Below are positions 1 to 64,000 of a stretch of DNA of 64,000 nt, in pieces. The notes below the pieces were generated by a model. That model was not told the DNA's origin. It saw only the letters and a list, made by a program, of their open reading frames with translations, and ran no database searches. The first letter of the stretch is position 1; each line of letters begins with the position of its first letter. The DNA lies in contig NZ_QJTD01000003.1 of NCBI RefSeq assembly GCF_003217215.1, positions 62,001-126,000 of the forward strand. Direction: 5' to 3'. Made by a program: the position numbers and the translations under genes. This stretch comes from Winogradskyella epiphytica (GTDB lineage: Bacteria > Bacteroidota > Bacteroidia > Flavobacteriales > Flavobacteriaceae).

Positions 1-51
1 AATTTTAAATGCGGTGTGAAACGCTTTAACAGCATTAATTTTGTCTTGCAT
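1..51 (-). CDS. HisE/MazG-like pyrophosphohydrolase, N-terminal fragment
   Basis: The first 17 codons of a minus-strand gene that runs off the left edge. Read from the ATG at 51 it gives MQDKINAVKAFHTAFKI. This pattern (KI.AV..FH..F) resembles the start of the flavobacterial phosphoribosyl-ATP pyrophosphohydrolase domain proteins, which are small all-alpha NTP pyrophosphohydrolases. It is divergent from the small membrane protein at 103-288, with about 50 bases between the starts. The assignment rests on a remembered N-terminal pattern only; the catalytic acidic residues lie outside the window. Confidence 0.45.
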   Translation of the reverse strand, partial: MQDKINAVKAFHTAFKI

Positions 52-53
52 AG

Positions 54-87
54 TTGTGGTTTATTAGTTGCTTAATCCTTACTTTTG
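54..87 (+). promoter_or_regulatory. Bacteroidetes-type promoter for the small membrane protein
   Basis: The -7 element TACTTTTG at 80-87 matches TAnnTTTG exactly. A TTG at 54-56 lies 23 bases upstream as a candidate -33 element. The predicted transcript would start about 10 bases before the ATG at 103. Confidence 0.5.
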
Positions 88-102
88 CATAAAAATAAGA
101 AG

Positions 103-288
103 ATGTTTAGTACTGGTCAATTGATTTTTGGAATATTATTTTTTGTAGCCTTTGCCATTATCATTGGTTACCAATATCGTAAAGATCTTCGTCTTCATAA
201 ACGTTACTATAAGGGAACTATTTGGGTTTTAATTGCTTTTATAGGTTTTATAGGTATGATCGCTGCTATTAAATACATTTTTATGTAG
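103..288 (+). CDS. small two-helix inner-membrane protein
   Basis: A 61-residue protein read from the ATG at 103; an in-frame TTG at 85 overlaps the predicted -7 promoter element, so it is a less likely start. There are two hydrophobic segments, about residues 5-22 (ending in IIIGYQY) and 40-60 (IWVLIAFIGFIGMIAAIKYIF), separated by a basic loop (RKDLRLHKRYYKG). This predicts a hairpin with the basic loop in the cytoplasm. It resembles short uncharacterised membrane proteins common in Flavobacteriaceae. No enzymatic motif is visible and the function is unknown. It is a single-gene unit with its own promoter. Confidence 0.6.
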   Translation: MFSTGQLIFGILFFVAFAIIIGYQYRKDLRLHKRYYKGTIWVLIAFIGFIGMIAAIKYIFM

Positions 289-381
289 TCGATCTTTTTG
301 CATCAAATTCTTTTAAAACTTCTAAAAGCCTGAGTTAGGAAGGTTTCAATAATTATTGACAAAAAAAATAAAATATCAAAC

Positions 382-416
382 AAAAAAAGCAGCCTTTTAT
401 AGGACTGCTTTTTTTT
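382..416. terminator. bidirectional rho-independent terminator
   Basis: An A-run/GCAG stem pairs with CTGC/T-run around a short loop, with one bulged base. It has T-runs on both strands. It lies between the converging small membrane gene (ends 288) and the YceI gene (ends 434), so it can serve both. Confidence 0.75.
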
Positions 417-433
417 ATTTAAGTTAGTTTGTA

Positions 434-1087
434 TTAAGCTTTAGTTGCTTTAACAACCACTTTTAATTCAATATCATCGTTGATGAATTTGTCACCTAAA
501 TCACTAAAGAACGATTTAGAACCATATTTTACATTCCATTTAGAACGATCAATAGTGAAGGTTTCACTTGTTAAAGTGATGGTCTCACCTTTGTTATCAA
601 CTGTTACCGGAAATGTAACATTGTTTGTAGCATCTTTAAGGGTTAAGTTTCCAGAAAGCATAGTTTGACCATCTTTTGTAGAAATACCAGTCATTTCAAA
701 ATTTGAAGTTGAGAATTTTTCAACTTCGAAAAAATCTGCACTCTTAAGATGTCCAGTCAATTTTGCATGGCTCTCATCGTCAGCAGGAATATCTAAAACT
801 TCGATACTATTCATATCAATAATAAATTTACCTGCAGCTAATTCGCCATCAGTAGCTTGTAATTTTCCTTCTTGAATAGCAATAGTTCCAAAGTGTTCAC
901 CAGTTGGTTTGAATCCTTTCCACTCAATAGTTGAATTTTCAGTATCTACTTTGTAGTTAACTGCAGTTGCTTCAGCTTTCGCAGCTTCAGCAGCTTTAGT
1001 TGTTTCAGCTTCTTTAGCTTTGTCTCCACAGCTAGTGAATGTAATTAAGGCTACTAGAACAAAAGATTTTAATAATAGTGTTTTCAT
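434..1087 (-). CDS. YceI family lipoprotein
   Basis: A 217-residue envelope protein. The signal peptide (MKTLLLKSFVLVALITFTSC) ends in a lipobox-like FTSC with the acylated cysteine at residue 20. Next comes an Ala/Glu-rich linker to about residue 42, then a YceI domain (about 43-217). Recognisable YceI landmarks are the opening Y.VDTENSTIEWKGFKP, the DI..DESHAKLTGHLKS.DFF segment and the closing WNVKYGSKSFF. YceI proteins form a lipocalin-like barrel that binds long isoprenoid or amide lipids; the physiological role is unsettled in most species. The lipobox suggests the protein is tethered to a membrane. It is divergent from grpE, with separate promoters in the 149-base gap. Confidence 0.9.
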   Translation of the reverse strand: MKTLLLKSFVLVALITFTSCGDKAKEAETTKAAEAAKAEATAVNYKVDTENSTIEWKGFKPTGEHFGTIAIQEGKLQATDGELAAGKFIIDMNSIEVLDIPADDESHAKLTGHLKSADFFEVEKFSTSNFEMTGISTKDGQTMLSGNLTLKDATNNVTFPVTVDNKGETITLTSETFTIDRSKWNVKYGSKSFFSDLGDKFINDDIELKVVVKATKA

Positions 1088-1113
1088 GTTTTTATTTTAT
1101 TTGTTTGAGGATG

Positions 1114-1142
1114 CAAATATAAATAAATGGAAGAACAAACAA
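1114..1142 (-). promoter_or_regulatory. promoter of the YceI gene
   Basis: On the minus strand, TATATTTG (plus positions 1114-1121) matches TAnnTTTG. A TTG (plus positions 1140-1142) sits 18 bases upstream of it. The start codon at 1087 is about 25 bases downstream. Confidence 0.6.
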
Positions 1143-1166
1143 TCAAAATAAATTGTTAATGACATT

Positions 1167-1198
1167 TTGACATTTTTAGAATAATGGCAGTACTTTTG
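1167..1198 (+). promoter_or_regulatory. promoter of grpE-dnaJ
   Basis: TTG at 1167-1169 (in a TTGACATTT context) and TACTTTTG at 1191-1198 are separated by 21 bases. They fit the Bacteroidetes vegetative promoter well. No CIRCE-type inverted repeat is visible in the 38 bases before the start codon. Confidence 0.65.
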
Positions 1199-1236
1199 CC
1201 CATTCTAAATCGAAGATTTTAAAAAAAGAACTCAAA

Positions 1237-1788
1237 ATGAGTAAGAAAGATAAAAATAAGAAGGTAGAAGATCCACAAGTTGAGGATCAGGCTACAGTTA
1301 CGGCAGAGTCAGAAGAACAACAAGAAGAAACTAAAACTGCTGAAGAGCAGCTTCAAGACCAATTAGTTGCTGAAAAAGAAAAGTTCATGCGCCTATTTGC
1401 GGAGTTTGAAAATTATAAAAAGCGAACGACTAAAGAGCGTATTGAACTGTTTAAGACAGCAAGTCAGGATGTAATGTTAGCCATGTTGCCAATTTTAGAT
1501 GATTTTGAACGTGCATTAGCACATATCGAGGAGACGGAAGAAACAGGAGAATTAAGAAAAGGTGTTTTGTTAATTCAAAGTAAGTTAATCCGAACTTTAG
1601 AACAAAAAGGATTAGCTAAGATTGAGGTTAGACAAGGAGATGTGTTTAATGCAGATAATCATGAAGCGGTAACTCAAATTCCTGCACCAAGTGACGACTT
1701 GAAAGGAAAAATCATTGACGTTGTAGAACAGGGCTATAAATTAGGAGATAAGGTGATTCGTTTCCCAAAAGTAGTAGTAGGGCAATAA
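1237..1788 (+). CDS. grpE: GrpE nucleotide exchange factor
   Basis: A 183-residue co-chaperone that releases ADP from DnaK. The acidic, Gln/Glu-rich N-terminus (1-45) leads into the long dimerising helix (EKEKFMRLFAEFENYKKRTT), followed by the conserved LPILDDFERAL region. The C-terminal beta domain contains F.ADNHEAVTQIP and ends in GDKVIRFPKVVV, typical of GrpE. The gene is followed after 66 bases by dnaJ on the same strand. The two form a heat-shock chaperone pair; dnaK is not in the window. Confidence 0.97.
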   Translation: MSKKDKNKKVEDPQVEDQATVTAESEEQQEETKTAEEQLQDQLVAEKEKFMRLFAEFENYKKRTTKERIELFKTASQDVMLAMLPILDDFERALAHIEETEETGELRKGVLLIQSKLIRTLEQKGLAKIEVRQGDVFNADNHEAVTQIPAPSDDLKGKIIDVVEQGYKLGDKVIRFPKVVVGQ

Positions 1789-1854
1789 ATATAGATAACA
1801 GGAATGTTAAATCAAGAGTTTTCACTTTAGTGAAGATGAAGAATAAATTATTTG

Positions 1855-2973
1855 ATGAAAGAAGATTATTACGACATATTAGGAATAAGTAAAGGAGCAT
1901 CCGAATCCGAAATAAAGAAAGCCTATCGTAAGATGGCATTGAAGTATCATCCTGATAAAAATCCAGATGATAAGGAAGCTGAAGATAAATTTAAAAAAGC
2001 AGCTGAAGCCTATGAGGTTTTAAGTAACGCAGATAAAAGAGCCCGTTATGATCAATTTGGACACCAGGCTTTCGACGGCGGAGGAGGCTTCGGCGGTGGC
2101 GGAATGAATATGGATGATATCTTTAGTCAATTCGGAGATATTTTTGGAGGCGCTTTTGGCGGCGGCGGAGGCTTCGGTGGTTTCGGCGGCGGTGGCAGAC
2201 AACGTGTAGTTAAAGGAAGCAATTTACGTATCCGTGTGAAGTTGACTTTAGAAGAAGTCGCTAATGGTGTTGAAAAGAAAATAAAAGTAAAGCGTAAAAT
2301 ACAAGCGCCTGGAACTACTTATAAAACCTGTAGTACTTGTAATGGTTCTGGTCAAGTGACACGAGTAACAAATACCATATTAGGTAGAATGCAAACGGCT
2401 TCGCCTTGCCAAACCTGTGGTGGTGCTGGTCAATCAATTGACAAAAAACCTGCTGATGCAGATGCTCAAGGTCTGAAAATAGCAGAAGAAACAGTTTCTG
2501 TTAAGATTCCAGCTGGGGTTGAAGATGGCATGCAACTTAAAGTTACAGGTAAAGGTAATGACGCACCTGGAAATGGAATTGCTGGAGATTTATTAGTGGC
2601 CATTCAAGAGGAAGAGCATCCTACACTAAAACGTGAAGGTGATAACTTGCATTATGATATGTATGTGAGTATTCCAGATGCTGTTTTAGGAAACTCTAAA
2701 GAAATTGATACTGTAACGGGCAAAGTGAGAATTAAAATTGAGCCAGGAGTACAGTCTGGTAAGATATTAAGACTTCGTGGTAAAGGTATTCCAAGTATTA
2801 ATGGTTACGGTAAAGGTGATTTATTAGTGCATGTAAATGTTTGGACACCAAAAACTTTAAGTAAAAAACAGAAGTCATTTTTTGAAAGTATGAAAGAGGA
2901 TGAACACTTTGAACCTAAGCCAGAAAGTTCAGATAAGTCCTTTTTTGAAAAGGTAAAAGATATGTTTTCTTAA
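1855..2973 (+). CDS. dnaJ: DnaJ chaperone with a reduced zinc domain
   Basis: A 372-residue Hsp40 co-chaperone that stimulates DnaK ATPase and delivers substrates. The ATG at 1855 was chosen because it gives the usual start [10 protein letters not shown]; an in-frame TTG lies just before it. The J domain (about 4-66) has HPD at residues 32-34. A Gly/Phe-rich linker (about 75-115) follows, then a cysteine-rich region and two C-terminal beta domains. Only two zinc motifs are present ([10 protein letters not shown] and CQTCGGAGQ) instead of four. By order and spacing they correspond to motifs 2 and 3, so zinc centre II remains and centre I is missing. The protein ends in [12 protein letters not shown], a tail I recall from other flavobacterial DnaJ proteins. 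Glycine codons in the linker are unusually GGC-rich. Confidence 0.96.
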
Positions 2974-3010
2974 TTTAGAGGCTATTTAAGAAAAAATGCT
3001 ATCTTTGGTA

Positions 3011-3045
3011 TATCGCTAATCTAATTGGCGATAATTTTTCTTTTT
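3011..3045 (+). terminator. terminator 1 of grpE-dnaJ
   Basis: Stem TATCGCTAAT / ATTGGCGATA (10 pairs, one G-U) with a 3-base loop, followed by ATTTTTCTTTTT. Confidence 0.75.
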
Positions 3046-3059
3046 CATAGCAATTTTTT

Positions 3060-3098
3060 CCCATCCTTGTTTAACCATAAGGGTGGGTTTTGTTTTTT
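3060..3098 (+). terminator. terminator 2 of grpE-dnaJ
   Basis: Stem CCCATCCTT / AAGGGTGGG (9 pairs, one G-U) with a 10-base loop, then TTTTGTTTTTT. It acts as a back-up to the hairpin at 3011-3045. Confidence 0.75.
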
Positions 3099-3320
3099 AT
3101 AGAATAATTGCTATTTAACTATCGAAGTTCATTGTTGCGAACTTAAAATTTATCCCTAATGTCAAAGGCAATTTAGTTACAGTTACACATCTATGATATG
3201 TTTTATCTTCCATGATCAATATAATTGTTAATACGGGCAACATGTTTTGAATGAGTTAAAGAAACACGTATTTATTCTATAAATAGTAGATCATTTTTAT
3301 TCTAAATCTCGTACATTTAA

Positions 3321-3328
3321 TATCTTTA
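3321..3328 (+). promoter_or_regulatory. weak -7 element before the ABC exporter operon
   Basis: TATCTTTA, one mismatch to TAnnTTTG, 33 bases before the ATG at 3362. No clear -33 TTG was found at the right distance. It is placed where the operon promoter is expected. Confidence 0.35.
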
Positions 3329-3361
3329 CGCACTAACCACAGCATTAAATTCTAGTTATAT

Positions 3362-4288
3362 ATGAACGATTTATTAGTCGCTGATGCCGTTTCTAAAAGC
3401 TTTGGAAACTTTAAAGCGCTAAATCAAGTGTCAATTGCTGTCCCAAAGGGTAGTATATTTGGACTTCTCGGTCCCAACGGAGCTGGGAAAACTACGCTGA
3501 TTCGTATCATTAATCAAATCACCATGCCAGATGAAGGTCGTGTTTTTTTAGATGGACAGCCCCTCAAGCCAGAACATGTTAGAGATATTGGATATTTACC
3601 AGAAGAGCGTGGACTTTATAAGTCTATGAAGGTTGGTGAACAATGTTTGTACCTTGCGCAATTGAAAGGTCTTAGCAAATCTGAAGCAAAACAAAGACTA
3701 AAATATTGGTTTGATAAACTAGAAATTGGAGATTGGTGGAATAAGAAAATTCAGGAATTGAGTAAAGGTCAAGCGCAAAAAATTCAATTTGTGGTCACCG
3801 TCTTACATCAGCCTAAATTATTGATATTTGATGAACCCTTTTCAGGGTTCGACCCTATAAATGCCAATTTAATTAAAGATGAAATTTTACAGTTGAGAGA
3901 GGAAGGTGCTACTGTGATTTTTTCTACACACCGAATGGAATCCGTAGAAGAGTTATGTGATCATATAGCTTTAATTCATAAATCAAATAAGGTGTTAGAT
4001 GGTAAATTAAATGATATCAAGCGGCAATATAAAACAAACACCTTCGAAGTAGGTTTACAAGCATCTAATAGCGATAGAGTTATTACTGAAATTAAAAATC
4101 AATTTGAAGTACTTCCTGCCACATTTAAAAATTTGAATGACGATGTGAAGTTAAATGTGAAGTTAAAAGAGGATGTCTCACCTAACGATTTGCTTTCATT
4201 TTTAACAGCAAAGGCCGAAGTACACCACTTTGTTGAGGTGATTCCTTCAGCAAGCGATATTTTTATTCAAACCGTAAAAAACAACTAA
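3362..4288 (+). CDS. ABC exporter ATP-binding protein (NatA-like)
   Basis: A 308-residue ATPase subunit. Walker A is GPNGAGKTT, the Q-loop region is followed by the signature LSKGQAQKIQF, Walker B is LLIFDEPFSGFDP and the switch histidine lies in STHRMES. The last about 80 residues form the extra C-terminal domain (DUF4162 type) seen in NatA/ABC-2 exporters. The adjacent permease starts 2 bases after the stop and is NatB-like. NatAB exports sodium in Bacillus, but the substrate of flavobacterial relatives is not known. This is the first gene of a six-gene plus-strand operon. Confidence 0.9.
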   Translation: MNDLLVADAVSKSFGNFKALNQVSIAVPKGSIFGLLGPNGAGKTTLIRIINQITMPDEGRVFLDGQPLKPEHVRDIGYLPEERGLYKSMKVGEQCLYLAQLKGLSKSEAKQRLKYWFDKLEIGDWWNKKIQELSKGQAQKIQFVVTVLHQPKLLIFDEPFSGFDPINANLIKDEILQLREEGATVIFSTHRMESVEELCDHIALIHKSNKVLDGKLNDIKRQYKTNTFEVGLQASNSDRVITEIKNQFEVLPATFKNLNDDVKLNVKLKEDVSPNDLLSFLTAKAEVHHFVEVIPSASDIFIQTVKNN

Positions 4289-4290
4289 GG

Positions 4291-5604
4291 ATGAATCATT
4301 TGCCACTAATTATAAAACGTGAATATTTCACAAAGGTGAAGAATAAGTCATTCATAGTTATGACGTTCTTGAGTCCTTTAATAATGATTGCGCTTTTCGC
4401 CGTTGTAGCCTATTTGTCTCAATTAAATAATGATAAACAGCGGACCATTTCTGTTTTAGACGATACGGGCTATCTAACAAATGTTTTTGAGAATACAGAA
4501 AACACCTCTTATACTATATTAAATGGATTGAAATTAAAGGATGCTATTGAATTAGTTAAAGAAAAAGAAGATTACGGTTTATTACATATTGCTAAAATTG
4601 ATGATTTAGATGGTGTTTCGGACCATATTAGGTTCTACTCAGAAGAAACCCCTTCATTAAGCGTTATTTCTGGATTAGAGCAGCGAATTGAAAAGCGACT
4701 AAACGAAATGAAGCTGGAAAAAGATGGGGTTACGCTAGCCCAAATTGAAGCTGCTAAAACGAATGTTGATATAGCCCAAGAAAGTTATACTGGTGAAAAA
4801 AGCTCCAAAGCAGATAATGTAGTAAAATTGATGTTTGGTGGAGCAGCTGGTTATCTATTATTTATGTTCATTATCATTTATGGTAATATGATCATGAGGA
4901 GTGTGATTGAAGAAAAAACTAGTCGAATTATTGAGGTTATAATTTCTTCAGTAAAACCTATTCAACTTATGATGGGTAAAATTATAGGGACGTCTTTGGC
5001 TGGAGTTACTCAATTTATTATTTGGGCAATTCTAGGTGGAGTTCTTATGGTGCTTGTAGGTTTCATTTTTAATATTGATATTTTAGCAATGCAGACTCAG
5101 CAGCAAGAAATGGCCATGCAATCGCTTCAAAATTCTGGAATGGATCAAAAAGTAGGTGAGTTTTTTATCGCCTTTCAAAATTTGCCAATGACTAATCTTA
5201 TCATCGCATTTTTATTCTTCTTTATTGGAGGTTATTTATTGTATAGTTCTTTATATGCCGCCATTGGGGCTGCAGTAGATAACGAAACTGATACACAACA
5301 ATTTATGTTACCTATATTGATGCCGCTAGTTTTGGCGGTATATGTGGGCGTATTTACCGTAATTGAAGACCCGCATGGTGTTGTTTCAACAGTGTTCTCA
5401 TTTATACCATTCACCTCTCCAGTTGTAATGCTTATGAGAATCCCGTTTGGCGTGCCAATTTGGCAACAAGGGTTGTCACTTTTGTTACTTATAATTACAT
5501 TTATAGCAACAGTTTGGTTTGCTGCAAAAATCTATCGTGTTGGGATTTTAATGTACGGAAAAAAGCCAACCTATAAAGAGCTTTTTAAATGGTTGAAATA
5601 CTAA
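4291..5604 (+). CDS. ABC-2 permease (NatB-like)
   Basis: A 437-residue membrane subunit. One transmembrane helix sits near the N-terminus (about 22-43, FIVMTFLSPLIMIALFAVV). A large extracytoplasmic domain (about 45-180) and a five- to six-helix membrane bundle (about 180-425) follow. This is the ABC2_membrane_3 / NatB layout. The conserved VIEEKTSRIIEVIISSVKP segment follows the second helix and is diagnostic. It pairs with the ATPase at 3362-4288 and the next gene begins 3 bases downstream. Confidence 0.9.
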   Translation: MNHLPLIIKREYFTKVKNKSFIVMTFLSPLIMIALFAVVAYLSQLNNDKQRTISVLDDTGYLTNVFENTENTSYTILNGLKLKDAIELVKEKEDYGLLHIAKIDDLDGVSDHIRFYSEETPSLSVISGLEQRIEKRLNEMKLEKDGVTLAQIEAAKTNVDIAQESYTGEKSSKADNVVKLMFGGAAGYLLFMFIIIYGNMIMRSVIEEKTSRIIEVIISSVKPIQLMMGKIIGTSLAGVTQFIIWAILGGVLMVLVGFIFNIDILAMQTQQQEMAMQSLQNSGMDQKVGEFFIAFQNLPMTNLIIAFLFFFIGGYLLYSSLYAAIGAAVDNETDTQQFMLPILMPLVLAVYVGVFTVIEDPHGVVSTVFSFIPFTSPVVMLMRIPFGVPIWQQGLSLLLLIITFIATVWFAAKIYRVGILMYGKKPTYKELFKWLKY

Positions 5605-5607
5605 AAA

Positions 5608-6495
5608 ATGAGTCAAGACCTTAAAGATATAGAAGATAGTATTACCCAAAGTAGCCTTTGGGAAACCATAACGAAGTTTTTGGACCAACATATTGATTTT
5701 GGTTCAGATATTAGTATCTCTCTTTTAGACGTCTTAGTAGTTATAACAGCTATTCTTGTAACTACCGTAGTACTAAGAATTATATTAAAAATAATCACAA
5801 GAAATCTGCCTGCAGAGAACAAAGGGAAATTTAATGTGGTATACGGTTATTTTAGATGGCTTGTTTACTTTGTTATTTTAATCTTGACCTTAAATAGTGT
5901 TGGCGTTAAAGTTACAGCGGTTTTTGCAGCATCTGCAGCACTTTTAATTGGTGTTGGTCTTGCGCTTCAAACTTTATTTAAGGATATTATCTCTGGAGTT
6001 TTTATATTAGTAGATCAAACATTACAGGTTGGTGATATTATAGAGCTGGAAGGAAAAGTGGGTCGTGTTGAAGAAATTAAATTAAGAACAACAAGGGCCG
6101 TAACTATCGATAATAAAGTATTAATTATTCCCAATCATTTATATTTGGACAATACCTTGTATAATTGGACACAAAATGGAACGCTCACAAGAGAAAGTGT
6201 AAAAGTTGGTGTGGCATATGGAAGTGATGTGCAATTGGTTAGAAAATTATTGATTCAAGCGGCAAGTACGCATGAAGAGGTGATGTCGCAGCCAGAACCA
6301 ACAGTAATTTTTGCAGATTTTGGTGATAGTTCATTAGATTTTAAACTTGTATTCACTTTGCGTGATAGCTTTAAAGCTCAACATCCTAAAAGTGATATTC
6401 GTTTTGAGATTGATCGACTATTTAGAGAAAACAATATTTCGATACCGTTTCCGCAGCGTGATATTCATATTATCAAATCTCAAGAAATTGATTAA
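5608..6495 (+). CDS. MscS-type small-conductance mechanosensitive channel
   Basis: A 295-residue channel. Two hydrophobic helices (about 41-62 and 78-98) precede the pore helix AALLIGVGLALQTLFKDIIS. Next come the beta domain (GDIIELEGKVGRVEEI, then IPNHLYLDNTLYNW) and a C-terminal alpha/beta vestibule. MscS homologues open under membrane tension and release solutes on hypo-osmotic shock. The start ATG lies 3 bases after the permease stop and the next gene follows after 18 bases, so it is co-transcribed with the ABC exporter. Confidence 0.93.
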   Translation: MSQDLKDIEDSITQSSLWETITKFLDQHIDFGSDISISLLDVLVVITAILVTTVVLRIILKIITRNLPAENKGKFNVVYGYFRWLVYFVILILTLNSVGVKVTAVFAASAALLIGVGLALQTLFKDIISGVFILVDQTLQVGDIIELEGKVGRVEEIKLRTTRAVTIDNKVLIIPNHLYLDNTLYNWTQNGTLTRESVKVGVAYGSDVQLVRKLLIQAASTHEEVMSQPEPTVIFADFGDSSLDFKLVFTLRDSFKAQHPKSDIRFEIDRLFRENNISIPFPQRDIHIIKSQEID

Positions 6496-6513
6496 ATAAA
6501 AATTATCAATCCT

Positions 6514-7398
6514 ATGAATCTAAAAACTTATAGAGTTCTATTTATAGTACTTGCATTGTGTTTTTCACAATTGGGTTTAGCACAGCTAACCGATTTAGCG
6601 AGGTTGGAATATTCTTTTATTCCGAAGAGTAAATCTGGTGATCAGTATACACGATTAAGAGCATTAGTTAATTATCCAATAGAATTAAAAAAAGATAATT
6701 ACCTTGTAATTGGAGGAGAGTATAATAGAGTCATCTTAAATCTTGAGGATAATTATCCCTTTGATAATTCACAATTAGAAACAATTAATATAATTGATTT
6801 AAATATCGCTTATACCTTTAAAACAAGTGAATTTTGGAGATTTGGTGCTAAAATTAATCCTAGAATTGCTTCAACCCTAAATGAAACTATCACCATGGAT
6901 GATCTCTTTTTAAACGGAGGTGTTTACGCGATCAATGATAGAACCGATGATGAAACTGCAGAAAAACCGTATCGTTTAATCTTAGGATTAACTTATAATT
7001 CAACTACGGGTATTCCTTATCCTTTGCCATTCGTGAGTTATTTTAGACGTTTAAATGATAATTGGTCTTATAATTTAGGTGTGCCAAAATCTAATGCAAA
7101 ATACTTTTTTAATGAGGAAAATATTGTTCAAGCTTTTGTTGGTTTAGACGGGTATTTTGCGCATCTGCAACGGCCAATTATAATCAATGGTAAACAGGCA
7201 GATCATGTATCTTTATCTGTTGCTGTTGGAGGATTGGGCTACGAGCATTATTTTACGAAACATCTAGTTCTGTACGTGTATTCAGGTTATACCTTTCGTT
7301 TAAATAATATACTTAGAAATGAAGATAAGGATGAAGTCTATAAATTAGATGACAGAAATGCATTTTACTTAAGAACAGGATTAAAATTTAAATTATAA
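6514..7398 (+). CDS. DUF6268 family outer-membrane beta-barrel protein
   Basis: A 294-residue protein. The N-terminal signal peptide (about 1-23) ends in GLAQ. The rest consists of alternating amphipathic strands rich in aromatic residues, ending with FYLRTGLKFKL, a typical outer-membrane barrel C-terminus. The pattern (LEYSF.P.S......TR.R) fits the DUF6268 family as I remember it. Its function is unknown. It lies between the channel gene and the response regulator gene, with the regulator ATG 2 bases after its stop, so its expression is probably tied to the operon. Confidence 0.75.
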   Translation: MNLKTYRVLFIVLALCFSQLGLAQLTDLARLEYSFIPKSKSGDQYTRLRALVNYPIELKKDNYLVIGGEYNRVILNLEDNYPFDNSQLETINIIDLNIAYTFKTSEFWRFGAKINPRIASTLNETITMDDLFLNGGVYAINDRTDDETAEKPYRLILGLTYNSTTGIPYPLPFVSYFRRLNDNWSYNLGVPKSNAKYFFNEENIVQAFVGLDGYFAHLQRPIIINGKQADHVSLSVAVGGLGYEHYFTKHLVLYVYSGYTFRLNNILRNEDKDEVYKLDDRNAFYLRTGLKFKL

Positions 7399-7400
7399 TT

Positions 7401-8564
7401 ATGCCGAAAATATTAATAATTGAGGATGAAGCAGCGATTCGTAGAGTATTGGTAAAGATTCTTTCCGAAGAAAATGATTCATATCAAGTTGATGAAGCTG
7501 AAGATGGATTAGCAGGTGTTGAAAAGATAAAAAACGAAGACTATGATTTAGTGCTTTGTGATATTAAAATGCCTAAAATGGATGGTGTCGAAGTATTGGA
7601 GGCCGTTAAAAAAATAAAACCAGAAACCACAATGGTCATGATTTCTGGCCATGGGGATTTAGATACGGCTATAGAGACGATGCGCTTAGGGGCATTTGAC
7701 TATATTTCTAAACCGCCAGATTTAAATCGTTTATTAAATACAGTACGTATTGCCTTAGATAGAAAAGAGCTTGTAGTAGAAAATAAAATGCTCAAGAAAA
7801 AAGTGAGCAAAAACTACGAGATGATAGGGGACAGCGAAGGCATATCACGTATCAAAGATATGATTGACAAAGTGGCACCTACAGACGCACGTGTTTTAAT
7901 TACAGGTCCCAACGGAACAGGTAAAGAACTCGTTGCTCATTGGCTTCATCAAAAAAGTGAACGTTCAAGTGGACCGATGATTGAAGTTAATTGCGCTGCT
8001 ATACCAAGTGAACTTATCGAAAGTGAATTATTTGGTCATGTTAAAGGCGCATTTACGTCTGCGGCCAAAGATAGAGCAGGTAAGTTTGAAGCCGCTAATG
8101 GTGGTACTATATTTTTAGATGAGATAGGAGACATGAGTTTGTCTGCTCAGGCCAAAGTTTTACGCGCTTTACAAGAAAGTAGAATTCAACGTGTTGGTAG
8201 TGATAAGGATATTAAGGTAAATGTAAGAGTGGTTGCAGCTACCAATAAGAATCTTAAAAAAGAAATTGAAGAAGGGAACTTTAGAGAGGATTTATTCCAC
8301 AGACTAGCAGTGATTTTGATTGAAGTGCCTCCATTAAATGATAGACGAGAGGACATTCCGTTATTAATTAATTATTTCTCAAAAAAGATTTCAGGAGAGC
8401 ATGGTACCGCGGTTAAGTCGTTCTCAGATAAAGCCATTAAGTTGCTTCAGAATTACGATTGGACGGGGAATATCCGAGAGTTACGCAACGTGATTGAACG
8501 CCTGATTATTTTAGGAGGAACAGAAGTTAGTGAAAGTGATGTAAAGGCTTTTGCTTCAAAATAA
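7401..8564 (+). CDS. sigma-54 activator response regulator lacking a DNA-binding domain
   Basis: A 387-residue NtrC-class protein. The receiver domain (1-120) has acidic pocket EDE, phospho-acceptor Asp54 and conserved Lys104 (SKPP). The AAA+ domain (about 140-372) has Walker A GPNGTGKE (169-176), sigma-54 loop GAFTSA (216-221), Walker B GGTIFLDEIG (234-243) and the R-finger region FREDLFHR. The protein stops at residue 387, directly after the AAA+ lid (TEVSESDVKAFASK), so the usual C-terminal Fis-type helix-turn-helix is absent. The GAFTGA loop reads GAFTSA. I recall similarly short homologues in other Flavobacteriaceae, which argues against a sequencing error. No cognate histidine kinase gene is adjacent. 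Confidence 0.92.
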   Translation: MPKILIIEDEAAIRRVLVKILSEENDSYQVDEAEDGLAGVEKIKNEDYDLVLCDIKMPKMDGVEVLEAVKKIKPETTMVMISGHGDLDTAIETMRLGAFDYISKPPDLNRLLNTVRIALDRKELVVENKMLKKKVSKNYEMIGDSEGISRIKDMIDKVAPTDARVLITGPNGTGKELVAHWLHQKSERSSGPMIEVNCAAIPSELIESELFGHVKGAFTSAAKDRAGKFEAANGGTIFLDEIGDMSLSAQAKVLRALQESRIQRVGSDKDIKVNVRVVAATNKNLKKEIEEGNFREDLFHRLAVILIEVPPLNDRREDIPLLINYFSKKISGEHGTAVKSFSDKAIKLLQNYDWTGNIRELRNVIERLIILGGTEVSESDVKAFASK

Positions 8565-8575
8565 AACAGATCATT

Positions 8576-9454
8576 ATGAAAGAAGTAGATATTAAAGATT
8601 TTAAAATAACCTCAGATATAAAAATTGAAGATTTACCTACATCCTACGATTTAGAGTCGAAGAAAAAGAAAATTAAGCGAGAGCTTAGAACTGTGAGTGA
8701 AAACTTAGCTGAGATTCAAAATAGGATGTATGCTCACGGAAAATATGCAGTTCTTATGTGTATCCAAGGGATGGATACTGCTGGAAAGGATAGCTTGATT
8801 CGAGAAGTTTTTAAAGAATTCAATGTCAGAGGTATTGTAGCTCATAGTTTTAAAACTCCTACAGCTTTAGAGTTGAGACATGATTATCTGTGGAGACATG
8901 ATGTGGCCTTGCCAGAACGTGGTAAATTTGGAATTTTTAATAGAACACATTACGAAAATGTATTGGTAACACGAGTTCATCCGGAGTATTTACTGAATGA
9001 AAATATGCCAGATATTAATAGTGTGGATGATGTTAACGATGCCTTTTGGGACAGACGCTTCGATGAAATTAATAATTTCGAAAAACGCATCGCAAATAAT
9101 GGTACCATTGTGTTTAAATTCTTTCTGAATTTATCTAAAGACGAACAGAAAAATCGATTATTAAGACGATTAAACAAACCAACTAAAAATTGGAAATTCT
9201 CTCCAGACGATTTAGACGAAAGAAAGCTTTGGGATCAATATCAACATTGCTATGAGGATGCAATTGATAGAACGTCAAAACCACATGCACCGTGGTATAA
9301 TATACCTGCAGACGATAAACCTACAGCGCGTTATATTGTAGCGAAGATTTTATATGACACTTTAAAAGAATATGAAGATATAACTGAACCAGAATTACCA
9401 GCTGAACAAAAGGCGAAGGTAGACCACTATAAAGAGCAACTGGAGAAGGAGTAA
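8576..9454 (+). CDS. polyphosphate kinase 2 family protein
   Basis: A 292-residue PPK2 enzyme that transfers phosphate between polyphosphate and nucleotides. Walker A-like GMDTAGKDS is at residues 65-73. The Walker B/lid region includes FNRTHYENVLVTRVHPE, followed by LSKDEQKNRLLRRL and WKFSPDDLDER, all typical of the family. The length fits single-domain PPK2. Which nucleotide it prefers (AMP, ADP or GDP) cannot be read from the sequence. It is the last gene of the six-gene operon, 11 bases after the sigma-54 activator, with a strong terminator behind it. Confidence 0.92.
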   Translation: MKEVDIKDFKITSDIKIEDLPTSYDLESKKKKIKRELRTVSENLAEIQNRMYAHGKYAVLMCIQGMDTAGKDSLIREVFKEFNVRGIVAHSFKTPTALELRHDYLWRHDVALPERGKFGIFNRTHYENVLVTRVHPEYLLNENMPDINSVDDVNDAFWDRRFDEINNFEKRIANNGTIVFKFFLNLSKDEQKNRLLRRLNKPTKNWKFSPDDLDERKLWDQYQHCYEDAIDRTSKPHAPWYNIPADDKPTARYIVAKILYDTLKEYEDITEPELPAEQKAKVDHYKEQLEKE

Positions 9455-9479
9455 TCTTAACATAAAAATAGTACAGTAT

Positions 9480-9521
9480 AAAACGACCGAAAAGTATACT
9501 CTACTGATCGGTCGTTTTTTA
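9480..9521. terminator. terminator between ppk2 and the AI-2E family gene
   Basis: A perfect 10-pair stem AAAACGACCG / CGGTCGTTTT with T-runs on both strands, located between two convergent genes. Confidence 0.8.
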
Positions 9522-9550
9522 TTCTCAAACTTCACTTAAAATTTCAGGAG

Positions 9551-10588
9551 TTAAATTCTATCAGCAGGGTGTTCTTCTATGGGTTTACCATATTCATCTT
9601 TATAAATTTTAACCAATGCCATAAAAATACTCACTAGGAGTGGACCGAATATTAAACCGATAAATCCGAATAAAGGTACACCAACTATGACCCCAATAAG
9701 TGTTACTAAAGGATGGACATTATCAAGTTTTTGCAAGACATATAATCGGATGATATTGTCTGTAGAACCTACTACAACGAATCCGTAAATTAATATTCCC
9801 CAGGCTTGAAATGAGTTTCCTGTAGATAGAGTCAGTATAAACACGGGGAGAATTCCAATTAGGGTACCAACGAATGGAATCATGGAACCTATGGTGACTA
9901 TTCCAAACCAAAAGAATGGTTCTTCGATACCAAAAATGAAGAATCCAATAAGCGCAATAATACCTTGTGCAACCGCAACTAAAGGAATCCCAATGGCATT
10001 AGATTTTACCATCGCTTGCACTTCGACACCAATCTTATTGATGTTATAATTATTCATAGGAATATAGTCACGCAAAGATTGTCTTAATTCCTTTCTATTG
10101 GTAAGCATAAAATAGAGCATAAAGTACATAAGACCAATAGCAATAAATAAATTGAAGGTGCTGCCAGCCATACTTTGTAAACTCTCCGAAAGCCATGTGG
10201 TGATGCCTTGGGTATCAATTTGAGAATTTATATCTATGCCGCTTTTTAATTCTAGTCTACCAGCCTGATCTTTAAACGCATTGATTACCCTCTCACTATT
10301 ATTATCGACTTCAGAAATTTTGTTCCCCAACATAATCGCAAATCCAGTAAGTGGAATAAGTACAACGAAAAATGAGGCCGCCATTAAGAAGAGCGCAGCT
10401 AAAGGCGGTTTCCAATTTTGCTCTTTAACCAACTTCTTCATCATTTTCCTCATTAAGATATAGAAGGTAATAGCTCCCAAAACACCACTTAAATATGGAA
10501 TCATTTCACGAAAAATCAAACTTCCTGTGAGGATGATTAATAGTAAGACAAAAATTTGACGGATTATTTTAGGTGCAATTTGATTCAT
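9551..10588 (-). CDS. AI-2E family transporter
   Basis: A 345-residue membrane protein of the AI-2E/PerM/YdiK family. Hydrophobic helices lie at about 10-28, 30-46 and 60-85, then a soluble segment (about 90-145), then further helices to the C-terminus. It has the diagnostic motifs GIPLVAVAQGIIALIGF, MIPFVGTLIGILPV, LIGVIVGVPLFGFIGLIFGPLL. Family members have been linked to autoinducer-2 export or Na+/H+ exchange, but the substrate of flavobacterial members is unknown. It is convergent with the ppk2 gene. Confidence 0.88.
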   Translation of the reverse strand: MNQIAPKIIRQIFVLLLIILTGSLIFREMIPYLSGVLGAITFYILMRKMMKKLVKEQNWKPPLAALFLMAASFFVVLIPLTGFAIMLGNKISEVDNNSERVINAFKDQAGRLELKSGIDINSQIDTQGITTWLSESLQSMAGSTFNLFIAIGLMYFMLYFMLTNRKELRQSLRDYIPMNNYNINKIGVEVQAMVKSNAIGIPLVAVAQGIIALIGFFIFGIEEPFFWFGIVTIGSMIPFVGTLIGILPVFILTLSTGNSFQAWGILIYGFVVVGSTDNIIRLYVLQKLDNVHPLVTLIGVIVGVPLFGFIGLIFGPLLVSIFMALVKIYKDEYGKPIEEHPADRI

Positions 10589-10608
10589 TATGGTGAGTTA
10601 GAGATGGT

Positions 10609-10616
10609 CAAAGGTA
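10609..10616 (-). promoter_or_regulatory. -7 element of the AI-2E family gene
   Basis: On the minus strand TACCTTTG, an exact match to TAnnTTTG, about 20 bases before the ATG at 10588. No convincing -33 TTG was found. Confidence 0.4.
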
Positions 10617-10688
10617 AAGGTAAAGCTTAAGTGATTGTGATTTTATTAGACAAAAGATTAACCCAGTAACATAATTTTATATTCAATT

Positions 10689-11891
10689 TTAAAAATTTAG
10701 TTCTACTTGATTTTTCAATATATCTTCAAAATTTTCTCTTTGTCTTATGAGGTGAGCTTCACCTTTATGCAATAAGACTTCAGCAGGCCTATATCGAGAA
10801 TTATAATTACTGGACATGGAATAGCAATAAGCGCCAGCATTTTTAAAGCATAAGATATCGCCTTCAGTGATCTCCGGGATTCGTCGGTTATTAGCAAAGG
10901 TGTCGGTTTCACAGATATAACCTACTACAGAATAAAACCGGTCTCGGCCATTCGGATTTGAGATGTTTAGTATTTCATGTTGAGAACCATAGAGCATAGG
11001 TCTAATCAAATGATTTAAACCTGAATCAATTTGAGCAAAAACAGTTGAGGTCGTTTGTTTTACAACATTAACTTTAGCTAAAAACACACCAGCCTCACTC
11101 ACTAAAAATTTTCCGGGTTCAAATGCTAGAGTTAGTTCTTTACCATACTCTTTACAAAACAGATTAAATTGTTTGGACAACTTCTCGCCTAATTCTTCAA
11201 TATTTGTTTCAATATCTCCTTCTTTATAAGGGACTTTAAATCCAGATCCAAAATCAATAAAATCTAGATTTTTAAACTGTTTTGCGGTTTCAAAAAGTAT
11301 TTCACTAGCATATAAGAACACTTCAATATCTAAAATATCACTGCCTGTATGCATATGGATACCATTAATAGTCATATTTGTATTCTCTACAATACGTAAT
11401 AAATGAGGTATCTGATGAATTGATATGCCGAACTTACTATCTATATGTCCCACAGAAATATTAGTGTTTCCACCAGCCATGACATGAGGATTAATTCGAA
11501 TACATACTGGCGTATTCGGGTGCTTCGTGCCAAATTGTTCTAAGATAGATAGATTGTCTATATTAATTTGAACACCAAGTTGTGCAGCACTTTCAATTTC
11601 TTCTAAAGAAACTCCGTTAGGGGTGTAAATAATATCCTCAGGTTTAAATCCAGCCGTTAATCCTAATTTCACTTCTTGAATAGAGACGGTGTCCAATCCA
11701 GAACCTAAAGTGTTAAATAGCTTTAGAATAGAAATATTAGACAGGGCTTTTACTGCATAGTTGAGTTTTAAGTTTTTAACCGATTTAAAAGCGCTAGTTA
11801 ATCGATTATACTGAAAAATGATTTTTTCAGAATCATAAACGTAAACGGGGCTTCCAAAATCTTTTGCTATTTGTAAAAGTTGCTGATTCAT
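10689..11891 (-). CDS. lysA: diaminopimelate decarboxylase
   Basis: A 400-residue PLP enzyme that converts meso-diaminopimelate to lysine. The alanine racemase-like barrel has the PLP lysine at 48 (YAVKA). HMHTGSDI, DFGSGFKVPY and EPGKFLVSEAG are present. The C-terminal domain carries CETDTFANNR and a GAYCYSMSSNYN motif that completes the active site of the partner subunit. Length and motifs fit LysA rather than arginine decarboxylase. It is a single gene here; dapD lies 40 kb away in the window. Confidence 0.96.
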   Translation of the reverse strand: MNQQLLQIAKDFGSPVYVYDSEKIIFQYNRLTSAFKSVKNLKLNYAVKALSNISILKLFNTLGSGLDTVSIQEVKLGLTAGFKPEDIIYTPNGVSLEEIESAAQLGVQINIDNLSILEQFGTKHPNTPVCIRINPHVMAGGNTNISVGHIDSKFGISIHQIPHLLRIVENTNMTINGIHMHTGSDILDIEVFLYASEILFETAKQFKNLDFIDFGSGFKVPYKEGDIETNIEELGEKLSKQFNLFCKEYGKELTLAFEPGKFLVSEAGVFLAKVNVVKQTTSTVFAQIDSGLNHLIRPMLYGSQHEILNISNPNGRDRFYSVVGYICETDTFANNRRIPEITEGDILCFKNAGAYCYSMSSNYNSRYRPAEVLLHKGEAHLIRQRENFEDILKNQVELNF

Positions 11892-12110
11892 ATTTTATTA
11901 ATTCAATGAGGATTTATTAAGATTTCTGTGGTTGACACTATGGTAATTTATTTCTTTCTATAAAGAACCAGTTAAATATAGGATAAATTAGAGAAGTTAG
12001 ATTAATTCATTATCAAATATTAGGGTAAGTTAATGTGATTAATTATTTTTGTGGCAATAATCTTTCGGTGTTAATTTTTCCGAAGAGCAATCAAAAATTT
12101 CTGATTAAAA

Positions 12111-13301
12111 ATGAATTTACACGAATATCAAGGAAAAGAGTTATTAAGTAGTTTTGGAGTACGAATTCAAAGAGGAATCGTTGCCCAAAGTGCTAAAGAA
12201 GCTGTTGATGCAGCAAAACAATTAACGGCTGAAACTGGTACAGGATGGCACGTTATTAAAGCGCAAGTTCATGCTGGTGGCCGCGGAAAAGGTGGTGGAG
12301 TAAAATTGGCAAAAAATCTTCAAGAAGTTGAAGATATTGCAGGACAGATTATTGGTATGAACCTGGTAACACCTCAAACTTCAGCAGAAGGAAAAAAGGT
12401 ACACCAAGTTTTAGTAGCTGAAGACGTTTACTATCCAGGTGATAGTGAACCAGAGGAATATTATATGTCTGTGTTATTAAACCGTGGAACTGGAAGAAAT
12501 ATGATTATGTATTCTACTGAAGGTGGAATGGATATTGAAACGGTTGCAGAAGAAACTCCGCATTTAATTTTTACTGAAGAAATTGATCCAGCAACTGGGA
12601 TTTTACCTTTCCAAGCCCGTCGCGTTGCCTTTAATTTAGGTTTATCTGGTACAGCGTTTAAAGAAATGACAAAATTTGTTACAGCCCTATATACGGCTTA
12701 TGACAAATCTGATGCATCCTTATTCGAAATCAACCCAGTTTTAAAAACTAGTGATAATAAAATTATGGCAGTAGATTCTAAAGTGACTTTAGATGATAAT
12801 GCTTTATTCAGACACAGAGATTTAGCTCAATTACGTGATTTACGTGAAGAGAACCAAATCGAAGTTGAAGCAGGTGCTCTAGGATTAAACTATGTAGACT
12901 TAGACGGTAACGTTGGTTGTATGGTTAACGGTGCAGGTTTAGCAATGGCTACTATGGATTTAATTAAGCAAGCAGGTGGTGAGCCAGCTAACTTCTTAGA
13001 TGTTGGTGGTACTGCTGATGCAGCTAGAGTAGAAGCAGCTTTCAAAATTATCTTGAAAGATCCGAACGTAAAAGCAATCTTAATCAACATTTTTGGTGGT
13101 ATTGTACGTTGTGATCGTGTTGCTCAAGGTGTTATTGATGCTTATAAAAACATGGGTAATATTAATGTGCCAATCATTGTACGTTTACAAGGAACAAATG
13201 CAGACATCGCTAAAGAATTAATTGATAATTCTGGTTTAGATGTTATGAGTGCAACTGAATTCCAAGAAGCAGCTGATAAAGTACAGCAAGTTTTATCTTA
13301 A
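12111..13301 (+). CDS. sucC: succinyl-CoA synthetase beta subunit
   Basis: A 396-residue TCA-cycle enzyme subunit. It starts with the characteristic [12 protein letters not shown], followed by the ATP-grasp domain ([27 protein letters not shown]) and the C-terminal ligase domain ([29 protein letters not shown]). Together with SucD it forms succinate and ATP or GTP from succinyl-CoA. sucD is not next to it. A strong terminator follows, so it is transcribed alone. Confidence 0.97.
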
Positions 13302-13322
13302 ATAACTTAGTTATATAAATTG

Positions 13323-13357
13323 AAAAGAGCGACTAATTTTTTTAGTCGCTCTTTTTT
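13323..13357. terminator. sucC terminator
   Basis: A perfect 14-pair stem (AAAAGAGCGACTAA / TTAGTCGCTCTTTT) with a 5-base loop and a T-run. It can also serve the convergent DUF1456 gene, which ends at 13386. Confidence 0.85.
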
Positions 13358-13385
13358 GTACTTTAAATCGAAATAGTAGATAAAA

Positions 13386-13631
13386 TTAATCCTTCTTCTT
13401 TTCTCCTTTTTTAGGCATTGGACCCCTTAGATGAATAATTAAACCATTCAAAAAATTTCTTAAAACTTGGTCGCCACATTCCATATATTTTGGATGATCG
13501 TCTTTTCTAAAGAAGGCATTTAGTTCACTTTTTGAAATTCTGAAGTCGACCAATTCTAATATTTTTACAATATCATCATCTCTAAGTTTATGAGCTACTC
13601 GTAGTTTTTTAAATATGTCGTTATTTGTCAT
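13386..13631 (-). CDS. DUF1456 (YehS-like) protein, single domain
   Basis: An 81-residue cytosolic protein. The sequence MTNNDIFKKLRVAHKLRDDDIVKIL ... ISKSELNAFFRK.DHP.Y..CGDQVLRNFLNGLI matches one DUF1456 unit. The E. coli relative YehS (about 156 residues) has two such units, so this is a half-length form. It ends in a lysine-rich tail (KKGEKKKD). The function is unknown. Confidence 0.8.
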   Translation of the reverse strand: MTNNDIFKKLRVAHKLRDDDIVKILELVDFRISKSELNAFFRKDDHPKYMECGDQVLRNFLNGLIIHLRGPMPKKGEKKKD

Positions 13632-13671
13632 GACGTTTATGTTTTTAATTTATTTAGAACTTTAAAAATTT

Positions 13672-14478
13672 TTAATGACTGTATAGCCAATAGTATGCCT
13701 TTCCAAATTGAGATGACCAAAATTTTTCATTATGTTGTCCCCCTTCAACAATATGGCTTTCAAATTGATGATCTTTTATACCTTTAGTTTTAAGTAATGA
13801 TATCATTTCTTTTAATTTCGGAACCATGTTTTCACCTTCATCTGTGCCTGCAACAAAATAAAATCTTGAGGTCTCAGGAATATCGGTCGCAACTACTAAT
13901 TTAAAAATTTCTGGATTTATCCAAAAAGATGGAGAGAACACTCCAGCTTTACCAAATGTTTCAGGATAATTAATTGTGGCGTAAAATGAAATCAGCCCAC
14001 CTAAAGATGATCCGAATATAGTAGTAAACTCTGCACTCGGCTTTGTTCTATAGCTTAGGTCTATATGTGGTTTTAAAGTGTTTTTTATAAAAGTGATATA
14101 AGCTTCTCCATTTCCTCCGCCATACTTTTCATGGTTATAAGGAGTGAGTTCATCAATGCGTTTCTCATTACCATGTTCAATGCCAACAATGATACTTTGG
14201 TTAGCTTGAAGACTATCCATAAACTCATCAATTTGCCATTCTACTGCGTATGAGGTGCTTGCGTCGAATAAGTTTTGTGCGTCATGCATGTAAATGACAG
14301 GAAAATGATTTTTAGCGTTTTGGTAATTTGTAGGTAGATAAACCCAAATAGTTTTAACTGTATTTAGTTGAGGTGCGTTAATTGTAAATTTTGTAACTCT
14401 CTCATATACAGTGTTTTGAGATGTTAGGTTAAAGAAGGCTAATACAATAACAAGCAGGTGTAAATGCTTCAATATCAT
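13672..14478 (-). CDS. secreted alpha/beta-hydrolase (esterase D / Fes-like)
   Basis: A 268-residue putative esterase. The ATG at 14478 was chosen because it starts a signal peptide (MILKHLHLLVIVLAFFNLTS); a longer reading from TTG at 14526 would bury it. The hydrolase core shows IWVYLPTNYQNAKNHFPVIY, MHDAQNLFD and the nucleophile elbow FGSSLGG. A later acidic residue (AGTDEGE) and the final GGQHNEKFW supply the Asp and His of the triad. Relatives hydrolyse siderophore, formylglutathione or acyl-sugar esters; the substrate is not predictable here. Signal peptide and domain suggest a periplasmic or outer location. Confidence 0.85.
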   Translation of the reverse strand: MILKHLHLLVIVLAFFNLTSQNTVYERVTKFTINAPQLNTVKTIWVYLPTNYQNAKNHFPVIYMHDAQNLFDASTSYAVEWQIDEFMDSLQANQSIIVGIEHGNEKRIDELTPYNHEKYGGGNGEAYITFIKNTLKPHIDLSYRTKPSAEFTTIFGSSLGGLISFYATINYPETFGKAGVFSPSFWINPEIFKLVVATDIPETSRFYFVAGTDEGENMVPKLKEMISLLKTKGIKDHQFESHIVEGGQHNEKFWSSQFGKAYYWLYSH

Positions 14479-14620
14479 GCGATTATAACAGTTGTAAATT
14501 GATAAACGTTTAATATTACCGACCAATTACATTAAACTTTTCGACAAGATACATTATATCAACGACAATAAAATAAACTACCTCGTTAACTTTACAGTAT
14601 AATTTAACTCCCTCCGACTC

Positions 14621-15022
14621 ATGATAAATCGTGCTGAAAAATTAAGCTTGCTTTCTGAGATGATAGCTTTTGCTCAAACGGATGATAATATAAAAGCTAT
14701 TGAATATAATTTTCTCTTGAGCATTGCTAAACAATTAGAAATTTCTAAAGAGGATTTTCAGTACCTTTTAGAGCATCCTGTAACTTACGTACATTTGAAA
14801 TCCCATAGTGAGCGGATTGTCCAATTTCACAGATTGGTGTTACTCATGAATTTAGATCATAAGGTTGCTCCCAAACAATTGGTTAAAATTCATAATTTTG
14901 GATTACGTATGGGATTGAGCCATGAATCTATAAATCGCGTTTTAGATTTAATGGATAGTTTTCCAAATAAAATCGTTCCACCTGATTTTTTGATCGATAT
15001 TTTTAAGATACAGTATAATTAA
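14621..15022 (+). CDS. TerB-like helical protein next to uvrB
   Basis: A 133-residue all-alpha protein starting MINRAEKLSLLSEMIAFAQTD. The alternation of helices and the phrase F.LVLLMNLDHKVAPKQL.....G..MGLS resemble TerB-like domains. I recall equivalent small proteins beside uvrB in other flavobacteria, sometimes mislabelled as excinuclease subunit B. No UvrB sequence similarity is visible. It converges on uvrB with 84 bases between the 3' ends. Function unknown. Confidence 0.6.
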   Translation: MINRAEKLSLLSEMIAFAQTDDNIKAIEYNFLLSIAKQLEISKEDFQYLLEHPVTYVHLKSHSERIVQFHRLVLLMNLDHKVAPKQLVKIHNFGLRMGLSHESINRVLDLMDSFPNKIVPPDFLIDIFKIQYN

Positions 15023-15106
15023 TTGAAAGGTTGATTCAGTAAACCTTGGCAAATAAATATCATGGCATATCAGACACACATTTTCGACAACACGAAAAAT
15101 GAGGTG

Positions 15107-17113
15107 TTAGTTCACTTTTAGTTTTTCTAATTTACTCTGATAAGCTGTTATTTCATCCCTAAACTGCGCTGCTTCCATAAAATCTAAAGCCTTAGCAGCT
15201 TGTTCCATTTGCTTGCGTTTTTCTCGGATTTTCTTTTCAAGCTCAGATTTAGATAAGTATTCACTTTCTGGTTCTGCGGCAATTTGTGCGTCTAATTCTG
15301 TTCTATATGTGCTCACCGAATTCTTTGATAAGGCACTATCTAAACTCTTATTTAATGCTGTAGGTACGAGGTTATGCTTGGTATTATAGGCTATTTGTTT
15401 TTCACGACGATAATTGGTTTCGTCTATAGTTTTTTGCATGCTGTTCGTTATTTTGTCCGCATACATAATTGCTTTTCCATTCAAGTGTCTCGCTGCTCTA
15501 CCAACTGTTTGTGTCAATGAGCGCTCCGATCGTAAAAACCCTTCTTTATCCGCGTCTAGAATAGCCACAAGAGACACCTCAGGTAAATCTAAACCTTCAC
15601 GTAATAAGTTAACACCAATTAAAACATCAAATACCCCTTTACGCAAATCTTGCATAATTTCTACACGTTCTAAAGTATCAACATCACTATGAATGTATCG
15701 GCAACGTATTGAAATTCGTGTGAGATATTTTGTGAGTTCTTCAGCCATTCGCTTAGTTAAAGTGGTCACTAAAGTACGTTCGTCCTTTTCAACACGATCT
15801 TGAATTTCTTCAATTAAATCATCTATTTGATTTAGGCTCGGACGAACCTCAATAATTGGGTCTAATAAACCTGTTGGTCTGATTACTTGTTCTACATAAA
15901 CACCATCCGATTTTTGCATTTCATAATCCGCTGGAGTTGCCGAAACATAGATGACTTGATTTTGAAGCGCTTCAAATTCTTCAAACTTTAAAGGCCTATT
16001 ATCCATGGCTGCAGGTAAGCGAAAACCATAATCCACTAAGTTTACTTTTCGGCTTCTGTCACCACCATACATGGCATGAACTTGTGAAATAGTCACATGG
16101 CTTTCATCTACAACCATTAAGTAGTCGTCAGGAAAATAATCCAATAAACAGAATGGTCTAGTACCAGGAGCTCTTCCATCTAAGTAGCGTGAATAATTTT
16201 CAATTCCAGAACAATAACCTAATTCACGAATCATTTCTAAATCAAATTCAGTACGTTCTTTAAGTCGTTTGGCTTCGAGATGCTTTCCTATTTCCTTAAA
16301 ATAATCATATTGTTTAACCAGGTCATCTTGAATGTTTTTTATAGCGCCATTCAAAACGTCTGGTGATGTAACGAACATATTAGCTGGATAGATATTCAAA
16401 CGATCATAACGTTCTATGATTTCGTTTGTTCTAGCGTCAAATGCTTCAATTTCTTCAATTTCATCTCCAAAGAAATGAATCCTGAAAGCATGATCGGCAT
16501 AACCTGGAAACACATCAACGGTATCTCCTTTAATTCTGAAATTTCCATTTTTAAATTCGGCTTCAGTTCTTGAATACAAACTCTGAACGAGCTGATGCAA
16601 CAATTTAGTACGGGAAATAACCTGATCGCGTTCTATTGAAATGACATTTTTCTGAAATTCAACTGGATTTCCGATACCATATAAACAGGAAACGGAAGCA
16701 ACGACTATCACGTCACGTCGACCGGAGAGTAGGGAAGAGGTGGTGCTTAGACGCATCTTTTCAATCTCCTCATTAATAGATAAATCTTTTTCTATATAAA
16801 CTCCAGAGACAGGAATGTAAGCTTCAGGTTGATAATAATCGTAATAGGAGACGAAATATTCAACTGCATTATTTGGAAAAAATTGTTTGAATTCTGAATA
16901 CAGTTGAGCCGCTAAGGTTTTATTATGTGCTAAAACTAAGGTTGGTCGTTGTACTTCTTCTATAACGTTGGCCACAGTAAATGTTTTACCAGACCCTGTA
17001 ACACCCAAAAGTGTTTGGTACTTATCGTTATTAGTAATTCCTTCAGCTAATTGTTTTATAGCCTGAGGCTGATCTCCTGTAGGTTTAAATTCAGATTCAA
17101 TTTTAAATCGCAT
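15107..17113 (-). CDS. uvrB: excinuclease ABC subunit B
   Basis: A 668-residue helicase-like subunit of the UvrABC nucleotide excision repair complex. It starts with MRFKIESEFKPTGDQPQAI and has Walker A GVTGSGKT (37-44), the beta-hairpin region YYDYYQPEAYIP, DESH box, motif QTVGRAARH and a C-terminal UVR domain (about 630-666) that binds UvrA/UvrC. The length is normal. The gene has its own promoter (17118-17148) that overlaps the end of the preceding adhesin gene, so repair is not tied to adhesin transcription. Confidence 0.98.
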   Translation of the reverse strand: MRFKIESEFKPTGDQPQAIKQLAEGITNNDKYQTLLGVTGSGKTFTVANVIEEVQRPTLVLAHNKTLAAQLYSEFKQFFPNNAVEYFVSYYDYYQPEAYIPVSGVYIEKDLSINEEIEKMRLSTTSSLLSGRRDVIVVASVSCLYGIGNPVEFQKNVISIERDQVISRTKLLHQLVQSLYSRTEAEFKNGNFRIKGDTVDVFPGYADHAFRIHFFGDEIEEIEAFDARTNEIIERYDRLNIYPANMFVTSPDVLNGAIKNIQDDLVKQYDYFKEIGKHLEAKRLKERTEFDLEMIRELGYCSGIENYSRYLDGRAPGTRPFCLLDYFPDDYLMVVDESHVTISQVHAMYGGDRSRKVNLVDYGFRLPAAMDNRPLKFEEFEALQNQVIYVSATPADYEMQKSDGVYVEQVIRPTGLLDPIIEVRPSLNQIDDLIEEIQDRVEKDERTLVTTLTKRMAEELTKYLTRISIRCRYIHSDVDTLERVEIMQDLRKGVFDVLIGVNLLREGLDLPEVSLVAILDADKEGFLRSERSLTQTVGRAARHLNGKAIMYADKITNSMQKTIDETNYRREKQIAYNTKHNLVPTALNKSLDSALSKNSVSTYRTELDAQIAAEPESEYLSKSELEKKIREKRKQMEQAAKALDFMEAAQFRDEITAYQSKLEKLKVN

Positions 17114-17117
17114 AGTG

Positions 17118-17148
17118 CAAAGTTACGATAAAGTTCTATGTCAGCCAA
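17118..17148 (-). promoter_or_regulatory. uvrB promoter, near-leaderless
   Basis: On the minus strand TAACTTTG (plus 17118-17125) and TTG (plus 17146-17148) with a 20-base spacer. The -7 element ends 4 bases before the ATG at 17113, so the transcript would start at or within a few bases of the start codon. Confidence 0.6.
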
Positions 17149-19497
17149 TTAGCGACGCAGTGCAAAGTGACCAGTATAGGTCTTACCATCTGTAAACTTA
17201 GCAACAAACCAATAATCGTCACTTGGTAGTTGTCGACCGTTTAGAGTTCCATCCCAACCTCCGCTCAACGTTGTTTGTTGCGTAATAAGTTTTCCGAAAC
17301 GGCTATAAATTTGAACGACTTCTATTTGATTAAATTGAGCATTAGTGCCAATAACCCGCCATGTATCATTTTGATTATCACCATTTGGTGTAAAGTATTT
17401 TGGAAAGCCTAAAACGGAAATGGTTTCTTCAACAATTCCGCAACCGTTTTTATCTTTTATATAGACGGTATGGAAACCTCTTCGGACATTAGTAAATACG
17501 TTAGAGTCTTGATAGGGGCCATTGTAATCATCTAAGGCATATTCATAATCACCTTCTCCGGAAACATTAATGCTTACACTATTATTAGGATCAACTCCAA
17601 TGACATCCACACTTTCTAAGATGGCCAAATTTGACGATTCTACTGTGATTGTTCGACTTGCAGAACAGCCGTTTGGATCTGTAACAATAACGGTGTAGAT
17701 CCCAGGTTCTGTAACATTATAAAACAAGGTCGTTACATCTGTAGTTGTACCATTAAATTGCCATTCGTAGTAATAGTTATTGGGCAAATCATTAAGAACT
17801 CCTCCATAAATTTTAAGAGGTTCGGGAAATGTGTTCAGACAATAGGATACCGTTTCATCGGCTTCTAATAAAGGTGTGTAAAGAACTTTAAGGTCCACAG
17901 ACGTTACGCTGAAACATTGATTGTTACTTGTGACTTTTACGTAAATTGTTTGTTCGTTGGCTATACTATTTTCAAATGAATTCGATAATGGGTTAGTTTC
18001 ATTAAAAGCATCTTCTTCAGTTTCATAATAGCTCACATTGGCACCTTCAGGAATTTGATTGAGAATAGAGCCTTCTATTAGTGATAAATCGAAATTAGCG
18101 AAGCCATCAACCATATCGCCATCACATCCGTTTAAGTCTGGAATATTTAGGACGTTATTTGAAATTTGTAACTCTAATTCAGCAATACTCGAGCAATTTG
18201 CTTGATTTTTAATACGTGTATAGACAATTTGATTTGGGTAGGTGTTTTGAAAAGCTTCAGGTGTTGTAATAGGATTTTCATTTGCTATAGCATCGGCTTC
18301 TGTTAAGAAAAAACCTTCGATACTTAAATCTTGATCTCCATTTACTAAGTCAAATGTGGCATTAAATAAATTATAAGTGGTTAATCCATCTTGATTGATA
18401 TCACATTCAACTAAAACCGAATCGTTAACAACGGGTAAAGGTGCATATTCAACTATGACTTCTCCGTAAGAAATACAATTATTTTCTAATGTGACTTCAA
18501 TAGTGTAGGTGCCAGGCTCAGTAATGGTGTAAGTTTCACAGTCTGTGCAGTTACTTGGTTCAGATAAGATTAGATTTCCATCTTTGTACCATTTATAAGC
18601 GCTTTGTCCATCTTGAACTGCGCTAATTTCTAAAGTTTCCCCATGGCATAGCGCATTAGAAGTTGCTATAAGCATGTTTGGACCTAAGTCCGTAGAAAGT
18701 TCAAAACTTCCTGCTTCTAAAAAAACAGCGGAATCATATCTGTAATTTTTTTCATCAGCAATCACCAACTTTACGTGGTAGGTTTGGTTAGGAGTTATAT
18801 TTGCGGTAGCTGTTAAAATTGCCGTTTGGCCATTAAAGTTGATAGGTGCATCGCTACCATTATAACCTCCGAAATAGGTTTCGTTTTGTGGCGGACAAAC
18901 TCCAGGAACTCCCGGGGTTACGGTTGTTGCTTTAACAGGTGTATCTGTATCTGGTACTAAGGCAATATTTTCAAATTGATTTTGAGCACCTACGGGTTTA
19001 ATCAGAAATCCAAAAAGATCCGAGTAATTACAACTATTTGGGTCGTTTTCTTGATATTCTTCCGAAGCAAAAAGGTATCTGAAACTAACTTGCGAAGCAG
19101 CAGAAGTAAATTCGAATTCTATAATTGTAGCATTTACAGTTCCAGATTCGTTTAAGGCATTCTCTAAATCTATATCACCTCCCCAATTTGGTGCATCATC
19201 ATCACTTAAACTTGTGTTTGGTCCAGGGACATTGCTTAATCGTCCAGTACTCATTACAATGCCACTTTCAAATGGAAATGAAGATCCATTCGCTTCAAAG
19301 TAGCCATAGCTTTTGTCTGTACTCCCAAAGTCACCACCAATTACATTTGTGACATTAATATTGTCAATACAGTCACTATCAATTAATACATTCTCAATAA
19401 GTTCTTGAGGAGTGTAGTTTTGGCTATCTACGATTATATTTTGCGAATACGTAAATAAGGATCCAATGAGGGCAGTTAAAAGGACTAAATACTTCAT
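17149..19497 (-). CDS. type IX secreted protein: choice-of-anchor L head, 2 repeats, type B sorting domain
   Basis: A 782-residue cell-surface protein read from the ATG at 19497 (MKYLVLLTALIGSLFTYSQ, a signal peptide); a TTG 21 bases upstream is less likely. The choice-of-anchor L domain spans about 20-265 (SSFPFESGIVMSTG, ASEEYQ). An Ig-like segment (about 270-350), two roughly 94-residue modules with CDINQDG and CDGDMVDG loops, a second Ig-like segment and the type IX type B sorting domain (YFTPNGDNQNDTW ... HFALRR) follow. The tail from the second Ig segment on resembles those of the 821- and 1145-residue proteins more than its neighbour's. Last of six related genes. Probable adhesin; ligand unknown. 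Confidence 0.88.
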   Translation of the reverse strand: MKYLVLLTALIGSLFTYSQNIIVDSQNYTPQELIENVLIDSDCIDNINVTNVIGGDFGSTDKSYGYFEANGSSFPFESGIVMSTGRLSNVPGPNTSLSDDDAPNWGGDIDLENALNESGTVNATIIEFEFTSAASQVSFRYLFASEEYQENDPNSCNYSDLFGFLIKPVGAQNQFENIALVPDTDTPVKATTVTPGVPGVCPPQNETYFGGYNGSDAPINFNGQTAILTATANITPNQTYHVKLVIADEKNYRYDSAVFLEAGSFELSTDLGPNMLIATSNALCHGETLEISAVQDGQSAYKWYKDGNLILSEPSNCTDCETYTITEPGTYTIEVTLENNCISYGEVIVEYAPLPVVNDSVLVECDINQDGLTTYNLFNATFDLVNGDQDLSIEGFFLTEADAIANENPITTPEAFQNTYPNQIVYTRIKNQANCSSIAELELQISNNVLNIPDLNGCDGDMVDGFANFDLSLIEGSILNQIPEGANVSYYETEEDAFNETNPLSNSFENSIANEQTIYVKVTSNNQCFSVTSVDLKVLYTPLLEADETVSYCLNTFPEPLKIYGGVLNDLPNNYYYEWQFNGTTTDVTTLFYNVTEPGIYTVIVTDPNGCSASRTITVESSNLAILESVDVIGVDPNNSVSINVSGEGDYEYALDDYNGPYQDSNVFTNVRRGFHTVYIKDKNGCGIVEETISVLGFPKYFTPNGDNQNDTWRVIGTNAQFNQIEVVQIYSRFGKLITQQTTLSGGWDGTLNGRQLPSDDYWFVAKFTDGKTYTGHFALRR

Positions 19498-19580
19498 TTT
19501 AAAATTTAGAGAAGGCAAAGATAAGCATACAAGTTAATCAAAGATATAAATAGGTGTTAAAGAAATTGTAGGAGGTTTAC

Positions 19581-22500
19581 TTAACGGCGTAAGGTGAAAT
19601 GGCCTCGTACTTCAAATGCAATACTTTCTTGTTTAACTTCAGCTAAAAACCAATAATCATTAGCAGGCATATGATGACCGTTATACGTTCCATTCCATCC
19701 CTGAGAATTATGACCCAACTGTTTTAAAAGCTTACCGTAACGATCAAATATATAAACGATACTTCCGGGTAAGGTTTCGATACCAATAATATGCCAGGTG
19801 TCATTTTGCCTGTCTCCATTTGGAGTGAAAAATTTTGGGGCATCAATAACGAGTACCTCTTTAGTAACTTCGGCACAGCCATTTAAATCAATTATGGTAA
19901 TAGTATGATAACCAAGAGCAACATTTTCAAATACATTAGAATTTTGTGGGACACCATCATCTAGAATATAGAGGTAATTTCCAATTCCGCTAATGGTTAT
20001 AGTAATATTGTTGGGGTCTGAAAAATCTACTGTTTCCACGACGTCGATATTGGCAGACTCTGATTCTATTACATTGAATGTGCTGGTATTTTGACAACCA
20101 AATTGGTTTGTGATGGTTACAGTATAAGTTCCTATCTCATCTATTTGTATCTCAGGTGTTGTAGCATTTGTTGACCAAAGATAGGTGTCTGTATTTACGT
20201 TAGTGTATGCTGAAACCATTAAAGGTAAGTCATTCAAACAAATAACCTGGTCCGTGATTGATGCAAATGGTAACTCATGGATTATAACTGAAAACTGTGT
20301 GGTATCAAAACAACCTGTTTGAATATTTTCAAGTCTTATATAAATTACTTGTCCATCAAAAGCTAAATAATTTTCATTAAGTGCTTCCATGTTTTCAATC
20401 GCATCATCCTCTGTTTGATGATAGGTTACCAGAAATTCATTTGAATTCTGATCACCTAAAATTTGAGTGGTTTGTTGGTTTAAATTGAATTCGAATATTC
20501 CATCAAAATCGTCATCACAAGCTTGTAAGTCACTTGGGGTATTTGCAATTGGTAAGGGCTTTACGATGATATTAAAAGGATAAACAGCATAACAATTCGT
20601 GGTGCTGTATTCTACTCGTGCAAAAAGAGTATCTGTTGTATCCGTATAGAAATAATCAGTATTCAAAGGGTTTTGATTATTTTCTGCATCAACTTCAGAT
20701 GTGAAGTAGTTTAATAAAACATTATAGGTGTTGTCTAATAGGATTGTATTAATCTCCTTTAGATCGACAAAATTTTCTGAATTCTCACAAATTTCGTAAT
20801 TCTCAAATTCATTAATTGGAGGAGGAGAGTTCACAATTAGTTCAAACGGAACAATATCATAACACTCAGTTGTGGCATTCCTGATTTTTGCGTAAATGGT
20901 TTGTGAGCCTTCAGAATTTATATAGTTTTCCGGACTCTGTATTCGATTCTGATTAGCTATAGCATCATCTTCAGATTCGTAATATGTAAAGGCTATATTA
21001 TATTGTCTTCCATCTAAAATATCTAACTCTATTTGGGTTAAATCCCATTCTGGTGATAAATTATAATTATTTCCACATGCCTCTAATTTTTGGTGAAAAT
21101 TCACTTCGGGTAGTGATAGTGTATTCATCCAAAAAGAAGCCGTATCGTGACATCCTGAGTTGATGTTTTCAATTCGTGCATAAATTAATTGTGGATTACT
21201 CGTCGCTGTAAAGTTTAATGGAATTTCATTAGTGCCTAGTTCGGCATTAAGAGGGGAAAGGTGAAACGTAACAATTAAACTCGTAGGAGAGCCTAAGTTG
21301 ATTTCTTGTATTTTATTATTTAGGTCGGTAGTGGCTAAGCCTGTTTTATTAATATCACATTCAAAAACATCACTCGGTTCGTTAAAGATAGGTGCTTGCC
21401 GAGACTCAATGTTCATTGGCGCTACTTTAAAACAAGAGTTACCAGTTTCATTTTCTAAACGAACATAGATGGTCTGAGGATTAGATGACTGAAGATAAGC
21501 TGTGTTTTTATCAATCGGATTCACTCGATTTATGGCATTTGCTTCAGTTTCAAAATAAAGAACTTGCATGTCTTCCTGTCCATTAATTATCTCGGTATCT
21601 TTATTAATGAATAAAAATTCTGAAGGCGTACTTAGATCTAACTCACATTTAATAAAATCTGTAATTTCATTCAGGAAAGGGGTAGCATATATTTGTATAT
21701 CATAACTAAATATTGAAAAACAATCTAGTCCTTCGATTTCACTGCGAATAAAAACGGTAGTACTTTCTGTGTTATAGTCAGTCCGATTTATGATTGGATA
21801 TTCATTTTCTACAGCATCTTCATAGTCCTCGAAAAAAGTAAAGTTTATATTATTCATTCCTCCAGAAAGTTCGGGTAGTATATTCTCAAGATTGACATTG
21901 GAAAATCCATCCTGATCATCATCACAGATAATAAGTGGGTCGGGATTACTAGCTCCGATAGCATTTGTAATATTAACTTGGAGAGTTGAAACGTCGTGAC
22001 AGGTTGAAAATATATCTATCACTCTTATAAATAAAGTTTGTTGATTACCAACGATATCTACACTCTCCACTAATTGGTTGACTTGATTTTCTGCATCTTC
22101 CTCAGTGAGGTAAAATTCAACTTGGCTAACAATATTAAGGCCATCTACTACGGTTTCAACCAAAGGATCTAAAACAATATTTGTCGTATTTGTTAAAGGA
22201 TTTGTGTTTCCACAATAATCTATTGTTTTGGGAGGTACGTATAGACCTGGAGTTATTCCTAAGTTTAATTTAGAATTGAGAGAGCAATCTTTATACGACG
22301 AACTTAAATAAATGGTTTTAGAACCTATGACTGTTAAAGGTATATTTTCATCTAAAGGATTAGTGTCGTTTAAGCGATCTTCTTCCGATTCATAAAATTG
22401 TAAGTCTATGTCGTAAGTACCTTTGAGTTCTGCGGCAACTTCTGCTAAATTATAATTAACAACTCCATCGTTAGTTTCATCATCGCATTTAAACAAATTA

Positions 22501-24413
22501 AGTTCTTTTTTAAACCTGTTGAATAATAAATTTTTGTGGAACTCTACCCTTAAAAATGTTGGGCAGTTTTCGCCATTTGTTCTAATGCTAATGGGTACTA
22601 TTTGGGTAGGTGATGCTGTAGTGATAGTTCTTGGGATGCCCATCACTAACATTTCAATTTGAACAAAAATATCAGGATAGATTGTTTCAATCTCACTTAT
22701 CATGTCCTCAAGATTATAAAGAATGGGTAAGCTGTTGTAGTCATAAGTCTCTCCATCAATAGACTCATTATAATCAGGGTCCATACAAAGGTTGATAATA
22801 TAGCGTTCACCAATATCTGGAGGAGTTATATAATTTAAATTAACACGAACAACTGATGGGCAAAAGTTGTAGATATCTTCAACTCTTGCATAAAAGAAAG
22901 GCAATTCATCGTCAATATTAGGGAATTCAGTTATTGCATTTTCAGTATTTGTAGCATCTTCTTCGGTTAAGTAAAAAGTGACATTGTTATCTAGTTCAAA
23001 GTTAGAAACGGTATAAATGAATAAGTTTAAATCGTAGAATGAAGGTTCTACTAATTCACCATTACAAACATCAATGGTGTATTCTAAAGTATTAGGAGAT
23101 TCTTTAACTAAAATATCGAATGTACCAATTTGAAGACAGTCTCCAGCTAAACTTTCAATCCGTACAAAAAAGGTCTCAATACTTTCCGTGTTTTGATAAA
23201 TCCCAGTAATCCGATTCTCATTATTTTGAGCATCATCTAGTGAATTATGATAACTTATAGTATAATCTGTAGATGGTAAATTGGCATAGATTTCCTCATT
23301 TTTTAGCGAGAAATCAAAATCGAAAAGACCATCACTCGGTTCAGGGTCACAGACTTCCCAATTGTTTATTAGAGCAGCATCTTGATAAGGTGTAATTTCT
23401 ATGTTTATGGAGTCTTCGAGTATACAATTCCCACTAGAAGTAGGGATTGAAACTTCCACGCTATAGGTTCCCGAGTCTTCCACGTCTATGCTTGGGTTAA
23501 TTTCACCTGGAATGAGATTCCCATTCAAATACCATGAGTAATTGGCTGCAGAGTTACTCACATTAGCATCTAAAGTCAGGGCTCTACCGCAAATAGTTTG
23601 ATCGGGTCCTAAGTTAATTGAAGTCCCGAATCCGTCTGCTTCAATAAAGACGGCAGAGTCGAATCTCTCGTCAAAATGATCTGCTATAACAAATTTAATG
23701 TGGTATGTTTCGTTCGCAATAATGTCTGTTCTAGCTGTTAAAACCTGTGTGCTACCACTAAAATTAGTGTCTCCACTATTATAACCTCGAAAATATTCTT
23801 CGTTAAGAGCGTCACAAAAACCAGAAATATTTGGTCTAATTGTGTTGGAACTGATTTCAGTAGAGGTCTCAGGAATAACTGCAATATTAACGTAAGGATC
23901 TGAAGTACCTGCGCGTTTTATTAGAATGGCAAATACATCTTTAAAATTACAAGGAAATTCTTGTTGGTATTCTTCTGAAGCAAATAAATAATTGAATGCT
24001 ATTGAATTATTGGGAGAAGAAAAGTCAAATTCTATGGATGTGGCATTTAGAGTCTGATCGATTCCTATGACTTCAAGAATATCTGAGTCGGTTCCCCAAG
24101 CTATATCACCTTCACTTAAATTATTTGGGTTAGGAATATTTCCTGCCGAACTTACGCGGCCTGTCGATAAAATTAAACCACTCTGAAGTGGGAAATTGGA
24201 AGAATTATTATTGAATGAGCCGTAGCTCACTATATTGTTAATGTCTCCGTTTATAGGTGATGAAACATTATTTACCGTGATACAATCATTACCAACTAAA
24301 TTTTGAATAAGTTCATTAGGTTCTTGGGTATTATCTGTAGAAACCTGCTGCGCAAATCCAACTTGGATTTGAACAAAAAGAATAATAAACCATAATGTTC
24401 TTAACTTTTTCAC
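19581..24413 (-). CDS. giant type IX secreted protein with 11 repeats, GTG start
   Basis: A 1610-residue protein. Signal peptide MKKLRTLWFIILFVQIQVGF is read from GTG; no in-frame ATG or stop-free alternative lies nearby upstream. A choice-of-anchor L domain (about 22-270), an Ig-like segment (about 275-350), about eleven modules of roughly 94 residues (about 350-1380), an Ig-like segment and the type B sorting domain (FFTPNGDRQNDTW ... HFTLRR) follow. The third module is divergent and lacks the usual DA and YVR landmarks. It is a full-length paralogue of the 1614-residue protein upstream, with the same number and order of modules. The GTG sits in the stem of a perfect inverted repeat (see 24397-24471). 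Confidence 0.88.
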   Translation of the reverse strand: MKKLRTLWFIILFVQIQVGFAQQVSTDNTQEPNELIQNLVGNDCITVNNVSSPINGDINNIVSYGSFNNNSSNFPLQSGLILSTGRVSSAGNIPNPNNLSEGDIAWGTDSDILEVIGIDQTLNATSIEFDFSSPNNSIAFNYLFASEEYQQEFPCNFKDVFAILIKRAGTSDPYVNIAVIPETSTEISSNTIRPNISGFCDALNEEYFRGYNSGDTNFSGSTQVLTARTDIIANETYHIKFVIADHFDERFDSAVFIEADGFGTSINLGPDQTICGRALTLDANVSNSAANYSWYLNGNLIPGEINPSIDVEDSGTYSVEVSIPTSSGNCILEDSINIEITPYQDAALINNWEVCDPEPSDGLFDFDFSLKNEEIYANLPSTDYTISYHNSLDDAQNNENRITGIYQNTESIETFFVRIESLAGDCLQIGTFDILVKESPNTLEYTIDVCNGELVEPSFYDLNLFIYTVSNFELDNNVTFYLTEEDATNTENAITEFPNIDDELPFFYARVEDIYNFCPSVVRVNLNYITPPDIGERYIINLCMDPDYNESIDGETYDYNSLPILYNLEDMISEIETIYPDIFVQIEMLVMGIPRTITTASPTQIVPISIRTNGENCPTFLRVEFHKNLLFNRFKKELNLFKCDDETNDGVVNYNLAEVAAELKGTYDIDLQFYESEEDRLNDTNPLDENIPLTVIGSKTIYLSSSYKDCSLNSKLNLGITPGLYVPPKTIDYCGNTNPLTNTTNIVLDPLVETVVDGLNIVSQVEFYLTEEDAENQVNQLVESVDIVGNQQTLFIRVIDIFSTCHDVSTLQVNITNAIGASNPDPLIICDDDQDGFSNVNLENILPELSGGMNNINFTFFEDYEDAVENEYPIINRTDYNTESTTVFIRSEIEGLDCFSIFSYDIQIYATPFLNEITDFIKCELDLSTPSEFLFINKDTEIINGQEDMQVLYFETEANAINRVNPIDKNTAYLQSSNPQTIYVRLENETGNSCFKVAPMNIESRQAPIFNEPSDVFECDINKTGLATTDLNNKIQEINLGSPTSLIVTFHLSPLNAELGTNEIPLNFTATSNPQLIYARIENINSGCHDTASFWMNTLSLPEVNFHQKLEACGNNYNLSPEWDLTQIELDILDGRQYNIAFTYYESEDDAIANQNRIQSPENYINSEGSQTIYAKIRNATTECYDIVPFELIVNSPPPINEFENYEICENSENFVDLKEINTILLDNTYNVLLNYFTSEVDAENNQNPLNTDYFYTDTTDTLFARVEYSTTNCYAVYPFNIIVKPLPIANTPSDLQACDDDFDGIFEFNLNQQTTQILGDQNSNEFLVTYHQTEDDAIENMEALNENYLAFDGQVIYIRLENIQTGCFDTTQFSVIIHELPFASITDQVICLNDLPLMVSAYTNVNTDTYLWSTNATTPEIQIDEIGTYTVTITNQFGCQNTSTFNVIESESANIDVVETVDFSDPNNITITISGIGNYLYILDDGVPQNSNVFENVALGYHTITIIDLNGCAEVTKEVLVIDAPKFFTPNGDRQNDTWHIIGIETLPGSIVYIFDRYGKLLKQLGHNSQGWNGTYNGHHMPANDYWFLAEVKQESIAFEVRGHFTLRR

Positions 24414-24471
24414 TAATACTCCAAAGGAGAGGATAATTCTTTTTTTATAAAAATATGAAAAAGTTAAGAAC
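24397..24471. repeat. 16-bp inverted repeat enclosing the start codon of the 1610-residue adhesin gene
   Basis: Arms 24397-24412 and 24456-24471 are perfect inverted copies (TGAAAAAGTTAAGAAC), separated by 43 bases. In the minus-strand mRNA the GUG start codon (24413-24411) would be fully paired, its first G as a G-U pair. Read on the plus strand, the right arm encodes ATG AAA AAG TTA AGA AC, the same first codons as the gene. Beyond the arms a weaker match continues (TATGGTTTATTA against TATGGTTAATTA) after a 10-base offset, as if the 5' end of the gene had been duplicated in inverse orientation. Confidence 0.85.
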
Positions 24472-24528
24472 CTTTATTATAATATGGTTAATTAACGAAA
24501 TTTATGGTTTTTGAAATTTGTATAAAAT

Positions 24529-27500
24529 TTACCTTCTTAACGTAAAATGCCCTTTTAATTGAAAGGCAATCTCACCACGTTTTACATTTGCAACATACCA
24601 ATAATCACTTGCTGGTAATTTTAAGCCATTAAATGTGCCATCCCACCCGGGTGTATCAGAACGTATTTGCGTTAAAAATTTACCGTATCGATTAAATATA
24701 TCGATAACAGTTCCTGGTAAGGTTTCTACACCAACAATGTGCCATGTGTCAAATGCACCATCATCGTTTGGTGTAAAGAATTTTGGGATATCTATCACTA
24801 GAACTTCCTTAGTAATGTTAGAACAACCGTTTAAATCAATAATTGTTATTGTATGATATCCCATGGCTACATTCTCAAAAACATTAGATTCTTGAGGAGG
24901 GAAATTATCTAATTGATACATGTAATTACCAATTCCACTAATGGTCACTGTAATATTATTTGGATCTGAGAAATCAACTACTTCGGTTGTTTCAATTGTG
25001 GCAGCTTCAGACTCTGTAACGTTAAAAGAACTGGTGTTTGGACAACCTAAATCTGATGTCACTGTTACCCAGTAGCTTCCTACTTCCGTAATTTCTATTT
25101 CTGGAGACGTTTCTCCTGTAGACCATAAATAAGTATCAGTGCTTACGTTAGTATTAGCAGAAACTAATAATGGTAGATTATCAATACATACGACTTGATC
25201 TCCTATATCAACAAAAGGTATAGGGTTGATGATGATTGAAAACTGTGTAAGACTATAACATCCTGTGGTGTTGTTTTCTATACGAGCATAGATAACCTCA
25301 CCATCAAATGCAACATAATTCGTATCAAGAGGCATGATATCTTCATGAGCTTCTAACTCTGAATTATGATAAGAAATTGAATATAATGTTGGGCTTTGAC
25401 CTCCTAATATGGATGCGTTTTGTGATGTTAAATCAAATTCTAAGATTCCATCATGATTATCGTCACAGGCTACCAAATCACTCGGCTGATTTGCAACAGG
25501 TAATGGGTCTACTATTAAATTAAATTCATAATAATCGAAACAATGAGTGGTACTGTATTCAGCTCTAACATATAAGATTTCTGAAGTACTTTGATACTCG
25601 TAATTTGTGTCTAAGGCATTTGTATTGGCAATAGCGTCTGCCTCATTAGAGAAATAACTAAATAATACATTAAAGTTAACATCTGTTGCTATTTGGTTAA
25701 TCAGTGATAAATCAACCGTATTGTCAGGATTCGAACAAACATTATAAGTTTGAAAGTCGTTAATCACTGGCGGCTGATTTACAATTAGTTCAAAAGGCAC
25801 TAAAGCTGGACAATTAGATAAGGTATTGGTTACTTTAATATATACCGTTTGTGGGTTAGTTAAATTAGTATAGGATTCTGGTACTGCTATTTCATTTGTA
25901 TTTGATTCAGCATCCTCTAAAGTCTCATAATAATTAATAACAATATTTTCCTGTCTAACATCCGTAATATGATCTTCTGCTGTAGTTAGGTCAAAAACAG
26001 AGGTTCCGTCCATATCCTCTTCACATACAATCATTGGTGCTACAGGAGTCATATCAGGGACTTTAATAACATTGACTACAAATGATGTAATAGATTGGCA
26101 TATGGTTCCGTTATCTATCTGTACGTAAATTTGTTGTGGATTTACCGTGTTTGCGTACTGCAGAGGAATTTCGTTAGTGTTATTTTTTGCATCTAGTTCT
26201 GTAGTGAAAAATTTAACACTTTGAATATCTGGAATTCCAGCCGATACTTCATCAACTATACTCGTCAAGTCTAATAAAACAGATCCATCGTTAGAGATAT
26301 CATCACAGACAAAAATATCTGTTGGCTCATTATAAGTTGGATTTGTTCCAACCTCAATTTGAAAAGATGACGTCATATAGCAAGATTCGTCTGAGATGTT
26401 TTCAACTCGCACATATATTTCTTGCGGATTGCTAATGTTTTCATAAACACTAGTTTTATCAATTGGGTTAGTCTTGTTTTCTGCGTCTAAAGCTGTAAGG
26501 TAGTATGATACTTCATTTCCAACTTGACCACTTAAAGCTTCCTCATCCTTAGTTTGGAAAATAAATTCTCCTATACCATCAGAAACATCCTCACAAAAAT
26601 TATATTCGTCGACATAGTTGGTTAAGTCACCTACAAAAGGTAAAGCGTTAACCGTAATACTAAGTTCTTCTATTACATAACAGTTTGTATTACTATTTTC
26701 AACACGCATATAAACGATTTCCGTTGTTGCCTCATAGTTATACATGGATAGAATAGGATTCTCATCATTTTGCGCATCTGATAAGCTATTGTGAAAAGTT
26801 ACCGTACGATTTGATGTCGCTAAAATTGAAGTTGGAATGCTCTGGTATAAATTAACTGAAGAATAACCATCTCTGTCGTCGTCACAAATAATTATATCAT
26901 CAGGCTTTTCGCTTTCTGGAGCAGGGATTATGTTTACTTCTAAAGAGTTATTTGTAAAACATCCCGTTTCTGAAAAGGAAATTCGTGTATATAAAGTAAA
27001 CGGATTTGAAACGTTTTCATATAAGTTAGGTAGTGCGTTAGTATCGTCTATTGCATCTTGTTCCGTTAAATAATATTTTACATTAAAACCAGTTTGACCG
27101 TTCGTTACATCTGCATTTAAATGAGATAAATTAGTGGTGACTATTCCATCTTGATCGTCGTCACAAACTTCTAAGGTGCCAACAGAATCAAATTCAACTA
27201 TTGGGAATAGGATCAGTTCAAATTCCGCGAATTCAGTACATGTTGGACTTTCTAAAGTAATATAAATAATCTGTGGGTTATCCTGTGACGGATAAGGGCT
27301 AGATGAATCAATTGGATTTGTCCCATTATTCCTATCGTCTTCCGTTTCGTAAAATGTTACAGTAACATCTTCTAAGTTATTTATTATAGTAGTTGCAATT
27401 GAATCAAAGGTGAAATCCTCTGTGCCATCATCATCAATATCACATGCAGTCACATCTCTAATATTAGTTGCAGTAAGTAATAGATTACTATGTAACTCAA

Positions 27501-29373
27501 TCGGAGCAACAGATGAACAACCAGAAGAATCGTCTTCAACTCTAATATAAATGGTTTGTACGTTTGCGTTAATATTCGAATAATTAGATTCGTCTGCTAT
27601 GGGGTTGGCACCAGTTAGAGCATCCTCTTCCGTAAGATGAAATGTTGTGGATACACCTGTTAGACCTTCTAACACGTCTGGAATTATTGATGTTAAATCA
27701 AAACTCGCAAATCCGTCAAGATCTGAGTCACAAGCATCAATAAAATGTGGCCCTAGGGCGTTGATCGTCGGACTATCGAAAACACTTATATTTATAGTAG
27801 TTGTTCTTATACAACCAGTGTCAACATCTCTAATACTTACAAATAGTTGTTCGTTAGGGTTAGTGTTAGAATATGGCATTGGGAATGCGTTTACTCCATT
27901 TGCAGCGTCGCTTGCCGTCCCATGATACGTAACAATTAGGTCATTTTGTCCTAGCACAATTTGACTATCTCTAAGAGAATTCAAATCCATAGAAGCGATA
28001 CCATTAGCAGAAGCATCTGCACATATAACGACATCCGAAGGGTTTCCTATAATAGGTGGTGTATGAACTACTAAATTAAATGTAGAATAAGCTAAACAAC
28101 CATTAACATTATCTTCAATTCTAACGTGAACTGTTTGAGGATTGGATGTATTTTGAATCTGAGAAGTGATAGCATTATTGTTATTTAATGCATCTGTTTC
28201 TGTATAGTGATATGAAATCGTATAGGTCGATGGTGGTACGGTATTTAATACTTCAGCATTCTTAGTTGATAAATCAAAAGTTTCAACTCCGTCACCGCCT
28301 AAATCGTCACAAACTTCATAATCTGATATAGGATCTGATGTTTGAGGTGAGTTTAATGTGATGTTAATATCATCTTCAATATAACAAGAACTACCTGCAA
28401 GAGGAATTTGTACCTTAACGTTATAATTTCCAGATTGTATTGCATTAAGAGTTGCTTGTGTTTCAGATGGCATTAACACCCCATTCAAATACCATGAGTA
28501 AACGGCATTTGGATTACCAATATCAGCATCTAAAGTAGAGCTCGTTGCACAAGTCGTAAAGTCTTCACCTAGGTCTACCGAAGCGTCAAAGCTATTACCC
28601 TCAATAAATACAGCAGAATCAAAATTTTCATCATTTTGATCAGCAATCACAAGTTTAATCTGATATTGCACATTAGGTTGGATGGATGCCGTTGCAGTAA
28701 GAACCGTAGTTCTACCATTGTAGTTGGTGTCTCCAATATTATAACCTTCAAAATATTCATCATTCGAAGCCGGACAGAATCCTACGATTTCAGCATGTAC
28801 AGTGTTGGTATTTACTGGAGTAGTTGTACCTGGTACTAATGCAATATTTGTATATGGATTAGTCGTTCCTGCTTCTCTAATTAAAAATGCAAATCCATCA
28901 GAATAGTTACATGGATTATTCCCAAAATACTCTTCTGAGGCTAAAATATAATTGAATTGAATTTGGTTTGAAATTGAAATAAAATCAAACTCTATTGAAG
29001 TTGCATTCAGCGTTCCAGAAATTCCTAAAGCCGTTTCCAAATCACTATCCGTTAACCAAGTGTCATCTCCTGCATTTAAAACATTTGTATTTATACCGTT
29101 TCCTGCAGAGCTAGCGTCACCTGTAGTTAATACGATTCCATTTTCAAAAGGAAAATTAGAAGCACCACGCTCAAAATAGCCATAACTGCCTATTCCTAAT
29201 GTAGATCCATTTAAAGGCGAAGAAATATTTGAGACTTCCACACAACCTTGAACAAGGGTGTTTTGAATTAAGTCCTGTGGCGAGACTGAATTATCTACCG
29301 AAATTTGTTGTGAATATGATATACTACAAATTAGGCAAAAAATTAAGAAGAGGGAGCGGTTGAAATATGTCAT
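24529..29373 (-). CDS. giant type IX secreted protein with 11 repeats
   Basis: A 1614-residue protein. Signal peptide MTYFNRSLFLIFCLICSISYS is followed by a choice-of-anchor L domain (about 22-270; FPFENGIVLTTG, ASEEYFG, NPCNYSDGFAFLI), an Ig-like segment (about 275-350), eleven roughly 94-residue modules (about 350-1385), another Ig-like segment and the type B sorting domain ending HFTLRR. Clear modules carry loops such as CDSDLDG, CDDDQDG, CDDDRDG, CDDNHDG. Each has a second cysteine near its end after an IYVRVEN-like strand. A 422-base upstream gap with phased motifs suggests separate transcription. Predicted route: Sec export, then type IX secretion and surface attachment. Confidence 0.9.
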   Translation of the reverse strand: MTYFNRSLFLIFCLICSISYSQQISVDNSVSPQDLIQNTLVQGCVEVSNISSPLNGSTLGIGSYGYFERGASNFPFENGIVLTTGDASSAGNGINTNVLNAGDDTWLTDSDLETALGISGTLNATSIEFDFISISNQIQFNYILASEEYFGNNPCNYSDGFAFLIREAGTTNPYTNIALVPGTTTPVNTNTVHAEIVGFCPASNDEYFEGYNIGDTNYNGRTTVLTATASIQPNVQYQIKLVIADQNDENFDSAVFIEGNSFDASVDLGEDFTTCATSSTLDADIGNPNAVYSWYLNGVLMPSETQATLNAIQSGNYNVKVQIPLAGSSCYIEDDINITLNSPQTSDPISDYEVCDDLGGDGVETFDLSTKNAEVLNTVPPSTYTISYHYTETDALNNNNAITSQIQNTSNPQTVHVRIEDNVNGCLAYSTFNLVVHTPPIIGNPSDVVICADASANGIASMDLNSLRDSQIVLGQNDLIVTYHGTASDAANGVNAFPMPYSNTNPNEQLFVSIRDVDTGCIRTTTINISVFDSPTINALGPHFIDACDSDLDGFASFDLTSIIPDVLEGLTGVSTTFHLTEEDALTGANPIADESNYSNINANVQTIYIRVEDDSSGCSSVAPIELHSNLLLTATNIRDVTACDIDDDGTEDFTFDSIATTIINNLEDVTVTFYETEDDRNNGTNPIDSSSPYPSQDNPQIIYITLESPTCTEFAEFELILFPIVEFDSVGTLEVCDDDQDGIVTTNLSHLNADVTNGQTGFNVKYYLTEQDAIDDTNALPNLYENVSNPFTLYTRISFSETGCFTNNSLEVNIIPAPESEKPDDIIICDDDRDGYSSVNLYQSIPTSILATSNRTVTFHNSLSDAQNDENPILSMYNYEATTEIVYMRVENSNTNCYVIEELSITVNALPFVGDLTNYVDEYNFCEDVSDGIGEFIFQTKDEEALSGQVGNEVSYYLTALDAENKTNPIDKTSVYENISNPQEIYVRVENISDESCYMTSSFQIEVGTNPTYNEPTDIFVCDDISNDGSVLLDLTSIVDEVSAGIPDIQSVKFFTTELDAKNNTNEIPLQYANTVNPQQIYVQIDNGTICQSITSFVVNVIKVPDMTPVAPMIVCEEDMDGTSVFDLTTAEDHITDVRQENIVINYYETLEDAESNTNEIAVPESYTNLTNPQTVYIKVTNTLSNCPALVPFELIVNQPPVINDFQTYNVCSNPDNTVDLSLINQIATDVNFNVLFSYFSNEADAIANTNALDTNYEYQSTSEILYVRAEYSTTHCFDYYEFNLIVDPLPVANQPSDLVACDDNHDGILEFDLTSQNASILGGQSPTLYSISYHNSELEAHEDIMPLDTNYVAFDGEVIYARIENNTTGCYSLTQFSIIINPIPFVDIGDQVVCIDNLPLLVSANTNVSTDTYLWSTGETSPEIEITEVGSYWVTVTSDLGCPNTSSFNVTESEAATIETTEVVDFSDPNNITVTISGIGNYMYQLDNFPPQESNVFENVAMGYHTITIIDLNGCSNITKEVLVIDIPKFFTPNDDGAFDTWHIVGVETLPGTVIDIFNRYGKFLTQIRSDTPGWDGTFNGLKLPASDYWYVANVKRGEIAFQLKGHFTLRR

Positions 29374-29444
29374 TAGTTTCGCTTAAATTTAATAATTAAG
29401 TGGAGGACGAGCTAGAACTCAAGACTACACATATTTAATAGGGG

Positions 29445-29495
29445 CGAAATATACCTACTCTAAAGACGAAATACAAATAAATACGACGAAATACA
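29445..29495. promoter_or_regulatory. three helically phased CGAAATA motifs
   Basis: CGAAATATA (29445-29453), CGAAATACA (29467-29475) and CGAAATACA (29487-29495). The last two are part of an exact 11-base direct repeat GACGAAATACA. The spacing is 22 and 20 bases, about two helix turns, as for a regulator binding one DNA face. They lie 72-122 bases upstream of the start codon of the 1614-residue gene. Confidence 0.4.
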
Positions 29496-29736
29496 TAAAA
29501 TGTTAACATTTATTGTCGGTATAGGTTGTATTATGTTAAAATGCACCCAAAAATTCACTTTCCTTCCACAAATTAAACTCTCAATAACCTATTTATCTTT
29601 TTGAAATATGGATTACTAAAAGGTACAAAATATTAATCAAATACCATGCAAAACTAAATAGTTGATAATTAGAATTTTATCTTTATTCGTAAATATGTTA
29701 ATCTGAAAGCGTAAAATGTGCCAAATGAAGGTTGAC

Positions 29737-29773
29737 TTCAGTACTGTTATTTTAATTATAAAGCAGTACTGAA
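29737..29773. terminator. 10-bp inverted repeat after the 592-residue adhesin gene
   Basis: TTCAGTACTG (29737-29746) and CAGTACTGAA (29764-29773) are perfect inverted copies with a 17-base loop. It lies 23 bases downstream of the stop of the minus-strand gene at 29796. No T-run follows on the minus strand, so it may be a weak terminator, a 3' stabilising hairpin or a protein-binding site. Confidence 0.4.
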
Positions 29774-29795
29774 TTTAGAAAAAGTTGAATTTATA

Positions 29796-31574
29796 TTAAT
29801 AATTTACATAGACCCAGCCTACTTTAGGTCGGTATTTAGGATCATTCAAATTTAAGACATAATAATATGTGCCAACAGGAACAATATTGCCTTTATTATT
29901 TAAGCCTCTGTTTATTTCGCCATTCCACGGTTTATCGTTGTTTCCGTAAAAGATGAGTTCACCGTAACGATTGAAAATTTGTAATTCATGCTCAGTAAAA
30001 ATATTATATAATCCCTGAATATTAAACCAATCATTTTTTGAATCATTGTTTGGTGAGAAGCCTTGTGGAATATAAGGAGGACAATTTTCTATGTTCAAAT
30101 TAAACTGAAAAATTTCATAACAAGGTGGACTAATTAGTTTAATATAAATAGTTTCTGGGTTTGAAACATTATAATAATGGCTAGGCATAATTATAGAATT
30201 ATCTCCTAAATGTAAATCTTCCAATGAACGATAAAATGATAGGTCTTCCTCATTAAAATCCAAGCTTTCAATAGCTTCAAATAAATTATAAGTTGAGCTT
30301 TCAAATCCTTCGTTACAACCAATAAGGTCTGGTAGAATGGTGGTTTCAGGAATAATTAGTAATTCAATCTCTTTAAATGCACTATTGTTGTTTTCATTCG
30401 ATTCTGTAACAACTCCGTTCATGGTGCCGTCATCATCTACTATCGCAATAATTGTAACCAAAGAGTCAAGGTTGTCTGGTAGATTAATGCTTATGGAGCT
30501 GCTCTCGCTTCCATTAATAGCAATTTCATTTTGAGTTACACTCACGCCAATTAAACTATCGTTATAATAAAACGCAATTGGTGTATTGGCAGGTAAAATA
30601 GCGGTGCTATTACTATTGTAAACGGTATAAAAAATTTCAATTTGGTTATCACCACAACTCATAGCATCATTATCAATCGTGATCGTAGCATCTGGTAATT
30701 GACTATTAAGAACTGTTATAATATTATTAATCATTACAAAGTCCTGACCAGATGTTAAAACAATATTAGCTGTGGTGTCGCCAATATTAATATGATTTTG
30801 AATGCTATAAACATCAATATCCATATTGTAGAGGTTGGATTCTCCTGTAAAAGAATTTGTGCCGTTAAATGCATTGTTAGCAGGGTTTAAAGGGTAATTA
30901 CTAATAACACTTCCGTTAATAGTCAACTGTTCGTTTACAGCAATTGATCGGTCACCTTCCCACGCCACGAATCCAATTTTAGCATTTTCATTGTCTAAAA
31001 CATTGAGATTATCTAATGTTATACTTAAATATTCTGGGACACTCTGTAAACCATCATATACATTTAGTTGATTTAGCGGAAGGTTAGAGTCCTCATATAT
31101 AATAGTAATGGCCCAACCTCCAAAATTTGTTCCCGATGGACAGTAGGGAGCGATTACATCAGTGAGGTCGAAATTTGAAATGGTATATTCAGTACTTCCT
31201 TGATCTATAATAATTGAAGTAACATCGGCAAAGGCAGCAAAGAAAATCCGATTACTATCTATAGCATCGCTAAAGGTTCGTTCTGTTGTAATATCTATAT
31301 TGTTCAATGAGATATTAAAATCACCAGCACCAGATCCTGCCCAATACAAATAGGCAGCGACCACATTTTGGTTGTCGTTTAGAGTTAAATTTGCCGATGA
31401 TTCAGTGTGAATCTCACAAGGAGCACTAGTGCCATTTTCGGCTAAGTTCATAGTATTTCCAATGGCGAGATAATCGTAGCGACCATTAAATTGCTGGTAC
31501 AAGGAAATGTCTTGAGCCATTAACAGCTGAGAAATACTTATGACGTATAATAATATGTATTGGTATGTTTTCAA
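29796..31574 (-). CDS. type IX secreted protein with CARDB-like domain and one repeat, TTG start
   Basis: A 592-residue secreted protein. The signal peptide MKTYQYILLYVISISQLLMAQ is only complete when read from TTG at 31574; no in-frame ATG lies between the upstream stop and this codon. An N-terminal beta-rich domain (about 22-285; VVAAYLYWAGSGAGD, RIFFAAFADVT) is followed by a CARDB-like adhesion domain (about 290-405; NSSAFKEIEL), one copy of the roughly 94-residue module (LIGCNEGFESSTYNLF ... ETIYIKLISPPC) and a type B sorting domain (PQGFSPNNDSKNDW ... VGWVYVNY). This sorting domain belongs to a different subgroup from the other five. Third gene of the operon starting at 37512. Confidence 0.82.
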   Translation of the reverse strand: MKTYQYILLYVISISQLLMAQDISLYQQFNGRYDYLAIGNTMNLAENGTSAPCEIHTESSANLTLNDNQNVVAAYLYWAGSGAGDFNISLNNIDITTERTFSDAIDSNRIFFAAFADVTSIIIDQGSTEYTISNFDLTDVIAPYCPSGTNFGGWAITIIYEDSNLPLNQLNVYDGLQSVPEYLSITLDNLNVLDNENAKIGFVAWEGDRSIAVNEQLTINGSVISNYPLNPANNAFNGTNSFTGESNLYNMDIDVYSIQNHINIGDTTANIVLTSGQDFVMINNIITVLNSQLPDATITIDNDAMSCGDNQIEIFYTVYNSNSTAILPANTPIAFYYNDSLIGVSVTQNEIAINGSESSSISINLPDNLDSLVTIIAIVDDDGTMNGVVTESNENNNSAFKEIELLIIPETTILPDLIGCNEGFESSTYNLFEAIESLDFNEEDLSFYRSLEDLHLGDNSIIMPSHYYNVSNPETIYIKLISPPCYEIFQFNLNIENCPPYIPQGFSPNNDSKNDWFNIQGLYNIFTEHELQIFNRYGELIFYGNNDKPWNGEINRGLNNKGNIVPVGTYYYVLNLNDPKYRPKVGWVYVNY

Positions 31575-31612
31575 ATTTGAAGGTTGATCATACCAAAATA
31601 CAAATTTTTAAG

Positions 31613-34078
31613 TTAGCGCTTCAATGTGAAATGACTTGTAAATGTTCTGCCATCTTCAAGCTGTACTTTAAACCAATAATCGCTAGATGGTAGTTTTATT
31701 CCATTAAATGTGCCGTCCCAACCAACGCTTAACGGATCGAGTTCTTTTAAAAGTTGCCCATACCTATCAAAAATATAAATAGTGGAATTCGATTGAAATT
31801 CTGATGAAATCCCTTTTACTTGCCAAAAGTCATTGTTGTTATCATCATTTGGTGTGAAAAATCTAGGGAAACCAATTACGGAGATTAAATCTTCTGTGAT
31901 GCCGCAATTATTTTTATCCCTTATATAAACCGTATAGAGGCCTGGAGGTACATTTTCAAAAGTATTTGAATCTTGATAAGGACCCCATATGTCTTCTAAA
32001 GCATATTCGTAATTACCTTCACCATTCACTAGGATTGAAACGGAATTATTAATTGTTCCATCAACGATTTCAATGTTGGTTATGCTTGCAATATTAGAAG
32101 GTAAAACCTTTATTACTCTATCTTTAAAACAACCGTTAGAATTCGTAACTCTAACCGTATAAGTGCCTGGTGAATTTGCATTAATTTCAGTGGTTGTTTC
32201 ACCTGTAGACCATAAATAACTATAGTTGTTTGGTATGTCGTCAATGACTCCTCCAGATAAGCTTAAGGTTTCAGGAAATAGATTGAGACAATAGTAAGCT
32301 TCAGATGTAGTTTCAATATTAGGAAGTGCGAAAACAGAAAGTTCTACCGTGCTAATCCCATAACAAGCATTTGTGTTTTCTACTCTTGCGTAAATAGTTT
32401 GATTGTAAGGTATCGTATTAGTAAAAGTTGAGCCAAGAGCATTGCTTTCGACTAAAGCATCATCATAATTTTCATAATAAGTGATATCTAAATCAGCAGG
32501 AGCTCCAGCTAAAATAATTGGCTCTGCATCAGCTAGATTAAACTCCATAAAGCCATCTTCTATACCATCTGTATCGCATAGTTTTAAACTTGTATTATTT
32601 GTAGACGTTGTACTAACTTCTAAAGTGATATGACTAATATTTGAACAGCTCGTTGTTTGGTTGGTTACTCGAGCATAAATAATTTGAGGGTTGAAGTAGT
32701 TCTCAAAAGCATTGCCATCAATCTCATTAATTTGATTTTCGGCATCTGTAAGAGAGAGGTAATATGAAATGGTAGTATCTGGATTTCCTCCTGTAATGTC
32801 GTCGGCAACTTCAGTGATATTAAAAGTAGTAAAACCTTCAGGAATTCCATCTTCGTCACATTGAATCAAGGTAACATCATGGGCTATAGGTTTTGGGTTC
32901 ACATGAATCTTAAAAGAAGTAAATCCTATACAACCTAAATCGAGATCTTGAATTCTAACAAAAATATCAGTTGGAGTGGGAGCTGTATTAGAATACAGAA
33001 GAGGTAAAGCTGAAGTAGACGTTTCAGCATCTGATTGACTCAAATGGTAGCTAATATCATAATTAACACCGACGATTCCATCGAGAATTTCTTCACTTTT
33101 AATATTAAAATCAAAAGTAACTTGACCATTTTGATCATCGCCATCTAAGTCGTTATCGCAAATACGGTAATCTGAAGGTTGATTAAAATTGGTTAATGTT
33201 GAAACATTTATATCAAAGTCGTTAATAATATAGCAGCCTGATGTCGTATTTTCTACCCTAACATAAATGGTTTCATTTGGAGAGGTATTATTAAAAACAT
33301 TTCCTAAGGGATTAATATTTATATTGGCATCACTTTCCGATAAGTGATAGCTCACTTCTACATCAGATTCGTTATTAATGATATCCTGAGTCAAGGAAGT
33401 GAAGTCCAATTCTATAATATTATCATCAAACGGAGCATCATTATCACAAATATCTATAGTTGGTAAACTTGTAGAACTAAGGTTGTCTAACAAAGGATTA
33501 GTTGGTGCTTCTGGGAAGGTTGCCGTTCCTGTCCATTCCATAGAAAAGGGACTATTACCAATTGGTCTATCAATAACTATAAAGTAGCTTTCGCCTGCTA
33601 AGGCATCTATTTCACTAACAAAACTATCGCCATTTGCACCTGGACCATCAAAGGTTTCTGTTGAGGTAGAGTTTAAGCCTGTTAAGTTGTTACCTTGATT
33701 AGCCGCAGCTGGATTTGTTGTAGAACAACGAATAGCCTGCCCAATATTACCACATTCAACATTAGGACCAAATACGAAAAAATCGTAATCTTCATTAATA
33801 CTATTACTGTCGGGTGTCAATGTAAAAGCTAAGGTTCCGTCTGTTGCAATATCAACTTTTAACCAAATACTATTGTATTCTCTACTTCCACAAGAGTTTG
33901 AATTATTTAATTCCTGTGTGCCAACCCCATTAACATCTAAATTGAAATCCGAATTTCCACAAACGGTTACAGCAAATTGGCAATCATTTGGCTGTTGTGC
34001 AAAACAAAAAGAATTGAAGGAGAAGATTAATATAATTGTCCATAAGGATTTTAGACAAAGTTGAGGGAATTGAATCAT
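31613..34078 (-). CDS. type IX secreted protein with four repeats
   Basis: An 821-residue secreted protein with signal peptide (about 1-27, ending CFAQQ). The N-terminal beta domain (about 28-190) contains WLKVDIATDGTLAFTLTPDS and YFIVIDRPIGNSPFSMEWTG, resembling CUB/PPC-type domains that flank secreted adhesins. Four roughly 94-residue modules (about 200-575; CDNDLDGDD, CDEDG, CDTDG) are followed by an Ig-like segment and the type B sorting domain (FFTPNDDNNNDFW ... HFTLKR). From the third module to the end it is very similar to the 1145-residue protein encoded upstream. Its ATG overlaps the upstream stop (ATGA), so the two are translationally coupled. Confidence 0.87.
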   Translation of the reverse strand: MIQFPQLCLKSLWTIILIFSFNSFCFAQQPNDCQFAVTVCGNSDFNLDVNGVGTQELNNSNSCGSREYNSIWLKVDIATDGTLAFTLTPDSNSINEDYDFFVFGPNVECGNIGQAIRCSTTNPAAANQGNNLTGLNSTSTETFDGPGANGDSFVSEIDALAGESYFIVIDRPIGNSPFSMEWTGTATFPEAPTNPLLDNLSSTSLPTIDICDNDAPFDDNIIELDFTSLTQDIINNESDVEVSYHLSESDANININPLGNVFNNTSPNETIYVRVENTTSGCYIINDFDINVSTLTNFNQPSDYRICDNDLDGDDQNGQVTFDFNIKSEEILDGIVGVNYDISYHLSQSDAETSTSALPLLYSNTAPTPTDIFVRIQDLDLGCIGFTSFKIHVNPKPIAHDVTLIQCDEDGIPEGFTTFNITEVADDITGGNPDTTISYYLSLTDAENQINEIDGNAFENYFNPQIIYARVTNQTTSCSNISHITLEVSTTSTNNTSLKLCDTDGIEDGFMEFNLADAEPIILAGAPADLDITYYENYDDALVESNALGSTFTNTIPYNQTIYARVENTNACYGISTVELSVFALPNIETTSEAYYCLNLFPETLSLSGGVIDDIPNNYSYLWSTGETTTEINANSPGTYTVRVTNSNGCFKDRVIKVLPSNIASITNIEIVDGTINNSVSILVNGEGNYEYALEDIWGPYQDSNTFENVPPGLYTVYIRDKNNCGITEDLISVIGFPRFFTPNDDNNNDFWQVKGISSEFQSNSTIYIFDRYGQLLKELDPLSVGWDGTFNGIKLPSSDYWFKVQLEDGRTFTSHFTLKR

Positions 34079-37000
34079 CGTTTTAATGTAAAGTGATTGG
34101 TATAGGTGCGTCCATCTTCTAATATAACTTTAAACCAATAGTCACTTGTTGGCATTTTAGCACCATTGTAAGTGCCATCCCATCCAGGACCTAAAGGGTC
34201 TAGTTCTTTTAAAAGTTTTCCATACCTATCAAAAATATAAATGGTTGCATTGGCTTGGAATTGTTCTGTAATTCCATAGACTTGCCAAAAGTCGTTAATT
34301 GAATCGTTATTCGGTGTAAAAAACTTAGGAAATCCTATTACCGAAATTAAATCTTCAACAACGCCACAATTATTTTTGTCTCTAACGTAAACGGTGTGCA
34401 AACCAGGTTGAACATTATTAAAAGTAGAACTGTCTTGATAAGGGCCGTTAACATCATCTAATGCGTACTCATAATTTCCTTCACCATTGACTATAACAGA
34501 GATTGAATTGTTTTGTGAAGCATGAACAATGTCAATATTTATAATGTTGGCAACGTTTGAAGGTAAAACAGTAATTGTGCGATCTTTGAAACAACCGTTG
34601 GTGTTCATTACCCGAACGTTATAAATTCCTGCCGCATTAATTTGTATTTCTGAAGTGGTTTCTCCTGTAGACCATTCATAATAATAGTTACTTGGGGAGT
34701 CTTCAAGAATACCGCCATTTATAGTTAAGGTTTCAGGAAATTGATTTAAGCAATAGTAAGTTTCAAATTCAGTAGCTAGATTAGGTAAGCTTAAAACTGT
34801 GAGTTCAATTTCACTGATGCCAAAACATGCGTTGGAATTTTCTACTCGTCCATAAATGGTTTGACTATAGGGAACTGTATTGGTAAACGTAGTTTCTAAT
34901 GGGTTGTTTTCTAGAAGTGCGTCCTCGTAAGTTTCATAGTAGGTTACATCTAAACCTATTGGTGAATCAGATAAAATAGTAGTTTCTGCATCCAAAAGAT
35001 TAAAGGCCATCAAGCCATCTTCGGTTCCGTCGATATCGCATAGGGTTAAGCTGGTATTGATTGAAGATGTGATATTAACCTCTAAGGAAACTTCACTAAT
35101 ATTAGAACAACCGGAATTTGTATTAATCACTCTTGCATATATAATTTGAGGGTTGAAATAATTCTCAAAGGCATCAGCATCTATACTGTTTTCTTGGTTT
35201 TCGGCATCCAATAATGATGTGTAAAATTCTACATTATGGTTAGAAATGTTATCGGTAATTTCACTGATGTGATTAGTGAGATTAAAAATTGTGAATCCTT
35301 CAGGAATGCCATCTTCATCACATTGCACAATAGATGTTTGATTAGCAATTGGAATCGGATTTATAATTAAACTGAAACTACCTGTTGAAAAACATGCTGG
35401 ATTTAGAGTGTTTTCTATCCTAACAAAAATAGTTTCATTGACAGCTGAAGTGTTGGTGTAATTTAAAGGAAGTTCATTGAAGCCATTGTTAGCATCATTT
35501 TGTGAAGCATGAAATGACACACGAGTTTGTGTCGCATCTTGGTCGCCTCGAATTGTTGGTATTAAGTCTCCAAGTTGAATTGTAGCGATGCCATCTGAAA
35601 CGTCCCCTTGATTATCACAAATTTCAAAATTATTTAATGAGTGGATTTTTGGTGTGTTAAAAATCTCAACATTAAAGGAGTTAACGGCAAAACAATTCGG
35701 GTTTTCAGAATTATAAACACGAACAAAAATAGTTTGAGGATTACTTATGTTGTTGTAAGGAAATGTAATTTCGTTTTCACCAGAAGTGGCTTCATCTTCC
35801 GTTTCGAAATAACTCACCTTGTAAATTAAGGGATCTTGATTTAATAAGGCTTCAGCATTTTTATGACTAAAGTCCAAACTGTAAAAGCCAATATCTCCAT
35901 TGTCGTCACATATAATTTCGTCGGAAAGTGAATAAACTATGGGAATATCAAAAACACCGACTACAGCACTTCCTTCAATTGGGCAATCTCCATTATTCGG
36001 TTCAATATACACCTCATAAAAACCAGGACTAGTAATAAATAATTCTGAAGAGGTTTCAGCTAATTGAACACCATCTAAAGACCAAATATAGTCTGCTCCT
36101 GCAATATCATCGGCTTTTAAGGTATAACTGTCGTTGGTACATAGATTTAGTTCAGTAGTGCTGATTCCATTTTTAATGATATCAATTTCCGAATTAAATA
36201 GAGATTGAATGAAAGGAGGTAAACCAATACGACTGACATTTTGGTTAGAACCATTAATATCTAAAAGGACACCATGCTCATCGTAATTTGCCGCTGATCC
36301 ATCAGCTTCAGGATTTTGGATAACTCCTAAGTGTTTTGAGAGTGTAGGATGGTTACTATAACTTAATTGTGCTCTGTAAATTCGTCTGTCAATACCTAAT
36401 TGTAGTGCTCCCGCCGAAATATCATTAGAGGTATGAATCACTTGGAGCGAGTTAGGAATGTTAGCACTCTCTAAATCCCATTGCAATACTTGACTTGTTC
36501 CTGTGCCTTCAATACCTTTGTTGATGGTAGCATAAGCTTTCTTAGTTTCAGCAGAAAACTCTACGCCATAAGGACTATCATTGTTTGTCGAAGCATATAA
36601 TTCTAAGGAATTTGAAATAATACCAGTTTCATTATCAAAATCAAAAAGATATATGCTTCCTCCAGAATTCCCACCTGTCACAGTAGCTTCACCAAAATTG
36701 GCTGATATAAGCTTTGATCCATCAGGAGAGGATTTAATATAACCTAAGGCATTCCGTCTGTAGCCTTCTAAAGGAATATTTGGACCTATTGTTGAAATAA
36801 CAGGAGTGGTTTCTACACCGGTCGCATCAATTTTAAAAGCATAAAATTTGTTGACAAAATGTGTTATTACCCAAAACGATGTACAGTCTTCAGCACGAAC
36901 TGCCGTAATTTTTTCTGAACATTTATATTGAATTTCTAAAGGGTCAGCAGGATCGTAGGTAACCAAATGTATGTTCTTTTCAGTGGGAACGACGTCTCCT

Positions 37001-37512
37001 AATCCATTATTAAGAGTCATATCAATCAGTGAGTAATTGAAACCATTATTAAAACCATCATCAGATTCTGGAACAGATCCGCCTTCTTCGTAAATACCGG
37101 TAAACTGATTTGGATATACAGAAGCGTTGTCATGATGTGGCTCATCAACCGTAAAAAGATAATATTTGTCTGGGTCGTTGGGTTTTGGAACTATTAGGCC
37201 TGAGGAAGTACTTGAGGGATCGCCTAAAAGACCAGTTCCGGCAGCATAATTGCCATTATCCATGATTTGATGATTTCGATTCCATACGGTTCGTCCATCA
37301 GAGTAAAAGCGTAAATTTCCATCCATATCAGAAAAGGAAGTACATCCTTCTAAGGTGTTAATCTGTCCGTTTGTAATAGCCGTAACTGTTCCCGATTCGG
37401 CATTAAAACGAAGACCAGCATTCTTGCCGAAATACCAGAATGAAGCCTCCTTTTGTCCAAAACATTGAGCAATAGAAAAGAGTATACATAAAATGAAACA
37501 AATCCTTTTCAT
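34075..37512 (-). CDS. type IX secreted protein with propeller-like head and four repeats
   Basis: A 1145-residue secreted protein. Signal peptide MKRICFILCILFSIAQCFG is followed by a large head (about 20-440) starting KEASFWYFGKNAGLRFN. Repeated blade-like strands there (GNLRFYSDGRTVWNRNH, GYIKSSPDGSKLISANFG, LYLFDFDNETGIISN-like) suggest a beta-propeller. A PKD/Ig-like domain (about 445-525), four roughly 94-residue modules (about 525-900), an Ig-like segment and the type B sorting domain (FFTPNNDSINDFW ... HFTLKR) complete it. It is the first gene of a three-gene operon, 105 bases after an ABC permease gene. Confidence 0.87.
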   Translation of the reverse strand: MKRICFILCILFSIAQCFGQKEASFWYFGKNAGLRFNAESGTVTAITNGQINTLEGCTSFSDMDGNLRFYSDGRTVWNRNHQIMDNGNYAAGTGLLGDPSSTSSGLIVPKPNDPDKYYLFTVDEPHHDNASVYPNQFTGIYEEGGSVPESDDGFNNGFNYSLIDMTLNNGLGDVVPTEKNIHLVTYDPADPLEIQYKCSEKITAVRAEDCTSFWVITHFVNKFYAFKIDATGVETTPVISTIGPNIPLEGYRRNALGYIKSSPDGSKLISANFGEATVTGGNSGGSIYLFDFDNETGIISNSLELYASTNNDSPYGVEFSAETKKAYATINKGIEGTGTSQVLQWDLESANIPNSLQVIHTSNDISAGALQLGIDRRIYRAQLSYSNHPTLSKHLGVIQNPEADGSAANYDEHGVLLDINGSNQNVSRIGLPPFIQSLFNSEIDIIKNGISTTELNLCTNDSYTLKADDIAGADYIWSLDGVQLAETSSELFITSPGFYEVYIEPNNGDCPIEGSAVVGVFDIPIVYSLSDEIICDDNGDIGFYSLDFSHKNAEALLNQDPLIYKVSYFETEDEATSGENEITFPYNNISNPQTIFVRVYNSENPNCFAVNSFNVEIFNTPKIHSLNNFEICDNQGDVSDGIATIQLGDLIPTIRGDQDATQTRVSFHASQNDANNGFNELPLNYTNTSAVNETIFVRIENTLNPACFSTGSFSLIINPIPIANQTSIVQCDEDGIPEGFTIFNLTNHISEITDNISNHNVEFYTSLLDAENQENSIDADAFENYFNPQIIYARVINTNSGCSNISEVSLEVNITSSINTSLTLCDIDGTEDGLMAFNLLDAETTILSDSPIGLDVTYYETYEDALLENNPLETTFTNTVPYSQTIYGRVENSNACFGISEIELTVLSLPNLATEFETYYCLNQFPETLTINGGILEDSPSNYYYEWSTGETTSEIQINAAGIYNVRVMNTNGCFKDRTITVLPSNVANIINIDIVHASQNNSISVIVNGEGNYEYALDDVNGPYQDSSTFNNVQPGLHTVYVRDKNNCGVVEDLISVIGFPKFFTPNNDSINDFWQVYGITEQFQANATIYIFDRYGKLLKELDPLGPGWDGTYNGAKMPTSDYWFKVILEDGRTYTNHFTLKR

Positions 37513-37617
37513 AAAATCTTAATACGCTAAATACATATAAAGCATACAATATAACCACAAGATATTAAAATACCTTCGTATTAGTTGGTAATGATAAAAA
37601 GGAAAGAATGAACGTTA

Positions 37618-38445
37618 TTATAAATCTCGCTTTTTTAATAATTGATAAGATAAGGAAACGAAAATAGCAGTCCAGCCTAAAACGATAGCAATCTCGTACC
37701 AGTGTACAGCGTAGTCATAGGCTAAATCATTCTTTTCAGGGAATTTAGTCATCGCTATTCGTTGTATGGGTTGGTTGATAAGATTATACATTGATTCTAA
37801 AGGCATAAAGTTTTTTACTTTAAAAGCGGCATCGGTCGTACCTGTGAAATAATAGGCAGCCCAAAATACTAACCATTCTACAATGTAAAGAATTACTAAA
37901 AAGGCCAAAGCAAAAGCGGAACGTTTAACTAACATGCCAAAGAATAGACACAAGCTAAAGAATCCAATAAGTTTTACACCATAAGCTAGTAAGAATTCTA
38001 TCTCTCTAAATATAATGGATGCTTCTGTATAACTCGAATAATACATCCCAATAACAAAAGTCGCTATACCAATTAATAGAGTAGCAGCCAAGGAGAAGAA
38101 TACAATGGTATAGAATTTAGAAAGAATAAATTCCTTCTTACTCAATCCGTCGATGAGGTTTTGTTTTAAAGTTTTGTTGCTGTATTCATTTCCAATCATG
38201 CTCACTACAACAATAGCAAAAAAGAATTTAAAATACGACGCAAAAAACGTGGTGATATGCCAAATTATAGGAAAATTAAAAATACCAAGTTCTCCTAATT
38301 CTAAAGTGAAAAAGTTAAAAAAGTTGATTTTTATTGACGATAAAATTAAGACAGTAAAAGGCAGGATGAAGGATATGAATATTAAAATTCGGCTTACTCT
38401 ATTGAGCCATAATTTTTGTAATTCTAATTGTACAAGACGTAACAT
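37618..38445 (-). CDS. ABC-2 type permease
   Basis: A 275-residue membrane subunit with six predicted helices, about at 18-38, 62-80, 105-130, 150-172, 178-198 and 245-265. The EYSNKTLKQNLIDGLSKKEFI segment after helix 2 is typical of ABC-2 permeases. It lies 59 bases downstream of its ATPase partner. The substrate is unknown. Possible roles for such pairs include lantibiotic or lipid export and resistance, but nothing here decides. Its proximity to the adhesin operon (105-base gap) may be coincidental. Confidence 0.85.
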   Translation of the reverse strand: MLRLVQLELQKLWLNRVSRILIFISFILPFTVLILSSIKINFFNFFTLELGELGIFNFPIIWHITTFFASYFKFFFAIVVVSMIGNEYSNKTLKQNLIDGLSKKEFILSKFYTIVFFSLAATLLIGIATFVIGMYYSSYTEASIIFREIEFLLAYGVKLIGFFSLCLFFGMLVKRSAFALAFLVILYIVEWLVFWAAYYFTGTTDAAFKVKNFMPLESMYNLINQPIQRIAMTKFPEKNDLAYDYAVHWYEIAIVLGWTAIFVSLSYQLLKKRDL

Positions 38446-38504
38446 ATATGGGTTGGTTTTACATAATTTCTATTGCTAAAAATTATGCTGATTTTGTAAT
38501 TGCT

Positions 38505-39401
38505 TTATTTTTTATCAGTAAGTTGAAGAAATTGTTCTTCTAAACTTTCTTTTCGTTTTACGAGATGAGAAAGGAAGATCCCTTGTTCGAACATGGTTTT
38601 GTTAAATTCTGAAGCTGACATAGGTTCGTTTAAAAACGCCGTGATTAATTCACCTTCAACCTTTACTTTTCCAATGTTTGAATGTACATCTAAGACCTTT
38701 AATAGTTCATCATGTTTTTCTGCTTTTAGTTCAAAAAAGCCATGACTGTTAATCATCTCGTCTACGCGACCCGAATATAATTTTTCACCTTTACGCAGTA
38801 CGACCACATGTGAACACACTTTTTCAACTTCATCCAAAAGGTGAGAAGCTAAAAGAATAGTAGTTCCGCTAGCTGCAATATCTTTTATAATTTGTCGAAT
38901 TTGATGAATTCCTTGTGGATCTAATCCGTTAGTTGGCTCGTCTAAAATTAGTATTTCTGGGTCATTAAGTAGGGCAGAAGCAATTGCTAAACGCTGTTTC
39001 ATTCCGAGTGAATAGGAGCTGAACTTATGATGTTTTCTATCCAATAAACCAACAACGTCCAACTTTTCGTCAATTTTACTTTTATCCACTTCTTTGATAC
39101 GGCAGACTAATTTTAAGTTTTGTTCCGCAGTCATATAAGGATAAAAGTTAGGTCGTTCGATAATAGCTCCCACTTGTTTTAAAGCGTCATGAGTTGTGGT
39201 ATTCCCATCAAACCAATGAAAATCGCCTTTTGTTTTATTTACTACATTTAAAACGATTCCTAAAGTTGTGGATTTTCCACTTCCGTTAGGACCTAAAATG
39301 CCGTAAACATTTCCCTTATGAATGGTAAAGCTTAAATCTTTTACAGCCGTTAAACGGCCGAATTTCTTTGTGAGATTATTAATGGTGAGGATAGTCTCCA
39401 A
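38505..39401 (-). CDS. ABC transporter ATP-binding protein
   Basis: A 298-residue ATPase read from TTG at 39401, giving METILTINNLTKKFG, the start I recall for close relatives. An in-frame TTG at 39428 would add nine residues; no ATG is available. Walker A is GPNGSGKST, signature YSLGMKQRLAIA, Walker B ILILDEPTNGLDP, switch histidine ASHLLDE. It is a Gram-negative homologue of the drug/lantibiotic exporter ATPases (CcmA/BcrA type). It forms an exporter with the permease encoded just downstream. Confidence 0.88.
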   Translation of the reverse strand: METILTINNLTKKFGRLTAVKDLSFTIHKGNVYGILGPNGSGKSTTLGIVLNVVNKTKGDFHWFDGNTTTHDALKQVGAIIERPNFYPYMTAEQNLKLVCRIKEVDKSKIDEKLDVVGLLDRKHHKFSSYSLGMKQRLAIASALLNDPEILILDEPTNGLDPQGIHQIRQIIKDIAASGTTILLASHLLDEVEKVCSHVVVLRKGEKLYSGRVDEMINSHGFFELKAEKHDELLKVLDVHSNIGKVKVEGELITAFLNEPMSASEFNKTMFEQGIFLSHLVKRKESLEEQFLQLTDKK

Positions 39402-39726
39402 AATGATTGGTTTTTGTGAAATTGTCAAAAACTCATTGTCTTAAATAGTTTTTAAACAATATCAATTGGTTATGTAGATAAGACGAGTGATATAAATGTT
39501 TGTTACAAAATATTTGGTTTTATTACATCGGGATATAAAAGTTATCGCATTTATTCATTTTTGTATTACTATAGAAATGAGTTAAACTCCAATTTTTAGA
39601 AAGAAAAAGGTCGGTTTTCTTATAAAAAAGCACTCTAAATGGCAATTTTTATATCATTTGCGAATAAATATCTAAAATTCGTATTAAAGATTTTCCTATT
39701 CATTTAGGAACTCTTAAATTTAGAAA
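39402..39726. other. divergent intergenic region
   Basis: About 325 AT-rich bases between two divergent starts. Minor inverted repeats are present (AAGAAAA / TTTTCTT near 39600-39620, CCTA...TAGG near 39693-39707). No exact TAnnTTTG was found in a convincing position and no small gene is supported. Confidence 0.4.
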
Positions 39727-40791
39727 ATGAATGATGATTTGAAAATTTCAAAACGAAAGCCAACGTATCCTATCTCTGAGAAATTAGATGCCTATTTGTC
39801 GGAATACCGACGAAATATAGACCTTCCTATTTTTTATTCAGATTTACTGCGTTTTCAAGGGTCTGTTGTAGTTTACGATCAAAATGATGAGGACACACTA
39901 TGGGTTCGAGTATATTATAATGATTATGAACGTGAGGAAATAGACATTAGCCTAAAGCAGGTTTATTCTAATTTGATTTCAGATGGAGGTAAAGGTATTT
40001 TAAAATATCTAAGTGTAGATGCTATTGACTTTTGCACCTTTGGAAATTCTAAACCTTTTAGAGTTAAAGTTCGTAATATTCTAAATGATAATTACACCTA
40101 TTTTTATGTAAAAACCGCGGATGCTTCTCGAGTTTATGGACTAGAATTGGAGCAAATGTTATCCCCATATCAGATTAACTTTTTGGTATGTGGAGATACC
40201 TTGATCGAAGAACATATTGCTGGAATTCCTGGAGATGTTTTTATAAACACCATGCTTCCTGATTGTAATGAATCTGAAAAAGCTCAAATCGCCAAAGAAT
40301 TTGTAAAGTTTAATGAGCGTTGTTTAATTCGACTTTTAGGTGATATGCGTTCATATAATTACGTGATTGTACCAACCCACGATTTTGATCATGTTGTATT
40401 TAAAATTAGAGCTATAGATTTTGATCAACAGTGTTATGAGGGTAATTTTAAAATTTACAAGCCACAATTTTTTAAAGAAAACTATAAAATGGTGGAATTA
40501 GTAGGTGAGAAAATCCAGAATGAATCTATCGATCAATATAAAATAGAAGAACGTTCTATCGTCGCAAAGCGCATGATTAGTTATCATACGCGACTTAATG
40601 CATTATTAGATTGTATGGTAGAAGATGAGATATCTATACCAAAACATATTGAAATGCTAAAAGAGGATATTTATGAATTTACTATGGATTTAAACTTTAG
40701 AAAAAGTGAAAATATGGGTGAAATTCTAAGAAATGCACTCGATTTTGTTAAGCGTAATTATGAAGATGTGAGTTTAAAACGATTTCTTTAA
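39727..40791 (+). CDS. conserved hypothetical protein, 354 residues
   Basis: An unrecognised soluble protein with no signal peptide or membrane helix. It opens with a basic stretch (KISKRKPTYPISEKLDAYLS) and has a mixed alpha/beta middle. Two phrases recall kinase-like folds: HIAGIPGDVFI and the acidic RAIDFDQQCYEGN, placed like a DFG/metal site, with an upstream KFNERCLIRLLGD. The C-terminal 90 residues are helical (IEERSIVAKRMISYHTRLNALL). A distant protein-kinase or HipA-like fold is my guess only. The 3' end overlaps the convergent gene by 4 bases. I believe similar proteins exist in other flavobacteria, but I cannot name a family. Confidence 0.6.
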   Translation: MNDDLKISKRKPTYPISEKLDAYLSEYRRNIDLPIFYSDLLRFQGSVVVYDQNDEDTLWVRVYYNDYEREEIDISLKQVYSNLISDGGKGILKYLSVDAIDFCTFGNSKPFRVKVRNILNDNYTYFYVKTADASRVYGLELEQMLSPYQINFLVCGDTLIEEHIAGIPGDVFINTMLPDCNESEKAQIAKEFVKFNERCLIRLLGDMRSYNYVIVPTHDFDHVVFKIRAIDFDQQCYEGNFKIYKPQFFKENYKMVELVGEKIQNESIDQYKIEERSIVAKRMISYHTRLNALLDCMVEDEISIPKHIEMLKEDIYEFTMDLNFRKSENMGEILRNALDFVKRNYEDVSLKRFL

Positions 40792-41306
40792 TTCCAATTT
40801 TCATCGAAATCTAAATCACTGTAATCATCAACGTCTAAATCGTCTTCGAATTCATTAAATAAATCTTCGTCTTCTTCAGCTTCAAATATTTTTTCTGGAG
40901 CTTCATCAGGAATTTGACCATGAACAAACATTAAATTAGGGTAGTCTGTACCTTCAGCTTCTTCAATGATTTCACCAAGTTCTACGTAAAATGTCCACAT
41001 ACTCATAAAATCGTAGACATAGATTAAACGAGTACTAGCTTCATGAACAATATCTTTAATGATAGTAGTTCCCATCATTTTGATTTCGTTGCCAGCTTCA
41101 CTGATGTCCATCATAGCAATTTCTTCACCTTGATTCCATTGCTCATCACTCACATAAAACGAAGCCATTTCCATACCGTCAAAACCAAAGGATTGGGTAA
41201 TAACATTGTGTAAATCTTCCATAGTGTCAGTTTCGCGAATTTCAATATCACGGAATACATCTTCTTCGGAATCGTTATCAAGTATAATTCTAAATCTGTA
41301 AATCAT
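40788..41306 (-). CDS. pRiA4b ORF-3-like (IS1096 passenger TnpR-type) protein
   Basis: A 172-residue acidic protein. The start MIYRFRIILDND and the segment TMEDLHNVITQSFGFDGMEMASFYVSDEQW are typical of the PF07929 family, often labelled plasmid pRiA4b ORF-3 or IS1096 passenger protein. Despite the label, no transposase or terminal repeat is nearby. The C-terminus is highly acidic (EDEDLFNEFEDDLDVDD). Its stop overlaps the stop of the convergent gene in a shared TTAA. Function unknown. Confidence 0.8.
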   Translation of the reverse strand: MIYRFRIILDNDSEEDVFRDIEIRETDTMEDLHNVITQSFGFDGMEMASFYVSDEQWNQGEEIAMMDISEAGNEIKMMGTTIIKDIVHEASTRLIYVYDFMSMWTFYVELGEIIEEAEGTDYPNLMFVHGQIPDEAPEKIFEAEEDEDLFNEFEDDLDVDDYSDLDFDENWN

Positions 41307-41326
41307 TGTTCTGGTTTAAGAATTTG

Positions 41327-41334
41327 CAAAGATA
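41327..41334 (-). promoter_or_regulatory. -7 element of the pRiA4b-like gene
   Basis: Minus-strand TATCTTTG, exact TAnnTTTG match, 20 bases before the ATG at 41306. It lies in the short gap after the ctaA gene (ends 41345), so this gene can be transcribed apart from the upstream pair. Confidence 0.5.
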
Positions 41335-41344
41335 TAATTTATGT

Positions 41345-42379
41345 TTAAGCTATGGCAGTTTTATCAACACTTCTACGACTACTTTCTAAAACAATGTAAA
41401 ATTGAATTCCAATTAAGATAGTTGCTATAACTAAGTGTAAGGTCTGTGTAGAAAATGGGAAATCGAAGTAGTACATGGCCATGCCTGTTAGAATTTCGAG
41501 TGCAATACAAACTAGTACCCAATCTAATTTAGTATAACCTAAGTGCTGTTTTTTATTTCTGTAGTATAACCAAACATTAACAGCTAATACAAGAATGGAA
41601 AGCGTTCTGTGTATGTAAAAATCTAATGTGGGATTGTCTAACCACAGCGATTTTATATAGCCAATAGCTTTCACTTGTTCATCGACATGTTGGCGAACTT
41701 GCGTTCCTAAAACAATCTGAACTAAAGTTAAAAGGGTTGCAAAAATGAGAACATTTTTAAATAATGGGTCAAATTTCACCAATTTGAATTTCTCTTTAGA
41801 GATAAAAATGAGATATAAAATAACGGCAACAATGACTAGCGCCATAACCATATGAATAGTGATTTTGAAAGGGGCTAAATTAGAATCAACCACTGTTTTA
41901 CCTAGCCAAGCCTGAAATCCCATGGCAACTACGGTGAAAATAGATAGCAATAAATAACGTTTTCTATCCTTCCAAAGCCATATAGACATTATGGTAAAAA
42001 TCAAAATTGGAATTCCAGATAATGCTCCAGAAAGCCTATTAATATATTCTACCCAAGTGTGAACTGGATTAAAGGTAGCGTAATCGTGAGCGGTATATTT
42101 ATTCCAGTGCGATAAATCTAATGATTCTCCCGAAGTAAAATTTTCTTTTGCAACTTGAAGTGTTTCATCTACAATAATCACCACTCCTTTTTTATAATCG
42201 TGGTTGGGTTTAAATTGTAATTCAGAAAGTTCAGTTGGTGGAATGTAGTATCCAAAACATTTTGGCCAATCCGGACAGCCCATACCAGAACCTGTCATAC
42301 GCACTACAGCTCCCGCAATGATCACTAAATAAACGAGCACCAATGCGACTTTTACTGTTTTTCTAAATTTTACTTTCAT
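41345..42379 (-). CDS. ctaA: haem A synthase (COX15/CtaA)
   Basis: A 344-residue membrane enzyme that oxidises the haem O methyl group to give haem A for cytochrome oxidase. Seven to eight helices are visible. It has the conserved start LVYLVIIAGAVVRMTGSGMGCPDWPKCFG, an EYINRLSG haem-ligand region in the periplasmic half, a second-half LGTQVRQHVDEQ and a DFYIHRTLS histidine. The order matches the long Bacteroidetes CtaA type. The start codon overlaps the stop of the CCA gene by 4 bases (ATGA), an unusual pairing that indicates co-translation. Confidence 0.93.
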   Translation of the reverse strand: MKVKFRKTVKVALVLVYLVIIAGAVVRMTGSGMGCPDWPKCFGYYIPPTELSELQFKPNHDYKKGVVIIVDETLQVAKENFTSGESLDLSHWNKYTAHDYATFNPVHTWVEYINRLSGALSGIPILIFTIMSIWLWKDRKRYLLLSIFTVVAMGFQAWLGKTVVDSNLAPFKITIHMVMALVIVAVILYLIFISKEKFKLVKFDPLFKNVLIFATLLTLVQIVLGTQVRQHVDEQVKAIGYIKSLWLDNPTLDFYIHRTLSILVLAVNVWLYYRNKKQHLGYTKLDWVLVCIALEILTGMAMYYFDFPFSTQTLHLVIATILIGIQFYIVLESSRRSVDKTAIA

Positions 42380-43797
42380 TTGGTAATGGTTGAAGTTAAG
42401 CCTAAGGCCTTTCCTTTTTTTAGCATTAATTCAAAAGCAGCTTCATGTTCGTTAGGAATTTCACCTTCTAAAATAGCTTCTTTTATAGCTTCCTTAATAA
42501 TCCCAATTTCTCTTGAAGGTTTTAAGTTGAAAGCTTCCATAATTTCTTCGCCACTAACAGGTGGTTGGAAATTACGAACCTGATCACGTTCTTCAACTTC
42601 AACAATTTTATTTCTAACCTTTTGGAAATTATTATGGTATTTCTTGAATTTCTTAGGGTTCTTTGTCGTGATATCTGCTTCACAAAGTGTCATTAAATCT
42701 TCAACATGGTCTCCAGCATCAAAGACCAAACGTCTTACTGCGGAATCGGTTACTTCTGAAGCTAAAACAATAGGTCTAGAACTCATTAAAACCATTTTTT
42801 GAACAAATTTCATTTTGTCATTCAATGGCATTTTTAAACGTTTGAAAAGTTTGTAGACCATTTTCGCGCCTACAAATTCATGCGCATGAAAAGTCCAACC
42901 AATTTTTTTATGGAACTTCTTTGTTGGTGCTTTTCCAATATCATGTAATAGTGCGGCCCAACGTAACCATAAGTTATCTGTAGTTTTTGCAATATTATCA
43001 ACCACTTCTAAAGTGTGATAAAAATTGTCTTTATGTTTTTGACCCTCAATTTCGTCAATGCCTTTTAAGGCTGTTAATTCAGGTAAAATATAGTCTAGAA
43101 GCCCTGTTTCTTCCAGGTGAATAAATCCAATGGAAGGCGTTTCACTTTCAAGAATTTTATTCAGCTCTACAACAATACGTTCTTTAGTAATAATCTTGAT
43201 GCGCTCCTTATTATCTGTAATAGCTTTAAGCGACGCTTCTTCAATTTTAAAATTTAGTTGCGTCGCAAAACGAATAGCTCGCATCATACGCAACGGATCG
43301 TCGCTATAAGTGATGTTAGGCTCTAAAGGTGTTCGGATGATACCTTTGTCTAAATCGCTAATACCATTAAACGGATCCAATAAGTCTCCAAAACTATCTT
43401 TATTCAGACTTAGAGCTAAGGCATTGATAGTAAAGTCACGTCGATTTTGGTCATCTTCTAGGGTTCCATTTTCAACAATCGGATTCCTACTGTCTTCATG
43501 GTAGCTTTCTTTACGCGCACCAACGAATTCAATTTCAATATCGTCGTAACGCAACATAGCTGTTCCGTATGTTTTGAATATTTGAACTTTAGGTTTGTTA
43601 GGTAAGTTTTTAGCGACTTGTTTTGCTAACTCAATTCCACTTCCAACAGCCACGACATCAATATCTTTAGCGTCACCACGGTCCAATAGATAATCGCGTA
43701 CAAAGCCACCAATGACGTAGCTTTCTACTTGTAGCTCTTCAGCAGATTGTGAAATAATATTAAATATATTGTGCTTTAATGCTTGCTTGTGGTTCAT
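42376..43797 (-). CDS. CCA tRNA nucleotidyltransferase with HD domain
   Basis: A 473-residue class II nucleotidyltransferase. The head has YVIGGFVRDYLLDRGDAKDIDVV (G-x-V-R-D and DxD metal site), EFVGARKESY, and RRDFTINALA. The neck carries DPLRMMRAIRFA, and the C-terminal part has an HD domain (LLHDIGKAPTKK). Such proteins add or repair the CCA end of tRNAs; the HD part suggests an accompanying phosphohydrolase activity. Whether this copy does full CCA addition or only poly(A)/CC addition cannot be told by eye. It is followed directly by ctaA. Confidence 0.92.
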   Translation of the reverse strand: MNHKQALKHNIFNIISQSAEELQVESYVIGGFVRDYLLDRGDAKDIDVVAVGSGIELAKQVAKNLPNKPKVQIFKTYGTAMLRYDDIEIEFVGARKESYHEDSRNPIVENGTLEDDQNRRDFTINALALSLNKDSFGDLLDPFNGISDLDKGIIRTPLEPNITYSDDPLRMMRAIRFATQLNFKIEEASLKAITDNKERIKIITKERIVVELNKILESETPSIGFIHLEETGLLDYILPELTALKGIDEIEGQKHKDNFYHTLEVVDNIAKTTDNLWLRWAALLHDIGKAPTKKFHKKIGWTFHAHEFVGAKMVYKLFKRLKMPLNDKMKFVQKMVLMSSRPIVLASEVTDSAVRRLVFDAGDHVEDLMTLCEADITTKNPKKFKKYHNNFQKVRNKIVEVEERDQVRNFQPPVSGEEIMEAFNLKPSREIGIIKEAIKEAILEGEIPNEHEAAFELMLKKGKALGLTSTITK

Positions 43798-43854
43798 AAT
43801 AGGGTAATGTCAGCGCTTTTTTATATTACCGAAAATGCGTTGATTTTTGCTGTG

Positions 43855-43862
43855 CAAATGTA
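43855..43862 (-). promoter_or_regulatory. -7 element of the CCA gene
   Basis: Minus-strand TACATTTG, exact TAnnTTTG match, about 57 bases before the ATG at 43797. No strong -33 TTG was identified. Confidence 0.4.
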
Positions 43863-44008
43863 CGATTTACTGCTATTCTTTTAAAATGAATGCAATGCTT
43901 TTTGAATACTGTCCGTCAATAATATAATTGAAGCCGTGAATTGTGAATTTTTAAATTAAAATGGATAATTTAATTAATACATTTACGTCCTAACTCAATT
44001 ACTAATTT

Positions 44009-44899
44009 ATGAATTTCTTTAAAAGGAAATATTATCAATTACTTTCTAAGTATTTAAAAAGTAAGCCAAATTCAGAGGTAGCCTTTACTAAAGCACAGTA
44101 TTTCTTAAAAAATGAAAGAGAATTAAATTTGGACAATCCAGTAGAGTTTGCTGAAAAATTAAATTGGCTTAAATTTTATCTATATACTGAGGATTATGGT
44201 GATTTTGTAGATAAATATGAAGTAAGGAAGTTTGTAGAAAAACGAATCGGTGGGAATTATTTAGTAGATTTTATTGCAATTTATGACAATGTTGATGCTA
44301 TTGGTTTTCAAGCGCTACCAAATCAATATGCTTTAAAAGGAACCCATGGTTCAGGGTATAATGTTATTGTGGATGATAAATCTAAAATTGATATCAGTCA
44401 AGTAAAGAAAACTCTAAATAAGTATCTCCACTTAAACTATTATGATAAGTATAAAGAGTTGATTTATAAAGATGTAAAGCCTCGCATTTTAGTCGAGCAT
44501 TATCTAGATCAATCAGATAGTGAGAATATCATAGACTTCAAGTTTTTCTGTATACACGGAGAACCCGAATATATTTGGGTAAAAACTTTTAGTGATGGAA
44601 AGTTTAGAAGTTGTTATTATGATTTAGAATGGAACAAGCTTCAGGATGACTCTAATAAAAAAGACTTTCTAAACAAATCGATACCGAAACCAGGAAACCT
44701 AAATGAACTGATTTCAATTTCTAAGAAACTCTCAAGTGAATTTATTTTTGTCCGAGTAGATTTATATTCAATTCAAGATAAAATTTACTTCGGTGAATTA
44801 ACCTTTTTTCCATGGGCAGGGTTAAAACGTCTTACAGTTGAACGGTTAAATAAAGAATTGGGCGATTTAATGAAATTACCTATTTCAACTCATGTTTAG
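44009..44899 (+). CDS. TupA-like ATP-grasp protein for surface polysaccharide
   Basis: A 296-residue cytosolic protein of the ATPgrasp_TupA family found in polysaccharide clusters. It shows NPVEFAEKLNWLKFY, the substrate segment DKYEVRKFVEKRIG, ALKGTHGSGYNVIV (nucleotide loop), RILVEHYLD and IIDFKFFCIHGEPEYIWV, then the C-terminal RVDLYSIQDKIYFGELTFFPWAG. The homologue TupA acts in teichuronopeptide synthesis; here a role in attaching an amino-acid-like substituent to a glycan is an inference. Its 3' end overlaps the convergent GT4 gene by 20 bases. It is the first of eight strand-alternating glycan genes. Confidence 0.85.
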   Translation: MNFFKRKYYQLLSKYLKSKPNSEVAFTKAQYFLKNERELNLDNPVEFAEKLNWLKFYLYTEDYGDFVDKYEVRKFVEKRIGGNYLVDFIAIYDNVDAIGFQALPNQYALKGTHGSGYNVIVDDKSKIDISQVKKTLNKYLHLNYYDKYKELIYKDVKPRILVEHYLDQSDSENIIDFKFFCIHGEPEYIWVKTFSDGKFRSCYYDLEWNKLQDDSNKKDFLNKSIPKPGNLNELISISKKLSSEFIFVRVDLYSIQDKIYFGELTFFPWAGLKRLTVERLNKELGDLMKLPISTHV

Positions 44900-45986
44900 A
44901 TAGCTCATCAAACATCTTTTTAGCTATAACAGGTTTGGTGAAATTGTCTACAAGATATTGATACCCATGAGATGTCAATTTATTTTGCAAAGTTTTATTG
45001 TTAATTAAAGAGTTCACTTTTAGCGCAAAATCTTTAGGATTGCCAACTTCAGCTAATAATCCAGTTTCTCCGTCGACGATAACTTCAGGAATTCCACCAG
45101 CTCTGGCGGCTACGATTGGAACTTTACATGCATAAGATTCTAATAAAACACCTCCAGTTGGTTCGTTATTAGAAGTGAATAAAAATAAATCGAATTCAGG
45201 TAAAATTTCAGGAATATCACGTCTAAATCCAGCAAATATAATATGGTCCGTCAAACCTTTTTCGTCGACATAACTACGAATCTCTTCTTCCATAAAACCT
45301 TTTCCAACGAGAATGTATTTCGCTTTAAAAGTGTTTTCTTTTACTAAAATACTTACCGTATCAACCCAGGTGTAATGATCTTTAAATTTAGTGAATTCAG
45401 CAATATTCCCGATAATTTTGTATTCCCTAGGTATATTAAATTCTTCATGGAGCAATCCAGTTCCTTCTTGTTTTTGAAATTTATTTATATCGGTAACACT
45501 ACCAATTACGGTAAACCTGCTGTGATCTTTAATAGCGAATTTTAACGATTCTACAACAGGTTGAGAAACACAAATGATCTTTTTGATTCCTTTATAGTTG
45601 TACTTCCATTTTCTGAAAAAATTAGTGTCAACTCGTTTTATAAGTGTTCTACATAAAACTAATGGAACTTTTAATCCAAAAATAAAGGCTGACATCACCG
45701 CTATAGTTTGGGCCTTAGAGCTATGGATGAAAATTACTGAAGCATTCTTTTCCTGAACAATTTTTTTAAATTCTTTAGCAAAAGAAAAACTATACTCAGA
45801 TGTGAAATCAAAAGAAATCACTTGCAAACCTTTCTCTTTAGCAACCTCGTAAATTTCAGAATTTTGAGGACAAACAATCCATTGGTCTTCCACATAACCC
45901 TGTGCAGCAAAGGCTTCATATAGATAAACTATTTTTTGCTCGTGTCCACGCCAAACAGTAGATGCTGTGAATTGAATTAATCTCAT
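44880..45986 (-). CDS. family 4 glycosyltransferase
   Basis: A 368-residue GT-B enzyme. The N-terminal half has TVWRGHEQKIVYLYEAFAAQG, an acceptor-binding opening typical of LPS/capsule GT4 enzymes. The C-terminal donor half carries IIGNIAEFTKFKDH, LVGKGFMEEEIRSYV, and the nucleotide-sugar motif FLFTSNNEPTGGVLLESYA with CKVPIVAARAGGIPEVI. It is likely to add one sugar of the LPS core or a related glycan; donor and acceptor are not predictable. Overlaps the convergent ATP-grasp gene at the 3' end. Confidence 0.9.
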   Translation of the reverse strand: MRLIQFTASTVWRGHEQKIVYLYEAFAAQGYVEDQWIVCPQNSEIYEVAKEKGLQVISFDFTSEYSFSFAKEFKKIVQEKNASVIFIHSSKAQTIAVMSAFIFGLKVPLVLCRTLIKRVDTNFFRKWKYNYKGIKKIICVSQPVVESLKFAIKDHSRFTVIGSVTDINKFQKQEGTGLLHEEFNIPREYKIIGNIAEFTKFKDHYTWVDTVSILVKENTFKAKYILVGKGFMEEEIRSYVDEKGLTDHIIFAGFRRDIPEILPEFDLFLFTSNNEPTGGVLLESYACKVPIVAARAGGIPEVIVDGETGLLAEVGNPKDFALKVNSLINNKTLQNKLTSHGYQYLVDNFTKPVIAKKMFDELSKHELK

Positions 45987-46179
45987 TTCTAAAAATTGTA
46001 AATATTAATTTTCGGAAAAATAAATAAAATAATAGTTTAAATTCATAATTAAACCTTTAATTTATCCTTTAGATGATATAATATTGCAAAGGAAATACAT
46101 CATGATAATAATTAAATACCCTAATAAATTTCAATAGATTTGCTGATAATTATCCTTTTAAAAAGGATTAGTAAACTCC

Positions 46180-46959
46180 ATGCATCCTATGAGTGTAAAC
46201 TCTGTAATACATAATAAATTTAAAGACTTAAAAGGAAGCCTTAATCATATTATATTCAATTTTGATAGCTTAGGCGAAAACTTTGGAAATCAAGATAGAA
46301 ACTCATTAAAGCTTTTTGAACTTGAAGGAAAAACATTAAATGTAAAATCGTTTCGAGTTCCTAATATTATTAACCAAATAGCGTATAGGTTTCTTAGAAA
46401 AAGTAAAGCACAACGCTCTTTTGAATATGCTAAAAAACTACAAAGTTTAGACATTGGAACACCCCAACCTGTTGCTTATTATGAGTTTAAAACGTTGTTG
46501 TTATTTAAAAAAAGCTATTATATCTCAGAGCAGTTAGATTGTGATATCACTTACAGAGAATTAACTACCGATTTTGATTATCCTAATCATGAAGGGATAT
46601 TAAGGGCTTTCACCAGATTCACTTACAGACTTCATGAAAAGCAGGTTAATTTCTTAGATCATTCTCCTGGAAATACTTTAATTAAAAAAGTAGGGGAGGA
46701 CTATGAGTTTTATTTGGTGGATTTAAATCGAATGGAATTTGGTGAAATGAATTTTGAGACTCGAATTAAAAACTTTGCACGTTTAACCACTCATAAGTCT
46801 ATGGTTGAAGTGATGAGTGATGAATATGCTAAAATGGGTGGCTACGATTACGATCGAGTATTTAATCTAATGTGGTCAGAAACTGAAGCATTTCAAGAAC
46901 GATTTTACAGAAAAAAACGATTAAAAAAGAAGCTTAGGTTTTGGAAAACAAATAAGTAG
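46180..46959 (+). CDS. LPS core heptose/Kdo kinase-like protein
   Basis: A 259-residue protein kinase-fold enzyme of the lipopolysaccharide kinase (WaaP/InaA, PF06293) type. The strand KSFRVPNIINQIAYRFLRKSKAQRSF, the hinge YYISEQLDCDITYREL and the catalytic LHEKQVNFLDHSPGNTLI (His-x-D-x-x-x-x-N pattern with D of DHSPGN) are visible, then YLVDLNRMEFG as the DFG-like metal site. Predicted to phosphorylate a core sugar. A second ATG at 46189 is an alternative start. It sits 3 bases from the end of the convergent GT2 gene. Confidence 0.85.
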   Translation: MHPMSVNSVIHNKFKDLKGSLNHIIFNFDSLGENFGNQDRNSLKLFELEGKTLNVKSFRVPNIINQIAYRFLRKSKAQRSFEYAKKLQSLDIGTPQPVAYYEFKTLLLFKKSYYISEQLDCDITYRELTTDFDYPNHEGILRAFTRFTYRLHEKQVNFLDHSPGNTLIKKVGEDYEFYLVDLNRMEFGEMNFETRIKNFARLTTHKSMVEVMSDEYAKMGGYDYDRVFNLMWSETEAFQERFYRKKRLKKKLRFWKTNK

Positions 46960-46962
46960 TGA

Positions 46963-47721
46963 TTACTTCTCTTGATACAATTCTCTTAACTTCGAGTACT
47001 TCAAAAAAGTAATATTGGCGGTTTGTACACAGATTACAAAACCATTAAAACCATCTAAAAATCCAAGTCTTAAGAAGTAAGATTTGAAAAAGGCCCACGT
47101 AGGATTGAAAATTATATTGAAGAGTGGTGCTTTCTTGCCTTTATCATAATAGGCTTTTGCTGCAATGGTTGAAAAATGCTCGGTTTTTAAGTTGAACTCA
47201 GAATAGGTCTGATACGTTTTATGTAAAATATCTCCCTTTAAATGTCCTGTCTTTAGAGTAGAGTCATGCAGTTGCACATGGTCATGCGGGTTGGTTCCTT
47301 GCCATTCTGCTTTTCGTCTATCAAAAATTCTAAGCTTTTTATTCGGATACCAATCAGAATGTTTTATCCATTGGCCACAGAAATTATTGAAGCGGTTGGC
47401 GTAGTAACCATCAAATTTCCAATGAGATTTTAGCTCGATTATCGATTTTTGAAGAGTTTCAGATAAGGCTTCATCACCATCTAATGAAACAACATGATCA
47501 TAACTAGCCTGTGATAAGGCGAAATTCTTTTGTTCTATATAACCCAGGAATTTCTGTTCAATAAATTTTACATTAAATTTTTTGCAAATTTGTTTTGTGT
47601 TATCTGTTGAAAAAGAATCCACAACAACAATTTCGTCTACAACATTCACTAATGACTGTAAACAGTTTTCAATATTGCGTTCCTCGTTGAAAGTAATTAT
47701 GACTCCAGATAGTTTTAACAT
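46963..47721 (-). CDS. GT2 glycosyltransferase, WaaE type
   Basis: A 252-residue GT-A enzyme. ATG at 47721 was chosen (MLKLSGVIITFNEERNIENC, the usual family start). A longer frame starts upstream but would read through the divergent gene. EIVVVDSFSTDNT and VVSLDGDEALSE (DxD-like) mark the nucleotide-sugar site, then SDWYPNKKLRIFDRRKAEW and the C-terminal NPTWAFFKSYFLRLGFLDG membrane-associating segment. Family members such as WaaE/KdtX add glucose to the LPS inner core. It shares its short 40-base upstream gap with the divergent GT2 gene. Confidence 0.9.
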   Translation of the reverse strand: MLKLSGVIITFNEERNIENCLQSLVNVVDEIVVVDSFSTDNTKQICKKFNVKFIEQKFLGYIEQKNFALSQASYDHVVSLDGDEALSETLQKSIIELKSHWKFDGYYANRFNNFCGQWIKHSDWYPNKKLRIFDRRKAEWQGTNPHDHVQLHDSTLKTGHLKGDILHKTYQTYSEFNLKTEHFSTIAAKAYYDKGKKAPLFNIIFNPTWAFFKSYFLRLGFLDGFNGFVICVQTANITFLKYSKLRELYQEK

Positions 47722-47749
47722 GGTTCTAATTTCTGAGCTGTAAAAATAG

Positions 47750-47757
47750 TATTTTTG
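47750..47757 (+). promoter_or_regulatory. -7 element of a GT2 gene, near-leaderless
   Basis: TATTTTTG, exact TAnnTTTG match, ending 4 bases before the ATG at 47762. It lies in the 40-base gap between two divergent starts. Predicted transcripts begin at or next to the start codon. Confidence 0.5.
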
Positions 47758-47761
47758 TGCT

Positions 47762-48592
47762 ATGCAATCTAATCCTATAGCATCTGTAATAATTAGCACC
47801 TATAATCAGCCGAATTGGTTAGACTTAGTGCTGCATAGTTATAATTTTCAATCTAGAAATGATTTTGAAATTATTATAGCTGATGATGGTTCAGATGAAA
47901 GAACTAAAATAGTTATTGATAGTTTTAGGGCTAAAACGGAATTAAACATCATTCACGTTTGGCAAGAAGATGATGGCTTTCAGAAAACCAAAATATTGAA
48001 TAAAGCTATTGTTGCTTCAAATACAGATTATCTTATTTTTACGGATGGCGATTGTATAGCTCGTAAAGATTTTGTTGAAACTCACCTTAATTTAAGACGA
48101 ACAAAATATGCTCTTTCTGGTGGTTATTTTAAGTTAGATGCTTCTGTATCTAATAAGATTTCGAAGGAAGTGATCCAAAAACAAGAATGTTTCGATAAGG
48201 AATGGCTTTTAGCACAAGGTCAAACTAAAAGTTTTAAATTTAATAAATTAACCAAATCGAAAACTAAAGCTAGACTGCTAAATACTTTAACGCCAACAAA
48301 GGCAACCTTTGATGGTATGAATGTGTCCTGTTATAAACAAGATATTCTAGCGGTAAATGGATTTGATGAACGCATGCAGTATGGAGCAGAGGATAGAGAA
48401 GTAGGAGAGCGCATGATGAATAATGGTATCAAGTTTTTGCAAATTCGATATAGTGCGATTTGCGTTCATTTATACCATGATAGACCTTATAAAAATGAGG
48501 AAATTCTTCAAAAGAATAATGCTATACGAAAAGAAACTAAACGATTAAAATCTTATTATACAGATTTTGGCATCAATAAAAAGAAGCATTAG
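47762..48592 (+). CDS. GT2 glycosyltransferase with galactosyltransferase-type C-terminus
   Basis: A 276-residue GT-A enzyme. It starts with PIASVIISTYNQPNWLDLVL, followed by IIIADDGSDERT, WQEDDGFQKTKILNKAI and the DxD motif LIFTDGDCIARKDF. The second half has GMNVSCYKQDILAVNGFDE and GAEDREVGERM, the Glyco_transf_7C signature. Such enzymes usually transfer galactose or a related sugar to a glycan chain. It ends 14 bases from the convergent GT9 gene. Confidence 0.9.
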   Translation: MQSNPIASVIISTYNQPNWLDLVLHSYNFQSRNDFEIIIADDGSDERTKIVIDSFRAKTELNIIHVWQEDDGFQKTKILNKAIVASNTDYLIFTDGDCIARKDFVETHLNLRRTKYALSGGYFKLDASVSNKISKEVIQKQECFDKEWLLAQGQTKSFKFNKLTKSKTKARLLNTLTPTKATFDGMNVSCYKQDILAVNGFDERMQYGAEDREVGERMMNNGIKFLQIRYSAICVHLYHDRPYKNEEILQKNNAIRKETKRLKSYYTDFGINKKKH

Positions 48593-48606
48593 TACAAATC
48601 AATTAC

Positions 48607-49683
48607 TTAGTTGTTTGATTTAAGTGTAGTAATTAAGAATTTACTTAATTTTTCTTTGATTTTTGATATAGGGTAAGCATCAAAATACTTCATAGTGTGT
48701 TCTTTTATATACTTTTCGTCGTGCTCTTCAAAAATCTCAGGTTTCAAGTCTTTAAGATGGATAGATATATTTTTATCATCTTCAAAAATTTGCCAAGTTT
48801 CTTTGTCTACACTAGGAGAGAATAATGAAAATGTAGGAACATCTAAGGCTTTTGCCATGTTCACAGAGCCTCCTTCATTTCCTATTAAGGCATCACATTG
48901 TGATAGTAGTCCTAAGAATCCTCTTAGAGATGTAGCGTAAAGTTCAAAATAAATTTTTTCTTGAGTGTATTGGTTACAGAGGTTATATAGCTTTAGAGCA
49001 TCCTCTTTCTGGTTTGGTATATAGTTGAATAATAATGATGCCTTGGTTTCCTTTGCAATAAAATCTAAAAGCTTAGCCATACTTTCAAGCGGATAAGTTT
49101 TATACCACTCGCTACCTAAAATTCCTATCATAAAAACAGGCTGAGATGTGTTTATATCATGTTTATTTAATAGTAATTTAGCCGTTTCAATTTCAGACTG
49201 AGATAAGAATATTTTTGGTTTATAATCTTTGATATTTTTAGTTTTTAAAATTGGTTCTAATAAGGCTAATCTATTATCAATAGCCAAACCATTTTTACTA
49301 TTAGTGCCATTAGGAAGCCTTTTAATGTTGTGATTATAAAAAATATTCGAATACCCTTTGTGATACGATATTTTATATTTAGCTCCTGAAAAACCAGTAA
49401 TTAAATTCGTTTCTAACTTGCTATAAGCATCTATTACAATTGTATATTCTTCCCTTCTTATTCTATTGATGAACTTTAAAAGAGACCAATAATTTTTTCT
49501 AGTAACTTCTTCTAAAACAACTATTTTGTCTATGGAAGGGTTTTCTTTTAGTACATCTACGCAGTACGAATAGCACAAATAATCTATTGAGGCATCAGGG
49601 TAGTTTTTCTTTAAGATATTAGCTAAAATAGAAGTGGTTAAAACATCTCCAATACGCTTTTGTTGTATGATTAATACCTTCAT
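48607..49683 (-). CDS. GT9 heptosyltransferase-type protein
   Basis: A 358-residue GT-B enzyme. It begins MKVLIIQQKRIGDVLTTSIL, the family signature, with DYLCYSYCVDVLKENPSID and a C-terminal donor-binding part (SQCDALIGNEGGSVNMAKAL, FSLFSPSV). GT9 enzymes such as WaaC/WaaF transfer heptose from ADP-heptose to the LPS inner core. Donor choice in Bacteroidetes varies, so the product is given at family level. Divergent from the WaaE-type gene at 49763. Confidence 0.9.
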   Translation of the reverse strand: MKVLIIQQKRIGDVLTTSILANILKKNYPDASIDYLCYSYCVDVLKENPSIDKIVVLEEVTRKNYWSLLKFINRIRREEYTIVIDAYSKLETNLITGFSGAKYKISYHKGYSNIFYNHNIKRLPNGTNSKNGLAIDNRLALLEPILKTKNIKDYKPKIFLSQSEIETAKLLLNKHDINTSQPVFMIGILGSEWYKTYPLESMAKLLDFIAKETKASLLFNYIPNQKEDALKLYNLCNQYTQEKIYFELYATSLRGFLGLLSQCDALIGNEGGSVNMAKALDVPTFSLFSPSVDKETWQIFEDDKNISIHLKDLKPEIFEEHDEKYIKEHTMKYFDAYPISKIKEKLSKFLITTLKSNN

Positions 49684-49762
49684 TAAGTAAATTTAAGTGC
49701 AGAATTTATTGAAGTAAAAGTATTAATAAAAACTGTATTTTTACCCCATAAACTCAACATTT

Positions 49763-50521
49763 ATGGACATCAGCGGATTAGTAATAACATATAATGAAGA
49801 AAAAAATATTGAAAAATGTATTGATGCTTTATTCAGGGTTTGTAATGAAGTTATTATTGTGGACTCAATGAGTAGTGATGCTACCGTTGAGATCGCACAA
49901 AGTAAAGGGGCGAAAGTTATTTCACAAGCATTTTTGGGAGATGGACCACAGCGTACGCATGGATTACAATATTGCAAAAATGATTGGATTCTAAATCTTG
50001 ACGCAGATGAGTTTCTTGATACTGATGCTGAAAAATTCATAATGGATAAGAAGTATTTAGACGGTGATTTTGATGGGTTTTCTTTTAGAGTAAAAAATTT
50101 CCTCGGAGATGAGTTGATTGATTTCTCAGGCTGGTATCCTGATCATAAAGTGAGATTTTTTAATAAAAAATCAGCGAAACCGTCAGAGTCAAAAGTTCAT
50201 CAGAAGATAATCACTACCAATGAAAAAAAAGTAAACGTTCATATTTTGCATTATGGATGGGATTCTTTTGAACAAATAATTGCAAAAAAAAATCAATATT
50301 CAACCTGGCACGCTAATCAATTATTTAATCAAGGTAAACGCATTAATAGCTTCAAGCCTGTTTTAAACGGAACAGTTGCTTTTGTTAGATGCTATTTTTT
50401 TAAAAAAGGAGTTTTTAATGGATTAGATGGAATTACAATAGCATTAATACAAGCTTTCTTTTCATATATGAAATATGCAAAACTTATAAAGTTGCAGCGC
50501 CTTGAGAAATTAAAGGGTTAA
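49763..50521 (+). CDS. GT2 glycosyltransferase, WaaE type (second copy)
   Basis: A 252-residue GT-A enzyme closely similar in layout to the one at 46963-47721. It has MDISGLVITYNEEKNIEKC, EVIIVDSMSSDATVEI, WILNLDADEFLDTD and FSGWYPDHKVRFFNKKSA, then a C-terminal hydrophobic segment (FVRCYFFKKGVFNGLDG). Two WaaE-type enzymes in one cluster suggest they add different core sugars. Its last 12 bases overlap the 3' end of the convergent sulfatase gene. Confidence 0.9.
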   Translation: MDISGLVITYNEEKNIEKCIDALFRVCNEVIIVDSMSSDATVEIAQSKGAKVISQAFLGDGPQRTHGLQYCKNDWILNLDADEFLDTDAEKFIMDKKYLDGDFDGFSFRVKNFLGDELIDFSGWYPDHKVRFFNKKSAKPSESKVHQKIITTNEKKVNVHILHYGWDSFEQIIAKKNQYSTWHANQLFNQGKRINSFKPVLNGTVAFVRCYFFKKGVFNGLDGITIALIQAFFSYMKYAKLIKLQRLEKLKG

Positions 50522-52378
50522 TTTGTTCTGAATCATTCGTTCGTTAAATGACTGAATGTAAGCTTTAATAAACTTTTCTAAGTTATGAGCTAATTGAGAT
50601 TCTTTTGAAAGTAAATTAACTTTCATTAAAGGATCTTCTTTAATATTATATAAGGCTAAAGATTCACTACCATTAAAAGCTAAATAAAATTCACCATCAA
50701 TAAGATGATATATGTTATCAAGGTAATAGACTACATAATCCTCTTCTGAAGTATAGGACTTTCCGTAACTGATTGTTTTTGTAGAAATACCTAAATATTC
50801 CAAAATTGAAGGTGATATATCAACTTGTTGAAAATTTCTAAAATGTGTGCCAACTAATTCATTGTTAGATGGGTCGAAAAATAAAATAGGAATTCTAAAC
50901 TTCCCTACATTAGTATTGTAAATTTTATTTTTTGTTTCAGATGATGTGTGGTCTGCTGTAATGACGAAAAGCGTGTTGTTATACCAATCTTTATGTTTGG
51001 CAGATTCAAAAAAACGTTTTAAAGCAAAATCCGAATAAGCAACAGATTGATAGATTTTTGTTTCGCCTTTCGGAAATTTATTAGTGTATCTTTCTGGTAT
51101 TTTATATGGGTTATGAGAGGAAATTGTAAAAACAGTACTGAAAAAAGGCTGCTTAAATGTATCTAAAGTGTTATTAAAAAATTGAAGAAATTCTTCATCA
51201 AAAATTCCCCATTTACCATCAAAAGCTTCAGGCCCTTCATATTCATCTTTTCCAAAATAAGCATCAAAATTTGATACTTTAGAATATTGATCAAAATTTT
51301 GGCTACCATTAAAAGCGCCATGAAAAAAGGAGGTATGATAACCTTGCTTTTTTAAAATTTTAGGTAAGCCATTAATTTCATTTACAGCGTAGCTCGAAGT
51401 TATAATTGAGTGTTTTAATAAACTAGGAATGCTTGTTAATGTTGAAGGTACGGCATCAATTGAAAGTTTTCCATTGGCAAATCCATTTTCAAAGAAATAA
51501 GAGGCTGTGATTAGTGAATCTAAAAAGGGGGTTGCTCCAATATGAAGGTTTTCTCTACCAAAACTTTCTAAAATAATTAAAACAACGTTTTGATTGGTCT
51601 TTTCTTTAGTTGGATTGATGCTGATTTCAGGATTAAATATACTGTCTAATTCGGCTTTAGTAAAATATTTAGGGCTTGTTAAAGTTTCAGTTTTGTTTAA
51701 AGTTTTTAATATGCAAAATGGCGTATTGAGTACCAGTGCAGCATGATTAATCTCGCCATAGGCACTAGAGTCTATAATTCGTAATGGTTTTTTTTGAACG
51801 CCACCTCTTCCTAAAATAATAAAGACAAGTATCACTCCAACAAACATTAGAGCTTGTTTAGTATAATCCTTTTTTGAATTGCTTTCTGTGATAAGTGCAT
51901 GTTGTTTATTCGGTATTGCTTTGTAAAACCCTATGGCAAGTAAAATTCCAAGAACTAATAAATACCAAAATTCCAATAAAAATACTCCTAGAAGACCGCC
52001 AATTTCATTTTCCATACCTTGAGCGGTTAATAGCCCAAAGGTGCTACGCCTGCCTGTGAATTTATAGTATTCGAAATCCACAAAGTTGGTTAGTATAAAT
52101 ACTAAGTTGACGCTATAAAATAAAACTTTAAGGACCCTTTGATATGTTCTATTGTATTTGAAGTTTCCTGGAAGACAATGAAGTATTGCAAATAGCAAAT
52201 TGGTATAAGCTATTGCAGATAAATCAAATCTCAGACCTCCTAAGAACGTACTAAAGAATGGTTTATTAAAAGTGCTAAAATTGAAGAGTAAAAATGCAAT
52301 TCTACATAATTGGTAAATTACAACAACTAATAAAATACGTTTAGCAAAAAGTTTTAAACTATTTATATAATTTACCAT
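50510..52378 (-). CDS. LTA synthase family sulfatase
   Basis: A 622-residue membrane enzyme. Five N-terminal helices (about 12-32, 52-72, 85-103, 130-152, 175-192) precede a periplasmic alkaline-phosphatase-fold domain (about 262-600). Metal-site landmarks are NVVLIILESFG (Glu271), FTISSHNPYKIP and FVITADHTSS (Asp-His). The usual nucleophile region reads NGKLSIDAVPS. The position that is Thr in the LtaS GKT motif is Leu305, and Ser306 follows. In Gram-negative bacteria such proteins typically move phosphoglycerol or phosphoethanolamine onto glycans; the substrate here is unknown. It is 11 bases downstream of dapD. Confidence 0.88.
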   Translation of the reverse strand: MVNYINSLKLFAKRILLVVVIYQLCRIAFLLFNFSTFNKPFFSTFLGGLRFDLSAIAYTNLLFAILHCLPGNFKYNRTYQRVLKVLFYSVNLVFILTNFVDFEYYKFTGRRSTFGLLTAQGMENEIGGLLGVFLLEFWYLLVLGILLAIGFYKAIPNKQHALITESNSKKDYTKQALMFVGVILVFIILGRGGVQKKPLRIIDSSAYGEINHAALVLNTPFCILKTLNKTETLTSPKYFTKAELDSIFNPEISINPTKEKTNQNVVLIILESFGRENLHIGATPFLDSLITASYFFENGFANGKLSIDAVPSTLTSIPSLLKHSIITSSYAVNEINGLPKILKKQGYHTSFFHGAFNGSQNFDQYSKVSNFDAYFGKDEYEGPEAFDGKWGIFDEEFLQFFNNTLDTFKQPFFSTVFTISSHNPYKIPERYTNKFPKGETKIYQSVAYSDFALKRFFESAKHKDWYNNTLFVITADHTSSETKNKIYNTNVGKFRIPILFFDPSNNELVGTHFRNFQQVDISPSILEYLGISTKTISYGKSYTSEEDYVVYYLDNIYHLIDGEFYLAFNGSESLALYNIKEDPLMKVNLLSKESQLAHNLEKFIKAYIQSFNERMIQNKLTL

Positions 52379-52389
52379 TCTGTTAATTG

Positions 52390-53205
52390 TTAGACGGCGA
52401 CATCATATTCACGTAAAGCATCATTTAATGATGTTTTTTTATCCGTGCTTTCTTTTCGTTTTCCAATAATTAAAGCGCAAGGAACTTGGAATTCTCCCGC
52501 AGGGAACTTTTTAGTATAACTTCCTGGAATTACAACAGAACGAGCAGGGATAACTCCTTTTGTTTCTACAGGTTTATCTCCGGTAATATCAATAATCTTT
52601 GTACTCATAGTTAAAACGACATTTGCACCTAAAACCGCTTCTTTTTCAACGCGAACTCCTTCCACTACAATACACCTTGATCCAATAAAAGCTCCGTCTT
52701 CAATAATTACTGGCGCCGCTTGTAAAGGTTCTAAAACACCACCAATTCCAACACCTCCGGAAAGATGTACGTTTTTACCAATTTGCGCGCAACTACCAAC
52801 CGTTGCCCAAGTATCTACCATCGTACCTTCATCAACATAAGCACCAATATTTACATAACTTGGCATTAAAATAGTACCAGATGAAATATAAGCACCATGT
52901 CTAGCTACGGCATGAGGAACAACTCGTATCCCTTTATCCGCATAACCACGTTTTAAAGGAATTTTATCGTGATATTCAAATATACCGACTTCGAAAGTTT
53001 CCATTTTCTGAATCGGGAAATATAAAACAACAGCTTTTTTCACCCACTCATTGACTTGCCATCCATTTTCTGTTGGTTCGGCAACACGTAATGTTCCGGC
53101 ATCAACTAAATCTATAACGCTTCTTATAGCGTCAATGGATACTTTATTAGATAAAAGTGAACGATCTTCCCAAGCGTTTTCAATAACGGATTGCAGTTGT
53201 TTCAT
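52390..53205 (-). CDS. dapD: 2,3,4,5-tetrahydropyridine-2,6-dicarboxylate N-succinyltransferase
   Basis: A 271-residue enzyme of the succinylase route to lysine and meso-diaminopimelate. It has the N-terminal helical domain, then a left-handed beta-helix of hexapeptide repeats (HGAYISSGTILMPSYVNIGA, IGKNVHLSGGVGIGGVLEP) and the conserved RCIVVEGVRVEKEAVLGANV segment. Length and motifs match DapD. Promoter TATCTTTG lies upstream at 53231-53238. The sulfatase gene follows after 11 bases, so the two may share a transcript. Confidence 0.96.
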   Translation of the reverse strand: MKQLQSVIENAWEDRSLLSNKVSIDAIRSVIDLVDAGTLRVAEPTENGWQVNEWVKKAVVLYFPIQKMETFEVGIFEYHDKIPLKRGYADKGIRVVPHAVARHGAYISSGTILMPSYVNIGAYVDEGTMVDTWATVGSCAQIGKNVHLSGGVGIGGVLEPLQAAPVIIEDGAFIGSRCIVVEGVRVEKEAVLGANVVLTMSTKIIDITGDKPVETKGVIPARSVVIPGSYTKKFPAGEFQVPCALIIGKRKESTDKKTSLNDALREYDVAV

Positions 53206-53230
53206 TTGTTTAGGTGTAATAATTTGTGTT

Positions 53231-53238
53231 CAAAGATA
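53231..53238 (-). promoter_or_regulatory. -7 element of dapD
   Basis: Minus-strand TATCTTTG, exact TAnnTTTG match, 25 bases before the ATG at 53205. Confidence 0.5.
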
Positions 53239-53369
53239 AGTCCATAAATAACCATCAGAAAATTTTTTCTAAAAATTGTGACGAACTCGAAAAATTAGTG
53301 TCTTATAAGTGTTATAGATTAAATACAGAATAATTCGTTTTAAAATATTTTGATTAATAGCTGATTTTG

Positions 53370-53408
53370 AAAACCCCTTCCCCTTAATTTAAGGGGTTTT
53401 CTTATTTT
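53370..53408 (+). terminator. terminator-like hairpin in the dapD-ruvX gap
   Basis: AAAACCCCTT / AAGGGGTTTT, a perfect 10-pair stem with an 11-base loop, followed by a short T-rich stretch. No annotated plus-strand gene precedes it, so it may end a small unannotated transcript. Confidence 0.6.
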
Positions 53409-53517
53409 CTAAATAATTCCATGTGACTTTATCTAAGTATTGGGGTCATATGAATGGTAATACTTTAATTAATGGGAATTACTAAGGTATTTTCATAATG
53501 TTGATGGTTGATTGTTT

Positions 53518-53548
53518 AAAACGCTTCTTTTTTAAGGAAGCGTTTTTT
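53518..53548 (+). terminator. terminator-like hairpin just upstream of ruvX
   Basis: AAAACGCTTC / GAAGCGTTTT, a perfect 10-pair stem with a 9-base loop and a T-run. It insulates ruvX from transcription entering from the left; the ruvX promoter starts 8 bases further on. Confidence 0.65.
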
Positions 53549-53555
53549 ATTATAC

Positions 53556-53563
53556 TATCTTTG
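53556..53563 (+). promoter_or_regulatory. -7 element of ruvX, near-leaderless
   Basis: TATCTTTG, exact TAnnTTTG match, ending 5 bases before the ATG at 53569. The transcript would begin at about the start codon. Confidence 0.5.
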
Positions 53564-53568
53564 CCTCT

Positions 53569-53979
53569 ATGGGACGAATTTTAGCTATAGATTACGGGAC
53601 AAAACGCACCGGTTTGGCCGTTACTGATGAAATGCAAATCATTGCTTCTGGACTAACCACTGTAGATACAAAACAACTTCTGGAGTTTCTTGCCGATTAT
53701 GTATCAAAAGAAAAGGTGGATAAGTTTGTAGTTGGTTTACCGAAACAGATGGATAATACAGCCTCAGAAAGCGAAGTGTATATTCAGAAGTTTTTAAAAC
53801 AATTAGAAAAAGCACTTCCCCAAATTCCAGTTGAACGAGTAGATGAACGCTTTACTTCTAAAATGGCATTTCAAACGATGATTGATAGTGGTTTGAAGAA
53901 AAAGCAACGTAAAAACAAAGCATTGGTAGATGAGATTAGCGCTACATTAATTCTACAGAGTTATTTGGCTAGTTTTTAA
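53569..53979 (+). CDS. ruvX: Holliday junction resolvase-like / pre-16S rRNA nuclease YqgF
   Basis: A 136-residue RNase H-fold nuclease. It shows the first catalytic Asp in ILAIDYGTKRTGLAVTDE, the strand KFVVGLPKQMDN, and VERVDERFTSKMA carrying the second acidic residue. The final helix (KNKALVDEISATLILQSYL) completes the site with Asp. YqgF matures the 16S rRNA 5' end in E. coli; roles in recombination have also been suggested. The gene order ruvX, def, DUF5606, mazG is, as I remember, common in Flavobacteriaceae. Confidence 0.93.
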   Translation: MGRILAIDYGTKRTGLAVTDEMQIIASGLTTVDTKQLLEFLADYVSKEKVDKFVVGLPKQMDNTASESEVYIQKFLKQLEKALPQIPVERVDERFTSKMAFQTMIDSGLKKKQRKNKALVDEISATLILQSYLASF

Positions 53980-54090
53980 ATTAGTAAAAAAGCAAGACGA
54001 TTTACATTCAGTTTTCATAATCATTTCTCAGAAGATTAAATACTTTAGAATTTTGTGCTTGGAATATGGAATTTAGTTTTTGAAATTTGA

Positions 54091-54098
54091 TACTTTTG
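54091..54098 (+). promoter_or_regulatory. -7 element of def
   Basis: TACTTTTG, exact TAnnTTTG match, 20 bases before the ATG at 54119. No clear -33 TTG at the usual distance. Confidence 0.45.
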
Positions 54099-54118
54099 CA
54101 CTCGAAAATTAACGAATT

Positions 54119-54709
54119 ATGATTTTACCAATCGTTGCATATGGCGATGCTGTTTTAAAGAAAAAAGCAAAGGCTATAGATAAAGATTATCCGAAGTTAG
54201 ACGCACTTATTGAAAACATGTACGAAACCATGTATGGTGCTTATGGAGTTGGTTTGGCTGCACCACAGATTGGTTTGGCAATTCGTCTCTTTATAGTAGA
54301 TGCAAGTCCTTTTGCAGATGACGAAGATCTTTCTGAAGAAGAAAGAGAGCAAATGAAAAACTTCAAAAAAACATTTATTAATGCTGAAATCTTAGAAGAA
54401 GAAGGTGATGAATGGGCTTTTAATGAAGGCTGTTTGAGTATTCCAGATGTAAGAGAAGATGTGTTTAGACAACCGAAAATTAAAATTCAGTATCAAGATG
54501 AGAATTTTGATACTCATGTAGAGGAATATGATGGTTTAGTAGCAAGAGTAATTCAACATGAATACGATCATATCGAAGGTGTTTTATTTACTGATAAATT
54601 ATCGTCATTTAAGAAGCGCCTCATCAAAGGTAAACTTACCAATATTTCTAAAGGAAAAATCAAGATAGATTATAAAATGCGCTTTCCAGCAATGAGCAAG
54701 AAGCGTTAG
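54119..54709 (+). CDS. def: peptide deformylase
   Basis: A 196-residue metalloenzyme that removes the formyl group from new polypeptides. All three signature motifs are present: GVGLAAPQIG, EGCLSIP (metal-binding Cys) and HEYDHIEG (two metal-binding His and catalytic Glu). The acidic insert between motifs 1 and 2 (FADDEDLSEEEREQMKNF) is typical of Bacteroidetes enzymes. Confidence 0.97.
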   Translation: MILPIVAYGDAVLKKKAKAIDKDYPKLDALIENMYETMYGAYGVGLAAPQIGLAIRLFIVDASPFADDEDLSEEEREQMKNFKKTFINAEILEEEGDEWAFNEGCLSIPDVREDVFRQPKIKIQYQDENFDTHVEEYDGLVARVIQHEYDHIEGVLFTDKLSSFKKRLIKGKLTNISKGKIKIDYKMRFPAMSKKR

Positions 54710-54822
54710 AACAATATATTAACTTCAGAAATTAGTAATATATAGTTGCGTTAAATTGAAGTATTTGAAATTTCAGTTTAATAATTCTTAGATATTATAG
54801 TTTCTAAAATGAAAAACATAAT

Positions 54823-55254
54823 ATGAGCTTAGACAAAATTTTATCCATTTCAGGAAAACCAGGTTTATACAAAATTGTTACACAAACGAGAACAGGTGCG
54901 GTTGTAGAATCTTTAATTGATAAAAAACGCATTACTGTAGGTGCGCATAGCAATCTTAGTATTCTTAGCGAAATCGCTATATATACCTTAACAGAAGAAG
55001 TACCATTAAGAGAAGTATTTAAAAAAATAAAGGAAAAAGAAGGAGGAAATCCAACGTCTATAAGTCATAAAGATGGTAAAGATAAGTTAGAAGAGTTTTT
55101 CTTTGAAGTATTACCTGAGTATGATGAAGATCGTGTATACCCTTCAGACATCAAGAAGGTTGTTCAATGGTATAACTTACTTCAGAAAAATGATTTACTA
55201 GATGCATTAGAAGAGCCGAAACAAGTGGCTGCAGATGCTTCTGAAGAAGAATAA
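54823..55254 (+). CDS. DUF5606 protein
   Basis: A 143-residue cytosolic protein that begins MSLDKILSISGKPGLYKIV and contains RTGAVVESLIDKKRITVGA and LPEYDEDRVYPSDIKKVVQWYN. These features match the DUF5606 family found next to def and mazG in Bacteroidetes. It ends with an acidic tail (ADASEEE). The function is unknown. Its stop is 2 bases before mazG, which indicates co-transcription. Confidence 0.88.
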   Translation: MSLDKILSISGKPGLYKIVTQTRTGAVVESLIDKKRITVGAHSNLSILSEIAIYTLTEEVPLREVFKKIKEKEGGNPTSISHKDGKDKLEEFFFEVLPEYDEDRVYPSDIKKVVQWYNLLQKNDLLDALEEPKQVAADASEEE

Positions 55255-55256
55255 GT

Positions 55257-56030
55257 ATGTCAAATAAAGAAGCCCAATTAAAAGCCTTTGAACGTTTGTT
55301 AATTATTATGGACGAGTTGCGAGAGCAATGTCCGTGGGATAAAAAACAGACGATGGAATCCTTACGTCACCTTACCATTGAAGAAGTTTACGAACTTGGT
55401 GATGCTATTTTAGATAATGATTTAGATGAGGTTAAAAAGGAGTTGGGTGATGTATTATTACATATCGTTTTCTATTCTAAAATAGGAAGTGAAACTAATA
55501 GCTTTGATATCGCAGATGTTTGTAATAGCATCTGCGATAAGCTTATAGACCGTCATCCACACATTTATGGCGATGTGAAGGTCGCTGATGAAGAAGAGGT
55601 TAAACGCAACTGGGAGCAGTTAAAACTTAAAGAGGGAAACTCTAGTGTTTTGGAAGGGGTTCCGAAAAGTTTACCAGCTATGGTAAAAGCGAGTCGAATT
55701 CAAGATAAAGTCGCTGGAGTAGGCTTTGATTGGGAAGAACCTAAACAAGTTTTTGAGAAAGTAGAAGAGGAGTTAGCTGAGTTAAAAGATGAAATAGCAA
55801 AAGGAGATCAAGATGCTATTGAAAGTGAGTTTGGCGATGTTATGTTTTCTATGATCAATTACGCCAGATTCCTTAAAGTAAATCCTGAAAACGCTTTAGA
55901 ACGAACTAATAAAAAGTTCATCACACGCTTTCAATATCTAGAAAGAAAAGCAAAGGAGATGAACAAATCTTTGAAAGATATGACGCTTTCCGAGATGGAC
56001 GTACTCTGGGAAGAGGCTAAATCTCTTTAG
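55257..56030 (+). CDS. mazG: nucleoside triphosphate pyrophosphohydrolase
   Basis: A 257-residue enzyme with two MazG domains. It cleaves NTPs to NMP and pyrophosphate, limiting damaged nucleotides or affecting (p)ppGpp signalling. It shows CPWDKKQTMESLRHLTIEEVYEL and EVKKELGDVLLHIVFYSKIG (ExxE...ExxD metal sites) in the first domain, and the second half repeats the pattern (KVEEELAELKDE, ESEFGDVMFSMINYARFL). It is fused to DUF5606 by a 2-base gap. Length and motifs are standard for MazG. Confidence 0.95.
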   Translation: MSNKEAQLKAFERLLIIMDELREQCPWDKKQTMESLRHLTIEEVYELGDAILDNDLDEVKKELGDVLLHIVFYSKIGSETNSFDIADVCNSICDKLIDRHPHIYGDVKVADEEEVKRNWEQLKLKEGNSSVLEGVPKSLPAMVKASRIQDKVAGVGFDWEEPKQVFEKVEEELAELKDEIAKGDQDAIESEFGDVMFSMINYARFLKVNPENALERTNKKFITRFQYLERKAKEMNKSLKDMTLSEMDVLWEEAKSL

Positions 56031-56461
56031 CAGCCTACCATTATTATATTATTAACTGTTGTTGTAGTATCGGGAGAAAAACCTGATTACCACTAATGTC
56101 ATTATTAAATTTTAATCACGGATTTTTAATCTTCGCTTTAATCCTAAAAGTGGTGCTTACTTCAGCATGTTATTTTAGTTACGGTAGAATGTATGAATAA
56201 AAATTTCCCATGGGATTTAGCATTCCACGATCTATTTTCCTTTTTTTGAGTTGAAATTCAAAAATAATTAGCAATTAAACATCCAAATTAAATTTCTGTA
56301 CGTAAATACTGTATATAAAAACAATCACGTTTTTATAATCTTAGTAGGATATCTTAATTATCAATTAAGCGGTTATAATTAAGGTTAATTTAGTTTAGTT
56401 AGGGCAAAAGCCACTTGTGAGGACAAGTGGCTTTTGATTTATATAATATTTATATCTTAAA
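56031..56461. other. intergenic region between mazG and the DUF349 gene
   Basis: About 430 bases. It has a 34-codon plus-strand reading frame (56096-56200; a hydrophobic peptide ending in YGRMYE, too weak to call), AT-rich sequence and a terminator hairpin at 56405-56436. Confidence 0.4.
56405..56436. terminator. hairpin between convergent mazG operon and DUF349 gene
   Basis: CAAAAGCCACTTGT / ACAAGTGGCTTTTG, a perfect 14-pair stem with a 4-base loop. It lies 25 bases after the stop of the minus-strand DUF349 gene. T-runs are short on both sides, so it may work in both directions. Confidence 0.65.
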
Positions 56462-58477
56462 CTATTCGCTATACATACCACGAACTTTAGTCAACTTAGA
56501 TTTCCAAGTGTCTAATTCTTTTTTGTGGTTAGCGATGTTTTTATGAACTTCCTTAACTAGTGGATTGTCTGATTTCACATTAGAGAAAAACTGTAAATTA
56601 TTTTCTAATTGATTAATATCAGATTTAATTTCATCAATTCTCTTTTTAATAAAATTATATTCGTTATCCAATAGACGTGTATCCTCAGGATCGGCTAAAT
56701 TTTCAAGTTTGCTTTCAAACTTTACCATTTCCAATTTAGACTTATCCATTTTTAATTTATCAAAGGCATCATCAATTGCTTTATAGAATTTACCATCAAT
56801 ATAGCGTTTGTTTTGTGGAACGTGACCAACCTCTTTCCATTCAGCAATCTTAGATTTTAAAGTTTCAATGTCCGCTTTATTATCCTCTGTTAGCTTTAAG
56901 TCTTTTAATGCTTCAAGAAGTTTTACTTTTTTGTCAAAAGCATCGTACAAATGTTGGTTTTCAGCTTTACGCTCTTCATGCATGCGATCAAAGTAATGAT
57001 TACAAGCTGCTTTAAATTGCTTCCAAATTTTATCACTGTCACGTCGTGGTACATGACCAATCTTTTTCCAGTCATTCTGAATTTTCTTCATCAAAGGCGT
57101 TACAGTAGCAAAATCGTCACTGTCCTTATTATCCTCGGCAATTTGAATTAATTCTTTTTTCTTTTTAAGATTATCGTATTGATCTTTCTTTAATTCCTTA
57201 TAAAAACTATTCTTACCACGATTAAACGTCCTTACGGCATTTTTAAATTTAGCCCAAGTGCTTTCGTTAACTTTTAATGGCACCTTTCCAGCTTTGAAGA
57301 AAGCTTCTCTTAAGGCTTCAATTTCTTTTATCTTTTTTTGCCAAGCATTATGTGAATTAGCTTTGTCTGCAGCGATAGCTTCAATTTGTGTTATAATCTC
57401 TTCTTTTCTTTCAAGATTTTTTTCATGAGCCTTTTCCATATCAGCGAAGTACGCCTGACGCTTATCGTGAATGGCTTTGGTTGCATTACTAAAACGTTCC
57501 CAAATTTCCTCTCTATGTTCTTTGCCTACAGGACCAAGTTCTTCTTTCCACAACTTATGTAAAACTTGTAACTCTCTAAAAGAGCGATTGGTGTTTTCAT
57601 CTTGGGCTAATTCTTCTGCACGTTCTATGATTTTTAATTTTTGTTCGTAGTTGTGCTTGAAATCCATGTCTCTCAAATCGTTGTTGAGGTGTAGGAAGTC
57701 ATAAAAACGCTCAACATGATGATGATAGGTATTCCACGCATTATTATATTTATCTCGTGGAATAGGGCCAGCATTACGCCACCTCTCTTGTAATTCTTTG
57801 AAGGTTTTATAGGTGGTACCCATGTTCTCTTCAACATTGAGTAAACCTTTAATTTCTTCAATTATTTCTAACCTGTTTTCAAGGTTTTGCTTAAGGTTTT
57901 GTTCACGCTCCTTATAATAGGCACTAATGGCTTGCTTGTATTCTTTATAAAGTGAGTTAAATAGCTTTTTAGTGTCGTTTGTAAAATAGAAATCAATTTC
58001 ATTTCCGCCATCGTCTATAAACTCTTCTTTTTTCTCTTCAAGAAGCTCGTTAAACTTGGCGTTAAATTCACCTTTAATTTCATTTACGTGCTTTGAGATC
58101 GTCTGAATCTTGTGATGCTTTAAGAGTTTACTGAACTCAGCCGTTAATTCATCCATACTCATGGCATGGTAATCTTTATCCTCTAGCTCATGACGCTCAG
58201 AATTAGACTCGTCTTCAGCATCCTCTGCGTTAGAAGCATCTATCTCTTCAACGTGGTCATCCGTCTTTTGCTGTGCTGTAGGCGGTTCTTCATTGTTCTC
58301 TTGCGTATTTGTGTGTTCTGCAGGAGTCTCAGTTGGTGCTTCAGTTTCAACATCACTTTGCGTTGATTCTGCTTTAGGCGTATCAGCTTGTTGCGCAGTC
58401 TCTTGTGTTGGAGTAGTTTCGGTAGATTCTACTTCTTTTTTTCCATCTGCATTTTGCAGGTTATCATTCTCAGACAT
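56462..58477 (-). CDS. DUF349 multi-repeat coiled-coil protein
   Basis: A 671-residue soluble protein. The N-terminus (1-110) is highly acidic and Thr/Gln-rich. The rest is charged helices with five to six DUF349 repeats of about 70-75 residues, each built around phrases such as WRNAGPIPRDKYNNAWNTY, WKEELGPVGKEHREEIWERF, AFFKAGKVPLKVNESTWAKF, WKKIGHVPRRDSDKIWKQFK and WKEVGHVPQNKRYIDGKFYK. The family is widespread in Bacteroidetes and unexplained; roles at ribosomes or in scaffolding have been proposed. The last 70 residues form a coiled coil. It ends ahead of a hairpin shared with the mazG operon. Confidence 0.88.
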   Translation of the reverse strand: MSENDNLQNADGKKEVESTETTPTQETAQQADTPKAESTQSDVETEAPTETPAEHTNTQENNEEPPTAQQKTDDHVEEIDASNAEDAEDESNSERHELEDKDYHAMSMDELTAEFSKLLKHHKIQTISKHVNEIKGEFNAKFNELLEEKKEEFIDDGGNEIDFYFTNDTKKLFNSLYKEYKQAISAYYKEREQNLKQNLENRLEIIEEIKGLLNVEENMGTTYKTFKELQERWRNAGPIPRDKYNNAWNTYHHHVERFYDFLHLNNDLRDMDFKHNYEQKLKIIERAEELAQDENTNRSFRELQVLHKLWKEELGPVGKEHREEIWERFSNATKAIHDKRQAYFADMEKAHEKNLERKEEIITQIEAIAADKANSHNAWQKKIKEIEALREAFFKAGKVPLKVNESTWAKFKNAVRTFNRGKNSFYKELKKDQYDNLKKKKELIQIAEDNKDSDDFATVTPLMKKIQNDWKKIGHVPRRDSDKIWKQFKAACNHYFDRMHEERKAENQHLYDAFDKKVKLLEALKDLKLTEDNKADIETLKSKIAEWKEVGHVPQNKRYIDGKFYKAIDDAFDKLKMDKSKLEMVKFESKLENLADPEDTRLLDNEYNFIKKRIDEIKSDINQLENNLQFFSNVKSDNPLVKEVHKNIANHKKELDTWKSKLTKVRGMYSE

Positions 58478-58501
58478 GTGTCAATTGTTTTTATTAGGAT
58501 T

Positions 58502-58509
58502 TAAAGATA
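58502..58509 (-). promoter_or_regulatory. weak -7 element of the DUF349 gene
   Basis: Minus-strand TATCTTTA (one mismatch to TAnnTTTG), 24 bases before the ATG at 58477, in the gap after aroE. Confidence 0.35.
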
Positions 58510-58556
58510 CTAACTAGTACTATAACTACAAAGGAAATGAACGCAGAGCTTGGGTT

Positions 58557-59318
58557 TTATACGTTATTCCAAATTTTCCATGCTTTTTCGGCTTGTAATC
58601 TTAGCATTTCTTCGCCATTAATAGTGATTGCACCTTTTTGATGACCATTTTTTAAGAATTTGGTTTGTTCAGGATTGTAAATTAGGTCAAAGAGAATATG
58701 GTCTTTAGTTATCGCGTTGTATGGTAAATCAGGGCAAGCATCAACATTAGGAAATGTACCAATCGGTGTGCAATTTATAATAATGGTATATTCTGATATG
58801 ATGGCCTCTGTTAATTCTGAGTATAGAAATTTAATGTCTTTTTTATTGGATCGAGAGACGAAGTCAAAGCCTATACCCAACCTTTGAAGCCCGTAAGCAA
58901 TAGCTTTTGAAGCTCCTCCAGTTCCGAGAATTAAAGCACGTGTATGGTGAGACTTTAAATAAGGTTTTAATGAATTTTTAAAGCCAAAATAATCCGTATT
59001 ATAACCTTTTAGCTTCTTGTTCTTAGTGATTTTAATAGTGTTCACTGCACCGATCTTTTTTGCTTTTTTATTCAATTTATTAAGCAAAGGTATAACCTCT
59101 TCTTTATAGGGAATTGTAACGTTTAGTCCTTTTAAATTAGGCGTACTATTAACGATTTCTTTTAAATCATTTATGGATTGTATATCGAAATTTACGTAAG
59201 CGTAAGGTAAACTTTCATTTTGGAATTTATTCGTAAAATAGCGTCTTGAAAAAGAGTAGGAGATATTCCTACCTACGAGTCCAAAATTAAGCTTTGATTC
59301 TTCTTGTGTGTTTTCCAT
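58557..59318 (-). CDS. aroE: shikimate dehydrogenase
   Basis: A 253-residue NADPH-dependent enzyme that reduces 3-dehydroshikimate in aromatic amino acid synthesis. It has the N-terminal LVGRNISYSFSRRYF, the substrate site NVTIPYKE, the Rossmann loop LGTGGASKAIAYGLQ, NTDYFGFK and the INCTPIGTFP segment. The ATG at 59318 lies 32 bases inside the end of the preceding PopT-type gene, indicating tight translational coupling. Confidence 0.95.
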   Translation of the reverse strand: MENTQEESKLNFGLVGRNISYSFSRRYFTNKFQNESLPYAYVNFDIQSINDLKEIVNSTPNLKGLNVTIPYKEEVIPLLNKLNKKAKKIGAVNTIKITKNKKLKGYNTDYFGFKNSLKPYLKSHHTRALILGTGGASKAIAYGLQRLGIGFDFVSRSNKKDIKFLYSELTEAIISEYTIIINCTPIGTFPNVDACPDLPYNAITKDHILFDLIYNPEQTKFLKNGHQKGAITINGEEMLRLQAEKAWKIWNNV

Positions 59319-60306
59319 ACCATTCTAATCCTAAAACTATGAGAATTCCTAGAGCAATATAAGCAATTGCGATATAAGTTTGAGTATTGAATTCAGGCAA
59401 ATAGCGTTGGTAATTGGCAATGATGTGTTTTCCGGTTGAATCTAATAAAAGTGAACCTTCAGAATTTGTTTTATAAACTGTTTCTTTCCATGGCCAAACC
59501 ACGCCCAGAGAACCAATAATAAATCCCATTATAGTGGCAAGAGTAATGAATTTATAGCGCTTTAAAATATAATTTAAAATATGCGAGAAGGTGACCAAAC
59601 CTGTTACCGATCCTAAAGTAAATATGGCTAATACCTTTAGCATTCGAATGCGCACAGAATTATGTATGAATTCAAAATCACCACTAACTATATCAACCAA
59701 AGAGTCATAAAGTGCGTTGACAGAATCTACTAAAAGTAACACGTAATTTCCTAAGAGGATCAGTATAAATGAGCCTGAAAACCCAGGAAGTGTCATACCT
59801 GAAACACTGATTATGCCACAGAAGAACACAAACCACAAATTGTCATTTTCCGTTGCTGGGTCTAAAAAACTAATGCTAATACCAACTAAAGCACCTAGAG
59901 TTAAGGATAGAACGGTAGTTTTATTCCATTCATCAAAATCCTTACTGATATAATAAATGGAGCCCAAAATCATCCCAAAGAAAGTACTCCAAACATAAAG
60001 TTCGTAATGGACAATGAGGTAGTCCAAAATTTTAGAAACACTAAAATAACTGACTATCATTCCTAAGAATAGCAAGCTTAGAAATTTGCCATTGATATAG
60101 CGATAGAAACTCTTAAACCGACCGTTAAATAAAAGTTTAAATGCGGTTTTATTTACCCGTTGTAATGAATAAATAAATTCTTCGTAAAAACCAGCAACAA
60201 AGGCAACAACACCACCAGATACACCAGGAACTTTATTAGCAGCTCCCATTCCTAGTCCTTTTAGAACCAAAAATACCTTATCTGAAAATGTTCTGGTGCT
60301 TTGCAT
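59287..60306 (-). CDS. undecaprenyl-phosphate translocase (DUF368/PopT type), copy 2
   Basis: A 339-residue membrane protein with about ten helices. It carries the family signature GMGAANKVPGVSGGVVAFVAGFYEE near the N-terminus and a second, related GMTLPGFSGSFILILLGNY in the middle, reflecting an internal repeat. DUF368 proteins (PopT) were shown to return undecaprenyl phosphate across the membrane for reuse in cell-wall and glycan synthesis. It begins immediately after the stop of the first copy (TAAATG). In this copy the first motif reads AANKVPGVSGGVV, against AADAVPGVSGGTI in copy 1. Confidence 0.88.
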   Translation of the reverse strand: MQSTRTFSDKVFLVLKGLGMGAANKVPGVSGGVVAFVAGFYEEFIYSLQRVNKTAFKLLFNGRFKSFYRYINGKFLSLLFLGMIVSYFSVSKILDYLIVHYELYVWSTFFGMILGSIYYISKDFDEWNKTTVLSLTLGALVGISISFLDPATENDNLWFVFFCGIISVSGMTLPGFSGSFILILLGNYVLLLVDSVNALYDSLVDIVSGDFEFIHNSVRIRMLKVLAIFTLGSVTGLVTFSHILNYILKRYKFITLATIMGFIIGSLGVVWPWKETVYKTNSEGSLLLDSTGKHIIANYQRYLPEFNTQTYIAIAYIALGILIVLGLEWYGKHTRRIKA

Positions 60307-61314
60307 TTATGCTTTGTTTCCTATTTTTTCTAAAATAAATATAATTGAAAACCCAGCGATCATTAACGCAACTGCGAATAATATTTGTGCATCTAATTGT
60401 CCATTTATTTCTGAAAAGTGGTTGGGTAAGATGCTTTTTTCGATAACCGTTTTATAGCTATCAAAATTTTGAATTTCTTTTTGATAAACCGAAAGCGTAC
60501 CCAATTCACTTAATTTAGAAAATGGGATTATTTCTCCAGAGGAATCACTCATAACAGAAACCGTTTTTTTCCAAGGCCATATTTTGTTTAATGATCCAAA
60601 AATAAATCCTGTAAGCACGGCTAATGTTGTATTGTGATAGTTTTTAAATAGCCATTTTAAAACACGAGAAAAGCTTAAAAGTCCAACAACGGCTCCAAGA
60701 GCAAAAATGATAATTTTTTTAAGGTCTAGACTATCAATAGCATCACTTAGCGTTTTGTACGCTCCAAGAATTACTAAAATAAAAGAGCCTGAAATTCCCG
60801 GCAATATCATTGCGCAAATAGCAATGGCTCCAGCGAAAAATAAAAAATACGGATTATCATTACTTGCCATTGATGGTAAAGAGGTGATAAAATAGGCAAG
60901 AACGCTGCCCACGACTAAGGCTACCATACTTCCAGCATTCCATTTGGTGATTTGCTTTGCAACAAAATAGATGCTAGCTATAATGAGTCCGAAAAAGAAG
61001 GACCAAATTAATATGGGATGTTGTTCTATTAAGTATTTAGCTAGCTTCATAAATGAGGCAAAGCTTATGATAATACCAATGAGTAAAGCAAGGATAAAGT
61101 TACCGTTTACTTTTTTCCAAAAAGCCGGAAATCCTTCTTTTTTTAGAACCTTTAAAGTAGATAGATTTACATTACTTATGGTTGTAATAAGTTCTTCGTA
61201 AATACCCGATATAAAAGCAATTGTACCTCCTGAAACACCTGGAACTGCATCAGCAGCACCCATTGCAGCACCTTTAAGGGTGATGACTAAATAATCTAAA
61301 AATCGTCTTTGCAT
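60307..61314 (-). CDS. undecaprenyl-phosphate translocase (DUF368/PopT type), copy 1
   Basis: A 335-residue membrane protein with about ten helices. It has the canonical motif GAADAVPGVSGGTIAFISGIYEE and the internal-repeat motif MILPGISGSFILVILGAYK. Copy 2 follows directly. Two tandem copies suggest a heterodimer or specialised lipid carriers; this is inference. The location in an operon with aroE and a TPR gene is shared with relatives as far as I remember. Confidence 0.88.
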   Translation of the reverse strand: MQRRFLDYLVITLKGAAMGAADAVPGVSGGTIAFISGIYEELITTISNVNLSTLKVLKKEGFPAFWKKVNGNFILALLIGIIISFASFMKLAKYLIEQHPILIWSFFFGLIIASIYFVAKQITKWNAGSMVALVVGSVLAYFITSLPSMASNDNPYFLFFAGAIAICAMILPGISGSFILVILGAYKTLSDAIDSLDLKKIIIFALGAVVGLLSFSRVLKWLFKNYHNTTLAVLTGFIFGSLNKIWPWKKTVSVMSDSSGEIIPFSKLSELGTLSVYQKEIQNFDSYKTVIEKSILPNHFSEINGQLDAQILFAVALMIAGFSIIFILEKIGNKA

Positions 61315-61351
61315 TCTTTAAAAAATAAGAGATGCTAAGGTATGGTTTTTT

Positions 61352-62758
61352 TTATTTGGAAGTCTTTTTAGCCTCTGAAATTATCGCCTTAATCAAAGGT
61401 TTATTAGCTAATTGAGGAAACAATTCGGCTATTATGAAGTTGTAATCTATATTTAAATACGTCGCATTTTTAAGATGAAAACGTCCTTCTTCATATTGAT
61501 GCATCGTAAAATAAAGTCCAGCTAATCGGTACTCAACTTCTGCATTTTCCGGATAAAATTCGGTCGCTTGAAGGAGATTGAAAATGGAGGCATCATATTC
61601 GCCTAAAGAAATTAGGATATCGCTTCGCTGTAACCAAGTGTCCAATTCGTAATTCCCTAGTTCTAATGCGCGTTTAAAACCGCGTTCAGCCTCTTCAAGG
61701 AAATTTAAACGTTTATTGATTGTGGCGTAGAGTTTCCAGTATATCACATTATCGCTGTCTATAGCTACGGCTTTATTTACATAGTATAAAGCTTTCTGAT
61801 AATTAAGACGCTTCATGTAAAATTTAATGATCGCAATCCAGCCTTTATCGAGAAGTGGGTCTTCATCTATACATTTTTTAAAAGATTGAATAGCTAACTC
61901 TTCTTGATTTGTTTTAGCATAACAATGACCTAATCGCAATAACGCAAATGACGTGGGATCGTCTAAAGCTAATGTAATTTTATAGTTTTCTATAGCTTCA
62001 TCGTACTGCTTCAGCTTTTCTAAAACCTTACCTTTTTCAATATAGGCTCCAATAAAGGTATCATCTGAGATGATAGCAAACTCAAAGGCTGCATTAGCTT
62101 TCGCGTATTCTTTTAGTGTAAAATACTGCCTTCCTAGTTGATGCCAAGCAATTTCGCAATACGGATTAGTGTCTAAGTATTTATTTAAATACTCTATGGC
62201 CTCAGAGGTTTGATTTAAGTAATCAAAACAATACACAATATTATGAAGTGCAGAATAGTCGGAATTGTCGCTTTCTAAACACTTCTTGAAGTATTTAATC
62301 GCGTTTTCAAACTGATCTAAAAACAAATACTCCATTCCTACTAAAGCATACAAGTCGGCATCATCCTCGGGCGAATTAGATATGTCTATGGCTATAAGTA
62401 AGGTGTCAATTGCTTTTTGATGTTCATCTTGTTTAGACAATACATTGGCCTTCTGTATAAAGATTTCTTCGTTATTAGGCTCTAGATTATGAAGATCGTC
62501 TAAAAGCTCATTGGCTTCGGCGAACTTATTTTCTATTACAAATATTTCAACTTGAAATAATCTGAGATTAATAGAAGATGGGTGTTGTTCTAACCCTAAC
62601 TTAATCGCACGTTTAGACAAGGCCACTTTCCCATTTTCAAGGTAGTGGTGTATAATGTTTTCGAATTCGTTTGAATCAAAGAACAATATATCATTGGTCT
62701 TTAACATGGATTCAAATCGAGTTAGTGATAAATTTTTGTCTTCGTGCCTGTATTGCAT
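61352..62758 (-). CDS. tetratricopeptide repeat protein
   Basis: A 468-residue cytosolic protein made almost entirely of about ten to eleven 34-residue TPR units. Examples are AVALVGMEYLFLDQFENAIKYFKKC-like and AIENYKITLALDDPTSFALLRLGHCYAKTN segments with W/Y..A...Y and P32-type positions. It has no signal peptide, so it is a cytoplasmic scaffold. The target is unknown. It is upstream of the PopT-aroE genes with a 37-base gap. Confidence 0.85.
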   Translation of the reverse strand: MQYRHEDKNLSLTRFESMLKTNDILFFDSNEFENIIHHYLENGKVALSKRAIKLGLEQHPSSINLRLFQVEIFVIENKFAEANELLDDLHNLEPNNEEIFIQKANVLSKQDEHQKAIDTLLIAIDISNSPEDDADLYALVGMEYLFLDQFENAIKYFKKCLESDNSDYSALHNIVYCFDYLNQTSEAIEYLNKYLDTNPYCEIAWHQLGRQYFTLKEYAKANAAFEFAIISDDTFIGAYIEKGKVLEKLKQYDEAIENYKITLALDDPTSFALLRLGHCYAKTNQEELAIQSFKKCIDEDPLLDKGWIAIIKFYMKRLNYQKALYYVNKAVAIDSDNVIYWKLYATINKRLNFLEEAERGFKRALELGNYELDTWLQRSDILISLGEYDASIFNLLQATEFYPENAEVEYRLAGLYFTMHQYEEGRFHLKNATYLNIDYNFIIAELFPQLANKPLIKAIISEAKKTSK

Positions 62759-62917
62759 AAATAAGTTAATAGTTCACGAAATAAAATTACAGTTATACTT
62801 TGCACTACATCGCTTTTTAACTTAATGTTTTTAACAAAATAATTAACATTGAAATTTAACTTCATGTAAATCAGGTGAATTGCTGACCCTGAGTGTTTTA
62901 TTTGGGAAGTCTTAAAA

Positions 62918-64000
62918 TTAAATAGTATCTAGAATAGTGGTGATTATACGACAACCTTCAATAATCTCTTCGTTAGAAATTGTTAAAGGAGGCGTTATTC
63001 GGATGGCTTTCTGCTCAAATAAGAGCCAAAATAGAATTAAGCCCTGATTCTGCGCTTCTAAAATCACTTTATTGGTCATCTCAGCACTATCAGTGAATGC
63101 GGCTAACATTAAGCCTTTACCTCGTATCTCTTTAATATGTTTATGTTGAAGGTGTTTACGGAATAATTGCTCCTTCTCTAAGGCTTCAGCCATTAAATTA
63201 GATTCAGTAACTTCTTTTAGCGTTGCTAAAGCAGCGGCGGCTATAACAGGATTTCCTCCAAACGTTGTAATATGTCCCATTTTAGGGTTGTCACTTAAGG
63301 ATGACATCATTTCTTTTGAGGCTGTAAAAGCTCCAATTGGTAAACCACCTCCTAGACCTTTTCCTGTAACGACGACATCGGGCTGACAATTGTAATTTTC
63401 AAAACCGAATAGTTTTCCAGTTCTCCCAATTCCTGGTTGGATTTCATCTAAAATAAAAACAGCACCAACTTCATTACAACGCAATTGAACTTTATGTAAA
63501 TAGTCATTCGTTGGCTCGATAAAACCGGCGCCACCTTGAATAGTTTCTAAAATGACTGCTGCTGTATTGTCGGTAATTTGAAGTAAATCAAGTTCAGAAT
63601 TAAATTCAATATGCTTTACATCTGGAATTAAGGGGAGAAAAGGCGTCTTCCTCTCATCGTAATCCATAAGACTCAAAGAACCCATGGTATTGCCATGATA
63701 AGCACTTTTAGCTGCAATAATTTCTGAACGACCTGTATAGCGTCTCGCCAACTTAAGACTTCCTTCAATGGCTTCGGTACCAGAGTTAACCAAGTAGGTA
63801 GACTCTAAAGGAGTTGGTAAATGTTCAGCTAATAGTTTTGTTAAGTCTATAGCCGGTTGTTGAATATACTCGCCATAAACCATCACATGTAGGTATTGAT
63901 CAACTTGATTTTTTATAGCTTGAACCACTTTTGGATGAGAGTGTCCTAAACTACATGCCGACACACCTGCTACAAAATCAAGATAGGCTTTGCCTGTGGT
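62918..64000 (-). CDS. class III aminotransferase (acetylornithine/ornithine type), 5'-truncated
   Basis: Partial gene; the N-terminus lies beyond 64000. In-frame codons continue to the window edge (TGKAYLDFVAG then VSACSLGHSHPKV), so the GTG at 63964 is not the start. About 360 residues remain. PLP-site features are AVFILDEIQPGIGRTGKLFG (Asp) and VVTGKGLGGGLPIGAFTA (lysine). Substrate-side STYLVNSGTEAIEGSLKLAR and the end RITPPLTISNEEI match class III enzymes. Specificity (acetylornithine, ornithine or another amine) is not resolved by eye. Confidence 0.92.
   Translation of the reverse strand, partial: TTGKAYLDFVAGVSACSLGHSHPKVVQAIKNQVDQYLHVMVYGEYIQQPAIDLTKLLAEHLPTPLESTYLVNSGTEAIEGSLKLARRYTGRSEIIAAKSAYHGNTMGSLSLMDYDERKTPFLPLIPDVKHIEFNSELDLLQITDNTAAVILETIQGGAGFIEPTNDYLHKVQLRCNEVGAVFILDEIQPGIGRTGKLFGFENYNCQPDVVVTGKGLGGGLPIGAFTASKEMMSSLSDNPKMGHITTFGGNPVIAAAALATLKEVTESNLMAEALEKEQLFRKHLQHKHIKEIRGKGLMLAAFTDSAEMTNKVILEAQNQGLILFWLLFEQKAIRITPPLTISNEEIIEGCRIITTILDTI

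Follow-up and report, generated by a model that had tools for sequence, protein, structure and literature searches.

Studies of gliding in Bacteroidota have mostly dealt with a single type B adhesin, SprB, and a single carrier, SprF. In Winogradskyella epiphytica, six consecutive genes encode repetitive type B proteins at a single locus. This raises the question of whether these proteins form a common set, how they are held at the cell surface and whether they could take part in movement.

Six type B proteins at one locus

A first-pass annotation of the window (the whole stretch of 64,000 nucleotides analysed here) had proposed six minus-strand genes between positions 17149 and 37512. They were found at that place and on that strand, encoding proteins of 592-1614 aa (Table 1), each with a signal-peptide-like N-terminus as judged by eye. 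The type B type IX sorting domain that had been ascribed to all six was recovered with both PF13585 (44-66 bits, cut-off 27) and TIGR04131 (45-119 bits, cut-off 35). Export of all six proteins by the type IX system through this C-terminal domain (CTD) is therefore supported at the level of sequence.

Since g6 and g5 overlap by 4 nt and only 38 nt separate g5 from g4, a g6-g5-g4 operon is plausible, and 422 nt lie ahead of g3. Scanning the gap between g4 and g3 for sigma-70-type promoters yielded 9 sites where 3.5 were expected (sd 2.1), the meaning of which is unsure in the phylum of the host. With a Bacteroidota-type promoter pattern, four minus-strand sites turned up in the region, and neither g6 nor g3 had one at its start. 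For g1, which opens with TTG, the true start may lie a few codons downstream. The array is bordered by a gene that we take from its sequence to be uvrB and, on the other side, by abcP and abcA. The identification of abcA as GldA was rejected (TIGR03522 173 bits vs a cut-off of 402.6).

Table 1. Positions in the window of the array genes, their domains and the locus borders.
Feature	Positions	Strand	Remarks
uvrB	15107..17113	-	locus border; conserved next to the array across many relatives and in other genera
g1, 789 aa	17149..19518	-	choice-of-anchor L head, PKD/Ig-like domain, 2 modules, tail GHFALRR
g1 type B CTD	17152..17409	-	HFxL class; TIGR04131
g1 module tract (2)	17857..18420	-	module profile
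g1 choice-of-anchor L domain	18703..19329	-	NF038133, E 3.8e-45
g2, 1610 aa	19581..24413	-	choice-of-anchor L head, Ig-like domain, 10 modules and a decayed slot, tail GHFTLRR
g2 type B CTD	19584..19847	-	HFxL class; TIGR04131
g2 module tract (10 and decayed one)	20256..23366	-	module profile
g2 choice-of-anchor L domain	23628..24314	-	NF038133, E 1.6e-42
g3, 1614 aa	24529..29373	-	choice-of-anchor L head, Ig-like domain, 11 modules, tail GHFTLRR
g3 type B CTD	24532..24795	-	HFxL class; TIGR04131
g3 module tract (11)	25204..28326	-	module profile
g3 choice-of-anchor L domain	28588..29271	-	NF038133, E 1.4e-44
g4, 592 aa	29796..31574	-	head about residues 20-400 without family name, 1 module, tail GWVYVNY
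g4 type B CTD	29838..30071	-	other class; TIGR04131
g4 single module	30078..30332	-	module profile
g5, 821 aa	31613..34078	-	head about residues 29-205 without family name, 4 modules, tail SHFTLKR
g5 type B CTD	31616..31876	-	HFxL class; TIGR04131
g5 module tract (4)	32306..33463	-	module profile
g6, 1145 aa	34075..37512	-	head about residues 20-455 without family name, 4 modules, tail NHFTLKR
g6 type B CTD	34078..34338	-	HFxL class; TIGR04131
g6 module tract (4)	34768..35925	-	module profile
abcP and abcA, ABC-2 permease and ATPase	37618..39428	-	other conserved locus border

Shared modules and differing heads

Between head and CTD the six proteins share an Ig-like module of ~93 residues. An iterated profile grown from one module recovered 32 copies at E below 1e-15 across the six proteins, and the lengths are graded as had been claimed (1, 2, 4, 10 or 11 modules). 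The 33 modules counted earlier thus become 32 confident copies and one decayed, as in the remaining slot, near residues 543-632 of g2, the cysteine frame is intact but the score is only E 0.91. Each module is probably closed by a disulfide. No Pfam family passed its curated cut-off in 73 scanned modules, 41 of which were taken from outside the window among 95 scoring at least 40 bits, the decayed g2 module being left out; the best family common to modules, Ig_7, appeared in 3/73 (best E 0.024, below cut-off). Stiffening of the modules by calcium was considered and dropped, since DxDxDG after the first cysteine occurs in only 7/32 window modules and in 18/73 overall.

A structure search with a single module placed fragments of GhpA, the grappling hook protein of Aureispira (PDB 9flv, 9fly and others), in the eight top rows (Z 5.2-5.9, rmsd 2.8-4.7, 71-78 residues aligned). 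With unrelated Ig domains close behind (Z 5.0 and less), the match is effectively tied and may reflect only a common Ig arrangement. Searching PDB sequences with the module profile gave no match at E 0.1, to GhpA or to any other entry.

The heads are of four types, in line with the three or four claimed earlier. Those of g1, g2 and g3 are choice-of-anchor L domains (NF038133, 145-154 bits, cut-off 27), a family name that denotes a domain and not a function. Unlike these, the heads of g4, g5 and g6 gave no NF038133 match at E up to 0.1 and represent three further types without a Pfam or NCBIfam family. Against PDB sequences, whole g6 showed a weak lectin-like stretch in its head (E 0.035), and residues 25-545 of g3 gave a single match (E 0.53). 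For a model of the same g3 stretch, structure matches span residues 240-510 only and hardly touch the choice-of-anchor L head.

A conserved locus

We found the array in 23/24 other Winogradskyella genomes and, in part, in 14/14 other Flavobacteriaceae genera, all of which had been picked for having g4. It always lies near abcA/abcP and/or uvrB. At ~43-78% protein identity, the 23 relatives retain the order of the genes, their heads and their module numbers, which bears out the proposal that the six genes belong together as a set. Module numbers are nearly frozen: the short g1 type has two modules in 19/19 relatives, g4 one in 23/23 and g5 four in 14/14, while long genes have 10-11 in 35/42, some relatives having 14 or 17. 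Eleven modules are found again in 7/14 of the other genera. Moreover, g4 was matched in at least 54/120 Flavobacteriaceae genera, our own genome included. Profile analysis, which had been suggested as a test of the sorting domains and shared modules, retained both with high scores; together with the conservation in 23 relatives, these scores exclude a chance origin of the array features.

In three genomes, G015, G018 and G021, g1 has the opposite orientation. Phase variation by DNA inversion found no support, as the longest exact inverted matches in these genomes are only 18-25 nt. Those touching g1, one of 18 nt in G021 and two of 22 and 19 nt in G018, fall within the coding sequence of facing related genes, and G015 had no inverted match besides a short palindrome when exact matches of at least 18 nt were sought.

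The set and its arrangement had been singled out as what stands out. The array is a conserved locus, however, and is not peculiar to the W. epiphytica genome. What we regard as new is the HF[TA]L[KR]R tail in five of the six proteins, the absence of an adjoining carrier and the pairing of tail with carrier motif.

Two classes of sorting domain

The tail HF[TA]L[KR]R forms the end of the CTD in g1, g2, g3, g5 and g6. Among themselves these five HFxL CTDs share 45-78% identity. They match the CTD of a cargo protein on contig C27 at 49-61%, and identity falls to 38-45% with the SprB-like protein's CTD and to 23-36% with the four remaining non-array CTDs. The g4 CTD, in contrast, is 33-44% identical to those same four and 29-37% to the HFxL five. 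By these identities the sorting domains fall into two classes, g1, g2, g3, g5 and g6 vs g4, from which two kinds of anchoring are predicted.

A candidate carrier in trans

The array has no carrier gene as a neighbour: all six PorP/SprF genes found in the genome are on other contigs. This absence is itself a clue to function, pointing to a carrier encoded elsewhere. The candidate is C4:103-1113 (336 aa), a member of the PorP/SprF family with Cys-X-Cys in its C-terminal tail. The end of contig C27 overlaps the start of C4 by 95 nt and the carrier then follows on C4; carrier and such cargo are contiguous in G010, G005 and G014. Moreover, at twelve named loci the C4-type carrier is preceded by a choice-of-anchor L cargo with 6-13 of the modules. 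It is 32% identical to the SprF of its own genome and had no PDB sequence match at E 0.01. On sequence comparison, it is a SprF paralogue, distinct from SprF and adjoining relatives of g3. In Gelidibacter, Paucihalobacter and Gaetbulibacter no cargo lies within 9 kb upstream, and the C4-type carrier is thus an orphan at these loci.

The motif is well kept. Cys-X-Cys was present in 30/30 SprF orthologues, with FTLYR cargo in 30/30, and in the C4-type carriers of 30/30 family loci and 80/80 named loci (closest matches; the sets overlap) as well as 18/20 divergent genera. L301 is a divergent exception, in which a carrier without the motif adjoins HFxL cargo, and the carrier of L133 has Cys-X-X-Cys and a cargo with another tail. 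We also compared tails and carriers in 40 other Winogradskyella carriers (a selection from the seven genomes G005, G006, G015, G018, G020, G021 and G023). Among the matches listed, Cys-X-Cys carriers with visible cargo had an HFxL tail beside them in 10/10 cases and carriers without the motif in 0/23, these 33 pairs falling into few groups (six at 50% identity over 52 carriers, two of them with the motif). The Cys-less carriers examined have PorE-like neighbours. Because a neighbouring carrier is missing for most HFxL CTDs, we infer their partner. Tentatively, and with doubt slightly prevailing, we suggest a general rule: HF[TSA]L tails would signal "ride the gliding track" through SprF and the second Cys-X-Cys carrier, and other tails "stay put" through Cys-less carriers.

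Moving or static

We lean towards a model in which g1, g2, g3, g5 and g6 are alternative gliding-track adhesins that share one carrier in trans, g4 having a static-class tail. Each array protein would reach the periplasm by Sec and cross the outer membrane via the type IX system, its type B CTD leading. The CTDs of the five would be held by the single carrier C4:103-1113. Because the tail of this carrier has Cys-X-Cys, like SprF, we propose that it forms a disulfide with GldK and that the carrier is pulled along by the gliding track. The cargo would then be a moving rod of Ig-like modules (2, 4 or 11; also 14 or 17 in relatives) ending in one of three kinds of tip. Static anchoring would follow for g4, as its CTD class is the one found with Cys-less carriers beside PorE-like genes. 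GldK is present (592.7 bits, cut-off 350), with cysteines at 19, 272 and 328, one of which may correspond to Cys343 of F. johnsoniae. The Cys-X-Cys of SprF has been described as bonding to GldK and as required for SprB movement (PMC12635249), and gliding has been observed for North Sea Winogradskyella isolates (PMC9723794).

The closest published parallel comes from F. johnsoniae, where three orphan CTDs use one orphan carrier (the Fjoh_1677 type) and are placed by the authors in the gliding machinery (PMC12618676). There, as in the array, the CTDs lack an adjoining carrier gene and resemble one another (over 44% identity vs 45-78% in the HFxL five), and a single carrier serves in trans, as we propose here. 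Unlike that system, the five array clients are clustered in one conserved locus with common modules, the Winogradskyella carrier adjoins a further client, and the array includes a protein, g4, whose CTD is only 29-37% identical to the other five. Each carrier molecule appears to be consumed by a single substrate (PMC12618676), so that one carrier may be limiting for many clients.

Alternatively, all six proteins may be static fibres that are exported by the type IX system, held without movement and used to attach to algae, particles or other cells. In that case the Cys-X-Cys carrier would be an ordinary anchor, or a track link for a minority of molecules. SprB fitted with the Fjoh_1123 CTD formed mostly static foci in F. 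johnsoniae, moving in 3% of cells (n=525; PMC12618676). This CTD is probably of the same class as the HFxL array CTDs, and the 3% counts against our model. Moreover, Fjoh_3952 is a published type B protein with static anchoring (PMC12618676), and the g4 tail is itself static-class. In tail and CTD similarity g4 resembles the static Fjoh_3952/3951/3950 type with its PorE-like neighbour, although it lacks an adjoining carrier or PorE-like gene; the other five differ from that type in tail and in the motif of their presumed carrier. That carrier keeps the SprF-like Cys-X-Cys even in 18/20 divergent genera, and it is with other CTD tails that the Cys-less carriers with PorE-like neighbours pair. 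On balance we judge static fibres unlikely.

It is still less probable that SprF itself carries the five HFxL proteins in competition with SprB, in which case the ride on the track would remain. In favour of this, SprB has a tail of the HFxL type (HFTLYR), SprF has the motif, and carriers can accept related CTDs (PMC12618676). As in the SprB/SprF pair, long type B cargo with an FTL tail would be matched with a PorP/SprF-family carrier bearing Cys-X-Cys; unlike it, the array has differing heads and many clients vs one, and the C4 carrier is only 32% identical to SprF. Identity of the five array CTDs, however, is 49-61% with the C4-type carrier's cargo and only 38-45% with SprB, and in F. johnsoniae a second carrier accepted a CTD at 68% identity but not those at 43% and 26% (PMC12618676). 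The presence of SprF is not decisive here, as three genera with g4-g3-g1-type genes are only partly without a SprF match. That the array is a duplication relic, its copies drifting without a common role and only some of them used, is very improbable. Clear duplication is seen in the pairs g2/g3 and g5/g6, a module of g2 has decayed and relatives have one to four long genes per array; yet gene order, heads and module numbers hold across 23 relatives, and the count of 11 recurs in 7/14 other genera.

Implications for gliding in Flavobacteriaceae

The model in which five array proteins ride the gliding track on one carrier would bear on the wider family. Among the matches listed, with one genome per genus, the C4-type carrier occurs in ~104/120 Flavobacteriaceae genera and SprF in ~63/120, counts obtained at unequal thresholds (SprF at E 1e-40). 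About half of these genera thus have no SprF match at E 1e-40 among the matches listed, whereas most of the 120 have the second Cys-X-Cys carrier. Should this carrier be coupled to the track, the proteins that it holds, such as those of the array, may account for the movement of species without a SprF match and for what these grip. If the pairing holds, the CTD tail read together with the carrier tail would give a simple way to tell mobile from static members among the many unnamed type B proteins. In that case, gliding in many flavobacteria would rely on a changeable set of fixed-length adhesins on one common carrier, and the array beside uvrB would be a main adhesin store in Winogradskyella and its kin.

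An array of modular type IX surface proteins

The six array genes (g1-g6, table) are flanked by an ABC transporter pair on one side and uvrB on the other. As the first-pass annotation had claimed, all six products carry a type B type IX sorting domain (CTD) at the C-terminus, 6/6 scoring above curated cut-offs. The proteins share an Ig-like module, for which a profile grown from one module recovered 32 strong copies; the earlier count of 33 holds only if a single decayed slot in g2, seen in the module profile search, is included. Residues 41-90 of g6 show weak likeness to mannose-type plant lectins (E 0.035), which is a hint at best of sugar binding by this head.

Position and domain content of the six array genes
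Gene	Start	End	Strand	N-terminal head	Strong modules	CTD tail
g6	34075	37512	minus	no family match in Pfam or NCBIfam	4	HF[TA]L[KR]R
g5	31613	34078	minus	no family match in Pfam or NCBIfam	4	HF[TA]L[KR]R
g4	29796	31574	minus	no family match in Pfam or NCBIfam	1	GWVYVNY
g3	24529	29373	minus	choice-of-anchor L	11	HF[TA]L[KR]R
g2	19581	24413	minus	choice-of-anchor L	10	HF[TA]L[KR]R
g1	17149	19518	minus	choice-of-anchor L	2	HF[TA]L[KR]R

When 32 window modules and 41 chosen from named relatives were aligned (73 in all), the only invariant columns were two cysteines, 68 residues apart. Since 31/32 window module stretches contain exactly two cysteines, and that of g4 three, a disulfide within each module is predicted to be likely. 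AlphaFold2 folds the module with confidence (mean pLDDT 91), as a small domain rich in beta strands that also has two short helices. The module is covered by no Pfam family, a PDB sequence search with its profile was empty up to E 0.1 and Foldseek alone gave no match at E 0.001 or better. On a second look the nearest solved structures came from the grappling hook protein of Aureispira, whose Ig-like domains matched at Z 5.2-5.9, a likeness that ties with that to ordinary Ig domains. A model of g3 residues 25-545 (pLDDT 79, pTM 0.57) resembles a tandem Ig chain across residues 240-510, although its domain placement is not to be trusted.

At positions 1 and 6-11, each module of g2 finds its best partner at the same position of g3 and vice versa, modules 2-5 having diverged. 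Moreover, modules 3 and 4 are 59% and 65% identical between g5 and g6, the mean identity over all module pairs being 29%. Whole-gene duplication together with exchange between g5 and g6 would explain this pattern of sequence similarity; recent slippage does not account for the observed pairings.

Conservation of the array

Reading the stretches around choice-of-anchor L genes, we found the array in 23 of 24 same-genus genomes; in the remaining one (G016) these genes, and with them the stretches read, lie away from the array site. The usual order is abcA, abcP (the ABC transporter genes), g6, g5, g4, g3, further long copies, g1 and uvrB, with at least one border visible in the fetched stretch for 21/23 arrays (none in G010 and G015). 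Absences are of g5 between g6 and g4 (G011, G012, G020) and of g1 ahead of uvrB (G011, G012, G024). Leaving out genes cut by a stop-less end, the short g1 type has 2 modules (19/19), g4 has 1 (23/23; that of G022 is cut by a contig end), g5 has 4 (14/14) and the g6 type has 4 (19/21) or 2 (2/21). Long genes have 11 (26/42), 10 (9/42), 14 (5/42) or 17 (2/42), the larger forms rising in steps of three modules. Long choice-of-anchor L genes that exceed 11 modules by three or six (14 or 17) occur in the Winogradskyella genomes G001, G002, G005, G010, G013, G017 and G021 and in G048 from another genus. In G021, G015 and G018 (loci L057-L061) g1 is inverted relative to the remaining array, and extra CTD genes (714-1107 aa), whose tails differ, lie between it and uvrB.

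A g4 match at E 1e-20 or better was obtained in 54 of 120 Flavobacteriaceae genera, its own included. The surroundings of g4 were read in 14 other genera, a sample chosen for having g4, and abcA/abcP and/or uvrB are nearby in all 14. An 11-module long gene follows g4 in seven of these and a 17-module one in G048; g4 stands without long genes in G099, G117, G131 and G140, and G152 and G157 have other combinations. Genes of this type have long occupied the site beside abcA/abcP/uvrB.

A candidate carrier outside the array

According to the parts available of PMC12618676 and the review PMC10202324, type B substrates require a PorP/SprF-family carrier, usually encoded adjacent. The array holds no such gene, the genome's six all being on other contigs. 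Over the last 92 residues, the five array CTDs of the HF[TSA]L tail class (HFxL) share 45-78% identity among themselves. Their identity to a CTD on the 4.3-kb contig C27 is 49-61%, against 38-45% for the CTD of the SprB-like protein and 23-36% for the four remaining CTDs outside the array; the g4 CTD clusters with the non-HFxL class. At its end C27 shares a 95-nt overlap with the start of contig C4, and likewise with the start of C11. Past this overlap, C4 encodes a 336-aa PorP/SprF carrier, a paralogue of SprF. In G010, G005 and G014, cargo like that of C27 is followed by a C4-type carrier with no break between them, and the cargo upstream of C4-type carriers at 12 named loci combines a choice-of-anchor L head with 6-13 array-type modules.

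In the window's genome, contigs C1, C27, C4 and C11 end precisely at a CTD of this kind and overlap by 95 nt, and G010 has near-identical CTDs in four distant cargo genes (L119, L120, L121, L123). Copies of the CTD appear to stay alike, perhaps through gene conversion, and they break many assemblies next to the carrier.

Pairing of carrier and cargo tails

In the part of PMC12635249 available, a Cys-X-Cys motif in the periplasmic tail of F. johnsoniae SprF is described as bonding GldK, so that SprB rides the moving track; SprF without it still allows SprB export, and SprB hardly moves. The C4 carrier ends in CRKEHYDCKCPAVN and the genome's SprF-like carrier in NCECTKGTSQSYYR. This genome's three other single carriers have no tail cysteine and end in SPRFF or SPRYF. 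Downstream of three Cys-less carriers (two in this genome, one in G005), the genes encode PD40 and CarboxypepD_reg domains, the latter below cut-off in two of the three, and OmpA in two, the third being cut by the end of the fetched stretch; PorE-type anchors have this domain make-up. The gene after the Cys-X-Cys carrier of C4 (L101:1645-3687) encodes a TPR sensor histidine kinase, and different genes lie downstream in G010 and G005.

Among 40 further Winogradskyella carriers, the cargo is HFxL for 10/10 with Cys-X-Cys and visible cargo and for 0/23 without the motif; seven have no visible cargo, two of them with Cys-X-Cys. With 12 more, the resulting 52 carriers form just six groups at 50% identity, two with motif and HFxL cargo and four with neither, and there are therefore few independent cases of this pairing. 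In the complete genome G010, 16/26 type B CTDs are HFxL, including the SprB-like one and one partial match, and two of the 16 have an adjacent carrier, both Cys-X-Cys. Seven of the ten non-HFxL CTDs have an adjacent carrier, with Cys-X-Cys in 0/6 whose tail was read, the seventh (SprD-like) being cut short. The PorP/SprF carrier at L133 of G010 (C1:1564677) has Cys-X-X-Cys near its end, and the tail of its neighbouring cargo, AFVFIK, is unusual.

At E 1e-30 or better, the C4 carrier matched 110/120 genera. Five of these matches sit at SprF's place (G060, G062, G069, G130, G133), as probably does that in G054, and removal of the SprF overlaps leaves about 104/120, a handful of them weak. SprF matched 65/120 genera at E 1e-40 or better, or 63 after dropping G142 and G156, where the match coincides with the C4-type carrier; given the unequal thresholds, this comparison is only rough. 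Among closest matches, in two overlapping sets, Cys-X-Cys is present in C4-type carriers at 30/30 family and 80/80 named loci, and moreover in 18/20 more divergent genera. The cargo beside them has an HFxL tail at 7/7 family, 35/35 named and 4/4 divergent loci; L301 is one of the last four, yet its carrier lacks the motif. The carriers without Cys-X-Cys, L299 (G053) and L301 (G140), both belong to genera with no SprF match; possibly these are non-gliders that have naturally lost their coupling to the track. SprF is absent from eight and present in 12 of the 20 divergent genera, too few for a test of the link. SprF itself has Cys-X-Cys in 30/30 cases, with cargo tail FTLYR in 30/30 (28 of them HFTLYR).

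Type B proteins, the sharing of one carrier by orphan CTDs and the cysteine link of SprF have been published already. The available parts of PMC12635249 and PMC12618676 contain no statement of a Cys-X-Cys motif in a second carrier. Our literature search, outside which many subscription papers lie and which thus does not prove novelty, turned up no further candidate paper on such a carrier among the titles listed, no paper with the words choice-of-anchor L, and none joining uvrB synteny with gliding motility-associated type IX secretion in Flavobacteriaceae.

A model for display of the array proteins

Lastly, we propose that the array proteins would be exported via the type IX system, that the C4 carrier (C4:103-1113) would capture the five HFxL CTDs and that its cysteines would couple this cargo to the gliding track, g4 being anchored by a static carrier. 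The predicted export is strongly supported. The choice of carrier is suggested by similarity and by analogy with Fjoh_1677, and we infer motion along the track. The strongest fact against this mechanism is that SprB with the Fjoh_1123 CTD gave movement in only 3% of cells; moreover, carriers seem to be consumed one for one, and a shared carrier would therefore face a supply problem (PMC12618676, part available). GldK is encoded in the window's genome, and gliding was observed in North Sea Winogradskyella isolates (PMC9723794, part available). Under the proposed mechanism, the cell would show tips of three kinds, carried on stalks built from 2, 4 or 11 modules.
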